Shown: positions 1 to 64,000 of the stretch, piece by piece | How positions within the stretch are numbered: position 1 is the first letter of the stretch | Layout of the letters: each line of letters opens with the position of its first letter | NCBI GenBank assembly: GCA_030141605.1 | Contig: JAQGDQ010000375.1 | Coordinates: 79,501 to 143,500 of the forward strand | From: Tubiluchus corallicola | Taxonomy: Eukaryota > Priapulida > Priapulimorpha > Priapulimorphida > Tubiluchidae | DNA: 64,000 bases | Reading direction: 5' to 3' | Program-made: the position numbers and the translations under genes | Notes under the pieces: generated by a model | Databases searched by the model: none | Seen by the model: the letters and a program-made list of their open reading frames with translations, nothing else | Told to the model about the DNA's origin: nothing

Positions 1-334
1 CAGCAACAGTAATCTTTAGAGGCTTAGACAAACACTCACTGCTGGTAATGTAATGAGTAACGATGGTTTAATATGAAACGAGCACTGTATGAAATTGAAT
101 AATAATAGTATTGTACATATACGTCTTTTTTTAAAAATTGTTACTTTGGTTTTACTTATTCTGTGACTTCAGCCCTTCAGAATTCAAATTGTTTTATTAA
201 GTTAACTATACCGACACGTGTTTCTGAGAATGCCAGAAAAAAATATAAAATTTGTTGCCCGTCAAAAATGGCTGCAGAGAACGAGTCTTTATTGCGACGT
301 CCACATTAATATCGTCGTCTAGGTGCTTTACGTT

Positions 335-590
335 CTAAAACACTTGTTGATGCCACGCATTCCTGTCCACCGCCATTGCCCACGATGCATTATCCTTCCA
401 TTCTAGAGTTGTATTTGCTAAATCTTTTTGCAGTATATCTATATTCGTCAGCAGCTGACACCCTTTCGGATTTTTCGTTTTAAGAATTTTACATAATGAT
501 ATAGAAAGAGGAAACTCTTGAGGTTGTCTTAGTGTATGCCCAATCCAATGCAACCTTCTTACTTGTATTTGCTTGCTCCAACGATATTAA
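335..590 (-). pseudogene. LINE reverse-transcriptase 3'-end relic
   Basis: The minus strand reads a short stretch of the C-terminal part of a non-LTR retrotransposon polyprotein: a WIGHTLR motif, then LT..D..QKDL, then an A.DRNAWHQQV ending. The same order of motifs occurs in the better preserved relic at 11630-12286 (WIGHMLR, LTYLDFAQKDL, ASRESWHREV), so the two belong to one family and lie in opposite orientation. No start, catalytic core or endonuclease is present; it is a dead 5'-truncated fragment. The borders are approximate. Confidence 0.6.
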
Positions 591-1241
591 TATCAGTAAA
601 TTACAAATAATATTCGCAATATTTTCTGCAGTTCTCTCCTTGTCCTGGGAGTCACTGCGTTGACTGCGAGCACACTGTGTTATTCATATAAAATGTAATA
701 CGGTATTTCTGGTTAAATTAATTTCAAAGAAGACAGTCTTGCAATAAAGCAAAGACTGAAAGCAGCTGACCCTGGTCAATAGTTAAAAAGTGATGCTTGT
801 ATTTGTTATGATTTTCGTTTGGAACGTTTTACAATTGCGAAATTCAGAAAAACGCAAGTCACTGGACGCAAATCGAATAAACGGTAAGTTAATTATACAC
901 TTACTTTCATCCTACTCACATCTCATTTACACCTACTAACCTTTTAAGTTTATTATTATTAATAATACACTTTTACATAACACTTACGTATTTTGGTCGT
1001 TATAATACCTAACAATAATCGAAAAACATAATATTTATAAAGCATAGTTTCTGTGTGTGACAACTTGCTCGTTTTCGGGCATAAATGGTGATGAAAATAA
1101 TGACGTAAAAAGAAAAGGAAGTCTGATGTACAACCGCAACAATGAAGACAGATAGTCGTAATGTCTTGAAGAGTAGCTCCAAAACTGGACAAATGTCAAT
1201 GAAGCAAGTGCAATCCTATTTTTGAAAAAGGTGTCTTATTA
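591..1241. other. Non-coding stretch, no gene seen
   Basis: AT-rich sequence without a convincing exon. It lies 3' of the Gly-rich gene on that gene's strand, so it is either the intron that begins at the donor at 1264 or flanking sequence. A 77-codon open frame here has no family features. Confidence 0.4.
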
Positions 1242-1264
1242 TTACAATGTAAAATAGTACTTAC

Positions 1265-4154
1265 TTCCTAAGTTGTTGCTGTCATACCCTCTACTCCCGT
1301 ATGAACTTTTTTCTCTACCATACTCGTCAAAGCTGCCATGTCCCCTAGAGCCCCCATTACCATTATATCCACCAGGTCCCCCATTTCCCCCATACCCTCC
1401 TGATCCTCCATTACCGCCGTAGCCTCCTGATCCTCCACTGCTGCCATAGCCTCCTGATTCTCCATTCTTGCCGTACCCTCCTGATCCTCCATTACCGCCA
1501 TACCCTCCTGATCCTCCATTGCCACCATACCCTCCTGATCCTCCATTATCGCCATACCCTCCTGATCCTCCATTGCCACCATACCCTCCTGATCCTCCAT
1601 TATCGCCATACCCTCCTGATCCTCCATTATCGCCATACCCTCCTGATCCTCCATTACTGCCATACCCTCCTGATCCTCCATTGCTGCCATATCCTCTTGA
1701 TCCTCCATTACCGCCATTCCCTCCCGATCCTCCATTACCGCCATACCCTCCCGATCCTCCATTACCGCCATACCCTCCTGATCCTCCATTGCCACCGTAC
1801 CCTCCTGATCCACCATTACTGCCGTACCCTGCTGATCCTCCATTACTGCCGTACCCTTCTAATCCTCCATTGCTACCATACCCTCCTGATCCTCCATTAC
1901 CGCCATACCCTCCTGATTCTCCATTGCCACCATACTCTCCTGATCCTCCATTACTGCCGTACCCTGCTGATCCTCCATTACTGCCGTACCCTCCTGATCC
2001 TCCATTGCCACCATACCCTCCTGATCCTCCACTACCATACCCACCAGATTCTCCACTGCCTCCATATGTGCCAGATTCTCCATTGCCACCATACCCTCCT
2101 GATCCTCCATTGCCACCATATCCTCTTGAACCGCCATTGTCACCATACCCTCCTGATCCTCCACTGCCACCATATCCTCCTGATCCTCCATTGCCACCAT
2201 ATCCTCCTGATCCTCCATTGCCTTCATATCTTCCTGATCCTCCGTTACCACCATATCCGTTTGATCCTCCATGGCCACCATACCCTCCTGAGCCACCATT
2301 GCCACCATACCCTCCTGATTTTCCACCACCCTCATATGCTCCTAATCCTCCATTGCCACCATGTCCATTTGATCTTCCATTACCACCATGTCCTCCTGAT
2401 CCTCCATTTCCCCCATATTTACCTGATCCTCCATTGCTACCATATCCTTCTGATCCTCTAATGCCATATCCTGATCCTCCATTACTACCACCATTATGAC
2501 CACCATTGCTACCATATTTCCGCTGTTTTTCTGGCCCAACATGTAATATTGGTTCAGTTATGTGCACTGTTTCGAACTGAACAGGATATTTGTTTTTTAG
2601 AAAATTATAAGTGGCACTTTGTTTTGTATTTCCCGTTGCTTTTGCTGCCTGCGAAAATAATTCCTTGGCTATTTGATCAGCATCTCGCTTTGCATTTATG
2701 CCGATACCTACTTCACCTGATCCAGTTCCACTCCTAGAAGATTTTGATCCGACAAAAGTTCTTGCTGAGCCCGATTTATATTGATCACCCACAACCGCGG
2801 GTTTCCCTTTGACTGCTGAACCTTTTGGAGCTTTTTTATCAGCTTCTTCCTTTGCTTCAATAAAACTAAAATCATCCACGTTCACAAAATCAAAAAATTC
2901 ATCTTCATTTGCTTCAGACTTACCATAAGCATCAGCTACTGGGTCTGCAAAATCTTCAATGAAATCTTCATCATATCTGCCACTGCTGCTTCCATAACCA
3001 CTGTTACCGCTATTTTCATACCCAAGGATTTCACCATTGTTTCCATAACCATTGTTCCCACCATTGGTTCCATAACCATTGCTGCCACTACTGCTTCCAT
3101 AACCACTGCTGCCACCATTGCCATAACCATTACTACCACCATTGCCTCCATAACCCTTACTGCCTCCATTGACTTTATAACCATTGCTACCACCATTGCT
3201 TCCATAACCATTGCTGCCACCATTGCTGCCACCATTGCTTCCATAACCATTGCTACCACCATTGCTTCCGTAACTATTGCTGTCACCATTGCTTCCGTAA
3301 CCATTACTACCTCCATTGCCTTTATAACCATTGCTACCACCGTTGCTTCCATAACCATTGCTGCCACCATTGCTTCCATAACCATTGCTACCACCATTGC
3401 TTTCATAACCACTGCTGCCACCATAACTTCCATAACCAGTACTGCCACCATTGTTTCCATAACCATTGATACCACCATTGCCTCCATAACCACTGCTGCC
3501 ACCATTGCCTTTATAACCATTGCTACCACCATTGCTTTCATAACCACTACTGCCACCATTGCTTCCATAACCATTGCTACCACCATTGCCTCCATAACCA
3601 TTGCTGCCACCATTGCCTCCATAACCTCTACTACCACCATTCTTTCCATAACCATTGCCTCCATAACCGTTACTGCCACCATTGCCTCCATAACCTCTAC
3701 TACCACCATTGTTTCCATAACCATTGCTACCACCATTGCCTCCATAACCATTGCTGCCACCATTGCCTCCATAACCTCTACTACCACCATTGCCTCCATA
3801 ACCGTTGCTGCCACCATTGCCTCCATAACCTCTACTACCACCATTGCCTCCATAACCTCTACTACCACCATTGCCTCCATAACCTCTACTACCATCATTG
3901 CCTCCATAACCTCTACTACCACCATTGCCTCCATAACCATTGCTGCCACCATTTCCATAACCACTACTGCCACCATTTCCATAACCGCTGCTGTCATCAC
4001 TGCTTCCATAAGAATTGCTGGCACGATAACTTCTGCTCATTCTTCCACCATGTCTTCGGCTATCATATCCACTTTGCCTGCCATTTTTGCCACTATAAGA
4101 AGCCACTGTGAGGGACACGCATGTCACTATAGCAAATATAATAATCTTCTTCAT
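1265..4154 (-). CDS. Secreted glycine-rich repeat protein (main coding exon, C-terminus probably incomplete)
   Basis: About 963 residues are encoded in this exon. Residues 1-19 form a clear signal peptide (MKKIIIFAIVTCVSLTVAS), so the product is secreted. Residues about 55-390 and 547-955 are two arms of a nine-residue repeat of the type GYGGNGGSN. Between them, at about 393-545, lies a unique core: first acidic (DEDFIEDFAD, NEDEFFDFVN), then Lys/Ser-rich, with no Cys and no recognised domain. The initiator Met is three bases after a good acceptor (pyrimidine tract then TAG at 4158-4160), so a 5' non-coding exon lies upstream. Near the 3' end there is a strong donor, GGAA|GTAAGT, at 1265/1264 in phase 1. 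The last residues of the open frame (YYFTL) are therefore probably intron, and one or more exons follow to the left, not identified. Such composition is known from structural or adhesive extracellular proteins (cuticle, silk, cement, shell matrix); which one cannot be told from sequence. Confidence 0.8.
1330..2515 (-). repeat. 27-bp coding tandem repeat, C-terminal arm
   Basis: Degenerate 27-bp units each encode nine residues of the form GGSGGYGGN. Units differ mainly at third positions and at the residue after GGS, where Gly dominates in this arm. The array has no stop codon in the coding frame and also keeps several antisense frames open, which are artefacts. Confidence 0.9.
3000..3990 (-). 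repeat. 27-bp coding tandem repeat, N-terminal arm
   Basis: Same nine-residue period as the C-terminal arm, but the residue after GGS is mostly Asn or Arg (GGSNGYGGN, GGSRGYGGN), whereas the other arm has mostly Gly. The two arms have therefore been homogenised separately. Confidence 0.9.
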
Positions 4155-4630
4155 TTCCTATTAAAAGAAAAGAAAATAAGAAATTCACTTAGAACAAGAC
4201 TTTGGACTATTTTGCTCATGTGAAATGATGTCGTTACGAAAAGAAATTGAACGAAAAGCTTTTAGGTTTCGATAATATGGTTCATATGTAGGCTTACGCG
4301 GACAGGTTTAAAATTTCGGACATTTTTCAGACTTTTTATGGTTCCTGAACTATAGGATAGGTAACTGTTGCTTGATCGTGCACGTGTCCTGTTATTGTAA
4401 TTTAGCAATTTCGTCTACGACGCAAAATCATCTAAATTGTTGCAGATTAAAACTACCATGTAAAAGTCTTTCTGATAAAAAGTCCTTAAGCGGATTTACT
4501 GATTAGATTAGATGGATTAGATTATGAGTAGTGTTACAGCAGGAATAAAATTAGCAGTTCACTATTTCGACGGATTTCCACGGATTTGCTTCGACAATCA
4601 TTCGTACGCATTATCAACAGTCTAAGGTAC

Positions 4631-5318
4631 ATTTCACAGTGAGGACGCAAGGAAAATGACGTACGGAATTGCTATTAGAAAATCAGAAAATATTTAGAAA
4701 ATCTCCGATTTTTTTCTCAAGATCCCCATGCAGCAAGAAATTTCATTTCACAGTGAAACCGCGAGCTTTTTTTCGGCACGTCCAGGTAGCTGCAACTACT
4801 TTGCGAATTATATACTGCATAATCATCTCTAAAATAAATTGTACTTGCCGTATTTTTCATATACAAAGTATGTACATATAACGTTAGTCAATGCAATGGC
4901 AGAGCTGTTTGTATTTTTAGTAAAGTTCTACTAACCACTTTAAAATCGGAAAATGTACATATATAAAATAAATATGTGCGTGCGTTATTTCTCTGTTTCA
5001 CGCATGTAGACATCGATGTTGCATTAATGAAACATAAAATCGTCAGTCTGTTAAAAGAGAGATATAAATCGAATAATTTTATACTGAAACGTGTTAATTG
5101 TTGTTCGCTAAACAAGAAAAAAGTAATTTAACAGTTAAATTTAAGACTAAATTCCGCGAGGATACCTCACGAAAATGGAACATGCAATATTTCTATCATG
5201 CAGCAATTTTCCTCATGAGGAGGATGCATAACTTCTGAAATCTGTCATAGAAAACAATGTGCTCCTTTTTTGTGAGTAATGCTGCAAGGAATTTTGCCGC
5301 GCGTCGGCACTTTGAAAA
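4631..5318 (-). mobile_element. MITE-like inverted-repeat element, copy 1
   Basis: One end reads ATTTCACAGTGAGGACGCAA at 4631. The other end, read on the minus strand from about 5318, gives a related terminus leading into GGCAAAATTCC. Long stretches match two further copies at 44100-44841 and 55810-56464 in the opposite orientation: the CATTTTC..TGAGG..TCCT blocks, the motif GCAGCTAAC..GGACGT, and the end with TTCCTTGCGTCC. No transposase frame is visible, so it is non-autonomous. Confidence 0.6.
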
Positions 5319-5962
5319 GTTCGCCAACGTGTTTTCGTGCATTATTTCATACCTTAGTGTATTCCAGCGGACGCCTATATATGCCTGCGAGCTTTTTGGG
5401 GCGTTTCAAATATCTATGTCAAGAAGCGATGAACTGTTAGTATAGTAGTGTATTGTTTCTGTTAGTGTCTATTATAATTCTAGCGACAAACGTTAAAACC
5501 AGCGAGTCCAGACTGGTCAATCATGTTTGGATACAATTATTATGGATACATAATTGTTGCAGTGAGTCGCAAGCAGCCTCACAATTGTCTTTGCCATAGG
5601 ACGACTTGCAAATTTTCCATCATTACTCTTATTATTTAGTACTTTTGAGTAAGATGTCAGTCAGAAAGAGATGTATTCTAAACAATTAATTAATATTATT
5701 AATTAATCATAAACAAGTGTATTTTAAAGGAACTTACCTTGCTTTATGTGATGTTGCACCACCGGCACAGAAAACACTCTTTGATTCAACCACTTAGTCT
5801 GTGCAATTTGCATGATTATACCGTTTATATAATAATTATTAGAAGGCGACCCAATTAGCTAAATCTTTTTAAATAAATACTGGAATCAAATTATAATCGA
5901 ACCTTTATTATAACATTGCATGAGATAAGTGTTGAAAAGCTAGCATGCATGCTAATTCAAGT

Positions 5963-6066
5963 TGGTGATGATGATGGTGGTGGTGGTGGTGGTGGTGGTG
6001 GTGGTGGTGAGGGTGATGGTGATGAAGACAATGAGGATGATGATGATGATGATCATAATAATAATA
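5963..6066 (+). repeat. GGT/GAT trinucleotide microsatellite
   Basis: A run of GGT units passes into GAT units, bordered by GATGATGATG blocks. It explains two short Val/Met and Gly/Asp open frames here, which are not genes. Confidence 0.95.
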
Positions 6067-7420
6067 GCAGATATTTTATTCAGTCTTATTTATTACGAGC
6101 CGTCTCTATTGAACATTGAACTTCGTGCAATATATACACAACAAATAGCAGGAAATATTACCTAAAATTTAAAAGTAGTTTTACGTATCAGATTATAACT
6201 ATATGTTATTTTTACGTTGTTACAAAATAAAGTTATATCGTATTTTAGTTGTTTTATTTACTTAAAGCGGAAAAGCAAGAGCTAGCTAATATTGTCTAAG
6301 TAATCTTTTATAAAAGTTCTGGATTCTGTTAAATAATAGCCTTCGATGCAACTACCAAAGATATGTATGATAATTTACCACAGTGCCCAACTTATAAGGA
6401 ATTATTTCTATACAGTTAAACATCATTTATAGATGTAATTGGTAGGTCATTGAGTAGCCGTACGGTTTGTCCTTCTCTACCGTCGGTCACTGGAAACTGC
6501 AAAAACAAGAAAATTCTGGACTTGGACTAGATAATTTTTTATGCTTTTGTGCTCGCCTGGCTTTATATTGCGGTGATATTCACCATACATGACCAAAGAT
6601 AATTATCACGTTTTGAGTTAATGACCTTGATTTCAGATGATTTGTGACGTAATGTAACATTGTGTGAGTATGTTACATCTAACAACTAGATTCCAATTCA
6701 CCACTGCATTGCGTCAGTTAAATTATTTTAGCTATATCATTTTTTGGCTTTTGACACCAGATCTTTATCATATCAAGGCTTTATTACCTTATTGTAATAA
6801 TACAAATAAAAAACGCTAGGTCAGATCGTTCCATAGGAAATACATAAAAACATAATACATACTATTTACAGAGATGTACAATATTCATCTGTGACAGTAT
6901 TAAAAAGTAATAGTGAAAAAATAATAAAAAACTAAGATTACAAACATCTTTCTAATCACATGCGCAATGTCCGATATACGTCACTATTTATTAAATTACT
7001 TAAAACTGCAATCTGACGATTGTAAGATTGATTAAATTGTAAATACATTTCCTTTCAAGCACTTTAAAAGTGGCATATTTATTTATACACATAACTGCGT
7101 TAGAAGTGACACATTGAAAATTTCAACCATTCCCGTCTTGTGTACTTTTATAAAAATTAGGCATATAGAAATATTCCTCAAAGAGATAGCCCATATATAG
7201 TTCTGATAAATGAGCAAAAATTCCACCCAAAGTTACTTATCCGACCTCTTACAGATACTTAATCGTGGCGCACGCCTTAAACACTTAAGTGTACACTTTT
7301 ACAAACCAATTGTTGTTTTTGTTATGCAAGAGACGTAAAAAGCAACATGTCTAAAAGTTAATGCGGCAGAAAGTTATTTGATCATTTTTTTGCTAGTATA
7401 TAAGGTGCATAGAGGTCTTC

Positions 7421-7544
7421 AATATTCTTTTGTAGGGGAATCTTGCCTTTAGTAAACGTTTCTTTCACTGTTGACTAAATCTTTCTTGTTTATTAGTTTG
7501 TAAAGTAATGTATTTAATAGTGGTTCTATAAACAAACACACATA
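7421..7544 (+). repeat. Diverged direct repeat, copy a
   Basis: Begins AATATTCTTTTGTAGGGGAA and ends in AACAAACACACATA. It matches 8534-8660 over its whole length with scattered differences and small indels. The source element is unknown. Confidence 0.65.
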
Positions 7545-8533
7545 TTCCGCAGCGCTTATATTATTGAAGAATGTAACATACCACACGTATCTCTGCGATA
7601 TGATATTATAACAGCCGTTAATAAAAAATGAAATTCGGGTTATTTTGTTGTCAGTTTTTTCTTATTTCCAAACAAGAAAGTCACTTCGAAAAATATCAGC
7701 AAAAAACTTGCAGCTTAGTAAACATTGAGCAAATGAAAACTTTTGTCTTGTAATGTAAAGCAATTATCATTATCTTACAGTACTTTTTAGTGTGTTTTTG
7801 TATAACGAAGAGCTCAAGATACTGCTGTAATTTACAAATTTCCTTTTTAATTAACCGCAGCACTATTAAACCATTACAAACACTAAACGTGATCTGTTTT
7901 ATTATTATAAACTTCGCTTTTACTGGTTGATTTTCTATTCCATGCGTTCTAGAAAATGCAGGTATGAAACCTGTAAATACCTGTAATTAGCGTACTAATT
8001 TTCGAAAAACCGTGCCATTAAAACAGCTAAGTGAGCGCTGCTAACAATTAACTCAGAATATGGACATTTAATTAGAAACTAGTGTAATCATATTACAAGT
8101 TTGATTTACAGCAAGAAAAATTTTTAACACAAATATTTCATTTTAAAAATAAGCACAAGAGATTATGGTGCAATCCTTAATTAATCGAGAATAACTATGA
8201 TAAAAACCGAGGAGCACAATACCCACGTATGAAATGTCTACGTTATCAGTATGATAGATTGACCCTTTTTAATAATATTGAATATTAGTTTCACTTTATT
8301 TTCTGTCATACCAAATGACGATGACAAATTTGTCTTTATAATGAGTAGTCAAGATATCGAATTATGCAAGATAATAGTAGCTTTTCTGGAATCATCCTTT
8401 CAGACTAGGAATCAGTTATTGTCTAAACAAAATCTAGATACAATGGTGTAATACTACTTTATGCAACATGTCGTGATATCTATTTTTAATATTCGTATGA
8501 ATTAATTGTTATTTGTTCTGTACGCTCGAGCCA

Positions 8534-8660
8534 CAATATTCTTTTGTAAGGGGATTTTGTCTCTATTAAATGTCTCTTCCACTACAGCTTAAATCTGTCT
8601 TGTTTATTTGTTTGTATGTAAGTAATGTGTATAATGGTGGCTTAACAAACAAACACATAC
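8534..8660 (+). repeat. Diverged direct repeat, copy b
   Basis: Begins AATATTCTTTTGTAAGGGGA and ends in AACAAACACATA. It is the partner of 7421-7544, 1.1 kb away in the same orientation. The two could be a local duplication or two insertions of one short element. Confidence 0.65.
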
Positions 8661-9327
8661 TAAGATTGTATAGGGCATCGACTTTGATCGAACAGAATGA
8701 CCAAAACATTTATAATTACAAAAACTTACCATAATCTAACCTAACCTAATTTTACTGAGCGTTTGTGACATAACGGGGATGCATCGTGTACTCCTAATAA
8801 ATAAATAAAAAACTAATGATCCAAAAAAACTTGCGCCTTTTCTGCTTACTGATCTAAATGCAAACTTAGTTAAATAAGAAAAAAGAAAAAGCAAATTCCC
8901 TCTCTCTAGGGGGAGTAGGAAAGCTACTCTCCACATTACGCACGATGTGTAGGAGCAAAAGTCTGGAAAGGCAAGACTATGGTTAGCATTGATATTTCAA
9001 CAAGTTTAACGAGGAACTGAAATACAGCCCAGTACATAATGAAGTACCATAATAAAAAGGTTAGTTGAACTTTGCAGATTAATAATCTGACTAAATGCAT
9101 CAAGCTGCACAGAAAAGGTAATTGTAACTGAATGAACTTGTCACTTGTTCACTGCAGGTAATGGCTAGTCTGGCTTTATAGATGACAGCAAATGACTAAT
9201 AGCCACTATTCATCAATTTGCTGTAGTCATTTCAAGGAAGTTTTATGCAAGAGCGGATAATAATAGAGAACATAGTGGCGACTTATTGACCAAAGCCGAA
9301 GCGTTGTTATAAGCCAAGGTGTGCAAG

Positions 9328-9333
9328 AGAAAA

Positions 9334-9372
<39 letters not shown>

Positions 9373-9515
9373 AGACAAAAGAGAAGGGTAGAGACAGAGA
9401 GAGAGGAAAAAGAGAGCGGGGTGAAGGGGAGAGAAAGAGAGAGAAAAAGAAAGAAAGAGAAAGGAGGAAGGGAGAGAGAGAGAGAGAGAAAGAGAGAGAA
9501 AGGGAGAGAGAGAGA
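9328..9515 (+). repeat. GA-rich microsatellite
   Basis: Purine-only stretch of GA, GAAA and GGGA units. The open frames of about 70-120 codons over it (Arg/Glu-rich on one strand, Ser/Leu-rich on the other) are products of composition. Confidence 0.95.
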
Positions 9516-10258
9516 TTTGTAGATGAAGAATAAAAGTCGAGATGATTTTGAAACAGTGTTGACAGCCTTGCCTTTTCGGTCTATTACATGGACATCGTTC
9601 ATATAGTTTGTTCTGCTCCCAGCTACAACCGTCTACATTACGCAGGGACTGTAGAACCACATAAGAATGCGATTTGATATCTAAACCTTACAATATGTCC
9701 TGTAGTGGTTTCGCAGAAAATGAAGCTCGTTAAACATAACCAAATCAAATATGACATATTACGTAGGTATGCATGAACTATGAACTATTGTAGGCATGCT
9801 ATTAGGCAGGTGGGCGTGCTTAAAATACTACTAAACTGGAATATGGATCTTAGACTCTGAGTGAATTAAGGTGCTAACTGATTTGTAATTTGTCTTGTTG
9901 TGGTCACAAAGCCTTTTTCTGTAGAGCTCATTTTTCTATAATACTTCATTGATATCAGCGTGTTTTTTATTTTTGTTAAACATATTAAACTGTAGTAAAA
10001 AATCTAAATAGTTTATAGCAACAAAGATGAGACTAAAATAACAAAACAATTTATTTTATGAATAAAACATGACCTGTACAAGTTTGCGTTTGCGTAAGCA
10101 AGGTCTAGCTCACATTGCTGCCGGATTCATTAAAGTACCTTGCCCATTGCGCATGTCTGCAGACATGTATCTTCTTCACATTTAGTAAAGTAATAAGAGA
10201 GCTTACATTTCAACAAGTTAACAAGCCAGACTGGTTCTAGCCCTGAGCATCACATGAC

Positions 10259-11359
10259 ATGTCGTGCAAAACAAAAGTAAAACCAATCCACAGGATGCCG
10301 TGCAAGTCGCCATTTTTGATAGAAGAAGGAACAGAAAAGGTTGTCGCAAAACCAAAGAAAAACTGCGACGAACACGATCTTAAGATAGTTACTGGAAGAT
10401 ATTCCAAGTTTTCATTTATGGATGAGATCTCGTCGCTTGCTTGCGTGATGAAAATTTGTGGTATATTTCCATTCGCTTTGTCTAAGTTCTCAGCGTTTCA
10501 TCTTTGGCATTCGGTCGCCTTTATACCAATTATCTTTGTGGCTTTAATTGGTCAGTGTTTGATTCTAATTCGTGACATGGCTGATCAAGTGTCTTTTGCT
10601 GATCACACTACAGAGATTGTCTTCTGGACTGAAGCTTTGTTCATCCTTATCATGCTAATTTCTTTGAGGTATAAGTTTCCAGTATTTCTGAATCATCTAA
10701 ACGATTACGTCAAAGTGTTTTCAACACAAGAATCTAAGAGCATAAAGGAATTTTTTAGAAAGCTAAACATTTGGCTATTCATATTTTTATCAGTTAATCT
10801 CTTGGCGGCCATTTTCGTCATTACGTTATTTTCTGTCAGCGGGTACAAGATGGAGGAAATACCCCTGGCAGCTTTTGGGTCGCGTCTTCAAGTCTGGCAA
10901 GCACCGTGGAGAGGCATTTGGCTTGTTTTGTTTTACATATTTGCAATGAATTCCTATCTTCTAATTGACCTACCACAGATTCTGGTTGTTACTATTTGTT
11001 TCTTTTTGGCATCAGAAATGGATCATCTAAATAAAGAACTTGAGATTTTAGTAAATGCTCATGAGAACAGTGAGAAAGTTAGTATTGCTAAACAAAATAT
11101 TTCATTGTCACTGCAAGAAAAAATTTCATCTATAAGAAGGCGTCATCAAGAACTGTGCAAAGTAATCAGCGCCGCAGATTTAATGTTTTCCAGTATTACT
11201 ATGGTGAAATATACAGCTGACTGCCTATTCTTCCTAATGGCTGTGTACTTAGCTATCTACCAAGGTATTAATATGTCTGATGCATATGTAGTGGAAATGG
11301 TTGAAACAACGCTATATTTCATTCTGTACTCGTATGCGCTGTCCAACTTGAGTACTAAG
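10259..11359 (+). CDS. Gustatory-receptor-like 7TM protein, main exon (C-terminus missing)
   Basis: The exon encodes 367 residues, starting at ATG 10259. Six hydrophobic segments can be seen, near residues 82-104, 119-137, 170-192, 219-252, 318-336 and 344-364. A cytoplasmic-type stretch before the fifth carries RRRHQELCKVISAADLMFS. That pattern (Arg-rich helix, H..LC, D..FS) is characteristic of the invertebrate gustatory-receptor family (Pfam 7tm_7), which acts as ligand-gated cation channels or receptors in the plasma membrane. The open frame runs to 11392, but a strong donor AAG|GTAAGG at 11359/11360 in phase 0 shows that the last ten codons are intronic. Insect members typically have a phase-0 intron just before the exon for the seventh helix, which fits. 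No seventh-helix exon was found downstream, where LINE and LTR relics begin. The gene may be split by a long intron or be truncated. The ligand is unknown. Confidence 0.75.
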
Positions 11360-11437
11360 GTAAGGAGCTTTAATCTTGCTGAATTGTACTAGGATATTAT
11401 TTCATTGATAAATACATTTCCAAATTTCTGGTCAGTA

Positions 11438-11612
11438 AGTAATTAGGTAGTTAGGTAGGTAGGGAGATAGGTAGTTGGGTAGATAGGTAGGTAGGTAGGT
11501 AGGTAGGTAGGTAGGTAGGTATGTAGGTAGGTAGGTAGGTAGGTATGTAGGTAGGTAGGTAGGTAGGTAGGTAGGTAGGTAGGTAGGTAGGTAGCTAAAT
11601 ATGTAGGTAGGT
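11438..11612 (+). repeat. (GTAG)n tetranucleotide microsatellite
   Basis: Nearly pure GTAG/GGTA units with a few ATGT variants. It lies directly 5' of the LINE relic and inside the presumed last intron of the receptor gene. Confidence 0.95.
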
Positions 11613-11629
11613 AGGCATAACTGAACAGA

Positions 11630-12286
11630 ATGGATCTCGTTGTAAACAAAAATAAAACTGAAGAGTTTCACATAACACGCCATGGTGATGAATCATGGCA
11701 AAGATGCAAGTATCTCGGTAGTCTGCTGGCAACAGAACACGACATATCAAGACGGAAGATAATGGCATCGTCAGCTTACTCAAAACTCACAAAAGTTCTT
11801 GAGAATAGGAAGATTTCTTTGAAAACAAAAATTAGAATATTCTCAGCCTTAGTTGAAACTGTATTTCTGTATAACTCTGAGCTCTGGACATTAAAAGCAA
11901 ATCGTCAAGCTGAAATCGACGCATTTCAAAGGCGAAATTACAGAAACATTTTGGGTATTAGATGGCCAAAGAAAATTTCAAACAAAGATCTATATGAAAA
12001 AATAAAAGAAGAACCTTGGACAAGAAAAATAAAAAGACGCCGTTTAAGATGGATTGGGCATATGCTTAGACTACCTGATGATATTCCAGTGAAGATAGCT
12101 CTTCAACAAGCCATAGAACCAGCTAAAAAACCTGCAGGAGGACAAATGTTAACATATTTAGATTTTGCACAGAAAGATTTAAACACTTCAGCATTGATCC
12201 TTAGAAATAAATGTGCTTGGGGCATTGCGGCGAGCAGGGAGTCCTGGCATAGGGAGGTGAGCAGAATCATGTCACTGGACATGTGA
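11630..12286 (+). pseudogene. Non-LTR retrotransposon reverse-transcriptase C-terminal fragment
   Basis: A 218-codon uninterrupted frame matches the region downstream of the catalytic palm in LINE polyproteins of the kind often annotated as 'craniofacial development protein 2-like' or endonuclease-reverse transcriptase. Motifs: CKYLGSLL, FLYNSELWTL, IDAFQRR, LGIRWPKKISN, RRLRWIGHMLRLP. The endonuclease, RT motifs and any start are missing, so it is 5'-truncated, as usual for LINE insertions, although the frame is still intact. A related fragment is at 335-590. Identity as a LINE is firm; the clade cannot be fixed from this part. Confidence 0.85.
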
Positions 12287-12304
12287 TTCATTGGATGATG
12301 ATAT

Positions 12305-12378
12305 ATAGGTAGGCAAGTAAGTAACTAGGTAGGTAGGTAGGTAAGCAGGCAGGCAGGCAGGCAAGCCGGTAGCTAGGT
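12305..12378 (+). repeat. TAGG/CAGG tetranucleotide tract
   Basis: Imperfect TAGG units passing to CAGG, starting 19 bases after the LINE stop codon and continuing in decayed form to about 12560. It is the same unit as the array 5' of the LINE, so the element either inserted into a TAGG array or has such a tail. Confidence 0.8.
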
Positions 12379-12560
12379 AGCAGCAAACAGCAAATAAACA
12401 CAATATTAGAAAGCTACAAACAGACAAAGTGAGACGCGTGCATAGATAAAAGACTGACAGGCTAGCAGGTATGTTAATTACAAAGCAGGTAGGTAAATAG
12501 ATTGATCAGTAGACAGGCAGACGCAGGCACACAAATGAAAAAATGTAATGACGGAACAGC

Positions 12561-13167
12561 AGATGGACAGACAGGGATACGGACGGACAACCATGTTCGG
12601 CTGAGAAACGTCGGTAATGAAATGTCCATTGCCCAATGTCCTACAGCTCAAGTGCGCTGCCCGTGTGTCCACTCCTAGAAGACCCACTGTCCAAACGTCC
12701 ACTACCCACAGGTTCAGTGTCCAAAGCCCAAATGTGTTCTGCCGCAATGACCGCGACTAATGCATCTACTGGTACTGGTATTCCAATATTACGAATACAG
12801 GTAAAAAGGATTGACCAATCAGAGGCTTTGAAAGTGCTTTTATAATATTTTGAACACAACCGTCAGTTAGCACGCTTGCAAACTTTCTAGCAAGTAAAAG
12901 GTCAATTGTTGGTAGCCTTAGCCCCGTAGGTAATCAATAAATGTACGATACGCATAAGTTAAGTTATCTGTTTTTAGCTACCGCGTCGAAAATTGTAGCA
13001 TTTCAATTACCTAAATATTTTTATTATTTTTATTTAAAAACCTGTTAATTAATAAGCTTTAACAAAACAATAGAGCTGTCATTTGAAACTCTAAATTTTA
13101 TAAGATATACAATCGCAACCACTGATCGCGTGCAATTCATTGAATAATTGGAAAAATATAAACCTGA
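12561..13167. other. Non-coding stretch, no gene seen
   Basis: Low-information AT-rich DNA. Around 12620-12720 there is a local pattern of 'gtcca' (TGTCCA..TGCCCA) repeats that opens several frames without protein features. Confidence 0.4.
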
Positions 13168-13245
13168 ACCTGCCACTATCATTAAATGACTACTACCGTC
13201 AGAGATAACGATTACCATCAGTTATCACTGCTACCATTAGTGATG
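13168..13245 (+). repeat. 19-bp minisatellite, block 1
   Basis: About four units of 19 bp, such as ACTACTACCGTCAGAGATA and ACTGCTACCATTAGTGATG. The same unit recurs at 16190-16242 and 18772-19193. Confidence 0.75.
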
Positions 13246-13337
13246 AGTTTAAGTTTGTATAAAGCATAAAATCCATATAAATGAGTGATCGAATGCCGTA
13301 CAGAAAAAATACATAAACATATTGTTCATGTTCATAT

Positions 13338-13489
13338 TGTTGTGGTATCCCTATAACCATATTGCGTATGCGTCAGCTAGATACCCTTCTATGATATTTT
13401 GACATCTCGTTGCTGTTCCTATCTTTTATTAGTATTTATTATCCTAATAAACTAATATCCGTATGACTTAATGCGTTGAAACTTTGTCA
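13338..13489 (+). repeat. 5' LTR
   Basis: Begins TGTTGTGGTATCCCTATAAC. Shares with the 3' copy the blocks ATATTG.G.ATGCGTCAGCTA, CTATCTTTT.TTAGTATTT and ATCCTAATAAACTAATATCC, the last carrying an AATAAA polyadenylation signal. It is about 33 bp shorter than the 3' copy because of an internal deletion. Confidence 0.75.
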
Positions 13490-13772
13490 TGGTGGCCGCA
13501 GTAAAAACCACAGTGAACAGAAAATTTATTAACTGCCACGTGAAAACAGCGAAAATTCATCGGAAATGCTACAATGCTACTATCGCTACTATCAGCTAAC
13601 ATTCGAAGAGTGCCAGGTTGAACGACGTCGTTGCCATCTCAATCGGGAGTACGTGCTAACTTAGCAAAAATTTCCATTGTCGTCGAAACAAATCATCTTC
13701 AATGTCTACAATAGATGGAATGATCTTTGAAGAAAGGGCAGCACATTGAATAGAAACTTTTAGCCTGTAGTG

Positions 13773-14037
13773 CAGTGGTTCCCAAACTTTCTCGGACCAT
13801 TACCCAAATCAGGAAACCCTGTCGTGTCCATTACCCCCCACCTAGTACTACTTCTCCAACTCAAAAAGTAAACACACGTATATGCCACAAGCAAGCAAAA
13901 TCAAGAAGAAAACTACGTAAAATGCATTCCGAGCGAAGTTTTAAAAATTTTCAGAGGGTGCCCGTTACCCCCCCCCCCCCAAAAAAACATATTACCCCCG
14001 GGGGGGGGGTAATTTACCCCTACTTTGGGAACCACTG
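13773..14037. mobile_element. hAT-type MITE with 8-bp target duplication
   Basis: 265 bp with terminal inverted repeats CAGTGGTTCCCAAACTTT on the left and CAGTGGTTCCCAAAGTAG read inward from the right. It is flanked on both sides by the identical octamer CTGTAGTG (13765-13772 and 14038-14045). The interior has long C and G runs and no coding capacity. The 8-bp duplication and the CAGTGGTTCCCAAA terminus are typical of non-autonomous hAT elements. Confidence 0.93.
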
Positions 14038-14130
14038 CTGTAGTGTATGATACAACTAGGGTGTCGTTGACTGAAGACAGCCTGTGCAGTAAACTGGGCG
14101 CGAATCAAGAACCGTGTAACGATTCACAAT

Positions 14131-14707
14131 GGCTTCGAAAACACCATTTATGGACTGGATGGTTCCAGATTTAGCTAACATAATCCTCATAATTTAGAAA
14201 ATATTACCTTGTACCAACAACGGCGAGGTTATACTTGGAAGACGAGAGCAGAAGCACAAGCCGCAAGATTTGGGAAAAATCACAAGATGACGCTTACGAC
14301 GACTAAACCCAAGCGGTTTGACAGACCAGCAAAAAAGAACTCCAGAACAATTATGGACATTTATTGAAAGCCAGTTAAAGGTCAGTGGGAACTTTCGTAT
14401 ACAAAGGCTTCGTCTAATTCGTTATAAGCAACGTGCAAGTGAGTCGTTGGACGAGTTTGTGACCCCTGCTCGAACATTAGCACGAAAGTGCGAATTTTCC
14501 TACGAAGAACTCAAGCGCCTACTGGAATTAATTATTGCGTGTACCTCCCATGGCGTTCTCAGAAAGGACTTGTTGGGTAAGTTAAAAGGTTTTTCAATTA
14601 AGGGCACATTAACTGAAAACCGTAAATACAAATCATGTTATGCTGGCAACAAGCAACTACGGCAAATATCACAAAGCAGGGAAGCAATACATGCATATCA
14701 CTGGACT
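14131..14707 (+). pseudogene. Retrotransposon gag relic
   Basis: Starts at ATG 14131 with a short gag-like N-terminus, breaks in frame near 14200, and continues as a 130-codon frame from 14318. That frame has the signature of Ty3/Gypsy (Mag-like) gag: TPEQLW, SLDEFVT.AR.LA.KCEF, LELIIACT and RKDLL.KLKG. It lacks a zinc knuckle and is interrupted by the foldback-like unit that begins near 14722. It is a non-functional remnant. Confidence 0.7.
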
Positions 14708-14721
14708 TAGCGGAAAAGAAT

Positions 14722-16172
14722 GTAGAAAAGTTTGGTACAAGTAAGTTTGATAAAGTTTGGTACAGGTAATTTTGGTACGACGAAAATTTGGTACTACGAA
14801 AGTTTGGTTCTGGAAAATTTGGTGGTAAACGAAAAAGAGAGCATTTTTATATCTCAGTATAAAATAATTGTTTCGACTAGAAAATAAAGAAGTTCTTCAG
14901 CAGGGATCAAATATGGTACTAGAAAAGTTTGATTTATTAAAAAGTTTATAAAATATTATGCTGTAATTTATAATGCATGGCAGCTGAATTTTTAACCTAT
15001 CCATGAAGGTACATTTCAGGAAAAAGGCGAAAGGTCTTAAACTCTCCGTGTAAATTTTCTAAAAAGCTTGTTTGTTCGAGAAAATGATCACTTTCTCTGT
15101 TTTTTTTACAAAAATTATCAAACTGAGATAAGAACATGGCAGTGATGGCTAATGATATCACCGGACAGAGACTTCCTGCATAAGAATAGTTTGGCTTCCC
15201 GTGAGTGCCACAGAACACAGTATGGAGTGAGAAATGTACTTCTTGATGATGATGATAATGAAGAAGAAGGTGACAATGATGGGCTCATTTTCTCACCTTC
15301 CACCGTCCTTCCCATAAAAGCATTTTGCATAAAATCGGAGCTTAATTTAAATCATTGGAATTATCAAAAGTGCCGCAAATGTGCCACATAGTGTAGTGCC
15401 AGCAGTAACTACTGTATGCTGTAGTAATCACTGTTATTCTCGCTTTTGCTACAAATGTCATAGCCATTGCCACTGTCAACATCATCCTCAGGGTCGTCTT
15501 TGCCATCATCACTGTTATCATTATCGTCGTTATTATCATCATCACTGGCGTCATCGAGGTCATCATTAATGTTATTGCCATCACTTACTGTAATCACTCA
15601 TCGTTATTTGTTGACAGCAGCAACAGTAACAGTGATGATGGCGATGATAATTATTATGTTCACTACTATGAATATTAACAGCAGCAATAACAATACCAAC
15701 AGCAAAAACGACAACAACAGCAGCAACAGCAACAACATGACAGCAATAATGGTGGTGGTGGTGGTAGCAGTAACCACAACAAAAGAATGAGCAAGAAACA
15801 GACAAACAACGGACAAACAAAAAGAGGAAGTGAACAAAAACAAATAAATATTAACAAAACAACAATATGTGGCCCTATAACTTGTTCGAGTAGGTTATAT
15901 AAAATTCATATGTACTCATATATTCATATAAGTTTATATTAATTAAACTGAATTTGAAATAAAGAAACAAATAAAATATATTTTCATAGTACCGAACTTT
16001 CCTTTTACCGAACTTTCTCTTTACCGAATTTTCCTAGTACCAAACTTTCTGAGTACTAAACTTTCCTAGCATCAAACTTGTTCCGTACCATTTTTTCTTG
16101 TACCAAAAATACTTGACAAAACTTCGTTAGTACCATATTTACCAGTACCGTACTTACTCTGTACTAAATTTA
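14722..16172. mobile_element. Foldback-like unit with inverted arrays of a GTACCAAACTTTC repeat
   Basis: The left arm (14722-14830, with a further copy near 14912-14935) is built of degenerate units like AAAGTTTGGTAC. The right arm (about 15985-16172) is built of the reverse complement, GTACCAAACTTTC, roughly every 15-17 bp. The middle holds ATC/GAT and CAG/ACA simple repeats and no coding frame. Long terminal inverted arrays of short repeats are the hallmark of foldback transposons; here the arms are decayed. A third array of the same family is at 61286-61645. Confidence 0.5.
15230..15790. repeat. Simple-repeat interior (GAT/ATC and CAG/ACA)
   Basis: Runs of GATGATGAT, ATCATC and AACAGCAGC-type triplets. 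They open several low-complexity frames of 60-107 codons on both strands, none with a recognisable domain. Confidence 0.8.
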
Positions 16173-16189
16173 CATTGGTCAGTTTACGT

Positions 16190-16242
16190 TGACCATCAGT
16201 ACTGACTGCTACCATCAGTGATGGCTACTATCAGTGGTGACC
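16190..16242 (+). repeat. 19-bp minisatellite, block 2
   Basis: About three units (ACTGCTACCATCAGTGATG type) immediately right of the foldback-like arm, inside the LTR element. Confidence 0.65.
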
Positions 16243-16349
16243 TGAAACCTACTCTAGGTAGCCCTTTTCTTGTTCTTCAAAGATAGACATCGTTGCATAA
16301 TTCAGTACTACTCAGAATATTTAAAGAATTGTACGATGAACGAGCAATA

Positions 16350-16790
16350 AAAAATATGTAGCCCGTTAAAGGTGTCAAACTGACAGTGTACAATGGTCAT
16401 GACGTGTTTGTGCAGCATTGTGATACTAAGCCGGTACCAAAGATGGCAAATTTAGTGCAGTGGACGTAACAGGATCTGCCATCATTAGGTTGCCGACAAG
16501 TGAGATGCTAAAATTGTCATAATCAACGTTGATGGTGTCGACTCTAAACTAAGCAGTGCACACAAATGCCAGATCCAAGCAAATCAATACTGAAAAGGAG
16601 TCCAATGAGAAGCAGTGCCAGGGTTACAATTAAACCGAAAACCATCATGACACGTGTCGACCATCTGAAGAGAGTGTATCCAAACCAATTTGACAAAATA
16701 GGTAGTTTTGCTGGTACCGCTAAGCTTTTTGAAGGAAAATTCACAACCATTCGTGCAACAGCCACGCAAGTTTAGCAATAGGCTCAAGTC
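16350..16790 (+). pseudogene. Gypsy pol relic: protease to RT junction
   Basis: Frame-shifted pieces read GVKLTVYNGHDV, DGKFSAVDVTGSAIIRLPTS (aspartic-protease region) and then HLKRVYPNQFDKIGSFAGT. The last resembles the 'YP..F..IG.FPG' segment just before the reverse-transcriptase domain of Ty3/Gypsy elements. Several stops and shifts are present and the catalytic RT core is not found. Confidence 0.6.
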
Positions 16791-16799
16791 CGTCGAACA

Positions 16800-17680
16800 A
16801 TGCCTTTGTACAAAAGGTGTTTGTCAAGCCAGGTCAAGTAGGGCTAAAGTACGCAGGGAGCTCTTCCCATCAACTTCAACCAAAACTGAAACTACAGGTG
16901 GAGCCACTTTGCTGCTAGCACAACTGCTAGAAGCCTCTGATTTGCATTGTATTGACGCATTTTCTTCTTCCTTTCATCATGTTTTTAGATGGTGACATTT
17001 TCTCCAAGGCAGCATTGCAGTACACAGGAATGCTTATGTCTGCAACCTTCTACGTCGCATCTTGCTTTGAACCATCGAGCTGCCCTGTGTTTTTCTTTAA
17101 TTTAACAATTGAAGCAATGACTTTCTTGGTATTATTTATCAACTTAAATTTGTTGCATAGCCTGAGTGAACGATGTTCCATAGAGTTACATAGAAAACAA
17201 TGTACCTCGGGGTGCTGAGAAGTCAATTTGCTACCACTTCCGGTTGTATTTCCGGGTTGCTGCTCACTATTGTATAATCGACGCATGCGCTGAGCTCGCG
17301 AAATTCCTGACTTCGGTATCGCATTTATCTTTTGGGCTCCTTGTAGGCTGAGACGCCAAAGACGGGGTGATTCATTTTGTCAGCTGCGTCCTTAATGAAT
17401 TCGACTAGATCGAAAATCGTCAGATTCTTGCGCTCATATTTCAGAAGCCTGGTTACAACATCCTCCCGCCTATCCTGAAGCTCAAACGGCAGTTTTTTCA
17501 TTATTTGTAGCAAGCTGCACTGAGTATTAATTTCGACCCTTCTCTTAAGCAGCTACATCGTGGAAACACCCAGTGGCACAAAATTGCTCCAAAATCACAG
17601 TCACCTATGCGAGTTGGAATATCCACCCAAAGATAGAGTCGTCAGATTAGCTGATGCATGTTTAGAAGCAAATTCTACGA
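16800..17680 (-). pseudogene. BEL/Pao retrotransposon relic, antisense to the LTR element
   Basis: The minus strand reads KKLPFELQDRREDVVTRL, then FDLVEFIKDAADKMNHPVFG, then a knuckle-like CFLCNSMEHRSLRLCNKF, then VAPPVVSVLVEVDGKSSLRTLALLD. This order (gag-like region ending in DPVFG, zinc-knuckle region, aspartic protease with ALLD) is that of BEL/Pao polyproteins. Stops and shifts separate the pieces. Its orientation is opposite to the surrounding gag and protease relics, so it is a separate insertion. Confidence 0.65.
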
Positions 17681-18417
17681 CAAACTTGCCTACAAGTCAT
17701 CCACATGATGATTGAAAGTGGTTGAAGCAGATATGTAAAGTAGTCTGGAATTGAACCTTGAGCTGTTACAGGCAAATGATTATGAATAATGGATTTACTG
17801 TGATGCATGGAAATGTTAATTTTGTGTACCTTGTTTCCTTTGCAATACTGCAGCGGTTGTATTGTTGAACTTACCTACCCATTAACAGTTGTCTTAACGT
17901 GTTAGTGAATGTATCAAATTGCTGTAATAAGTTTGATTTGCATTTTGTAGTCAAATTTCAGTGATAAGTTTACCTAGCCCATAACAAAAATATGACTAGC
18001 CTTTTTGATGTTCTCAAAAATTTAAACACTAAGTGCAAACATTCAAAATGTAAAGCGTAAGCAAATGGCAATCAATTATGTTAATACTGGTTATGTGTAA
18101 TTCAATTTATTTTTTCTGTAAATTAACTGTGTATATGGACTAGTATTCAAGAAATAATCCTGTCGGTAACGTTACTATATTGCCATAAGTAGAACATTAG
18201 GTTGAAGTATCTCACATTCCTGTTAAAACATCGATGATCTTTTGTTACTGGTAAACATAAATTCAATATCCACATATAAGCTCGGTTAAGGCCAGTTTGC
18301 ACTTAGTATATTCAAGTTGAACCATTTTACTTGTTAGTAATGCAATTCACGTATAGGCCTGTGTTTGTATGCTTCTGAAAATCTGTTTTATATGCATTGT
18401 ATGTATTGTCATTACCT
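17681..18417. other. Interior of the LTR element, nothing recognisable
   Basis: AT-rich sequence between the BEL/Pao relic and the polypurine tract. No reverse transcriptase, RNase H or integrase motif was seen in any frame. Confidence 0.4.
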
Positions 18418-18430
18418 AAAAGGAAAGGGA
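18418..18430 (+). promoter_or_regulatory. Polypurine tract of the LTR element
   Basis: AAAAGGAAAGGGA directly abuts the TGTTGT start of the 3' LTR, as expected for the plus-strand primer of an LTR retrotransposon. Confidence 0.75.
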
Positions 18431-18615
18431 TGTTGTAGTATCTCTATAATCATATTGTGCATGCGTCAGCTACAGATGACTTTCTCTCTGAAGTGTGCAG
18501 TGTCAGGGTCACGTTTTTGTGATATTATTATCTCTTATTGATGTTTCTATCTTTTGTTAGTATTTTATCCTAATAAACTAATATCCGCATTATTTAATGT
18601 GTTGAAACTGCTTCA
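18431..18615 (+). repeat. 3' LTR
   Basis: Begins TGTTGTAGTATCTCTATAAT and ends near GAAACTGCTTCA. Contains AATAAA in the block ATCCTAATAAACTAATATCC shared with the 5' copy. Confidence 0.75.
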
Positions 18616-18771
18616 CATACTAAATTGACAATTTAAAACAGCTGAATAATACAAAATTTCAAAATATAAATTTAGTAAAATTAAAATAAAAATATAAAAA
18701 ACTTATTATGTAATGGCACATATAATGTTCTGTTATAAAATAGTTAATGAAGTTTTACGAAAAAATAGTTT

Positions 18772-19193
18772 TACCTGCTACCATCAGTGATGACTGCAGC
18801 TACAATCAGTTATAATTGCTACTATCACTGAAGACTGCTACCATCGGTTATAACTGTTGCTATCAGTGATGACTAGTACCATCAGATATAACTGTTACTA
18901 TCAGTGATGAGTGATACCGTCAGTGATAACTGCTGCCACCAGTTATAACTGTTACTATCAGTGATGACTGCTATCATCAACTACAACTGTTACTATCAGT
19001 GATGACTGCTATCATCAACTACAACTGTTACTATCAGTGATGACTGCTACTATCAGTCACGACTGCTGCCATCAGTGATCTGCTACTATAAGTGATAACT
19101 GCTACTATTGATGATGACTGCTACTACCAATGATGACTGCAACTATTGGTGATGACTGCTACTATCAGTGATAACTGCTACCATTAATGAAGA
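18772..19193 (+). repeat. 19-bp minisatellite, block 3 (main array)
   Basis: Some 22 units of 19 bp, for example ACTGTTACTATCAGTGATG and ACTGCTATCATCAACTACA. In the middle these two alternate as a 38-bp dimer repeated almost exactly, a sign of recent local amplification. Confidence 0.9.
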
Positions 19194-19588
19194 CATCTGA
19201 TGAATGACATGCCTTTTATGGAAGTATTTTAGTGACCTCAACGAAATAGTGGTATCTCTAATACATTTCTCACACAGCATCGGCCAAACCGTTGCAAGAT
19301 AACGTATATAGAACCGTTTGATATGTTTGTCCTTTGAAATTTAACGTGTGACTATGGTTTGTGTTTTGTGTGTAATTTTAGACATGTTATCATTTCAGGC
19401 ACATGCGGGATGGTCAACTATACATGACTTGGATATAAGTTGTATATCCTATAAAACTTCCTTGGAGGTCAGTATACTGAGTTACACGAACGAAAAAGAG
19501 AGAAAAAGAGAGGAAGAATAAAGAGAAAGAGGAGAGCGAGAGAAAGAGAAGAGAGGAAGACAGAGGGTGAGGCAGAGAGAGAGACAGA

Positions 19589-19650
<62 letters not shown>

Positions 19651-20214
19651 AGATGCTTATTTATTTTATTTTATTCGTTTATTATTTATTTATTGGTCGA
19701 AGTAGGATAATACATTTCAAAATTATGTATTTTCTTATTACAATTACGCGGTACGCCAGGTTTCAATTATTCTCTTATTATAGGATTCGTAGTAATATAT
19801 TTGCCTATTTATTTGTTGTTTGTGCAGGTAGCTGGTATATTAAATAAATGCCACATTTTCACATCAACATTCTCCAGTTTTAACTATATTTATTACAGAT
19901 GCGTGCACACCATAAGCTGAATTCGGTTATCAAAATTTATTTGTCAATTGAACATTAAAGGATGCAACTGAGCTTATGTATAAAAATATGCTCGCTGGAA
20001 AATTGCTGGAAACGCTGTTTTTTAAATTCTGTTAACTTTGCGCCAGAATTATTTTACCGAACTATTCGCTTAGTGCCTGATGCATAAATTGGCACAAAAA
20101 GAGATTTTTTATCACCGTATTCTGCTTTCTCATTAACTGCGGACACAAAAACAACACTATTTTGAATTTCACTTCATTTATTTTTTACACCTCGCAGATA
20201 TATTTATTGTATTT
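19194..20214. other. Non-coding stretch with GA microsatellite
   Basis: No exon seen. A purine-rich GA/GAAA tract occupies about 19488-19652 and ends in a run of ten G. Two AATAAA signals for the minus-strand exon at 20221 lie at its right end (20204-20209 and 20215-20220 on the minus strand). Confidence 0.6.
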
Positions 20215-20220
20215 TTATTC

Positions 20221-20438
20221 TAGGTCCTAATGTTTAGTAACCGTCTCAATGGACCACCTATTGGATTAACAGCCTGGAATTTTTTCGTTGTCGACAGATC
20301 CAAACTATTAACAGTAAGACCTGAGTCAGGTGTAGCAAATTTCCTAGCAGTTGCGAATAGAATCTTTTTTCCATTAACGGTTAATGTGTTGCTTCCTGTG
20401 ATTAGATTGTCAGGAACCAGTTCCATTAAGTCTGGCAA
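20221..20438 (-). CDS. Terminal coding exon of an unidentified gene
   Basis: The minus strand has an excellent acceptor (eight T, then CAG, then a second CAG four bases on). It is followed by an open frame of about 72 residues ending in a TAG that directly abuts an AATAAA signal. The peptide has NTLTVNGKKI in the middle and ends GGPLRRLLNIRT. The spacing of the NGKK and SGLTVNS segments vaguely recalls the C-terminal half of a fasciclin (FAS1) domain, but this is too weak to assign. Upstream exons, expected between 20.45 and 21.8 kb or beyond, were not found. It could also be a processed fragment. Confidence 0.35.
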
Positions 20439-20449
20439 CTGACTGAAAA

Positions 20450-21854
20450 AAAATGATATTTTAAGAATGTGTTTGGAAATAGCTTGAAAGTTAAGGCTGT
20501 TATATCAACCGATAGGAACATGTATTCACACGTTTGATTTGTATTAACAGAAATAACTCTTTTGCAGATTGTTAGTGCGATGATCACCTATTTCCTGGTT
20601 CTCTTGCAACTTGCGCCATCTGTGGGGAATCGCGTAAATGGTTCTAGGTTCAATTTTCATGATGGAAAAAACAATTCTTATGGAATCAACGAGTAGGCAT
20701 AACTTGTGATGATTTCCCGTCATTTCTAGCCGTTTTTTACTCTGCAAGCCATTTTTAAAGACATGATTTTATTCCCAGAAAGCAAGGTCTAGGGCAATTA
20801 TGTGGTGTGAAAAGTATTACCAATGTTTATGTTTCAATATAAAATGTAGTCTTCTAACACAAGATATGGCTTCTAGCACGTAATTGTGTCAGTGCGAGAA
20901 AAGGTAGAAAACAGAAAAGCAAAATTCATTATTAACGCAAATTTTGCAAGCATTAACATATATAGTTTGTTGTAATATTTTTAGTCTTTAACTACTTACA
21001 TTTTCAGCTGGGCACAGGAAAGTATGATTAAATATAAAGAAGATACATACAAAACCCATGTTTTGACAGTTTTTTTCTTAATAATTTTCATGTGTTAGAC
21101 CATGAGTCGAGTCTGGCTTAGTTAAATCGTTTAGCTAAGTCATAAGGATTCTAACGGTTCGCTTCTTTTGGGTCACATAAGCTATTAACTTAATTATGGT
21201 GGTTCTTTTCACTGTTTCCCTAAGCTACAAGTAAAGCACTATGTTATTGATGTAGTTAAGGTTTTTTAGTTAAAATTCCTAATTTAGCGTGCAGAAAAGT
21301 TTAAACTTTTTTGCCTCCCCATCTGCTGACCAAGTCGGCCTGGGTTGTCCGACAATGTGCGTGCCCATTCAAAGCAGCTTGCTTCATTTTAGCCATTTGT
21401 TGCGATTGATGATCATTGGATGAATGTCAACACGACTTTACTAGTGTGAAAACATGGAGGACGTTCTCAGAGTGTTTTTTCGGTGCTTCTGACACATACC
21501 CAAAGTTTTGTTCTGAGCATTCTTTTTTTTGCTTCACATATTCTTACCCTGGAGATTAGTATATTCAGTTTTTCCCTCGAACCTCTTATCGGTGGAATAC
21601 TTTAGTAGAGTGTTCAGCTATATCAGTGTTAACTGCACCTCGTATTATTCTATAACAAATTAGATTTTAAAAATAATATTTGTCTGAAGTTGTGTTCACA
21701 TTCCACTTTTTAGTCGTGGTTTTTTACTAACTGTCAGCACTGCAGATCTACATGGAAGCGAATTGCATAAAAAAGAAGAACAGCATACAGATGAGGAACG
21801 ATTTCGTTTGAGTCCTCCGCCAAAATAGTTAGTTGACTGAAGTTGACTTTGACG
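20450..21854. other. 3' flank of the ACE-like gene, no exon seen
   Basis: This interval should hold the 3' untranslated region of the ACE-like gene on the minus strand. One AATAAA on that strand lies at 20769-20774, about 1.1 kb past the stop; a nearer signal was not obvious. Confidence 0.4.
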
Positions 21855-22069
21855 TTAGTATCTGCCAGCGTTGGTTGTACTTGCTTCGTTGTTTATATCA
21901 GTGGGAACTTTTAGAAGTCTTTTCTTTCGTTTTTCATTTCCACCATAGTAATTAGCTAGACAAGCTCTACAGCTGACTGCTAGCAGCACAAGAATCACAG
22001 CCCCAATAACAACTCCTACAGCGATGTAGACCGTCTCCAATGCTCCCTGACTGGCACTCGGAGCAGTGG
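21855..22069 (-). CDS. ACE: ACE last exon: stalk, transmembrane helix, cytoplasmic tail
   Basis: 215 bp, phase 1 to the TAA at 21857-21855. The phase that fits the previous exon uses the acceptor GTTGCAG|CC at 22070/22069, giving a Ser/Ala/Pro stalk, then a helix of about 24 residues beginning [19 protein letters not shown], a short Cys-containing juxtamembrane part, the basic [10 protein letters not shown] and a Ser/Thr-rich tail ending NAGRY. A better-looking acceptor (TTTTTTTCAG, 22092) lies 22 bases upstream but is out of phase with the donor used here and would stop at once. Confidence 0.85.
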
Positions 22070-25000
22070 CTGCAACGGTAACATTAGGGTTCTGAAAAAA
22101 AGCAAACGCCTATTGACAATTTGGTGTGTAAACTGTATTTATTAGTACAATGAAAATTGAAACAAAACATATATGGACATTGGACAGCTGAAAACGTTTG
22201 ACAGTACTAAATGAATGGCTAACAGGTCTATAAAAACCTATATAAAATCTTCTCATGTAAAAGAAGTCACGGCATTAAAAAAACATTGAGTAATACGATA
22301 TAATATCGCGTATTGGAGAAGAAACAGAAAGTAAAACGTGTGCAAGGAAAAAATGGCGAAGATTAGTTGAGGGAGGATGATACAAGGATATGATAGGTGT
22401 AACAATGAAGTGGATAATTAATGATACGCAGATATCGGCATATAAGATAAGGGTCTGGGATTTGGTTAGGTAGTGTTTTGTAATGCACAAAACGCTTTTA
22501 ACTGAAAATATGGTTATTTGATGCCACCAGTTTATACATTACTATTAACGAATGCATCTCGAAATGGAAGTAGAAGAAAATAAATAAGTAAATAAAAGAT
22601 GTGTTTTATAGCTGTAACTTCCTGTCAACTATATAATTAATGATGTAGTGAGTAGTCTGTGAATTATGTTACATTTTGATGTAAACACTTACGAAAGATG
22701 AAATCTTTGCTTAACATGATTAATTTGATAGATGCTAGTGTAATATCTTTACAGGACGATGACTGATGTATAATGTTAATGTTCTTATTTACTGCAATTA
22801 GAAAGGAATTAATAGTGATGAGCCGAGTATTGTAGAAACAGGGGCATTCTAGAAAGAAGTGTTTAGGATGTTTAAATGGGGCTCCATATAAACAGTTAGG
22901 AGGAATATGATTTGCGTACATATGAGCAGCTAGGAAACTAGCGTCTAGCCTCATTCTCGTAAGATGAATTGTAGCCCATTCACAATTTCACAGCGTCTGA
23001 AAAGAGGCGGTTTGAAGCGTTGGATTTTCTTTTTTCTTAATTGCGGGATTTTTCATTAAGTGCTTTAAAAAGTTCTAAATTATTCCATATAGATAATTAG
23101 AGCCTCTGGCTCTTCGTGTAGGATTTCCTTATTATTATTAATATTAACATAAAATATTAATGTATAATTATTAATATAAGTTAAATATTTCAATCATATC
23201 AATCTAAGATTAAAAGCAAAATAAAATCTTAAGTTAGCGGTCTATCTAACAGACGTAATAAACTCCAGGTTAAGAATTCGAACCTCTATGGAGCAGGTAT
23301 TAGCATGACAAATTATTAGCAGGTTCGACCATTGTCTTAGCTAAATTCTTCCAAAAGCTAGCAACTCCTTATGAAGCTATAGCACAACTTTTATTAGCTT
23401 CATAACTACGTGTTTCCTTCGTGTTTCATTTCCTTCGAATTTGGCTTGCAAAATGTCAATTTCTGAGAAATCTTACTTGAATAATTTGACATGATCTTAA
23501 TGGACCATTGTTCTTCCATTTGCCTTTTTGCTTACATAACATAGAGTAGTTTAAATATAATATGACAACAATTCTGCAAAAAAATTAATAATCTGTAATA
23601 TAATAATAATCTTTTTTAAAGTTGGCTTTTTGGATGAACAATTAACATAAACTCAAAGAGCTTTTCTCGCCGACTGTAAGTAACAGATCTACAACTACAT
23701 AAACAAAGACAATTATTACCCCTGTTTATTCTAAATACTACGCGCCAGGCAGGGCAACAGCAGGTACCATTTTTAAAGTCTTTAGTATGACCGGCCGCGG
23801 AACAGAATTCACGATCTCCCAGGCGGAAACCGGACGCGTTACCATTGTTTTCTTGATTAAATTAATTAACTTTTTATTGTCTTCGAAAAAAGAATTAAAG
23901 CACCTGTGGTAGTTTGTTAAGCATGAAAGCACCTTACCTTCGTAGAAATGTACATTAAATGATGAGCCACAGCTTTTCTCAAGGAAGTAGACCACCAAAT
24001 CAAAATAGCAGAAGTCCATTTCCAGTAGAAATTTCCTTTTTGTATCATGCCGAATTTATTAAAAAAACTAAAACAAGTTCTCCAACTACAAGAATTTAAA
24101 GAAAAATTCAAATAAACACGCTGGATGTAATTGCTATTGAAAGCTTAACAACGTCTAAAGTGAGAAGAAATACTGAAACAACATCAAAAAACTGACGCCT
24201 GTGAATTTTATCTTATAATCTATACTTGCTTTTATTATAAGCTTACACATTTGATACCTCAGTGGTTCCTATAGCTACTGTTGGCAAATGCAAGTTGCCT
24301 GCCAAGCAACTGTAGTGAGATTATTGTCGTGTCTAGCTGCATGTGACATGATCCATTAAAAACTTATGCTTAGCTTAATAGCATTACGTAACTGGCTTCC
24401 TAAAATGATGGTCAGAGGGGTGGGTTTCGTTTTTCAGCGTTTTTCACTATATATTTACATAGAGTCACCCCGTGGGCTTTCGTACTAAAATAGATATTTT
24501 TTGTTTAAATGGATTCAATTCCCTTTAGAGAGTGCCAAAAAAGTGTGTGCCGTTTTTCTAATAACAACTTAATGAGAAACGGGCATTTTAGGGAATTCTG
24601 GGTCAAGATCAGGGATATGCCCGATTATACCCGATCTAAACCTGAAGATTAGGAGAAAAACGGTTTTTTATGGTGCTGATTGCGAATTTGATATTAGTTT
24701 TTCTGTATGGACGGACTCCGTTGTCGCGCAAGTTATTTTAGGGTTTTTCGGGTTCTTAAGTAGGACAGGTTGTAATATTAACTGCACAAATCTGAAAATT
24801 ACTGGAATGGGGTATTTCGTAATGCTGAATACAAATATGTACTTAGTTTTTTGTGCAGATGATACTATTGCCTAGACGAAAATCCCAGGTTAGCTCTGCT
24901 ATGTTGAATCAGTAGCTCAAATGTTGGAGAGTGACCGCATGTATCCTAAAAGCGCAATATTGTAGGACAACACTGTAAATAAAAAATGCGCCAGGGGCAG

Positions 25001-28000
25001 AGCTACTACTACACAAACAGTGTACATTAAATTTACAACCCGCACATACTGAATAAATCATTTTATATTTACAATATGTACACATATTTATATAAAACAT
25101 TTTGATATTACAAGATTGTAATTGGGGGAAAATGTAAATGCTCTGCATATAAATATCGTCGTTTTGGTATAAAGGATATTCAAATCTAGTTAAAACGCAT
25201 TTTTTAATTTTATTTTAAAACTGGACTGACTTATGCATGAAACTGTTTATTAAAATAACAAGCGAACATTTACAAAGTTAAAAATAACGCAAGTAAATGG
25301 CAACTTGAATTTAACACGACTAGAATAGAATACGTTAATTGTATTTGCAGGCTACGACAAACTGTACTAATTGTTATGACCTTCTGTCATATATAGCCAA
25401 ACATTTTAATCCTAGTTCATCTGATTTGTGCTATTTACATGCTAACATTTAAACAGCCAGACTAACCTTTTATAAGAAGTTGTCTGCAATTCTATTACTA
25501 CTCAGTCAATAACAGCTGGTGCTGTTTGTGTTTTGAATATAATTAACTAATTACAGTAAACGTACGGTACATAATTCAGGATACTAAAAATATGAAAATA
25601 TCACAGAATATGTTTAAGCCTAGCATTAATTAACATTGCAAAAATTGAATAATTTAATGAAAATGTTTCAACGTCTAAAAAGTAAACTCAATTATGTTTA
25701 AAAATATAATATATCATTAGACGTTGAATATAAATATCATAGCAATAATTAGATTATTAGTAATTATTACACTGACACAACCTACTGACACATTAACAGT
25801 CTGTACGTAACTATTAGTTGCATAATTAATTGCCATAGCAATAATAATATATATCACAACAATTATTACAAGTAGTTGTAAAATTCTCTGATATATCAAC
25901 AGTTATAATTATTAGCTGTGTAATTACTGACATAGCAATTATAAGATCCAATCACTCTCATCAACCGTTTGTAAAATGCACAAACTGTGAACAACATTAA
26001 TTTTTTGTTAATTTGAGATAACTCTTGCAAGCTTAGAGTATTAACTTGACATCCTAGGCATCCACGAATGAGAAAATATGTTACGAGTAATCTTTGCTGC
26101 TATAATTGTACGAGTGGGTTAACAGCTAACTTCACTTGTGATTGAAATCTACATAATATGTATTGCTGAGAAAGGCCTACTATCAAACTGGCAAAAAATT
26201 AGATATTCAAAGATTAGTAATCAGTATTTTTATACATGCACGCTGCAGTTACACATGCGTCAAATCAATAAGCCCTAATTATTTGCACTTTTTTGTGGAA
26301 ACATTTCCACAGATAAACGAAACAGTTTTCTGGTTTTCACTCAGTTTCGTATGACTAGAAGTAACAGCAGTCCTAAGAAGAGACTTAAAATGGATGGCCT
26401 AAACGTCCCACCTGAAATAAATCATTCCAGTGTGGGTTAGTGACATCATGGATCAGTCTAGAGCTGCATTCACACTGTCAATAATGTCTTGCATCGACTT
26501 CCAAACAAATTTACAAGAATAAAAAAATCCTCAAGACCACAAAGAACCGCATGGGGCCATTCACATGTAACGACATCAAGTTTAGGCAAACGCCGTTATA
26601 ATGCAGGGTTACCATTATCAGACTTCACGCTTCTTTCAATTTCATGCTTCACACTTCACCTCCACAGCTGATGCCAGTAGAATCCACTGACGGTTTCCCG
26701 TTAATTAACACAAGCAATGCTGTTCAATGTCCTTGGGAGGAGGTAGAATAAAATGTACAAAAAGCTACATCGGTGTGATATCAATATCAACATAATAGGT
26801 AGGTAAGTGGTGGGGTATATGATAATGCCATTATAATGAAAGGTAGACAGGTCCTCGAAATCAGCCGTAAACTTGATACCATTGTATGTGGATGTCCCGC
26901 ATGCTCTGTGTTGTCAAGATCAAGAAGTCCAATGCAGTTACTTGTAAGAAGTTCTTATGCTTGAATAGATATCTGCTTCACATCAATTTGTAGTCGATGC
27001 ACTGACATTGCAAATTTGGCGTTAGGTAACAGGTAGTTATGTTAAAGCCGTTCACAAAGCCAATGAAACCTAATGGAATGACATGGGGCATGCCTCATTT
27101 GAAACAAATTTATATATTGACACATCACATGCACACAAAAATGAGAAAAAATCACATTCATTAGACGAAGGTGGTCCTGACAGTGTACTTCTAATGACAC
27201 CAGTCAAAATAAGTCCACATATTAACATGTAGTGTAAAAGCACAAGTGGACAAAATCATTAAAGGTGTGAAGGAGATTAAAAGGATGCAGGATGCATCCC
27301 CCGTGTATATTCTCCTAGTGTAAATGGGTTTTAATACAAGTCAAAGCAAGCAGTAGCTAGAGTTAAAAATTAATGGTTACAAGACAAATCGAGCAAAGAT
27401 TGCAACAACAAAACATGAACAAACATTACTGACTGTTGTAAATCTCTGACTGTTCAAGCAAGAAAACAACTTTATTGATTTTTATTACTGCAAATGCAAA
27501 TTCTGTACATTCCATGTAATTTCTATCAATTATGCATGAAAATAAAAAAAATGATAGAACTAATAACACATTCCATCACCACAGCAGGCAATGTATCATT
27601 TGCTTACACATACAACTGTAAAATAGGCTTGGATTTAGTATTGCAAACTGGCAAAAAATTCTACTAATACTTCTTTAATATATACTAAGCAGTAATTCCT
27701 CTTTGGAAACAAAAAGTACAGAAACAAGTTACACAATAATTTAACTGATATATTATAGTAAACAATTATTACATCTATAAACGGAAGGCATAAAATTTAG
27801 CACCATAAGCTTAATACTGTTAAACAAAATATTTAACAAGAAAAACAGTGGGCATTTGTGTTTTGTACAGGAATCAGTAAAGCATGAAGAGGCAAAATAT
27901 AACACCATAATACTGTGAATAAAAGAGTACAGTGCACAAAACGTACATCAAGTAGAAACTGGAGGCAAAATACAGCAAGCAGTGAGCATGTGACTGTAAA

Positions 28001-31000
28001 GCATTCACTAACAGTATGATAACACCTGCAATTCTATACAGCCTTTTGCAATTAGATCAGTGTTTATAAGATCAGAAGTTTAATGTTGCAGGTACCAATG
28101 CAAACAACTAAATTATTCCAGTGTCAGCATTAGTTAATGTTTCAGAGAAATAGGAGTACCAAAAACATTTTTGGAAATTTTCCAGGTGCAGTAGTCCAAC
28201 ATACAATGCCAGAAGTGTTTTTGAAAACCAGCTATTACTTCAAGTGACTTTTACATCATCATACTGTTTACTCTTTCCATATTCAAGAGGAAAAGTTAAG
28301 AATAGCAGGTATTAAGCCAAACTTAGATCGATTTGTGATGCTACCCGGCTTAACTGATGGGAAACAGCCGTAGGCATGCACTTAGATAGACTGATTTCCA
28401 GCAGCTGTCCACAACTAATGCTCTTGGAAAATAATTTAAAATAACTTTCCTTCGACCATTATTAGTTGAATTTTGCAGACTTGCAAAACAAAATAACTCC
28501 CAAAGGTCACTTTTCATAAAAAAATTGGTGGTGTCCTGCCACCGAGTTCCCTCGAGTTGCAAACTATACTCAGGTTGATGTGATGGAGTGAAACTGGGTG
28601 GGTATCATATCCTGGAACTGCGTTCTGTTGCACTGAATTATAAGGTTGCATATGTCAACTGGACATACTAGCAACTGGCAGAGTGGTACCATATGCCACC
28701 AGTTCTAGTGAGTTGCCAAATCTTCAAGTGCTCTTGGCTGAGTTGCATCACAGGGTCGACCTAAGCTTGGTTTTACAGTACAACAAACTTTACAAGCAAC
28801 CTTCACCATCGTTCAGCGCATTGTTCTTATGAAATAGACCACCAACCAGCTTGAAATTCTAAAATGCAACAATGTTACACAGATGCAAGCTGCCTATGTT
28901 CATCACTCACCACTATCTCTGGGTTCGGCTGTTGTCGGCTCGGAACACTCCCACCCGATAATGAGATTGTGCTCTTCTATTTGAGTGTCCAGCCATTCAA
29001 CAAGGGGCTGAAAGTAGTCCATGAGCGCGGCCCCATCCATCGTAGGGCTGCCAGTCAATTGTTCCATAACTTCCGGCCACGGTCTTGATGAACCCATTTT
29101 AAGAGCATCTCTGAAAGACGTAGTATTAGTAACGTAAGTAGGCTCCGTGCACATACCGGGCACAGTAACTTTAGCGTCCAAGACATATAGAATCTGACAT
29201 TGCTGCTACACAATGCAAAACTGGACATTTGGACATTTTTATTGGTATTTGTTACTCATGGATCAACAGGAATAGCTAAGTGGTCAACACATGTACTTAC
29301 GGCAACCGAAATTCAGCTACATCGAGCCTGACCAGTAGGTGAATGAGTGACCACCGAAGAATTGTTCAGGGCAGCTTCTTAAGCAAAGATGTACACAAAC
29401 TCTCCATGTAGATCCTTCTGGTTTAGTTTCCGATTTTAGAAAATCATCTTTAATAATGAGCGAGGTTTTGGTACTGTCATAAGCATCTACATTGAGTAGG
29501 CACTGTCATAGAATGTTAAATTCAGGCTTGCAGAATGCCAAGCTGAATACAAAAACATACTGAGACAATAATTTATGTTTAAGGTTAATACGTTATCAAA
29601 TAAAGTAATCAACATACGCGAGTTTACTCCCAGCAGCTGTGCTATTGTAAATGTCGCATTTGTAGTAAGGCCCCTTGTGACCAGCTTTATCACATAGTGC
29701 TTTATGAAACTGAAATTGAATGATGTAGGAGACAAAGTATCTGAAAAATATAGGGTATAGATGAACAGTCTTAAATACTAGATTTTTGAGGTAAAATCAG
29801 TAATATAACAAAAAAAACACAGGCATGCAAAGAAAAAGGCATCAAAAACTATCCAAACCAGCCAAACTTTTGGTATGAGATTCTAACAAATAATTACATA
29901 AAATGAAGCCTAACACAAAGTTTACAGCAGTTCAACAGTACAGGAATGATCTGCAGTCAGTTATTTAGTCATTTTGCACTTAATTTAAAACTCCCGGTTA
30001 CCTGATGTATGGAACATCGCTTGGGACATGGAATTTGGCACCAGGATCAAAATGTTCCTCAGTCCTCGGTCTGACACTTTGGACACCTTGGATATTACAC
30101 CTGAATCAAAGGTGCAATAAAGTATGTTATATTTGTCCCCCTAGTTTATTTAATGAAGTTACTACATCACTTTTCACCTATTAACAAAACAGATGCAGTG
30201 GCAAGTAGGTAGGTGTGATTTTGAAATCTGACACAGTACTTTATTTTAACAACAATTACAGATGGTGATGATAATGATTGGTGATGATAATGATGATGAT
30301 AAAGCTTTTTTTTGAAAAAAATATAATACATAAATATGCAAAGAGTGCCTCAATTTACAGGCAGTTGCTTAGAAAGTTAAAATGACTTTTAAAGATTAAT
30401 ACACAGCAATACATATGTCTTTAGCTTAAAAATAAAAAACAATCCACACTACATTACAAATTTGTGCTCATAACTAAAACTGTGATTTAACGCACTCAGT
30501 ACGTTTACTATGCGTTTACCATGGACAGTTATAATTATTTCTCATTACATGTCCTTATAATTTAGCATGAATGTCTTGAGTGTCTGGCACAGCCTGTGAC
30601 CTCGAAGGATGTGATTAGAGCAGTGACCCGAAAACTCTGGTACTGATTTTTTTATTGAACTGAATGATGTGAAAATTAACTGGATCTCAACCCGCAACAC
30701 TGGAGCTATCTTAGGAAACAAAGTGATCACTTAAATGGTCCAAGAACATGCCATTATCCAAGAAACAAGTATGTGTGACATCTGCTAAATGTGTTATAGA
30801 ATGCAGAGTTCTTGAAATGTAGGCTCCTCAAAAATGTAGGCTGCGCAAAATATCCAACTTACCACAGTAAATTTTGAAGGTATAATAGATTTGCAATTCT
30901 TTCAAACATACTTAGATGTAACTAAAGATGATGATGTTTAGGTACAATAAATAAACAATAAATCATAATAAAAATTATAAAGAAATTATTCTGCACTATT

Positions 31001-34000
31001 ACTCATAGCTTCTTTACCCCCTAGGAAAAGGTTATTTGTATCCTGAATATAATAGTTATGGAAAGAGAATGAATATAATTCAAACATAGTTCTCATGCAG
31101 AATTCTTCACCTTCATTTATATTTAAAACCTTAATGAGACAAAAGGACAATTTTATGCATTTACTGACAATTACACAGAAATGTGATACATACCTTAAAT
31201 CCCACCATTTTTCATTGTATTGCTCACTTCCGGTTTTGCCTTCAAACACGCTCCAGCGCCATTGATCAATGAGATAACCAAATGGTAAAAATGCTATTTT
31301 GTCCAGTGCCATCCTCATTAAGAAGTTCATATCAGCCTCTATGCATAAAATATACAAAACAATTTGTTCATACAATTACATGTTTTAGCTGTCTCCAAAC
31401 TCACTTAAAACACATACTCTAACGTCAAAATGCGTAGTTCAAAAGATGTGTACTCTAAACAAAAAATCAGGTTCAAGTTTCTAGTCCAGTCACTAGCAGA
31501 GAAGTGCCTACATGGGAACATGTAATGGATCAGATATGTGTTACTTTTACCTATTGCTGTTGTCCAATCTGATCTCATTCCCAATCCGATCAACGATACT
31601 TGTACATAAACAGCATGGTGAAAGTGTAATAGATTTTTTGAAAAATTGCTTAGAATAATGACCTTAAGTGGTTATATTGATCACATTCACTAGGTATAGT
31701 ATTAATAACAAAAGGTTCAGTGAAAGTTTATTTTAGGTGTAAATAGAAAATTTAGGTTTAAAGTGAAAATTTATTTTGGGGGAAAATTCTAACATCAGTA
31801 TTGCTATTGCCGATCTCCGATTATATATCGAATCGGCACATCCCTGGTCACTAGTCATTCTCAAAACATTATTTTTGCTAATTTTTAAAGACTACAAATT
31901 CCTACAACCTGTTTAACTTCATAAAACATCTTATAAAATAAAGAAAAGATAATTTGTTTACCATAATTTTCCTGCAGTTCATGCAGTAAACCCAGCAAAT
32001 AAAGATGCTTGGGAGTTTCAACAGAAAGAGACATCAGATCTCCAATAGCTTCATGAAATCCCGGATTTGCTCCACGTCTGAATTTCACTGGTTGCTCTTT
32101 GTACTGAAGAAAATACTCCACATGCCCCATTTCATGATGTGTTGTTGATAACCAGCTCATTGTAATTTCGGTGCATTGTTTTATTCTGGAAAAAACAAAA
32201 AATGTGCTAATGTTTCAAGTGCTATCTCATAACTCGAAGAGAAGGTGCATTGTTATTAGTTGCTCTTATATCATAGTTACTGATCACCTCACAAGTACCA
32301 AGTCTTATCAACACATTTTACAAACAGCAAACTTTTACTACAGAATTTTGGTACTTAATAGTGGATTTCATTAAGTATTTAACAATGTACTGCATGCGGA
32401 GATGATTTGGACAACTTTTGACTCTGCATTTAACATTTTGCATAATACAAGAAATATTCAGGACCTTAAGATAGCAGAGGCCCTATACATCGTTACTGGG
32501 GTGAAATGTGATTTATTTTTGAACCCCCCTCTTCGGTCCATTACAGATCCATTAAGTAGCTGGTATGGAATGGCTTCATCGGTGCAGTCGGCAGATGGAC
32601 AGGTGCGTTTACCACCTAAGCACCTGTTCTGTAGTCATGATCAGCATGAGGAATGGAGGAAAAGATTCTGGCTAGTTTTCATCTTCATTTTTTGTTTACA
32701 ATTTTATATTTCTTCTCTATTTTCACATCTACAACATTTGTCTGCAACATGGTTTGGCTGATCCAGATTTGAACCCTGGATCTCTTGGCCACATCTGCAA
32801 CCTTAATATGAAGCACAACCCAACTAACGTCAAACATACTGGCTTATCGCTCCGCCTCCGCTGTGATGTATGCACGCTCACCGGCATTTGGGACAACAGC
32901 TCATGCTGGACAACAACTGCCTAAACTAAACTCAACTAAATAACATAACAGTCACAACTAATGTTTAATCAGCAGATAAACTGACAGCACTTTTTCATAA
33001 ACACAAATTTGCAGAGCAGCAGCTATTTAAACAGAATGTAGAGATGAAGTTTCAAAGCACTACAAAATACAGAGACATAAGCATAATATAGAAACTAAGC
33101 CAGTTAGCCTTGTTTTACAATAAATGAGCAACAAAAATATTAAGTCTCTCTTGCCTTTGAACATGCGAACATCATTCATGCCTGCAATGTATTTTTTCTA
33201 TATTAATTGAACTTGCAACTGCCACTCATCTGCAAAATTTTTCCAGTTTTTGTATTTTTCCGTTTGTTAGGCTACGGAAATGGAATAAATTTGATTGCTC
33301 CATTCCATAGACGACCCTTAAATTGAATGCCAGAGTTACATAAGTCCTAATGGCATTTTTAACCATTATTATAACCAGAAAAATAGCGTAAAATTAACCA
33401 ATATTACATTGATGTATAATATAAGTTTTGACCACATTTGAATTAATTTTGACTGTGAAGATCTCATTGAGGTTTATGAAAACTGGCCAGAAAAGAAAAC
33501 ATTTTGTTTTGTCTTAATTTAAAGTTAATCAAATAGTTGTTTTTATCTAACTTACAAAGCCATAAACTAAACTAAACTGCATATTTTCTTGATTGCAAAA
33601 TGGTTTAATCAGCAACTCATAGACGTAAGCGTTGTGCATTTCTTCCTATAAACAGAACTAGATCATAGATTTCCACTGATTCACTTGCAATTTCAATTGA
33701 CAATAAGAAATCTAAAACCAGGCCAATATTTCTCTCGCTAACAAATGAAAAGGTGAGCTTTTCCCACAGTGTTAGCTGTAGCTAGATGTCTCGGACGTGC
33801 CTGCTGCAGGGGTGTGTGAAATAACTTACTTGCTGATTAGGCAGTCAACGAAAATTATTGACTACGTTAGACGTCAATTCTCAAAGCACAACTATCATCA
33901 GTATCACCATGTCGCACTCTATCTATTTCTGTGTTTTAAATCAACTGCATTTCTGTGTTGTTTTGGAGAGATGTAGGTTTCTCATATTTTCATTTTTCCT

Positions 34001-37000
34001 CTTGGTTGTGAAAAATGCAATTATGTAAAAATTGTGTTTTACTCTGCTAACACTTATTACAGTGATAACAGGTTTCACCCATTATGTAGGCTTTGCTTGT
34101 GTTAGATTAACTGTTTGCATGAATCTTATGTATATGGTACATTTTTTACATTTTTTTACAAACCTTTTCCAGTTATTTCCACTTTTATTATGACAATTTA
34201 AATTTAACAATGTTAGTTTTCCCAAAAAGGAATAAAGCAACATTTGCTTTCTTCACTCCCACAAAAGATAACACAGAATTAAAAGCTGTTAAAATAACTT
34301 TTACTTCAATGTGAGATATAGCTGAGAGGTCACAGCATGTGCTCGCTGCTCAGCCAACAACTATGAGTTCTTATAATTATAATTTCCCTTGGGATGTAAT
34401 CCAGGGATATCATCTTAAGTAGCTCAGTGGCTCCAAGTATTATTACACACACACAAATGCTAATAATAGGATGACAAGAGGAAGAGAAAGAGATTTAAAT
34501 GATTTCATTTGTCAAACTGACTCCCGCTAGTTCCTCAATGAGGAAAAATGTAGACATACCCAAAAGTCGTTTGGATACCTCTACTGATTCAGTATCATCT
34601 CTCAGAGGATTATCCTTGATGATAATAAGCTAGGATCCAGTCCTGCCACAATTAACTTTCAACATAAGCAGTTGGTCCAGCACTAAGTGCTGCATATTTC
34701 TTGGAATATATAGAAAAACACGTAAAAAGTTGAAAAATCTAGAATTACTTTTAAATCATCTTTTAATGATAATAACTTGTAAAAACAGTAAAGCATTAGT
34801 TCAGTTAACATTTAAAGTCAGAAGTACTGCAGTCAAAAGATTAGAACTGAACAAAATACTACATCATATAAGAAATAAAGTAAAATAAACATTACCCACC
34901 AAAGCCTGACAGTATAATGGATGAGAGAATCTTCCATCGAACTCACCTAAAATCTTTACGATTATAAAAGTCCCATGCAGAAGCATGACAGACCACCTCT
35001 CTGTCATCCGGCTTGACCATCATTGTCTCCTCCCAGAATTCTTGTGGCATTTCAATGAGACCAAGAGAGGTGAAAAAACCTTCAGATGTCTTAAATATTC
35101 GTTGAGCTGTGTATCCCTATAATCAAATATTCCACATACTAATTAACCAATGATGTTGAACATGAAATTACCTGTGGCATTTTTAAACCAAAATTATAAA
35201 TATAAAATCAATACAACTCCATTTTGAATGTGATTTAACAACACGTGCATCAAGTAATTCGCGTAGCAAAGTTTTTGGTATGCTTGGAAAATATATATGT
35301 ATATGCTTGCAATAAATGTACAAATCAAACTATTGTAACACAAACATAATGAATGAAAATACAAAGTCATATATTGAAAACATGTTAAAAACTAATATTT
35401 TGACTCACAAGTCCACAAAACAATAAATAGAGCATTGGCTAATAAAACTTTTGTAAGTCTTTATGAATATACCAAAGCAGTTGTTATGTAACTTTTAGTT
35501 AAGCATTCACTAAGTAAAAAACACTAATTTGCTTTTTGTTCTGTTATTCTTACAAATCAAAAGAAAATGTGATAGAATTTCTGGGATAAAGGCTCACCTG
35601 GGCTACCATCTCATCAGTAACATCTACATTCTGAGCGCCTGGAAATGGCTCCAAGATGTCGTACAAGTTCACCCAGGACTGCGCCCACATATTCCCTGTG
35701 CAATAACAATTAATGCTAATAAGTGTTATTAACAAATTATTCACATAATTTTTGCACAAATATCAAAAGAATAAGTAGAAAAAGAAAGACAAATGATTTA
35801 ATATAGAAGAATAGTCTTTTTTGCATTTTCACTTGAATTAAACGTCACTAGTTGTTCTGACATCAATGCATTTATAAAACACGCCCTTGTTACACATTTT
35901 CCACAATTTTTCTGCAGTGCTCTGCTATGGTGTCATGATCATACGGAATTTTTCCACAGAAGCCTATGCTTAATGAATAAAAATGAATTTTCCTTCCTTA
36001 TTCTCGGACAATCATCATCAAAATTTAATGTTCTTCCTTCATTAAAATAATGCTAGTTTTTAAAATATGATATCTAGCATACAGATACAATTTTTCCCAT
36101 GTTAACAAACAGCCAGGAGCTTAATGGAATGTTTTTGTTTGGTAATAAAAACAGTAGCTAATAAAGACATTTTTAAAAGGCCTTTACTTACATGACGTCA
36201 GTATTATTGAAAAAATCATCTTTAATTATGACAAGTGATTTTAGACGTTTCGGCTTTTTGCCCAAGCCACTCTTAATAGCTTACTCTTGCCAACTGACAT
36301 TCGTTAATTTATTGGGAATCATTGTTACAGATACGTGAGAATACATTACGCTTTCAATAATCGGAAGACCATGCAATTTGATGCAAAAACACACATACCT
36401 AGAATATGAGCGGCAATTGGTCCTCGCCTATTAACAAACTCAGGTCCATACACATGTGACAGTTTGTAGCGAGCGTAAGTGTGCAAACGCTTGTACAAGG
36501 GCATTACTTCGTCCATTAGTCTTGCTACGTCACCAACAAATGATTTAACTTCATAATCTCGTCGCCAGTACTCGCCATAATTACCAAAGCTTGGAACTAA
36601 AAAAATGCATCAATATAAATAGAAACCTAGATATACACCACCATTTTGATTCAAAGATAAGGCTTATTATATCTGATGGAAAAAAGATGCGGGTAAACCA
36701 AGTGGTATCTGTTTGAATGAGTTAGGAGATTGATCAAAAACCACATAAATGCATCTGTGATTTCTGTGGTGAACTACATAAACAACATAGTAAACAGTTT
36801 GTTCATTATGCCAACATTCTACACTGTGTTTTTTTTCTACACTCGTCATGCATGACTGCAAGATAAGCCTCTAAGATAAGTCACTGAACCAGCAGAGGTG
36901 TCTTAGCAACATTTGGTTGTATGTATGTCCTCTTTCTACAAAACAGTCAAAGTTTACACGTGTTGCAGCCTGAAGTAAGTATTTAACCCACATCCCTTGC

Positions 37001-37942
37001 ATGAAATGCGGTAACTCTTCCTCTCAACCCTCTCTGGAAATACTACAACTTAAAGGTCAAGTAACCTACTATTTGATTTTTGCCATTATCAGAGATTATA
37101 TTAATTTTTACTGTCAATCCGGTTTATATGTACTAATTCCAAAACTGACCAGTCAGTTTGTTGATAATAATCAGCATTCCTACAGCAACTTTATCACATT
37201 CACAGAGAAACAGCTGCACATCTCTAGTAATTCACTTCATAGCATTCCATGAAATGTTTGCCCAATTATACAATCATTAAATAAAGCAAAATATTAAAGT
37301 TTCTAACAGAGATTATCAAAGGCGAAGCTTCATACTCGTTAAATTACAGTGAACTCAACATATAGACTAAGGTATGCCCTATATGCCCTCCGCCAGACAG
37401 TAACATTGTACAAACTATTTAAATCAGGTTCTTCTAGACTCGTAGTAGAATAGGCAAGTCTACTTGGTGCAATGTCCACATATAGTTCATATACTAAGGC
37501 TTACAATTTTCTTTAACTAAACCCATGAATGTTTGGCCTGTTATACAATCACTAAATAAAGGAAAATATTAAAGTTTCTAAAACAGATTATCTAAAAGGC
37601 ATACCTTCATATAGTTCATATGGATATGTTTACAGTTTTGCGAAAATAACTTGTAATTGCCTTCAATTTTCACTTTGGACTGATAACTGCTTTTCCACGC
37701 ATTCAGTTAGGTTAAAAAAAACAAAAGCTAACTAACAAACTTTGATAGATGACAACTGCAAGAAATAGTTTGTAACACAGCAAGTCACTGTCTAACAGGT
37801 TTATTATGAGTTGACTTAACACAGTATTACATGTTCACATCAACAAAACTCACTAGCGGTTACAGAGCACTAAGAAAATTATAGCAAAATTATCAACTAA
37901 AACAGAAAACACTTCATTTCATTTGAATTTCACCTCCCTCTC

Positions 37943-37999
<57 letters not shown>

Positions 38000-40900
38000 T
38001 TGTGCACACATGCAGCCATGGAAAAAGCCGAACAACCAAATTGCGAGTTTATTCAGTAAACGTCGGGATCAATGTGCATAAAATATGAAATCGAAACGAA
38101 ATAAGTGTGTGAACATTTGAAATCAAACTAAAATGAAATGGTACAAATGTGCAGAATTCACATAAACTTAGTAAGCTTAGTTAAGTATTCACATAAAGTA
38201 AAAGTAGAAAGAAAAAGAAAGAGGGATGGAAGAGGAGAAGGAGAACAGATAGAAAAATGAGAATAGAATGATGAAAGTGACAACAACAACTTCATTGCAA
38301 AAATCACTTTTTGAGCAATTAAAAACAAACAAAACCCCAATAGGCATATTTATCAACTAATATGACTGACAATACTCATCAACAGTTCAGCTTTTTTTTC
38401 AAAGCAGCATACAGAACATTAAAGCAGTGAATTATAATCACTTTACCATTAAGTACAGCTGCTTTGTTGCTAAGCCAAACATAATCGACATAGTCAGATT
38501 TCATAGGTGCTCCAACAATATTGTGCCATTCGGTCCAGTAATGCAGCAACTCTGCATAATTCCTCGAGTTTGCAAATATCTCAGTGATTGCTAAAATAAA
38601 AAAAGTGCACTGTAAAATTACCATAAACTCCCCACTTGACTGAGCTTTTGCAGATGAAATAGTGGTGCTAAAAAGGAAGGAAAATGCCGCACAAACCAGT
38701 TTACTGTTTAGAAGATAACAGGATCAATAGTTGGGCAATGAATCAGTAGGAATAAATGTAAGATCACATAGGCTGATGATCACTATCAGCCACAGTTCAA
38801 CTCCATAAAGCAGAAACCTAAAGGTAAAGATTTTTTTATACATTTCTGTATGCCTGTTGTGTGACAACAGACGGTCTGTCTTCCTCTGCCTACAATGAAC
38901 ACAGGAGTCATCATCATAATAATCATGCATATTACACTCCTACGGATCTATCGTCATTTCCAAAACTATATGTGCTACTGAAAAAGCTAAACTTTATTTA
39001 CTCACTTGGATCTAAGGGGACCTTGTTTTCATCACTATCCGGTGTGCACATTTTGCTGTATTCACAAACCTTTGCCATGCTGTACAAAGTTGTCATGTCT
39101 CCAATGATTTTGTTTACCTGTCAAAATGTTTTGTTTTAACAGTGGTGAAAGTGTTGTACAATACAGACATTCATATTCAAAAAAAGATGGAAAGACAGCT
39201 CCATTATCCATGTTTCACTTAATTACAGTGCACACTGAGTAAGCTGTGAGTTACTACAGTGGACTAATTAGAGTAAGGTGCTCTGAGTAAGGTTGAATGG
39301 AGCGGCTTGAGGTGCACTCGGCTGAGAGGAACTGAGTCAAGATGGTAAAATTTGATTAAGTTTTCTTCCAGGTGGTGAAGCTAGATTATATAATGTTACG
39401 GGGTAGTATAGGATAGGTTACAAGAGAGGGTAGTGATGACAGTGGGTTGAATAGCTACAACTGGTAGGTTTGCGGTCAAGCTTGTTTAAAGCTTCACTCC
39501 CTTGCTTTAAAGCAAATCCGTCATTCTTCATAAATATAAAAACCAACAACATAAGCAGAAAAGAAATAATGAAATTGAATTCTAGCGTTTTAACTCACAA
39601 CAATTACATGAATTAATTAATAAAACACATTAAATCTCAGCAATTGAATATTTGCGATACTGTACATGCACTCGCCAAGCTTCTGGCATGTGAGGTGAGT
39701 AATTGTCTGAAATGTATTATGGGATGTCTATGCCTGTGTTTACTGTTGTAACGTATCCGATTTGGCTGACGAGCTGTAACGTGTTGAACTGTTGGAAGTA
39801 CAGAAGTTTGCTTTTGTATTGCATAACTTTTTTGTACATTCTGCATGTGCAAAATGCCCAGAATTTGTGTAGCAGGGCGGTGTAATAAAGCAACAAGCAA
39901 TGGTGTCAGTGTTTTCAAGTTTTCTGCCGTGACATCATCAGTGAATGGCCGCCCGATCGCTGAATTGTGGGTTTAAAGCAATTGGCATAAGTAAAATTGA
40001 GTAATTATTTAGCTAATTACTTATTTTAAAAAAGTGAAAAGCAATTGGAATATCATTTCAACAGGTGTTCCTTCAATTTTGGTGAGGCTGGGCTTTTACT
40101 TTAACTGAGGGTGGCGTAATTATGTTTGACGAATTGAGATTCTTGGATTTGTATACGTTCATCATGCTTAGTTGAAATGGATTAGCTTTTGTAAACTGAG
40201 TTTGAAAAAGTTGGTGAGGCTGAATCATACTGAGCTGAGTAGATCAAACATGGTTGGATTGGAAAAGAATTGAGTGGAATTTTTTCAAAAAATAAAAACC
40301 ACCTGCTCAACTTCTTCATCTGGTAAAGCTGAATGACCAATGGCCAGTATTTTCTGAAATTCCCTTCTCATTTGTTCGTCTTCCAGACTTTCCCAGTCGA
40401 AGTCCCGAGCCTCTAAACCTTTCCTCTTGTCAAATTCTGCTTCTTCAAGTGATGCTGCTATCTGCATCAAACCAATCATGTTACTACACAAATTAAATTT
40501 TGTAAAACATAAGTAAACTTTCACTCATGTTTTAAGTGCATTTAAGCAGAAAACTGTCAAAACTGCAACAATGCAAACTTTTTGTTTGCATTTTGCCATT
40601 TTAGAGTACTTTGGGTTTTTTGCATTACTTTTCTCTTTTTCATGAAAATTAAGACAAGTAATTTGCAAAGAAAGTTCTGGCATTGCAAAATTGTACCATA
40701 TCATTATAGTGCTCTTCGGTGATGTCAGTATTGTATTTCCATGCGGTAAGTCGGGAATTGTACATAACCGTTTCAGCTTCAGTATTATAATCATCTAGCC
40801 ACTGACGAGCCCGTTCTGCCTGAAAGAAATCATAAACCATAGAGGAAAATAGCATTAACTGACTGCTAATTCAAGTTCAAGTCGCGTTAAATTTATTTAC

Positions 40901-43900
40901 ATCATAATCAGCTGAATTCCAGTAGTCAGATTCATTTGGAGAGCACCAAGAATGATTGTAGTTTTTTAAACAATACTTTTTATGTATGTGTATTATGGGG
41001 TAAATACACTGAAAGTTGTTTGACTTGTGGGTTTTCTTTTAACAGTGACAGTTAGACCCTGTTCTTAAAACCTACACAAGTATGTGTTTAAACGTACAAG
41101 TTTATACGTACGAATTGCAGTTTTATATAGAGAGTTCTTCTCAGTTAATCTTTAAAAAAGACACTGTCATTAAATACATAAAAGCTGTTGTAACAATAAT
41201 ATACAACTATTACAACAAAGATAATTAGGTACAAATTAGGTTACAGCGATAAAAATTTTTTGTTGTCAAGCTACATGAAATAACAGTGACATGCTTTTCG
41301 AAATACTTCTTAGCTCTTACAGATTGCATGTAGAACTGAAAAAATACACGTAGTCTAATTATGCAGGCAAACAAATCTGGACACAGTATCTTGGCAAAAT
41401 GAAAAAAATAGCATTAGTTTCACTTACTTCAACGTCTGTTGTGGTCTTTTCATCACAATCCCAACCGATGAGCAAGTTATGTTCCACAATCTTTTGGTCC
41501 AGCCAATCAATCAACGGCTCAAAATAATCCATCAAGGCAGACACATCCATAGCTTCCTGACCGGTTATCAGTTTCATTACTTCTGGCCATGGCCGTGAAG
41601 ATCCTAGACGTAGAGCCGCCCTGAAAAAAGCAGAGCTCAAACAAACTTCATGTTCCATATGAAAACATGAACAGTTCTATATTGTACGCACTATATATCA
41701 TCACAATTTTTTGCCACTACAGAATGAGCAAACTCCGATGTTTAAATGATTATACTCACAGATGTTATTATAATTGTGACTTAACAATATACTATCCAAG
41801 AGCTGCAACTGGTGTTTATAATCGGTCTTATTTCTATGATCGATCAGTGACTTTCAATTACGATCGATGATTGACTAATAATCAATAGTGATATATAGAG
41901 TTGTGTGGGTGTAAAATATTATATTACAACATTAACTGCCTGTTGTTTCACTCCTGTGCCTCAATGCGGGAAACTAAGTAAGAATGTCACAAAGCGACAA
42001 GCGCTGCACACAGATATACCACAATGAGCATCGCTGTAAGTCGCACTGATTCAGTTGTTGATCGCAGGCATTTCCTTTCCTAAGTAACTGTTCTATTTGT
42101 ATAAGTTATCACACGTATTCATTAAAATATTTTACTAACGACATTTGTTGCTATTGACACTGCAACTAAAGAGCAAAATGGGTGACAAAGTGTGCAAAAT
42201 CTTACACATATTGTAATGAGCAATCATTAATTATGTTAATTTATGATCGAGCAGTTAGTCGAACACCACGGTCGACTGACTTTCGATAATATTGATTAAT
42301 CGGAACAGCACAAGCTACAACAGTAACAAATATCATTCTAGCCTCTAAATTGGGCTAAAATTAACAGACATACGCCAGTTTATCTCCAGCATTAGTGTTG
42401 TTGTAGATGTCACATTTGTAGTAGGGTCCAACGTGACCTGCTTCATCACACAGAGCTTTATGGAATTGAAACTGAATCACAAAAGCCACAAAATATCTAG
42501 AAACAAACGAACTCTACGTGTAATTAAAAAGCAAAAGAACATGTAACTTATTTTCTCCAGAACTGCTTCTACAAGGAAACAATTTCTCATCATTTGGATG
42601 TTCGATGACGTGGGAACACATTCAAAAAATACAAAACAGAAATGTTTAAAGCATCATTTTTGCCACATTATCTAAAACTATCAAATGGACATGATTATTT
42701 GCAACATACTATCAATATTATGTTATCTTCTTTATGTAAACTATACAGTTCAGAGAAAATATTAAAGGATAACAGGACCCAATCTTAAACAGTAGGTTAT
42801 AACAATCTACTCTTTAAAATATTGAAAGGGAATATACTATTTTTTCAAGAATGACTCATGTGAAAAAATTATTACCACACAAACATAATTTCGCATTTGT
42901 GTAGCTAGCTAGTTCTTCACTGTTACATGCATTTCGCCACTCGCTAGCTAGATGGGCATTAACATCTGCATTTTGGAAACATGTTGCACAAAAAACAGGC
43001 GCTGTTCCTCTCAGTTTTGAGGTGTTCGTTTGTGACATAATGCACACATTCGAGAGCTCATGCACAAGCACAGTTATCAATTTGAATTTTTATCTTAAAA
43101 TTTGTCAACTTTAGCATATCACACTGAATGTCGTACCATAGCACTGTACTTTGCTGGGTTGCAATTCAATTAACATATTAGTGAAATCAACAGATAGTTT
43201 TTTATTTTTAAATATAAGTATTATAACAAACATGCCTGAAGAACAAATATGTTGAACTAATTTCAGCTTTTTAATCAACTTTAGGTCTCTTATTAAAATC
43301 AGAACCTCATGTATGACTGTTTGGCTTATGGTATTAGCTTCGGCACGAAAGCAGTACATACCTTATGTATGGCACATTATTTGGCACATGATATTTAGCT
43401 CCAGGATCGAAGTGTTCTTCTGTTCTTGTAACTGCACTTTGCACTCCTTGAAGGTTACATCTACAAAAAATTATTCAAGAATCCCTATAATAATTAGACT
43501 AGTTTCAAATGTTGCACATATAACTAACACACTGAATAGTCGGTACCACAACATTTTTGGGCTAAAATTTCTGGTAAAATTTTGTAAAAAGTCAGAATTT
43601 TCATAACTACTTCCAATACAGGTATTCAACTAAGATCTTAATCGTGAAGTTTTATCAAATTGCCAAAGTTTTTTCAAAATATGGGATCTGGAACAACAAC
43701 ATAACCTTAAAAAAGCCATTGCATTGCATTAACTCATGCACAAGGTCACATTTATTTTCAGATGTCACATAAAAAACATTGATTGATGTTCGTCAAAACT
43801 GATAACTAATAACCAACGTAGTACCTTAAATCCCACCATTTTTCATTGTATTGTTCACTTCCAGTTTTGCCTTCAAACACACTCCAGCGCCATTGATCAA

Positions 43901-46900
43901 TGAGATAACCAAACGGTAAAAATGCTATCTTATTTAATGCCATTCTCATCAAAAAGTTCATATCAGCCTCTGTACATAAAAAATGCAAAAAATTAAAAAC
44001 ATATTTTGGTGTAAATCTATATAGCAAGTAGTGAATGTAATAGTAATTATGTTTCTGTAGCTGTATTGGAGGATCAGTATGTCCACTAAAATAAGGCCCA
44101 TTTCACAGTGAGGAAGCACAGCAAAATTCCTCAAAGAGAAATCCCTTGCGGTATTCCTCACAAGAAAGGAACACACTGTTTTCTAGGGCAAATTTCACAG
44201 TGATGCATCATGAGAAATTTACCTTGTGTGATTCGTCGTGAGGAGTTCTGACGTCAGCTAGAAGTTATATATCCTCCTCAAGAGGAAACACTGCATGTTC
44301 CATTTTCATGAGGAATCCTTGCAGAATTCACATTAAAATTTAACTGCTTAATTACTGCTTTCTAATTTAATGAACAACAGGTAACACATTTCAGCATAAA
44401 ATTATAAAATCTAATCTCTCTTTTAACACACAGACAATTTTATGTTTTATTACTGCAACAGTGCCAGCTGTATTTTAATGTAACTGCAAAATTTCTCCTG
44501 ACCATCTCTCAAATGTCCGTACAAGGTTGCAACAACATCACAATGCTGTCAACAACATCACATTGATTAATAGTTGGGTGCACTCATTAACAATGGTAAT
44601 CAACTATCGCAATAATAGTAAGCACTTCGTAAAAACATGACATGATGATGAGTAGCGCAATAGCTGCAAGCCTACAACTCGCAAAATTACTGCAGCTAAC
44701 TGGACGTGCAGAAAAATACCACACAATTTCACTCTAAAATGAACTTTTTTGCTGCATAGGATATCGAGAAAAAGTCGGAAATTTTCTGATTTCCCGACAG
44801 CAATCCTGTGCATCATTTTCCTTGCGTCCTGACAGTGAAAGAATTTTATATTTCTCAGCAATATTGCATGATGTAAATAAAATGAATAAAAACTGTGTCA
44901 TTTTTCCTGGAGTTCAGCTTATAACAATTGGTTTAACATTGCAATGCCTTTCTAATTAACGACGAAACTTGGCACTCATGGTAATATTTAATAATACTAA
45001 TAATATAGTATCATGAGTGCCAAAATTCGATGCTAATGTTGCCACAAACATTTAACTGCATCACTCAGTGGGGATAATTCTACTGCATTATTAGTAGAAT
45101 TACAATGGCATTACAGCTACATTTACGAAATCTCAATTCCTGTAACTTTATGCAAAAAGCGGTGGTCGTTGCAAGACCACTATAATAAATAGTTGCCATT
45201 TTACTTCTTAAAAAACAAATACTGTATAAATATAACCAAAGACGTTCATAAAATGTTCGATTTATAGCAGCCAAGTATTACTGATTTCTCTGGAAAACAT
45301 TAACATCATTAAGTGAGGATTTACTGTACAATTTGAAAATAGTATCTATTATTTTCTAATGCTGGTAGTAGCTTTTTAACTGAAATGCATTCGTGCATTA
45401 CCTGAATAAAAATAATTACCAATATTATCCTCCAGTTCTGGTATTAAGCCAAGCAAATGAAGATGTTTGGGAGTTTCAACAGAGAGAGATATTAGATCTC
45501 CAATGGCTTCGTGGAATCCTGGATTTGCTCCACGACGGAATTTAATCGGATTATGGTCATATAGAAGATAATATTCCACATGTCCCATTTCATGATGAGT
45601 AGTTGTCAACCAGCGATGAGTAATTTCTGTACATTGCTTAATTCTATAAAGATGAAAAACACATGAAGAAAAATGACTGCAATCTGTTACTGTGCAAAAT
45701 AGCGACAGCTTGAACAAAACCAAACGTGTGACCCTAAACAGAATTATTGCAGCTATTGTTGTGTGCACCCGGAGTAGTCAATTTGCTTTACACAGAAGTC
45801 AGAAGACGGAAGAAATCAAAGAAAAGGATGAATCGGCACTTAAATAAGCATAGATTATAAAAAAAGTAACAACTTTTATTAAAAGCTTTAAGATATAAAA
45901 CGTAAAAACATGTCACATATGTTTTGATGTTGACAGGCAGAGCCTACAGTACAGAAATTCAATAATTATGTATTTACAATGACGTCAAATATGTAGTGAA
46001 TTAACAGACCTGTAGAAAAGAAAGAGATACAGTAAAAGTATAGCTAGGTGTTTGTAAACAAAGTTAAAGGAATTGAACTAATCTACACATTCAGAAAAGG
46101 CTTATTATAGAGTAAGCAACCCTATTAAGGAAATGCCTACTAACAGTGAGCATAGATATTATTTTGCTGAAATTCTTATGCTTAGAAATTTAAATCTGTT
46201 CTACATTTAGTTGGTTGATTTTCAAACTGTTCTAATTTTCAAGCTCATACAGGAACATGGGTGCATCGATTATTTCTTACAATATTTATTACAATTACAT
46301 ATTTTTAACTCTTTTTGCAATAATGAAAATAGGCAATATGAGGTAAGAAAATAAAAATATAATTAGTTACATTATTAAGTCTTTAACTTCATCCATTCCA
46401 TCTAATGAATTACGGAGACTTGTTAAGAAAGATCAAAAAAGATAGTTATGGCACAAATTCAAAGGCACAGTAATTAGGCAATTGCAGTAATTCTGCACTC
46501 ACCCCAACTTAATTTCGGGGGCTACTCTGAGACAAGACTGAAATATTACACAAGAAGTAACCCTGCAAACGCACTGACTGTTTAAGAACGAGAATTTACA
46601 AGTGCCGCCATTGCATTAATTATAAGCAGAGCCTGATGGAGACTGTTTGCTGTTGGCAAAGTGCTAGTAATTGGTTAAAACAGAACTTACCTAAAATCTT
46701 TTTGATTATAAAAGTTCCAAGCAGATGCATGACAGACCACCTCCCTATCATCCGGTTTGACCATCATCGTTTCATCCCAGAATTCTTGTGGCATTTCAAT
46801 CAGACCAAGAGATGAGAAGAAATCTTCGGAAATGTTGAAAATCCTCTGAGCTGTATATCCCTTTAAAGAAGTGCAAAATTTTACATTATTTAACCAATCT

Positions 46901-49900
46901 TGCAAAAAATAGAAACTGCATATCTGCTTATGACACGCATAACTATTACGAATCAGAAAGTAGATCACGCTGTTATCTCCTCGTACTCTATTCCCACTCA
47001 GATAGATTTAAGAGGAACTTAGTAACATCACCTTTCGTTTTACAAGAATTTGAGTAAAGATCAAAATTAAACAGTATATTTTCATGTGACTTTTCAATAA
47101 CACTGTCATACCAAGTTAAGAAATTTCGAAATGTGACAGCACTCAAAAATTGAAGTGTCGAGAATATTCCAGATTTTACATTAATTTTTAGTATTTATAT
47201 GTGTATCATATCATCATGGACAATTTTCTTTTTACTATCACTGATTTTGCAGCCTTTTAATCAATATAATTCTAATTATAACAAATATTACAACATACAA
47301 ACCTGTGCTACCATTTCATCAGTTACATCCACATTCTGTGCATTAGGAAATGGCTCCACTAAGTCAAGGAGGTTAGCCCACTGTTGGGCCCACATGTTTC
47401 CTTAAACAATCAAAAATGATCAATTACAAGCAATCGCAAGTTTGTCTAAACAAGGTAAAATGTCACCCCATCTTAATTTTTAGAATTTAGACAGTCAGAT
47501 TTTATAATCTACACAAACAGCAATCATAATTTCAAATGCATGAATTTGACATAAGCGTCATTTTGTAAAAAATGAGTAACACAGCTGTTCAAATTTGATT
47601 CACATCGCAATTTACAAAGCTGATGCAGCTTAGGACAGAACTAGATTTTTGTCACGTAGCAGTTTTAGAAACACAATTATGTCTCTGAGACTTTTGCAAG
47701 GCCACGTCTTTGACAAAAATTTTACAAGACCATAACAAGATATGTAGAAATATATGAGGACAAAATTAACAAAATTCCACAATTTTACAACTGCTACTAA
47801 AATTTTGGTAAAAAAAATGTGCGACTATTAGAAATAACATGTTAGAAATTTCGTGAAAAAAGCAATAAAGACAGGAATGTTTTGAATGAAAAATTCAGTT
47901 AACATTACGGTATGAACGAACAAATTTCATATCTACTCTATAATGATCAATAAATATTGGCATTTTACACAGCCCAAAATTTAACAGAATAATTCAAGAC
48001 ATTCTGGACCAACCACACATTCCATCTTCAGTTGATTGGCGTATAATTCTAGAACAAAAATATGTAAAGCTATGCTTAAACAGAAAATGCTTAATTGATT
48101 CCAAAATAGAATGTCATTTAACAAAACTTGGCGTATAACATTTAATTTTTTGTTTTTTTTACTTTGCAATCTGCTATCATTTCTCTCCAAACACAGTTTT
48201 ATATATGTGTGCTTGCAAACCAAAACCGTCCATAAGTCGGCATAGTTAAAACTACGTTATGATGGTTCAAAGTAGAATGCACCAAAATTTTGGTCTAATG
48301 TTAATTTTTTATTTTTTATAAAAACAAATGCTAAATATATTGGACTTTTATATTCTAGCATCAAATTAGCAAGAAAATGTCGGAAAAATACTAAAAATTT
48401 AAATTTATAATCCTGTATTCACTTTTCTGGCTAGAAACTAGTACAGCAATTACAAAAAGTTTGTATTTTCAAACTCTTATGGTAGCTCGTGGAAGCAGTC
48501 ATTTTGCATCGTTTTTTTCTGTTGACAAGCCAAATCTTCGTCAGTAAGAACCATCTACTGGATTTAAACACAACTTCAACATGTTGTTGCAAAGTTCATA
48601 GCAACCACACTTTACATTGGTTGCTAAGTGTTTTGAAGAGACGGGACAAAATACAATGGCTAACTTTAACAGCAATTTTCTAAGGTTATGTTTTTCTGTG
48701 TGTAGCATGCATCCCAACTACAACGTGGATTATCTCAGCTTAGAAATAACATAGAGTGATGAGCTTGGTATCAAAATGATCCTCATGAAATAGAGATTCA
48801 AGGTGTGTGAATAACTAGAAAACGTTAATTGTTGACTTATGGGCGATTTTGCTATGCAAGCACACATATTTGTTCATTCTAGGTTAACAACTGGTGACAG
48901 AATATCTGGTCATTCTAAAATGTTTTGAAACATTTAATTCAAATTTATAGTATAATGACAAAAATAGTTCACTTTGGTGAGACTGGCTAGTTCTTTTGTA
49001 ATACTGATATTACTTCAATAGTGATATTGCCTCTTTATATGCACTATGCCTACTGTGAATGACATACCTTATGGCTTACCTAACAAATGTGCAGCAATTG
49101 GGCCTTTTTGATTTACATATTGTTCACCATATTCCTCACCGAGCTTGTATCTCATATACGTATGTAAGCGCTGATAGAGGGGCATCAAATCTTCCATTAG
49201 CTTAGCGACGTCATTGACAAAAGTGTCAGATTCGTAGTCACGCCTCCAGTATTCACCATAATTATTAAAACCTGAAACATAATATTAAATTTTTTGGATT
49301 TTGCTCTCATATTGACGTATAAAGTAATAATGTGCTAAAAATGATTAGCAAAAAATGTAAACTGGGCTGTAGTTATGCCATTATCAGTAGTTCCATGACT
49401 GTGGAGAGCAAAGGTTCATTTATCAGTGAATTTGTTTTCTACGAAGGTTAAAGGCATAATCCTAACTGACCCTGAACTTTTTTTAACACATTATTATGAT
49501 CACACAAAGAATTCATAGTTATTATTAAACAAAAGAAGCTTGTAAATTAAATAACTTGCCTTTTTCTGATGAATTGCGAATGCGCGCATTGTCATAAAGA
49601 TCACCATGTTACGCATCTTTGGTATGAGTGACAAGAATGACTGTATACAGAAAAAGTCTTTGGTGACCTAGTGACTGTGCTCATAATGACACTCGTCTCG
49701 TGCAACGAAAAATGGCATTTCTTCAAATTTAGTAAAAGCTTATATTATAGTGAAGGTATAGGACATGCTTTCATTTTGTTTTTCATGTTTTTTTTGTTTA
49801 TTTTGGTATTTTAGCAACAACTTAACCTACTCAGTGTTGTATGGACAGTTATTTTTCATCTCTATCTGCTGATTCTCCACACTTGTCCTTCTCGTTATCA

Positions 49901-52900
49901 TTTCCGTGGTCACTTACACTTTCATCTAAACAGTATTTAACAAGGTGTGAACTGCTAGTGGAGCAAAGGTTGAAGGGTGTGGCATGCTGGATGTCTGTTC
50001 TCATTCATTTACACCCATAGCCAATGGGAATAAACCTTCTGCCAAGGTAGAATCAACTTGGGAACATGAGACGAAGTTTGTCCAGTCCGCAGTGTGGTCC
50101 AATAAATTTTAATCAAGTAGGAGACAGATCAAAGAGCTGACTTGATTTTTACTTACCACTTGCTCCACGGCCTTATGATTATGAACTACAGACATCTTTT
50201 TATGTTGTCTAGTGATAAAACGTTTCGTGGACATAACATGAAGCTTACAAAGCCTCAAGTTTGACTCAATGTGTATCTGCACAGTTTTGCTTGTCGAGTT
50301 ATAAATGTGTGGAATTCTTCGCCACATTTAATTGAACTGCTTAGCTTAGCTACTTTTAAAACTTGCCTTTATAGTCACCTTTATCAAAACTCATAATGTT
50401 TTTTTATAATTTTGTAGTTCCTGTTAATTGTAATTGCCATAGGTATGTAAAGTTTAACACTACTGTATATAATTACATTATGATACTGTATAATGTGCTG
50501 CACTATGTTGTTCCCTTTGGAATTACAGGAACTACTTTGGGTGATTTAAATTATTGTACTTTATTGCTTACCAGTAGAGTTACAATTACCCATGTAGATA
50601 ATAATAATAAAACTTAATCTTATTTCATTTTCTAGTTCCAGACTCACGCCTATTTGTCTGAGAAACTTCTTCACCTTAGGATCAGCGATCACCACTTCCA
50701 ACAGCGACTTTTCCAATGCCCGTAAACCACTATATGAGTTACACATAAGAGCCAATTACTTGGAAAAGTATGATCATATCTGCAACCTTTTCAGGGAGCA
50801 TAGCTTGGTAGTTGATTAATGCTTGTTTGCACTTAATCAACAGATTACCTTGGAATTGCTGTGAGATGTACCAGAAATATGCTCATTGAAAATAAAAGTT
50901 CAGAGTACTACTGAAGTGATTACCTAAATAAAAAATGCACTATCATCTTGTCTCACCATACTGAATGACCGATGAATGCCTCATCATTCTAGTCAATGAT
51001 TGTACTGCCTTCCTTTCAGCATCAAGAATGATGAGCTCAGTCAATATTCAGTAAAACATACAATTTTCAATCGTTTTCCTCAAAGCTGAAGACACATTCC
51101 CAGGCGCTGCTGAGTCAACTAGCGAAATGTCAATTCAGACTGAAGAATCCCGTGATGGAATAGCTGAAAACTCAAGTAGGCCTGGTGCAAGGTGACAATG
51201 TATACTGCATTGTGGAGACGTCAACTAACCCGACCTTTAGTATTGTAAGGGGGACTGTGCACTACAGCTGTCTGCCTACGTCAAGCTGAGGACTGGAAAC
51301 TATTATGATTAGCTGTCCTAGACAATGAGGACACTGACATGAGCATTCAATTGGCTTATGTCTGTGTACAATGCCAAGGTGATTTGCTGATCAACCACTT
51401 CACTATTGTGTTACTTGTACTCCAGCATGGGAATATTTTAAGAAAACAAAAAGTCGCTACTGCTACAGTCACTGCATTGTTATTGTTAGTACTGCTGCTA
51501 CTACATCACCACCACATACTTCTACTTTCACTGTTGCCATTGCTGCTATGCCCCTTCCCTACCTCTGCCGCAAATTACTATTTTTTGTAAAATAGGCAAT
51601 TGTAGTAGCTCATTCTAGTATGGAATAAATGAAGGCACAAATAGGCTTATAGCTACAATTTTTAGCTTGCATGTGCATCGTTTATCAACTGTACCTTGTT
51701 GAACCAGCCATATCTAATTACACACATGAATTAGCTTCCCTACCATCTTCTAATGACTCTGCACCAAATCTGGCAAAATAGTGTCCAATCCAGTTTTTTC
51801 TATAGTGTACCATTTCTGAGTCACTTGAAAGGATAAAAAGTTAACAAAAAACGGAAAAAACTATGCAAAAACAGCAGTCACACAACAGCAAAAGACAGTG
51901 TTCCACAATGGCAGGCATCTTTTTTGCAAGTTTTGCACGTTTTTCTTGACCAGAATTTGTAGCTTGTACATTGCCTTTTTAGACAACAAAGGATAACACC
52001 ACCCTTTATTTTCAATATCTTGGTCCATTGAAATCAACATGTCACACCCATGTACAAGTGTCATTGCTACTGGTATAGTAGTCAGTTAATATGTATTGTA
52101 ACCGTGATGGTAAAGTCTCATCATACAGGCCAATCGGAACAGCATTTTGATCTTTAGATCTGGCTTGTAAGTTGGTAGCAGTTTTGCCCACCTTCGATTC
52201 TCATATCCCAGGTTTCCCACAGTATACGAGGCAAGTTCTAATACAGCGTTTCTTTGTGGTATTACTGTTCACATGTAAATTGACTGCACATATAGCTCTG
52301 TCTGAACAGAGTTTTCATTAAGTTTGAATAAATAACTTAACTAAGTATAAAAATCGTCCACCATCTTGGACATAAATGCCAACAATAGAATCAAATCAGC
52401 AGAAGGACATCAAATATGAGTTTTTCGATTCCTTATGTCTGAGAAACCATATAGTATATGGCATATGCTGTACAACACCAAAGTCCAAATAAAAAAAAAG
52501 TTAATTTTCAAAAGGCTTGATGGGAGACACTTTCGATGTTGAGTTCTTGCAGAATTTAGCCACACTTTAGTGATGCATGGTTGCTATCTTCTTTTTAACA
52601 TTCATTCTACGGAGAAACAAACCTTCACTCTCCATTGTCCCAAACTGGCAAAAATGATGCATCTATATTTAATTCAATTTTTACTAAATGGGCACTCAAG
52701 CATCACTCTATTAGAAGCGTTAACAAATCAACACGAAAAAATAGCGACGATAGTAACATGAAAAAAACTGAAGCCACAGTTAGGGCAAGTACATACCACT
52801 TTTATCTCGGAAATGTAACAAGACAACATACCAGCCCAAAAAGGAAATTTTGTACAATTTTTATACATAAAGATATGAGACAACATACCGTCCAATGTTG

Positions 52901-55900
52901 CAGCTTTGTTGCTGAGGCGTACATATTCTGTATAATCCTCCTTCATTGGAGCCCCGATGTTATCATGCCATTCCACCCAGTAATGTAACAACTCGTTATA
53001 GTCTCGAGAGTTAGCAAAGATCTGTGTTATGTCTGCAATGCAATGGCAGCTTAAGATACAATTTTTTCAGTGATCATTTTTAAGTGGTGAGCTCTTAGCA
53101 CTCAAAGTTATGTATTGCTGAACCTGGAATTTAAATGGATGGGCAATGACCAGTGAAAAAAACGAAGAAGACTGTTAAAACACTACTAAATGAATTTGGT
53201 AACAATTACAAGGAAACAAGCTTTCCCGGAAAAGGAATATGATATATTTACCAGGATCGAGTGGAATTTTGTTCTCATCACTGTCCGGCAAACATGTCTT
53301 TTCATATTCACATACTTTACCTGTACTGTACCGTACCGACATATCACCCAATACAGTGTTTATCTGAAAAGTAATGTATCTATATCAAAGTGGAAAAATG
53401 CAAAGCAAACTGATTTGATAAGCTTTTTACAACTTGAATAAGCAAGCTGGCACATTTAGTACTAAGCAATTCTTTTGTACTAAGCTATAAAGCAAGTAAT
53501 AGTATTTAACAATTAACTGGCAGAAAAATCTGCTTGTTTATTGCTACACTAAGCACTTCGCTGCTAAAACGTGCTAGATATAGAAGCAAAGAATTGAGTT
53601 GTTAACAAACTGTCTCCACATTTAGTGAACTGCTTAACAAATAATGCTTCAGAATATATAGTTAATTTAATGAATAAGAGTGCCTCTTTTAGTAATGCAA
53701 ACTAATGCCAACCAACTTTTAAATGTTAACCTGTTCCACTTCATTGTCAGGTAGTGCTGCGTGTCCTAAGATTACAATATTTTTGAACTCTCTCATCATC
53801 TGTTCATCCGCAAATGATTCCCAATCAAATGCTTGTGCTTCAAGGCCTTTCTGTTTATTAAACTCTGCTAGTTCATTTTTTGCTGCAATCTAAAATGGAT
53901 AGTATTAATTGTGTAAGGATGCTTTAATACACATTAAAGCATCCTTACATAATGTAACATTTGTAACATTTACGCTACATGTTGCATTGGCAATATATAC
54001 TATTGGCATTGGCAAAACTCATTTTTGAACCAAATATTATAGATGTACAAACTGTACCAACAATGGAACCACTTTTCACTGATTTGAAAAAAAAGATAAG
54101 TTAGTACACCATATTTACAAGTAATGTGGTGTTTCTTTATAAACTCACAGAATTTTGTAGATTGTATTCCGTGATGTTTGTACTGTATGCCCAAGAAGCT
54201 ATCTGGCTCTTATAGATTGCTTCCGATGCTTCCTCATTATACACATTCAGCCACAACTTTGCTTCCTCATCCTACATAAATCACTTAATTAAATAATAAC
54301 TCTTTAAAAAATGATTGCAAATGGCAGCATGTAGCTTCTTTAGCAAAATCATTTATAATGTGAAATATGCACCTCGCACTCTATTAAAAAGAAACATAAA
54401 CATCAGAAAACATTCTTGCCACTGATGATGAACTAAATACATCAAAATAAGTATAATATGCTCTATATTATAGAAAAGTTATAGTTGCATGCCTTTATCT
54501 AAATAAGATTAATGTATGGGCTTATAATAGATCATTAATGTTTCTTATTATCCGACTGTCAAAGAAAAGCACCAACTCATTCTCTAGCAAAAGTGGGGTG
54601 ATAGAAGTGGCATAGCTAGTCTGTCCAACTCTGTGGGCTACCAACTACCAAGTCACCAATAGGGGACTACCAATTGTTCCATAATAGGGGAGCAAGGGAA
54701 GCAACTACTTCCTAGAGCACATTTTTCAAAACTGACATCTTTTCAAAGATGGAGTCATTACTTTATTTGGCCAACCTGCCTCCCGGGTTTTTGAAATGAG
54801 TGTGCATTTATGCAACTCATCTGTCAAGGCTATGTCTATATTATACCAAGGATAAAATTGCCCCAAATGAAATTATTATATTCTTGTTGTACATAAATTT
54901 AAATATAAAATAACAGTTATGCACTTCTTTTAAAACTGTAACTTCCCCGCGTTTTGATTTTAAATACAAATAAAAATATATAGTCAATGCGTTAAAAATT
55001 GTTTGGTATGTGTTATGGTGCCTATTTTGTGCTTGCTTCCCATTAACATTAGAACATGGCTACACCCCTGCATGACAGTCCAGTGCAGCATAGTCAACAC
55101 TTCAGGAATCACAATAATCAATGTAACTACTATTAGAGCAGAACATAAAACATGTGACACTGCATACAACACAACTTGACTGAATTAAATATAATGTAAA
55201 TTGGTTGGATAGACAACTGAGCTTAAAAAGTGTGCCATAAAAACATTTATGGAAACAGATCCAAAAGAAGAGGTCGTGACAATGCCACTTGTAAGTTTCT
55301 AAGCACAAGTGTCAAATCTTAACCAAGCATACAAAGTTTACTCAGGTGAGTACTAGTAATGACTCACATGTGAAAAAAACGTTGGTACTTAAAAAGTTGC
55401 TGAACATTAGATAGTATCTGCTCTTGATTAGTAACTACATAACCTATCAATACAAAAAACAAAAAACATGTGCCTCTGAGCAAGACCAGCCCTCTTCAAT
55501 GCCATTTGCAAGAATGTATTCATCTAACCACTCTGTAAGCGGTGCGAAATAATCAATAATTCCGGATGCCAGCATATCTTGTTGTCCAGTCAGTTGTTCC
55601 ATAGCATCCTGCCAAGGCTGAGATGATCCCAACTTCAATGCATCGCTATTGAATAATAAAAAAAAACTGAAAAAGGGTGCAGGTGGAGAAGATTTATAAT
55701 TAACTAAAGTTTTATGTTTTTGTTTATTATACAATATTACTATTATAGCAGAATGTTACACTAAAACAAGGACTATCTTCCCACTTATCACCCACTTATC
55801 ACACACAGTGTTCACAGTGATGTAGTACAGCAAAATTCCTTCTGAGGAATTCTGTGCCAGCTAGAAGCTATACATCCTTCTTGTGAGGAATTTTGCCACA

Positions 55901-58900
55901 TGGTAGAAATACTGCACATCCCATTTTCATGATGAGTCCTCACAAAATTCATTCCTGAGTTCAACTACTAATGAGTTCTTCCTTATTTAACGAACAACAA
56001 TTAACACATTTCAGCATAAATTAATAAGATTTAATCTCGCTTTTAAAAGACTGATGATTTTAAGTTTTATTAACATAACATCGATGGCTACATTCGTGAA
56101 AATTAAAAATAAAACAGGCGTATATTTAGGTCACATACGTATATTTTCAGATGTTGAACTGGTTAGTAAAACTTTACTAAAAAAACAAAGTCTGACATTA
56201 TGTTAACTAACTTTGTTAAATGTACTTTGTATATGAGAAATACGGCAAGTATAAATTAATTTAGACATGATTATACGGTATAAAACTCGCAAAGTAGCTG
56301 CAACTAACCGGATGTTTGGAAAGAACCTGCTTGGTTTCACTATGAAATAAACTTTCTTGCTGCATGGGAAGTCGAGAAAAAACTCGGAAATTTTCTAAAT
56401 ATTTTCTGATTTTCCAACAGCCATTCTGTGCATCATTTCCCTTGCGTCTTTACTGTAAAATGGGCTTTACTGACCTCAACTGTGTACCTGCTTCTGTACT
56501 TTTATAGATGTCGCAGGTGTGTAAAGAACCGGTGTGGCCTGCTGTTTCACACAAAGCCTTGTGAAACTGAAACTGTATGATGAATGAAACGAAGTATCTG
56601 CAAAAGTAAAACAGGCTAAGCTGACAGTTTAAAACTTAAGATAAAAAATAATTTTACACCAACTTCAGGGTGTTAAAACACTATTAAGGCAACAAAAAAT
56701 ATTTTTCAATAAAATGCCCATCATTTGAGTGATGACCCTGTTTTAGGTTTACTAGGTTAGGTATTTGTTCCTAATTCTAATACCAAGTTTGCAGCACTTG
56801 ACCTTAAAATAGCTGAAATGTAGGGAAAAATTATGACCACGATTTTAACGGAAATCTCTCAACTTTCAAATACAGTTAAACCTTTTTATAATGTCCACTT
56901 TGGGAATCCAGAAAAACTTGGTGTTAAGCGAGTTTGGCAATATAACATGGCACATTAATACTTAGTTATTTAGTTAGTTTATCTACTGACATTAACACAC
57001 TTTCAAAATACACAATAAAATTAACAATCTTACAAAAATGTCCATCTTGTATGTTATAGAGTTACAGCACCTAACAATCAAACATGACTATTTACTTTAT
57101 CATTTACATAAATTCTAAACTTTGTATGAAATGGCAAAAAGTAATTTGTTGAGTTCATTAAATTAAACATATTATTACAGGATAGATTTCTAAATGTTTA
57201 GCAAGCTGACAAACTAACAATTCCTCATCTTGCGTATCTGTGCCACATGTACAAAGCCTTTGATTAAATACAATTCTACTGCATCTACTAGTTTCCACTT
57301 TTAAATGATATCACAGATAATCTCATCAGTGAAGCTACTACTACTACTACTACTAGCTACTGTTCTACAATGTTCTAACAAGATATGTAGTATACAAAGC
57401 ATCAACAGACAATTGCGGATTAATCTTCCTGAGATAGTATTGCCTGCGCATTTGGTCTGACACTTATTTTATCCTTCATACTATTCATTTCTACTTTTAT
57501 AGAATCCGTCACTTGTAATCCGTTACTTATAATAATATACAATGGTGTTCAATTGTATAATAACATACAATTAGACTTTACAGCACTCTCTTTCACCGGT
57601 TTTTCCACCTAATACTGAGCATCATTATTCTGATTAATAAAAGCAGTATATTTATGTATGTGACACAAATTTCCCACTATTTCCTGCTCAATTTGATATT
57701 TTATTGGCTTACTACATGCAGTGGCTCTTAAAAAGAGACATACTAATCAGTGTAACTAACTACATTATTAACTAACTAATTACCTAATTTTTATCATCTA
57801 AAATTACATTATTTTTATCGTCAGAGCCATTATTATCATCGCTTTTATCATCTTCATTGCCTGTTTGGTTAAGGTAGTCCACAGGGAGTTTGCTGCAACC
57901 CTTTTCGTTCAACATATTTAAAAAAATTTAGCAACCTACTTTATCGTATGCTTTTTCAAAATCTATAAAAGCAATGAAAACTTGTTTTTTTGCATACAAG
58001 ACAATCAATTAGTAGCCTCAAAGTAGGTATATGCTTAGCACAGCCTCCATTTTTTTGACTTCCAGCCTGACTGGAAACGGGCTTATACCACAGAGCAAGA
58101 TTAGCCAAAATTGTATCATACACTTTCACTTTCGCTATTGAATTAATTATGCTAATTGCAGGTAAGCCTAGAATCGCCTTCTTTAAAGATGGTAAACAAC
58201 ACGGCGTAATACTATTGTTGAGGGTACCATAAAAAATACCAGCATAAGAAATGATATCCATTCCCCAGGTAAACTCTTAAAAACAATTAGTTGGATACCC
58301 AGCACTTTATTTGGCTTCAGGGAACTCTTGGCTTCCTGTATTTCATACTCTAATATCGGTTCATCAAAACAAGAAATATACATGTTGGTATCAGGCACAT
58401 ATAAATTTTGGTTATCAGCATGGCCTCATAAATTCGCAAAGTGCTCTACAAAAGCTTTATCAGTAGGTTTACTTTTTGACTTATTGACATTCTGACGTAT
58501 TTTGCCATTCCATACTTCATAACTGTTTACATTATTTTCAACTATATGGTACCATCTATCAGACAAATCTATGAAATAATCTGTCTGGTCTATATTATGC
58601 TGTACATGCTTTCAGAATGTCTGCACATTTCATACAACTGACCAATCTTTGCAACAACACTTTCTACATTGTAGTCATGTAACAACTCTGGCACGTCACA
58701 TTGCATTAGCAAAGAGTTCATTTTTTTACAGTCGATATTTTCACTCTTAAATCTTTTCACAGTTTTAGTTCTGACAGTGTAGGTTCCTCTCTGTCAAGGT
58801 CTTCCAAGGTGCTGTAAAAGGACTTAATTGTTACTGCAACTGCAGCAAGACCTGATGGGTTGCACGTTGCTCTGGATATTTCGAAAGTATCTATACTGCA

Positions 58901-61900
58901 CAGTTAGGGTTTAGACACAATACATACATGTCTAAGCAAATATAAACATTTTGTTTAGCCAAAAATTTGGGGTTAAACAAGGTTGGCACTATAAAGGGAG
59001 GCATTAAAATGAGGTTTGACTGTACGGCACTACTAACACTTTACTTCCATTTATACAGTTTGAACTATAAATGATTTTTCAAAATAAAGACAAAATCAAA
59101 GCCTTTTTTGACATGTGTTTTGTCAAGCTAACTATTTAGGCTAAATATCATGTACCTAATATAAGGTGTATTGCTGGGCACGTGGTATTTTGCACCTGGA
59201 TCAAAGTGTTCCTCTGTTCGTGGGATGTCAGATTTCACTCCCTGCAGGGTGCACCTGCAAATTAACATGAGTCGTTAGACTACACCTAGAGTTCCGTAGT
59301 TTCACACTTTCCTCAGAAGTTCTGATCAATCACCATTAGTAGCTTAGTTAGTTACTGATATGTGAAAAGTAACTCACCGAAGATCCCACCAATGTTTATT
59401 GAAGTCTGCACTGGTAACGCTTCCGTCGAAGACACTCCATCGCCACGCATCAATCAAGTAACCAAACGGTAGGAAAGCAATCTTGTCCAGCGCCATCTTC
59501 ATAAGAAAGTTGATATCAGCAGCTATTAACCAGTATAAAAAATAGTTAAACTTATGCTTAAACATGTGAATGTAACAGAAAAATCTCTGGTAACAGTGAT
59601 TGTATATGACGGTTTTGTATGACCTCACTCCATTCGTTTTTGCTATACTGTATAGATCCTGTCAATTGCTTTTGCTTCTCTAGCCCACTGCAGTACAATT
59701 TTAATTAAAATCTTTTACGATGACGATAGTGTATGAAACATAATAATTTATTACAGTAAGGTGTAACAATTTTGATGCATTGAATGTCACTCTATTGTAC
59801 GGAATGTGATAATAATAAAAACTTCATTTTCTCTTTGACAATATAATACTCTACATCTTTCTGTGCAGATGCCATTGGAAGGCAATGAATTCATTTTTTG
59901 AGCAATTTTTGCTGAATGCAGTTAACTGAATTTTAGATTTAACTCACACGCAGTAGTGTCAATCTCTAATCAACCTGTCTGCAGTAAGTTTTTTGTTTAT
60001 TTTTTTTCATGGCACAAGCATTTACATGCCTTGACTGCCTAGAAGATATCCTAATTCCCTTCACCAAACCTGGCGAGTAAGGTTTTATGATGGAGTCCAG
60101 GGCCTGATGTCTGTTGATAGGGCCTACTTGGATGTGGCAAAGTGGAAACCTAGCTAATTATTATTAGAAAAAATTCTTTAAGGCGAATCACTCAATCGAC
60201 ATGTATTAGAACAACAAGCATACACCTACTCCCTCAACAGTGGTGTAGCTGGGAGCATTGGTTCATGCTCAGCTGCAATTTGATCAATTGCACTAAAAAT
60301 GCTAATTCTGTCAGAAATTTACAAAACTTACATATCAGCATAACAGGCAAATTATAGTTGTCTAGTTTGCGCATCGATAATTGCATTATGACGTTTACAT
60401 TTTCATTGTTTTAGAAATTATTCAAGTTTGCCGAACAGCCGGAGTATAATTTCTACTTTATTAACATTAATTTAATATACATTTAAAATGTAATGTTGTT
60501 CGACGTGTTTGTGTACTTCCCCAAACAAAAGACAAAACACCTGACATAATTTAGTTCTCCAAGAAAACACTACTTGTAGCCGCACTGAGTGCCAAAAGCT
60601 CTAAGAGATGATCAATGATAAAGATTGTAATTATTCAATTAGCAGACAACAATGTATTGTACATTGAAACATAGAGCAGAGTAATCTTCCTCACCATAAT
60701 TTTCATGTACTTCATCAAGTAATCCAATCTCGTGCAAATGTTTGGGAGTTTCCACAGATAATGACATGAGGTCCCCGATGGCTTCATGAAATCCAGGATT
60801 TGCACCAGCTCTGAAGACAACAGGTTGGTCCCTGTACTGAAGGAAATACTCTATGTGCCCCATCTCATGGTGGGTGGTGGAAAGCCAAGGCATGTTGATC
60901 TCTGTGCACTGCTTGATTCTTTAATAAAGAAAATCAAAGGAAAAAGTAGCACTCCGAGTCAAAAAACTCAAATAAATCTGCCGCTGAAATACTCTCTCTC
61001 AGCTAGTTTGATAACATGAGCTGAGCTTTCAAGTTAATAAAAACGCAGCATTTCCCAAAGTAATCAGTTCCACATGTTTTGAAAAAAATGATTTTTTGCT
61101 GTTACAAGAGATTACTAAATGTAATTGCATTAATGTTTGTTAAGGTTGAACATCCAGTATTTGACAGACCTCATAATTATTGCAATTAACTTATGTTATT
61201 TAAGCCCTTATTGCTTATATAAGTCTTTTATGCTGATCATTTATAATGTCTAGTATGATCGTATGATTATTTTATAGGTTTTATAAAAATATATTTTCAT
61301 AGTACAAAGCTTTCCTAGTATCGTATTTTCTCTGTACCAATTCCTAGTACCAATTAAATTTTTCCAGTACTGAACTTTCCTAGCACCAAACCTGCTCCGT
61401 ACCATCTTTACCTTGTACCAGATTTCTTTTTGTACCAAAATGCTTGACAAATCCTGGCCAGTACTGTATTAAATTTTACCAGTATCACTTTTTTCCCTGT
61501 ACCCAATTTTTCCAGTGCTAAAATTTTGCTGTACCAAAAATTTCTAACAGCAAATTTTCCTGGTACCAAAATTTACTCGTATCAAAATTACTAGGACTAG
61601 GACCAAATTTACCTGTAATAAAACTTACTAGTATCAATTTTTTCCATGTTTATCAGTTTGTTTGAATGCTGTAGGCACTTTCGGCGAGGGAGTTTGTGAG
61701 AATGTGTGTTGCTATAGTTTAAGAAGTTGTATTCTTGCAAGTAAAAATGACATTCTAATTTGTGGCTGTATAAACTCAGACGTTTTATTCGAGTCTTCAT
61801 TCTAAAAACTGGCGAAACATATTATGTGATGACTTTCAGTTGTAAATTTTTAGGCGAGGTATTTTTAACACTTATTTTATCAATTTTTTAATCTGTTTTA

Positions 61901-63456
61901 TCAATAATTTTTGTGTGTTGTAGAAATATGTAATGTAGTACTATATGTTCTGAATTAAAATAAAAATTAAAAATTAAAAATTAAATTTATTACAGTATCA
62001 TAAAAATTTAGTGCTCGTGAAAGTTTAGGGTTGGATTTCAAGTTGCAGTTCTGGTTGGGGCTTGATTTCTGGTTATGATTTCGATTTTATATAATCACAT
62101 CACATGACCTCGATGCACTTTACAATTCAAAAGTTTGTCATAACTTACAATTCCATATAGATAATTCCAGCAAGCAGAAAAGCGAAAGTTTGCTTCCAGA
62201 GCTACAAAAACACTTAAATTAAGTGCAGTGAGCAAAGGACGTACCAGCTCACTAAGGGCCACTATTGCTCACCAAGCATGCGACAGCTAATAATGTTCAA
62301 CAACAATGACAAATGTATACTCAACTCAGTCATGACGGAACATTACCGAAATCCAGAAAGATCGATGGAAGAGACTTACCGAAAATCGATCCTGTTCTTG
62401 AAGTCCCAAGCTGATGCATGACAGTTCACCTCTCTTCCGTCAGTAGGTTTTACATACATGGTCTCATTCCAAAATTCCCAGGGCATTGGAATTAAACCCA
62501 GTGAGGTAAAGAAGTCTTCTGATACCTAAAAAGCATGCAAGTCGTATATATATTTCAGAAAAACAATAAATAATGACAATGAATAATACTTACATATGCA
62601 TGTCTTACTTTTGCTAAGCGTCAAATGTTTCTTTATAACAAGATTGAATAAATCCATATCCAAAGCAGCAAGCGTGACCACAGTCGATGTTTAACCGTGT
62701 GTGACAGAATAATGTGTAGGCACTGCATGGCACTCAGGACTTATTATCGCTTGACTGTTACTGGTCCAGTGCAGTTTACACATGTGTGACCAAAGATTTT
62801 GTCCTAATTTTTACATATTGGTTGCTATCCGCGGCTCTTAAGCAATCCTACCTGTCTAACCTAACCGTTGACTAAATGGCAACCTTACGTAACTAACATG
62901 CAAATGTCATGACTCTACGTATTTGAGCTAGTTGTGCCTGAACTGTCCAATATCAGTATGAGCGAGGTCATCGTTCACCATGCCATTGCCAGAGCTCCTA
63001 CCACGGATTTAAACCCTGCAAATTTCATGACCATACTCCTCTGCCTTTCCTCCGCTAACTTAAATTGAAAGTGAATACCTAGAAACCTTGATGCCTAATG
63101 TAAACAATGATAACAAAAGATTAGGGTGTGTATTCTTTTAGATCCACGATGCTTACAGATAAAAATAAAAGAAAAAAACAGATAAGTTATTTGGACCTCT
63201 AATGAAAACTAATAACATCGGCTAAATAATATATAGTAATTTAACCTTACATGAATTGCGGTAAATTAGAAATAATATGGATGTGTTTCACATCAACTGT
63301 TTGAAACGTCACTAAAAAAGGCAAATATACAAATGCATGACGTAGCTAAAAACTTTACTTGAAGCCTACCCTAAATAAAAGTTTGTATGAAGCAAATGTG
63401 CACAGGAGTTTCATGGCAGTGCAATTAATTTTACATTTGTCTAAAAACCCACATTT

Positions 63457-63495
<39 letters not shown>

Positions 63496-63904
63496 TTTTA
63501 AATTATTTACTAACAAATTAATTCTCTCTTGTAAATATGTTTATAGTCTAATGCTAAGTTTATATGCTAATTTTTAATATTGTATTTTATCTTTTTTTTT
63601 ATATAATATCGCCTATTTTAATTAGGAACTGTACTTTTGTACGACAGAAATTCATTAAATAAATAAATACCTTAAATATCCTGAGTGCGTCGTACTCTTG
63701 CTCTATCATTGCATCAGTTACGTCCACAGATTGTTCTCCCGGATATGGCTCAACCAAATCATAGATGTTACCCCAAGTCTGTGCCCACATGTTTCCTAGG
63801 AGATGGGCTGGTATGGGGGCACTGGGACGAACAAAACTTTCGCCGTACCATAATCCTAGCCTGTGGCGCACGTATGCATGAAGTTTTTTGTAAAATGGCA
63901 TAAC
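21855..63904 (-). CDS. ACE: Angiotensin-converting enzyme with at least three M2 peptidase domains, membrane-anchored (spliced; 5' end outside window)
   Basis: Thirty-two exons with matching phases encode about 1,646 residues in the window: the C-terminal two thirds of domain 1 (383 residues), complete domain 2 (594), complete domain 3, a stalk, a TM helix and a cytoplasmic tail. The family removes C-terminal dipeptides from peptides by a zinc-dependent reaction at the cell surface. Each domain keeps CHASAW, HHEMGH (two zinc His and the catalytic Glu), [12 protein letters not shown] (third zinc ligand), GAK.H and PYIRYFV, the last holding the chloride-binding Arg. The TM segment follows domain 3, giving type I topology, and the basic stop is NEKRKKR. 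Domain 1 is 1.2 kb from domain 2 and domain 2 is 0.6 kb from domain 3, with joining phase 0/0 and no signal peptide between, so one chain is the simplest reading. The first exons and signal peptide lie beyond 64000. Confidence 0.92.
22664..22990 (-). pseudogene. LINE polyprotein C-terminal relic
   Basis: The minus strand reads [20 protein letters not shown], then [20 protein letters not shown]. This is the post-RT Cys-rich segment (H.FF.CP.F) of CR1/Jockey-like LINE polyproteins. It sits in the last intron of the ACE-like gene in the same orientation as that gene. No catalytic part is present. Confidence 0.6.
23735..23850 (-). mobile_element. tRNA-derived SINE candidate
   Basis: Minus-strand reading: TGGTAACGCGTCCGGTTTCC, then GGGAGATCGTGAATTC (decayed B-box-like), then GGCCGGTCATACTAAAGACT and AATGGTACC. 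Head layout and B-box-like motif suggest a tRNA-type promoter, and the tail block GGTCATAC..AAGACTTTAAA resembles, from memory, dispersed SINEs of several invertebrates. It lies in the last ACE intron. Confidence 0.45.
23851..28910. other. Main part of the last ACE intron, nothing assigned
   Basis: About 5 kb of mostly AT-rich intron. The block near 24420-24880 is richer in G and has GGG-TTTTCGGG patterns unlike its surroundings, but no coding or terminal-repeat structure could be tied to it. Confidence 0.4.
28911..29110 (-). CDS. ACE: ACE exon, domain 3 C-terminal end
   Basis: 200 bp, phase 2 to 1; acceptor CGTCTTTCAG|AGAT, donor GATAGTG|GTGAGT. Holds [28 protein letters not shown] and the start of a Thr/Pro/Ser stalk. 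Read-through into the intron would stop after two codons. Confidence 0.94.
29618..29740 (-). CDS. ACE: ACE exon, domain 3: [11 protein letters not shown]
   Basis: 123 bp, phase 2 to 2; acceptor ATTTTTCAG|ATAC, donor CTCGC|GTATGT. Holds [18 protein letters not shown] and the chloride-ligand Arg across the junction. Confidence 0.95.
30002..30100 (-). CDS. ACE: ACE exon, domain 3: GAKFHVP
   Basis: 99 bp, phase 2 to 2; acceptor TTGATTCAG|GTGT, donor ATCAG|GTAACC. Holds [20 protein letters not shown] and VPYI. Confidence 0.94.
31194..31338 (-). CDS. ACE: ACE exon, domain 3: [12 protein letters not shown]
   Basis: 145 bp, phase 1 to 2; acceptor ATGCATAG|AGGC, donor TTTAAG|GTATGT. Almost identical to the domain 2 exon in protein and close in DNA. 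Confidence 0.96.
31497..31846. mobile_element. hAT-type MITE with 8-bp target duplication, in an ACE intron
   Basis: 350 bp, with ends CAGAGAAGTGCC on the left and CAGGGATGTGCC read inward from the right. It is flanked by identical GTCACTAG octamers (31489-31496 and 31847-31854). The interior has ATCCGAT/ATCGGAGATCGG motifs near both ends and no coding frame. It lies between the catalytic exon and the next exon of domain 3. Confidence 0.88.
31962..32185 (-). CDS. ACE: ACE catalytic exon, domain 3
   Basis: 224 bp, phase 2 to 1; acceptor TTTTCCAG|AATA, donor ATTATG|GTAAAC. Holds [17 protein letters not shown] and [12 protein letters not shown]; the catalytic site is complete. Confidence 0.96.
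32186..34946. other. ACE intron with SINE-like and unassigned sequence
   Basis: A 2.8 kb intron. It holds a possible tRNA-derived SINE near 32760-32870 (minus strand) and a 119-codon plus-strand open frame at 32402-32761 without any family feature. Confidence 0.5.
32755..32875 (-). mobile_element. tRNA-derived SINE head, candidate
   Basis: The minus strand has a good RNA polymerase III B-box, CAGGGTTCAAATCTGG (complement of 32764-32779). An A-box-like TAGTTGGGTTGTGC lies about 50 bases upstream on that strand. No poly-A tail or target duplication was fixed. Confidence 0.4.
34947..35116 (-). CDS. ACE: ACE exon, domain 3: EGFFTSLG to VCHASAW
   Basis: 170 bp, phase 0 to 2; acceptor TGATTATAG|GGAT, donor TTTTAG|GTGAGT. 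Holds [20 protein letters not shown] and [10 protein letters not shown], nearly identical to domain 2. Confidence 0.95.
35598..35695 (-). CDS. ACE: ACE exon, domain 3: GNMWAQSW
   Basis: 98 bp, phase 1 to 0; acceptor TTGCACAG|GGAA, donor GCCCAG|GTGAGC. Holds [18 protein letters not shown] and DVTDEMVAQ. Confidence 0.94.
36399..36596 (-). CDS. ACE: ACE exon, domain 3: [11 protein letters not shown] to AAHIL
   Basis: 198 bp, phase 1 to 1; acceptor TTTTTTAG|TTCC, donor ATTCTAG|GTATGT. Two codons longer at its start than in domain 2. Holds [10 protein letters not shown] and [20 protein letters not shown]. Confidence 0.93.
37248..37333 (-). repeat. Local direct repeat, copy a
   Basis: Shares TACAATCA.TAAATAAAG.AAAATATTAAAGTTTCTAA and flanking bases with 37524-37610 in the same orientation, 276 bp apart, inside an ACE intron. 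This suggests a small segmental duplication. Confidence 0.75.
37524..37610 (-). repeat. Local direct repeat, copy b
   Basis: Partner of 37248-37333. The CATATAG..ACTAAGG motif found between the copies also recurs beside this copy, so the duplicated unit is larger than the best-matching 85 bp. Confidence 0.75.
37932..38000. repeat. C-run and (CT)n microsatellite
   Basis: A run of about 13 C leads into some 25 CT units, inside an ACE intron. Confidence 0.95.
38447..38590 (-). CDS. ACE: ACE exon, domain 3: [14 protein letters not shown]
   Basis: 144 bp, phase 1 to 1; acceptor TATTTTAG|CAAT, donor TTAATG|GTAAAG. Holds [18 protein letters not shown] and [10 protein letters not shown]. Confidence 0.93.
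39006..39117 (-). CDS. ACE: ACE exon, domain 3: VCEYSK disulfide loop
   Basis: 112 bp, phase 0 to 1; acceptor TTTGACAG|GTAA, donor ATCCAA|GTGAGT. Holds [19 protein letters not shown] with the conserved Cys pair. Confidence 0.92.
39854..39976 (+). pseudogene. THAP-domain N-terminal fragment, antisense in an ACE intron
   Basis: A 40-codon frame starts [20 protein letters not shown] then FKFS. This matches the beginning of THAP zinc-finger domains (Met-Pro, C-x4-C, GVS.F.FP). The later THAP residues (second Cys/His pair, Trp, HF) are absent, and the frame ends in TAA. It may be the first exon of a gene or transposase-derived gene, or a dead copy. Confidence 0.4.
40303..40461 (-). CDS. ACE: ACE exon, domain 3: FDWESL to LPDEEVEQ
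   Basis: 159 bp, phase 0 to 0; acceptor TGATGCAG|ATAG, donor GAGCAG|GTGGTT. Same length and phase as its domain 2 counterpart. Confidence 0.92.
40697..40819 (-). CDS. ACE: ACE exon, domain 3 start
   Basis: 123 bp, phase 0 to 0; acceptor TTCTTTCAG|GCAG, donor GATATG|GTACAA. Holds [10 protein letters not shown] and WKYNTDIT. The sequon Asn of the usual TNIT motif is Asp here, so this glycosylation site is lost. Confidence 0.92.
41428..41620 (-). CDS. ACE: ACE exon, domain 2 C-terminal end and linker
   Basis: 193 bp, phase 2 to 0; acceptor TTTTTCAG|GGCG, donor GTTGAA|GTAAGT. Holds [13 protein letters not shown], the [10 protein letters not shown] helix and a short polar linker DEKTTTDVE to domain 3. 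Confidence 0.94.
42374..42496 (-). CDS. ACE: ACE exon, domain 2: [11 protein letters not shown]
   Basis: 123 bp, phase 2 to 2; acceptor GTTTCTAG|ATAT, donor CTGGC|GTATGT. Holds the FQFHKALC core and [10 protein letters not shown] with an N-glycosylation sequon. Confidence 0.94.
43362..43460 (-). CDS. ACE: ACE exon, domain 2: GAKYHVP
   Basis: 99 bp, phase 2 to 2; acceptor TTTTGTAG|ATGT, donor ATAAG|GTATGT. Holds [21 protein letters not shown] and the VPYI stretch. Confidence 0.94.
43825..43969 (-). CDS. ACE: ACE exon, domain 2: [12 protein letters not shown]
   Basis: 145 bp, phase 1 to 2; acceptor TGTACAG|AGGC, donor TTTAAG|GTACTA. Its 48-residue product differs from the domain 3 counterpart only at ALNK versus ALDK. 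Confidence 0.96.
44100..44841 (+). mobile_element. MITE-like inverted-repeat element, copy 2
   Basis: Starts ATTTCACAGTGAGGAAGCAC; the complement of its end reads TTTCACTGTCAGGACGCAAG, so the two ends match as terminal inverted repeats with a few differences. It has the same interior blocks as copies 1 and 3. It lies in the ACE intron after the domain 2 catalytic exon. Confidence 0.65.
45420..45643 (-). CDS. ACE: ACE catalytic exon, domain 2
   Basis: 224 bp, phase 2 to 1; acceptor CTTTATAG|AATT, donor ATATTG|GTAATT. Holds [17 protein letters not shown] and [12 protein letters not shown]; zinc ligands and catalytic Glu are all present. Confidence 0.96.
45644..46690. other. ACE intron, nothing recognisable
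   Basis: AT-rich intron of about 1 kb, with no coding, terminal-repeat or RNA-gene signal seen. Confidence 0.5.
46691..46860 (-). CDS. ACE: ACE exon, domain 2: EDFFSSLG to VCHASAW
   Basis: 170 bp, phase 0 to 2; acceptor CTTTAAAG|GGAT, donor TTTTAG|GTAAGT. Holds [19 protein letters not shown] and [12 protein letters not shown]. Confidence 0.95.
47303..47400 (-). CDS. ACE: ACE exon, domain 2: GNMWAQQW
   Basis: 98 bp, phase 1 to 0; acceptor TTTAAG|GAAAC, donor GCACAG|GTTTGT. Holds [18 protein letters not shown] and DVTDEMVAQ. Confidence 0.93.
47401..49079. other. ACE intron with an imperfect inverted repeat
   Basis: Segments near 48203-48240 (TATATGTGTGCTTGCAAACC) and 48833-48872 are inverted copies of one another with about 80 percent agreement over some 35 bases, 590 bp apart. 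This is possibly the remains of a MITE. Nothing else was seen. Confidence 0.4.
49080..49271 (-). CDS. ACE: ACE exon, domain 2: [11 protein letters not shown] to AAHLL
   Basis: 192 bp, phase 1 to 1; acceptor TGTTTCAG|GTTT, donor TTGTTAG|GTAAGC. Holds [23 protein letters not shown] and GPIAAHLL. A 3.6 kb intron precedes it. Confidence 0.93.
49272..52888. other. Longest intron of domain 2, with LINE relic
   Basis: Contains the LINE 3' relic at 50110-50612, plus an 82-bp exon-like segment on the minus strand (50648-50729) that does not fit the ACE phases. The rest is unassigned. Confidence 0.5.
50110..50612 (+). pseudogene. LINE 3' end: ORF2 C-terminus, 3' UTR and AAT tail
   Basis: The plus strand reads [12 protein letters not shown], a gap, then [30 protein letters not shown]. 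This is the typical CR1/Jockey-like end (RGH..KL, RV...WN.LP, S...FK..L). It is followed by about 250 bp of 3' UTR-like DNA and an ATAATAATAATAA tail at 50598-50612. It is antisense to ACE and inside its intron. Confidence 0.6.
52889..53032 (-). CDS. ACE: ACE exon, domain 2: [14 protein letters not shown]
   Basis: 144 bp, phase 1 to 1; acceptor CATTGCAG|ACAT, donor GGACG|GTATGT. Holds [18 protein letters not shown] and [10 protein letters not shown], near the first chloride site. Confidence 0.93.
53252..53363 (-). CDS. ACE: ACE exon, domain 2: VCEYEK disulfide loop
   Basis: 112 bp, phase 0 to 1; acceptor CTTTTCAG|ATAA, donor GATCCTG|GTAAAT. Holds [19 protein letters not shown], matching the first conserved disulfide pair of ACE domains. 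Confidence 0.92.
53731..53889 (-). CDS. ACE: ACE exon, domain 2: FDWESF to LPDNEVEQ
   Basis: 159 bp, phase 0 to 0; acceptor CATTTTAG|ATTG, donor AACAG|GTTAAC. Helical segment with [16 protein letters not shown] and ALPDNEVEQ. Confidence 0.92.
54149..54271 (-). CDS. ACE: ACE exon, domain 2 start
   Basis: 123 bp, phase 0 to 0; acceptor TTTATGTAG|GATG, donor AATTCT|GTGAGT. Begins domain 2 with [16 protein letters not shown] and the family motif WAYSTNIT, an N-glycosylation sequon. Confidence 0.93.
55468..55645 (-). CDS. ACE: ACE exon, domain 1 C-terminal end
   Basis: 178 bp, phase 2 to 0; acceptor TTCAATAG|CGATG. Holds [10 protein letters not shown], the LTGQ turn and [12 protein letters not shown], ending near GWSCSEAH. 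The only phase-0 donor is a weak CAT|GTTTTT, so the 3' border is the least certain of the set. Confidence 0.8.
55810..56464 (+). mobile_element. MITE-like inverted-repeat element, copy 3
   Basis: Starts near TTCACAGTGATGTAGTACAG and ends near TTGCGTCTTTACTGTAAAAT. It shares with copies 1 and 2 the CATTTTCATGA, AACACATTTCAGCATAAA and GCAGCTAAC-type blocks and the CATCATTTCCCTTGCGTC end. Its right end is only about 10 bases from the splice donor of the upstream ACE exon (56474). Confidence 0.6.
56475..56597 (-). CDS. ACE: ACE exon, domain 1: [11 protein letters not shown]
   Basis: 123 bp, phase 2 to 2; acceptor TTTTGCAG|ATAC, donor TTGAG|GTCAGT. The chloride-ligand Arg codon spans the junction with the previous exon. 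Also holds [10 protein letters not shown]. Confidence 0.94.
57340..57357. repeat. (CTA)n short microsatellite
   Basis: Six consecutive CTA units inside the pogo-like element. Confidence 0.85.
57900..58870 (-). pseudogene. LINE reverse-transcriptase relic (RT N-terminal half)
   Basis: The minus strand reads, with frame breaks, FVEHFANL, then [19 protein letters not shown], then [19 protein letters not shown], then [15 protein letters not shown] and ILTLRLLID-like [10 protein letters not shown], then FIAF. This is the order of RT motifs 0-2 in CR1/Jockey-type LINEs (EI..A...LK..KA.G.D, QAGF..G, AF.D...AYD). The catalytic YADD part is not reached. It is nested in the pogo-like element. Confidence 0.7.
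59156..59254 (-). CDS. ACE: ACE exon, domain 1: GAKYHVP
   Basis: 99 bp, phase 2 to 2; acceptor TTTGCAG|GTGC, donor ATTAG|GTACAT. Holds [11 protein letters not shown] and the TPYI stretch; Lys, His and Tyr here contact the peptide C-terminus in the family. Confidence 0.94.
59378..59522 (-). CDS. ACE: ACE exon, domain 1: [12 protein letters not shown]
   Basis: 145 bp, phase 1 to 2; acceptor AATAG|CTGC, donor CTTCG|GTGAGT. Holds [26 protein letters not shown] and the WWDLR end. Confidence 0.95.
59523..60694. other. ACE intron, nothing recognisable
   Basis: About 1.2 kb of AT-rich intron without coding or terminal-repeat signal. Confidence 0.5.
60695..60918 (-). CDS. ACE: ACE catalytic exon, domain 1
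   Basis: 224 bp, phase 2 to 1; acceptor TTAAAG|AATC, donor TATG|GTGAGG. Holds IKQCTEI, the zinc motif HHEMGH and [12 protein letters not shown] with the third zinc ligand, so the catalytic site is complete. Confidence 0.96.
61286..61645 (+). repeat. Dispersed GTACCAAACTTTCC array, third copy
   Basis: About 20 degenerate units (CTAGTACCAA, TTTCCTAGCACCAAAC, TTGTACCAG) in the same orientation as the right arm of the foldback-like unit at 15985-16172. Both arrays are preceded by AAATATATTTTCATAGTAC, so they share an ancestor. It lies in an ACE intron. Confidence 0.7.
62380..62525 (-). CDS. ACE: ACE exon, domain 1: SEDFF to NCHASAW
   Basis: 146 bp, phase 0 to 2; acceptor TTTTAG|GTATC, donor TTTCG|GTAAGT. 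Holds EDFFTSLG, the EFWNE segment and CHASAWDF, whose His lines the substrate site. NCHASAW replaces the usual VCHASAW. Confidence 0.93.
62526..63670. other. ACE intron with possible SINE and AAT microsatellite
   Basis: A B-box-like GGGTTTAAATCC on the minus strand (63005-63016), with an upstream TAGCGGAGG-type A-box on that strand, hints at a decayed tRNA-derived SINE near 62950-63065. An (AAT)n run of 12 units is at 63458-63494. Nothing else was seen. Confidence 0.45.
63458..63494. repeat. (AAT)n microsatellite
   Basis: Twelve uninterrupted trinucleotide units. Confidence 0.95.
63671..63904 (-). CDS. ACE: ACE exon, domain 1: LHAYVR to MWAQ region
   Basis: 234 bp, phase 0 to 0; acceptor ATTTAG|GTT, donor AAG|GTATTT. 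Holds [22 protein letters not shown] and DVTDAM. In domains 2 and 3 this stretch is cut by introns after HLLG and after VAQ, which are absent here. Confidence 0.93.
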
Positions 63905-64000
63905 CTAAATATCACAAACTTAGAATTTTCAAAGATACACCAATTTATTGAAAATAAATTAAGGGAAAAGCGTGCTAAGCCAAAGATAAAGACAACATTT
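63905..64000. other. ACE intron sequence at window edge
   Basis: AT-rich sequence before the acceptor of the first visible ACE exon. The exons for the N-terminal part of domain 1 and the signal peptide must lie beyond the edge. Confidence 0.6.

Follow-up and report, generated by a model that had tools for sequence, protein, structure and literature searches.

Why ACE should carry more than one active site per chain is an old question. In Burnham et al. (2005; PMC1325048), three independent origins of two-domain ACE are counted, in vertebrates, Anopheles and Ciona, and this repeated origin is argued to point to a common advantage. The oyster CgACE is described in Riviere et al. (2011; PMC3235092) as a transmembrane (TM)-anchored enzyme with a single active site, and the lophotrochozoan ACEs known in 2011 are given there as having one catalytic region.

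Here we analysed a stretch of 64,000 nucleotides from Tubiluchus corallicola (the window). A preliminary description of it had proposed a single ACE gene with three or more catalytically complete domains and had taken known ACEs to have one or two, leaving out the two-domain ACEs of Anopheles and Ciona that are mentioned in PMC1325048. With a probability of about 0.8, the product is a type I membrane ectopeptidase of 1874 residues with three M2 domains, encoded by one gene.

Architecture of the gene

The window corresponds to C400:79501-143500 (window position plus 79500 gives the C400 position) in a genome of 343.5 Mb and 2344 contigs. It has 35.5% G+C and no N, and a search of the whole window against Rfam at the gathering score gave no match. 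Three M2 (ACE) peptidase domains lie on its minus strand. By a six-frame motif search of the window, HHEMGH plus FHEAIGD occurs three times, always on the minus strand, with HE codons starting at 60869, 45594 and 32136 and the EAIGD motif at 60785, 45510 and 32052. The whole-genome search with PF01401 gave 77 matches (75 of 89 candidates scored), and in those on C400 the profile order is repeated three times. The three exon sets on one strand noticed in the preliminary description are thus confirmed by both the motif search and the Pfam order.

The gene was modelled with our own spliced aligner (protein against DNA, three phases), run domain by domain; since it admits only GT/GC-AG introns, the splice sites are partly built in. 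The spliced model has 37 coding exons, 32 of them inside the window, and reads through 1874 amino acids with no stop, in the order signal peptide, three Peptidase_M2 domains and one transmembrane exon. Its parts are listed below in window positions, "window-frame" marking those outside the window; a slash in splice sites stands for the exon border.

74846-74658 (window-frame), minus strand: first exon, with ATG, signal peptide and start of domain 1
74846-74658, 72398-72237, 69512-69401, 68976-68833, 64448-64366 (window-frame), minus strand: five exons of domain 1 outside the window
55474..63904, minus strand: domain 1, in-window part, seven exons (63904-63671, 62525-62380, 60918-60695, 59522-59378, 59254-59156, 56597-56475, 55645-55474), from Pfam, spliced alignment and the stop-free joined model
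60918-60695, minus strand: domain 1 exon with HHEMGH and FHEAIGD
54272..55473, minus strand: D1/D2 intron, phase 0, donor GAG/GCACAT (55473) or CAT/GTTTTT (55467), acceptor TAG/GAT ending at 54272
41428..54271, minus strand: domain 2, twelve exons (54271-54149, 53889-53731, 53363-53252, 53032-52889, 49271-49080, 47400-47303, 46860-46691, 45643-45420, 43969-43825, 43460-43362, 42496-42374, 41620-41428)
45643-45420, minus strand: domain 2 exon with HHEMGH and FHEAIGD
40820..41427, minus strand: D2/D3 intron of 608 bp, phase 0, GAA/GTAAGT to CAG/GCA
28911..40819, minus strand: domain 3, twelve exons (40819-40697, 40461-40303, 39117-39006, 38590-38447, 36596-36399 with a start uncertain by 6 bases or two residues, 35695-35598, 35116-34947, 32185-31962, 31338-31194, 30100-30002, 29740-29618, 29110-28911)
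32185-31962, minus strand: domain 3 exon with HHEMGH and FHEAIGD
21855..22069, minus strand: last exon, with stalk, transmembrane helix (19 residues), basic cytoplasmic tail and stop, from a hydropathy scan, its sequence and the in-frame join

The joined protein scores 2488 bits against PF01401 in three stretches, the best of which covers profile positions 3-581 of 581, and with such a score chance is excluded for the domains; Pfam recognised three Peptidase_M2 stretches in it and no other family. The gene is intron-rich. Its 36 introns all have an AG acceptor and 35 of them a GT donor, the exception being the D1/D2 intron, with GC or a weak GT six bases on. The first exon runs in a single piece from ATG through a hydrophobic signal peptide into the start of domain 1 (MFEFLHVVLLMTLASSSATS followed by TDKDEAQQW). 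Judged by hydropathy, this N-terminal signal peptide and a single C-terminal TM helix are present, next to weaker TM-like stretches in the inter-domain gaps.

Both ends of the gene required attention. It spans about 53 kb, from C400:154346 down to 101355; position 63904, formerly taken as a gene end, belongs to the sixth exon of domain 1, and the true start of the gene lies some 10.8 kb beyond the window, at window-frame 74846. The most upstream PF01401 match on C400 lies at C400:148313-148486, about 5 kb outside the window, and tblastn with domain 3 plus the TM exon found nothing between the first exon and C400:173000. With the signal peptide immediately preceding domain 1, and no M2 match upstream on the contig as searched, the domain count is three, and the "or more" of the preliminary description falls away. 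At the other end, domain 3 finishes after EPRDS in a phase-1 donor, G/GTGAGT, which fits the phase-1 acceptor TTGCAG/CC (22069) of the last exon, and the stop codon ends at 21855; the single C-terminal TM exon claimed before thus fits in phase, the last intron (6.8 kb) having been positioned solely from hydropathy and phase. With this donor and the second acceptor at 22069, domain 3 and the TM exon no longer disagree in phase. Two 6-base micro-exons that the aligner had inserted among the exons of D1 and D2 were removed; this leaves the frame intact, and the residues agree with those of the other domains.

Other open frames were seen in the window. On the minus strand, 1242-4157 encodes 971 amino acids with a signal-like start and many GGSxGYGGN repeats; it has no Pfam match and is perhaps a secreted glycine-rich protein. 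On the plus strand, 10247-11392 is a hydrophobic frame of 381 amino acids with no Pfam match, and a similar stretch lies across the ACE gene, outside the window, at window-frame about 79258-79479 (plus strand); by eye, we take both to resemble a gustatory-receptor-like 7TM protein. A 221-amino-acid frame at 11621-12286 (plus strand), also with no Pfam match, presumably resembles, again by eye, the end of a non-LTR retrotransposon ORF.

Catalytic residues of the three domains

HEMGH and the third ligand in FHEAIGD are separated by 23 residues in D1, D2 and D3, and the M2 gluzincin motif is HExxH-23(24)-E, with the spacing given in PMC3235092. The protein is an M2 peptidase and, judged by its residues, an ACE. 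We compared 38 positions with the human C-domain, and 26 of them are identical in all three domains. These comprise the zinc ligands H383, H387 and E411, the catalytic E384, the substrate/inhibitor contacts (tACE Q281, H353, A354, K511, H513, Y520 and Y523), H410, D415, F457 and R522, as well as W182, W485, R489, Y224, P407 and six cysteines. The description of the three domains as catalytically complete therefore stands: none of them has lost its zinc ligands, the catalytic glutamate or the main substrate contacts, and each domain should act as a zinc dipeptidyl carboxypeptidase.

The remaining 12 positions differ in at least one domain (R186, T282, V379, V380, D453, V518, E403, S516, E376, D377, E162 and F527). 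Several carry the letter of the human N-domain, namely R186H and V380T in D1-D3, V379S in D1 and D3, E403R in D2 and D3 and V518T in D1, and positions E376 and D377 match neither human domain. Chloride site 2 (R522, Y224) is present in each domain; chloride site 1 (R186, W485, R489) is incomplete, with H at R186 in D1-D3. The human N-domain also has H there and lacks the site; the roles of the chloride residues are taken from PMC7642307. Between C400 and the C2175 paralogue described below, dN/dS is 0.12 for D1 (591 codons) and 0.14 for D2 (587 codons); for D2 against D3 the synonymous sites are saturated and no ratio is given.

Paralogues and duplication history

The same genome contains two two-domain paralogues, on contigs C2175 and C1849, and a single-domain relative. 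The paralogues share with C400 nearly the same exon plan, the junction positions and a signal peptide in the first exon, and differ from it in having two domains. The C2175 gene spans C2175:109889-136828. In its D1, position R522 (chloride site 2) is occupied by S and A354 by G; its last exon continues into KVKG followed by a stop. A paralogous TM exon was searched for within 11-12 kb downstream of C2175 and C1849, with none found. The single-domain relative, 38-47% identical to the ten other domains compared, has G at both R522 and A354. It was seen on C1487 (minus strand) and on C471 (plus strand), a contig of 13 kb whose sequence nearly equals that of C1487 over their overlap; C471 may be redundant in the assembly or represent a recent copy.

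Within C1849 D2, two successive catalytic exons of 224 nt were observed, C1849:20328-20105 and 19080-18857 (loci L005, L004, L019 and L020). Each contains HHEMGH and FHEAIGD, is bordered by AG and GT and has the phases of the other. Since 224 cannot be divided by three, including both or neither would shift the frame, and the pair look like mutually exclusive active-site exons. The genome search also returned an intronless M3/M2-like peptidase at C1761:59235-60908 (L027), on an 874-kb contig; its relatives in species genomes, among the best 80 of 283 loci, are 36-42% identical and all bacterial, and C1761 is probably a bacterial symbiont or contaminant in the assembly. Among marker families, C1q gave seven matches in the genome, and COX1, arthropod cuticle (PF00379), molluscan haemocyanin (PF14830) and annelid linker (PF16915) gave none; since the control genomes were equally silent for PF00379, PF14830 and PF16915, these three negatives are no proof of absence, and the markers point to an animal that is perhaps not an arthropod.

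The history of the domains was examined with a maximum-likelihood tree of 11 domains, in which outside animals are few (human N, human C and AnCE among the domains), and with AU tests. All seven domains from the three multi-domain genes fall into a single clade (100/99), and human N groups with human C (95/96). Grouping the D1-types with human N was rejected (AU p 3e-56), as was grouping the D2/D3-types with human C (p 6e-73). These tests bear out the independent amplification suggested in the preliminary description, and exon patterns agree. With both vertebrate pairings rejected, and with three domains rather than two, the protein is placed by its sequence outside the vertebrate somatic ACE lineage. 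Inside the clade, D3 is sister to C400_D2 plus C2175_D2 (100/99), and holding D2 and D3 of C400 together was rejected (AU p 0.0008). The D2/D3-type clade including C1849_D2 has support of 92/94 and the D1-type clade only 71/55; two long branches, AnCE and the single-domain relative, are unsurely placed.

Exon lengths independently support the split between D1-types and D2/D3-types, since the D1-types of all three loci have 83 nt where the D2/D3-types have 192 or 198 nt. Most other lengths are repeated between domains (144, 98, 170-173, 224, 145, 99 and 123), with exceptions in the D1-types, namely 234 and 146 in C400 and C2175 and a split 125+99 in C1849. We take the repeated lengths to equal those of exons 4-11 and 17-24 of human ACE.

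The tree and the exon patterns therefore place a two-domain gene before the split of C1849, and the copying of the second domain before the split of C400 and C2175. They support a two-domain ancestor that would have arisen independently of the vertebrate N/C duplication and a third domain that would be a tandem copy of the second-domain type. C2175 seems to have later lost its third domain; tblastn over the 11 kb behind its D2 (C2175:136830-148000) found no domain 3 remnant. The account that we somewhat favour is a membrane ACE with three active sites that grew one domain at a time, from one to two to three, a sister gene losing a domain later. Both the number and the choice of active sites would then vary within a single genome, with three domains in one gene, two in each of two others and a pair of alternative catalytic exons for one domain of the C1849 gene.

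One gene or several

The domain borders were compared over the three multi-domain loci. In each of them the first exon of the first domain carries ATG and a signal peptide, and at all four later domain starts (C400 D2, C400 D3, C2175 D2 and C1849 D2) the first exon begins at a splice acceptor, at the matching codon. Direct upstream reading of these four exons met no ATG in three, two of which run into a stop at once and one into an open stretch. Before C400 D3 there is an in-frame ATG opening a 12-residue peptide, whose best 8-residue hydropathy mean is 0.79, against 2.85, 3.76 and 3.5 in the genuine first exons of the three loci, which served as controls. All four domain ends that are followed by another domain exit in phase 0, with weak D1/D2 donors in two cases. 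Two of the three final ends, those of C400 D3 and C1849 D2, have a PTT..P.DS stalk and then exit in phase 1.

The D2/D3 gap is exactly the 608 bp given beforehand (41427-40820), with consensus donor and acceptor, both in phase 0. For the D1/D2 gap, given as 55467-54272, a phase-0 join is possible, but the donor is weak in both readings and an alternative GC donor lies at 55473; the choice between GC and GT changes two residues (AH) only. At this position C2175 has GAG/GCATGT and C1849 the strong AAG/GTGAGT, and the C400 donor GAG/GCACAT (55473) sits at the codon of the GTGAGT of C1849. Together, the joined model and the three compared loci support one gene with three catalytically complete domains and a C-terminal TM anchor; we infer the single gene from DNA.

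Some contents of the gaps count against this reading. A scan for ATG peptides reaching a phase-0 donor, which recovered the three first exons used as controls, returned 7 in the D1/D2 gap of C400, 3 in its D2/D3 gap, 4 in C2175 and 14 in C1849. In the C400 D1/D2 gap, two hydrophobic candidates (C400:134394 and 133942) run up to phase-0 donors that are weak, and in the C2175 gap a hydrophobic run occurs at two start sites, one of which (122548) reaches a consensus GTAAGT donor; none of the three phase-0 candidates of the C400 D2/D3 gap is hydrophobic. The preliminary description had named a signal peptide or poly-A between domains as signs of separate genes: no signal peptide found there is convincing, the D1/D2 gap nevertheless holding these hydrophobic peptides with weak donors, and on the DNA AATAAA occurs once in each C400 inter-domain gap, with none in the 1 kb after the stop codon. 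TM-like stretches in the C400 gaps reach a hydropathy of 2.73 (D1/D2) and 2.09 (D2/D3), against 3.03 in the last exon, so that a second TM exon is possible by hydropathy. Chance in A+T-rich introns may give the same AATAAA, ATG peptides and TM-like stretches.

Among the alternatives, the one that survives best is that the locus yields several products, the three-domain membrane form plus shorter forms made from internal promoters or by retained introns. In mammals, a one-domain (testis) form of ACE from an internal promoter is established and offers a precedent, and the weak D1/D2 donor would favour read-through, whereas the gaps hold no convincing internal signal peptide. We regard such shorter forms as possible but not probable.

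It is unlikely that domain 1 is a separate single-domain ACE, reading past the weak donor to a stop (14 residues) or to an exon of its own, and that domains 2-3 with the TM helix belong to a second gene, which has a separate first exon and encodes a two-domain membrane ACE. The homologous D1/D2 donor position being GC, not GT, in both C400 and C2175 would agree with two genes, as would the AATAAA in the 1.2-kb gap, its hydrophobic ATG peptides and TM-like stretch, and the C2175 peptide that reaches GTAAGT. However, the first exon of domain 2 starts at an acceptor with an in-frame stop just upstream, the acceptor codon matches at every later domain start, and C1849 has AAG/GTGAGT at the same junction. 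Moreover, the candidate start peptides of C400 have weak donors, one has polar residues before its hydrophobic run, and by eye they are unlike those of C2175.

Three tandem single-domain genes are very improbable: ACE clusters are known, for instance five genes in one Anopheles cluster (PMC1325048), and an in-frame ATG opening a short peptide sits immediately ahead of the D3 exon, with a TM-like stretch in the D2/D3 gap, but consensus sites in matching phase flank this 608-bp gap, its phase-0 ATG peptides are not hydrophobic and the 12-residue peptide is not signal-like. Finally, although the assembly is in 2344 contigs with at least one possibly redundant (C471 versus C1487), an artefact duplicating one domain is excluded for practical purposes because an assembly-made copy would be near identical and the domains have diverged (D2/D3 74% protein identity with saturated synonymous sites, D1/D2 59%).

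Discussion

The single gene would encode a protein of an estimated 215 kDa or so before glycosylation, in which short linkers connect the three M2 domains and a stalk leads to a single transmembrane helix and a short, basic tail. As in ACE, each domain would hold its zinc through HExxH...E, enclose peptides in a deep channel and cleave dipeptides off their C termini. The protein would thus hold three catalytic units on one stalk at the cell surface and work like somatic ACE with one more unit; three active sites would raise the local trimming rate of circulating or luminal peptides, may cooperate, and could be shed together. What we infer in this scheme is the single mRNA, the activity, the cooperation between domains, the shedding and the peptide substrates; the architecture, the residues and the order of duplications are documented at the level of DNA, and the origin would lie in tandem copying of domain 2 in a two-domain ACE. 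Occurring alongside two-domain paralogues in one genome, a natural enzyme with three domains extends the series of multi-domain ACEs, and such a set lets rate, specificity, cooperativity and shedding be measured against domain number.

Among the matches listed, in open-licence papers, we found no three-domain ACE in the literature, and unpublished or merely predicted ones may exist. A three-domain membrane ACE appears to be new to that literature, in which two-domain ACEs are already known (human, Anopheles AnoACE9 and Ciona).

Oyster CgACE and insect AnCE are likewise invertebrate M2 dipeptidyl carboxypeptidases, with one domain each; CgACE resembles the present protein, by description in PMC3235092, in its TM anchor, and AnCE is 42-43% identical to each of D1, D2 and D3. 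AnoACE9 (Anopheles gambiae) and the two-domain ACE of Ciona, compared by description from PMC1325048, are alike in that tandem duplication led to a multi-domain ACE, and differ in having two domains against three here; AnoACE9 also has a hydrophobic C terminus, which compares with the TM helix and tail of 39 residues found here. Human somatic ACE shares tandem catalytic M2 domains, a signal peptide and a C-terminal membrane anchor, as well as several N-domain-like pocket residues, and its domains are 48-55% identical to D1-D3; it differs in having two domains against three, the two enzymes having arisen by separate duplications.
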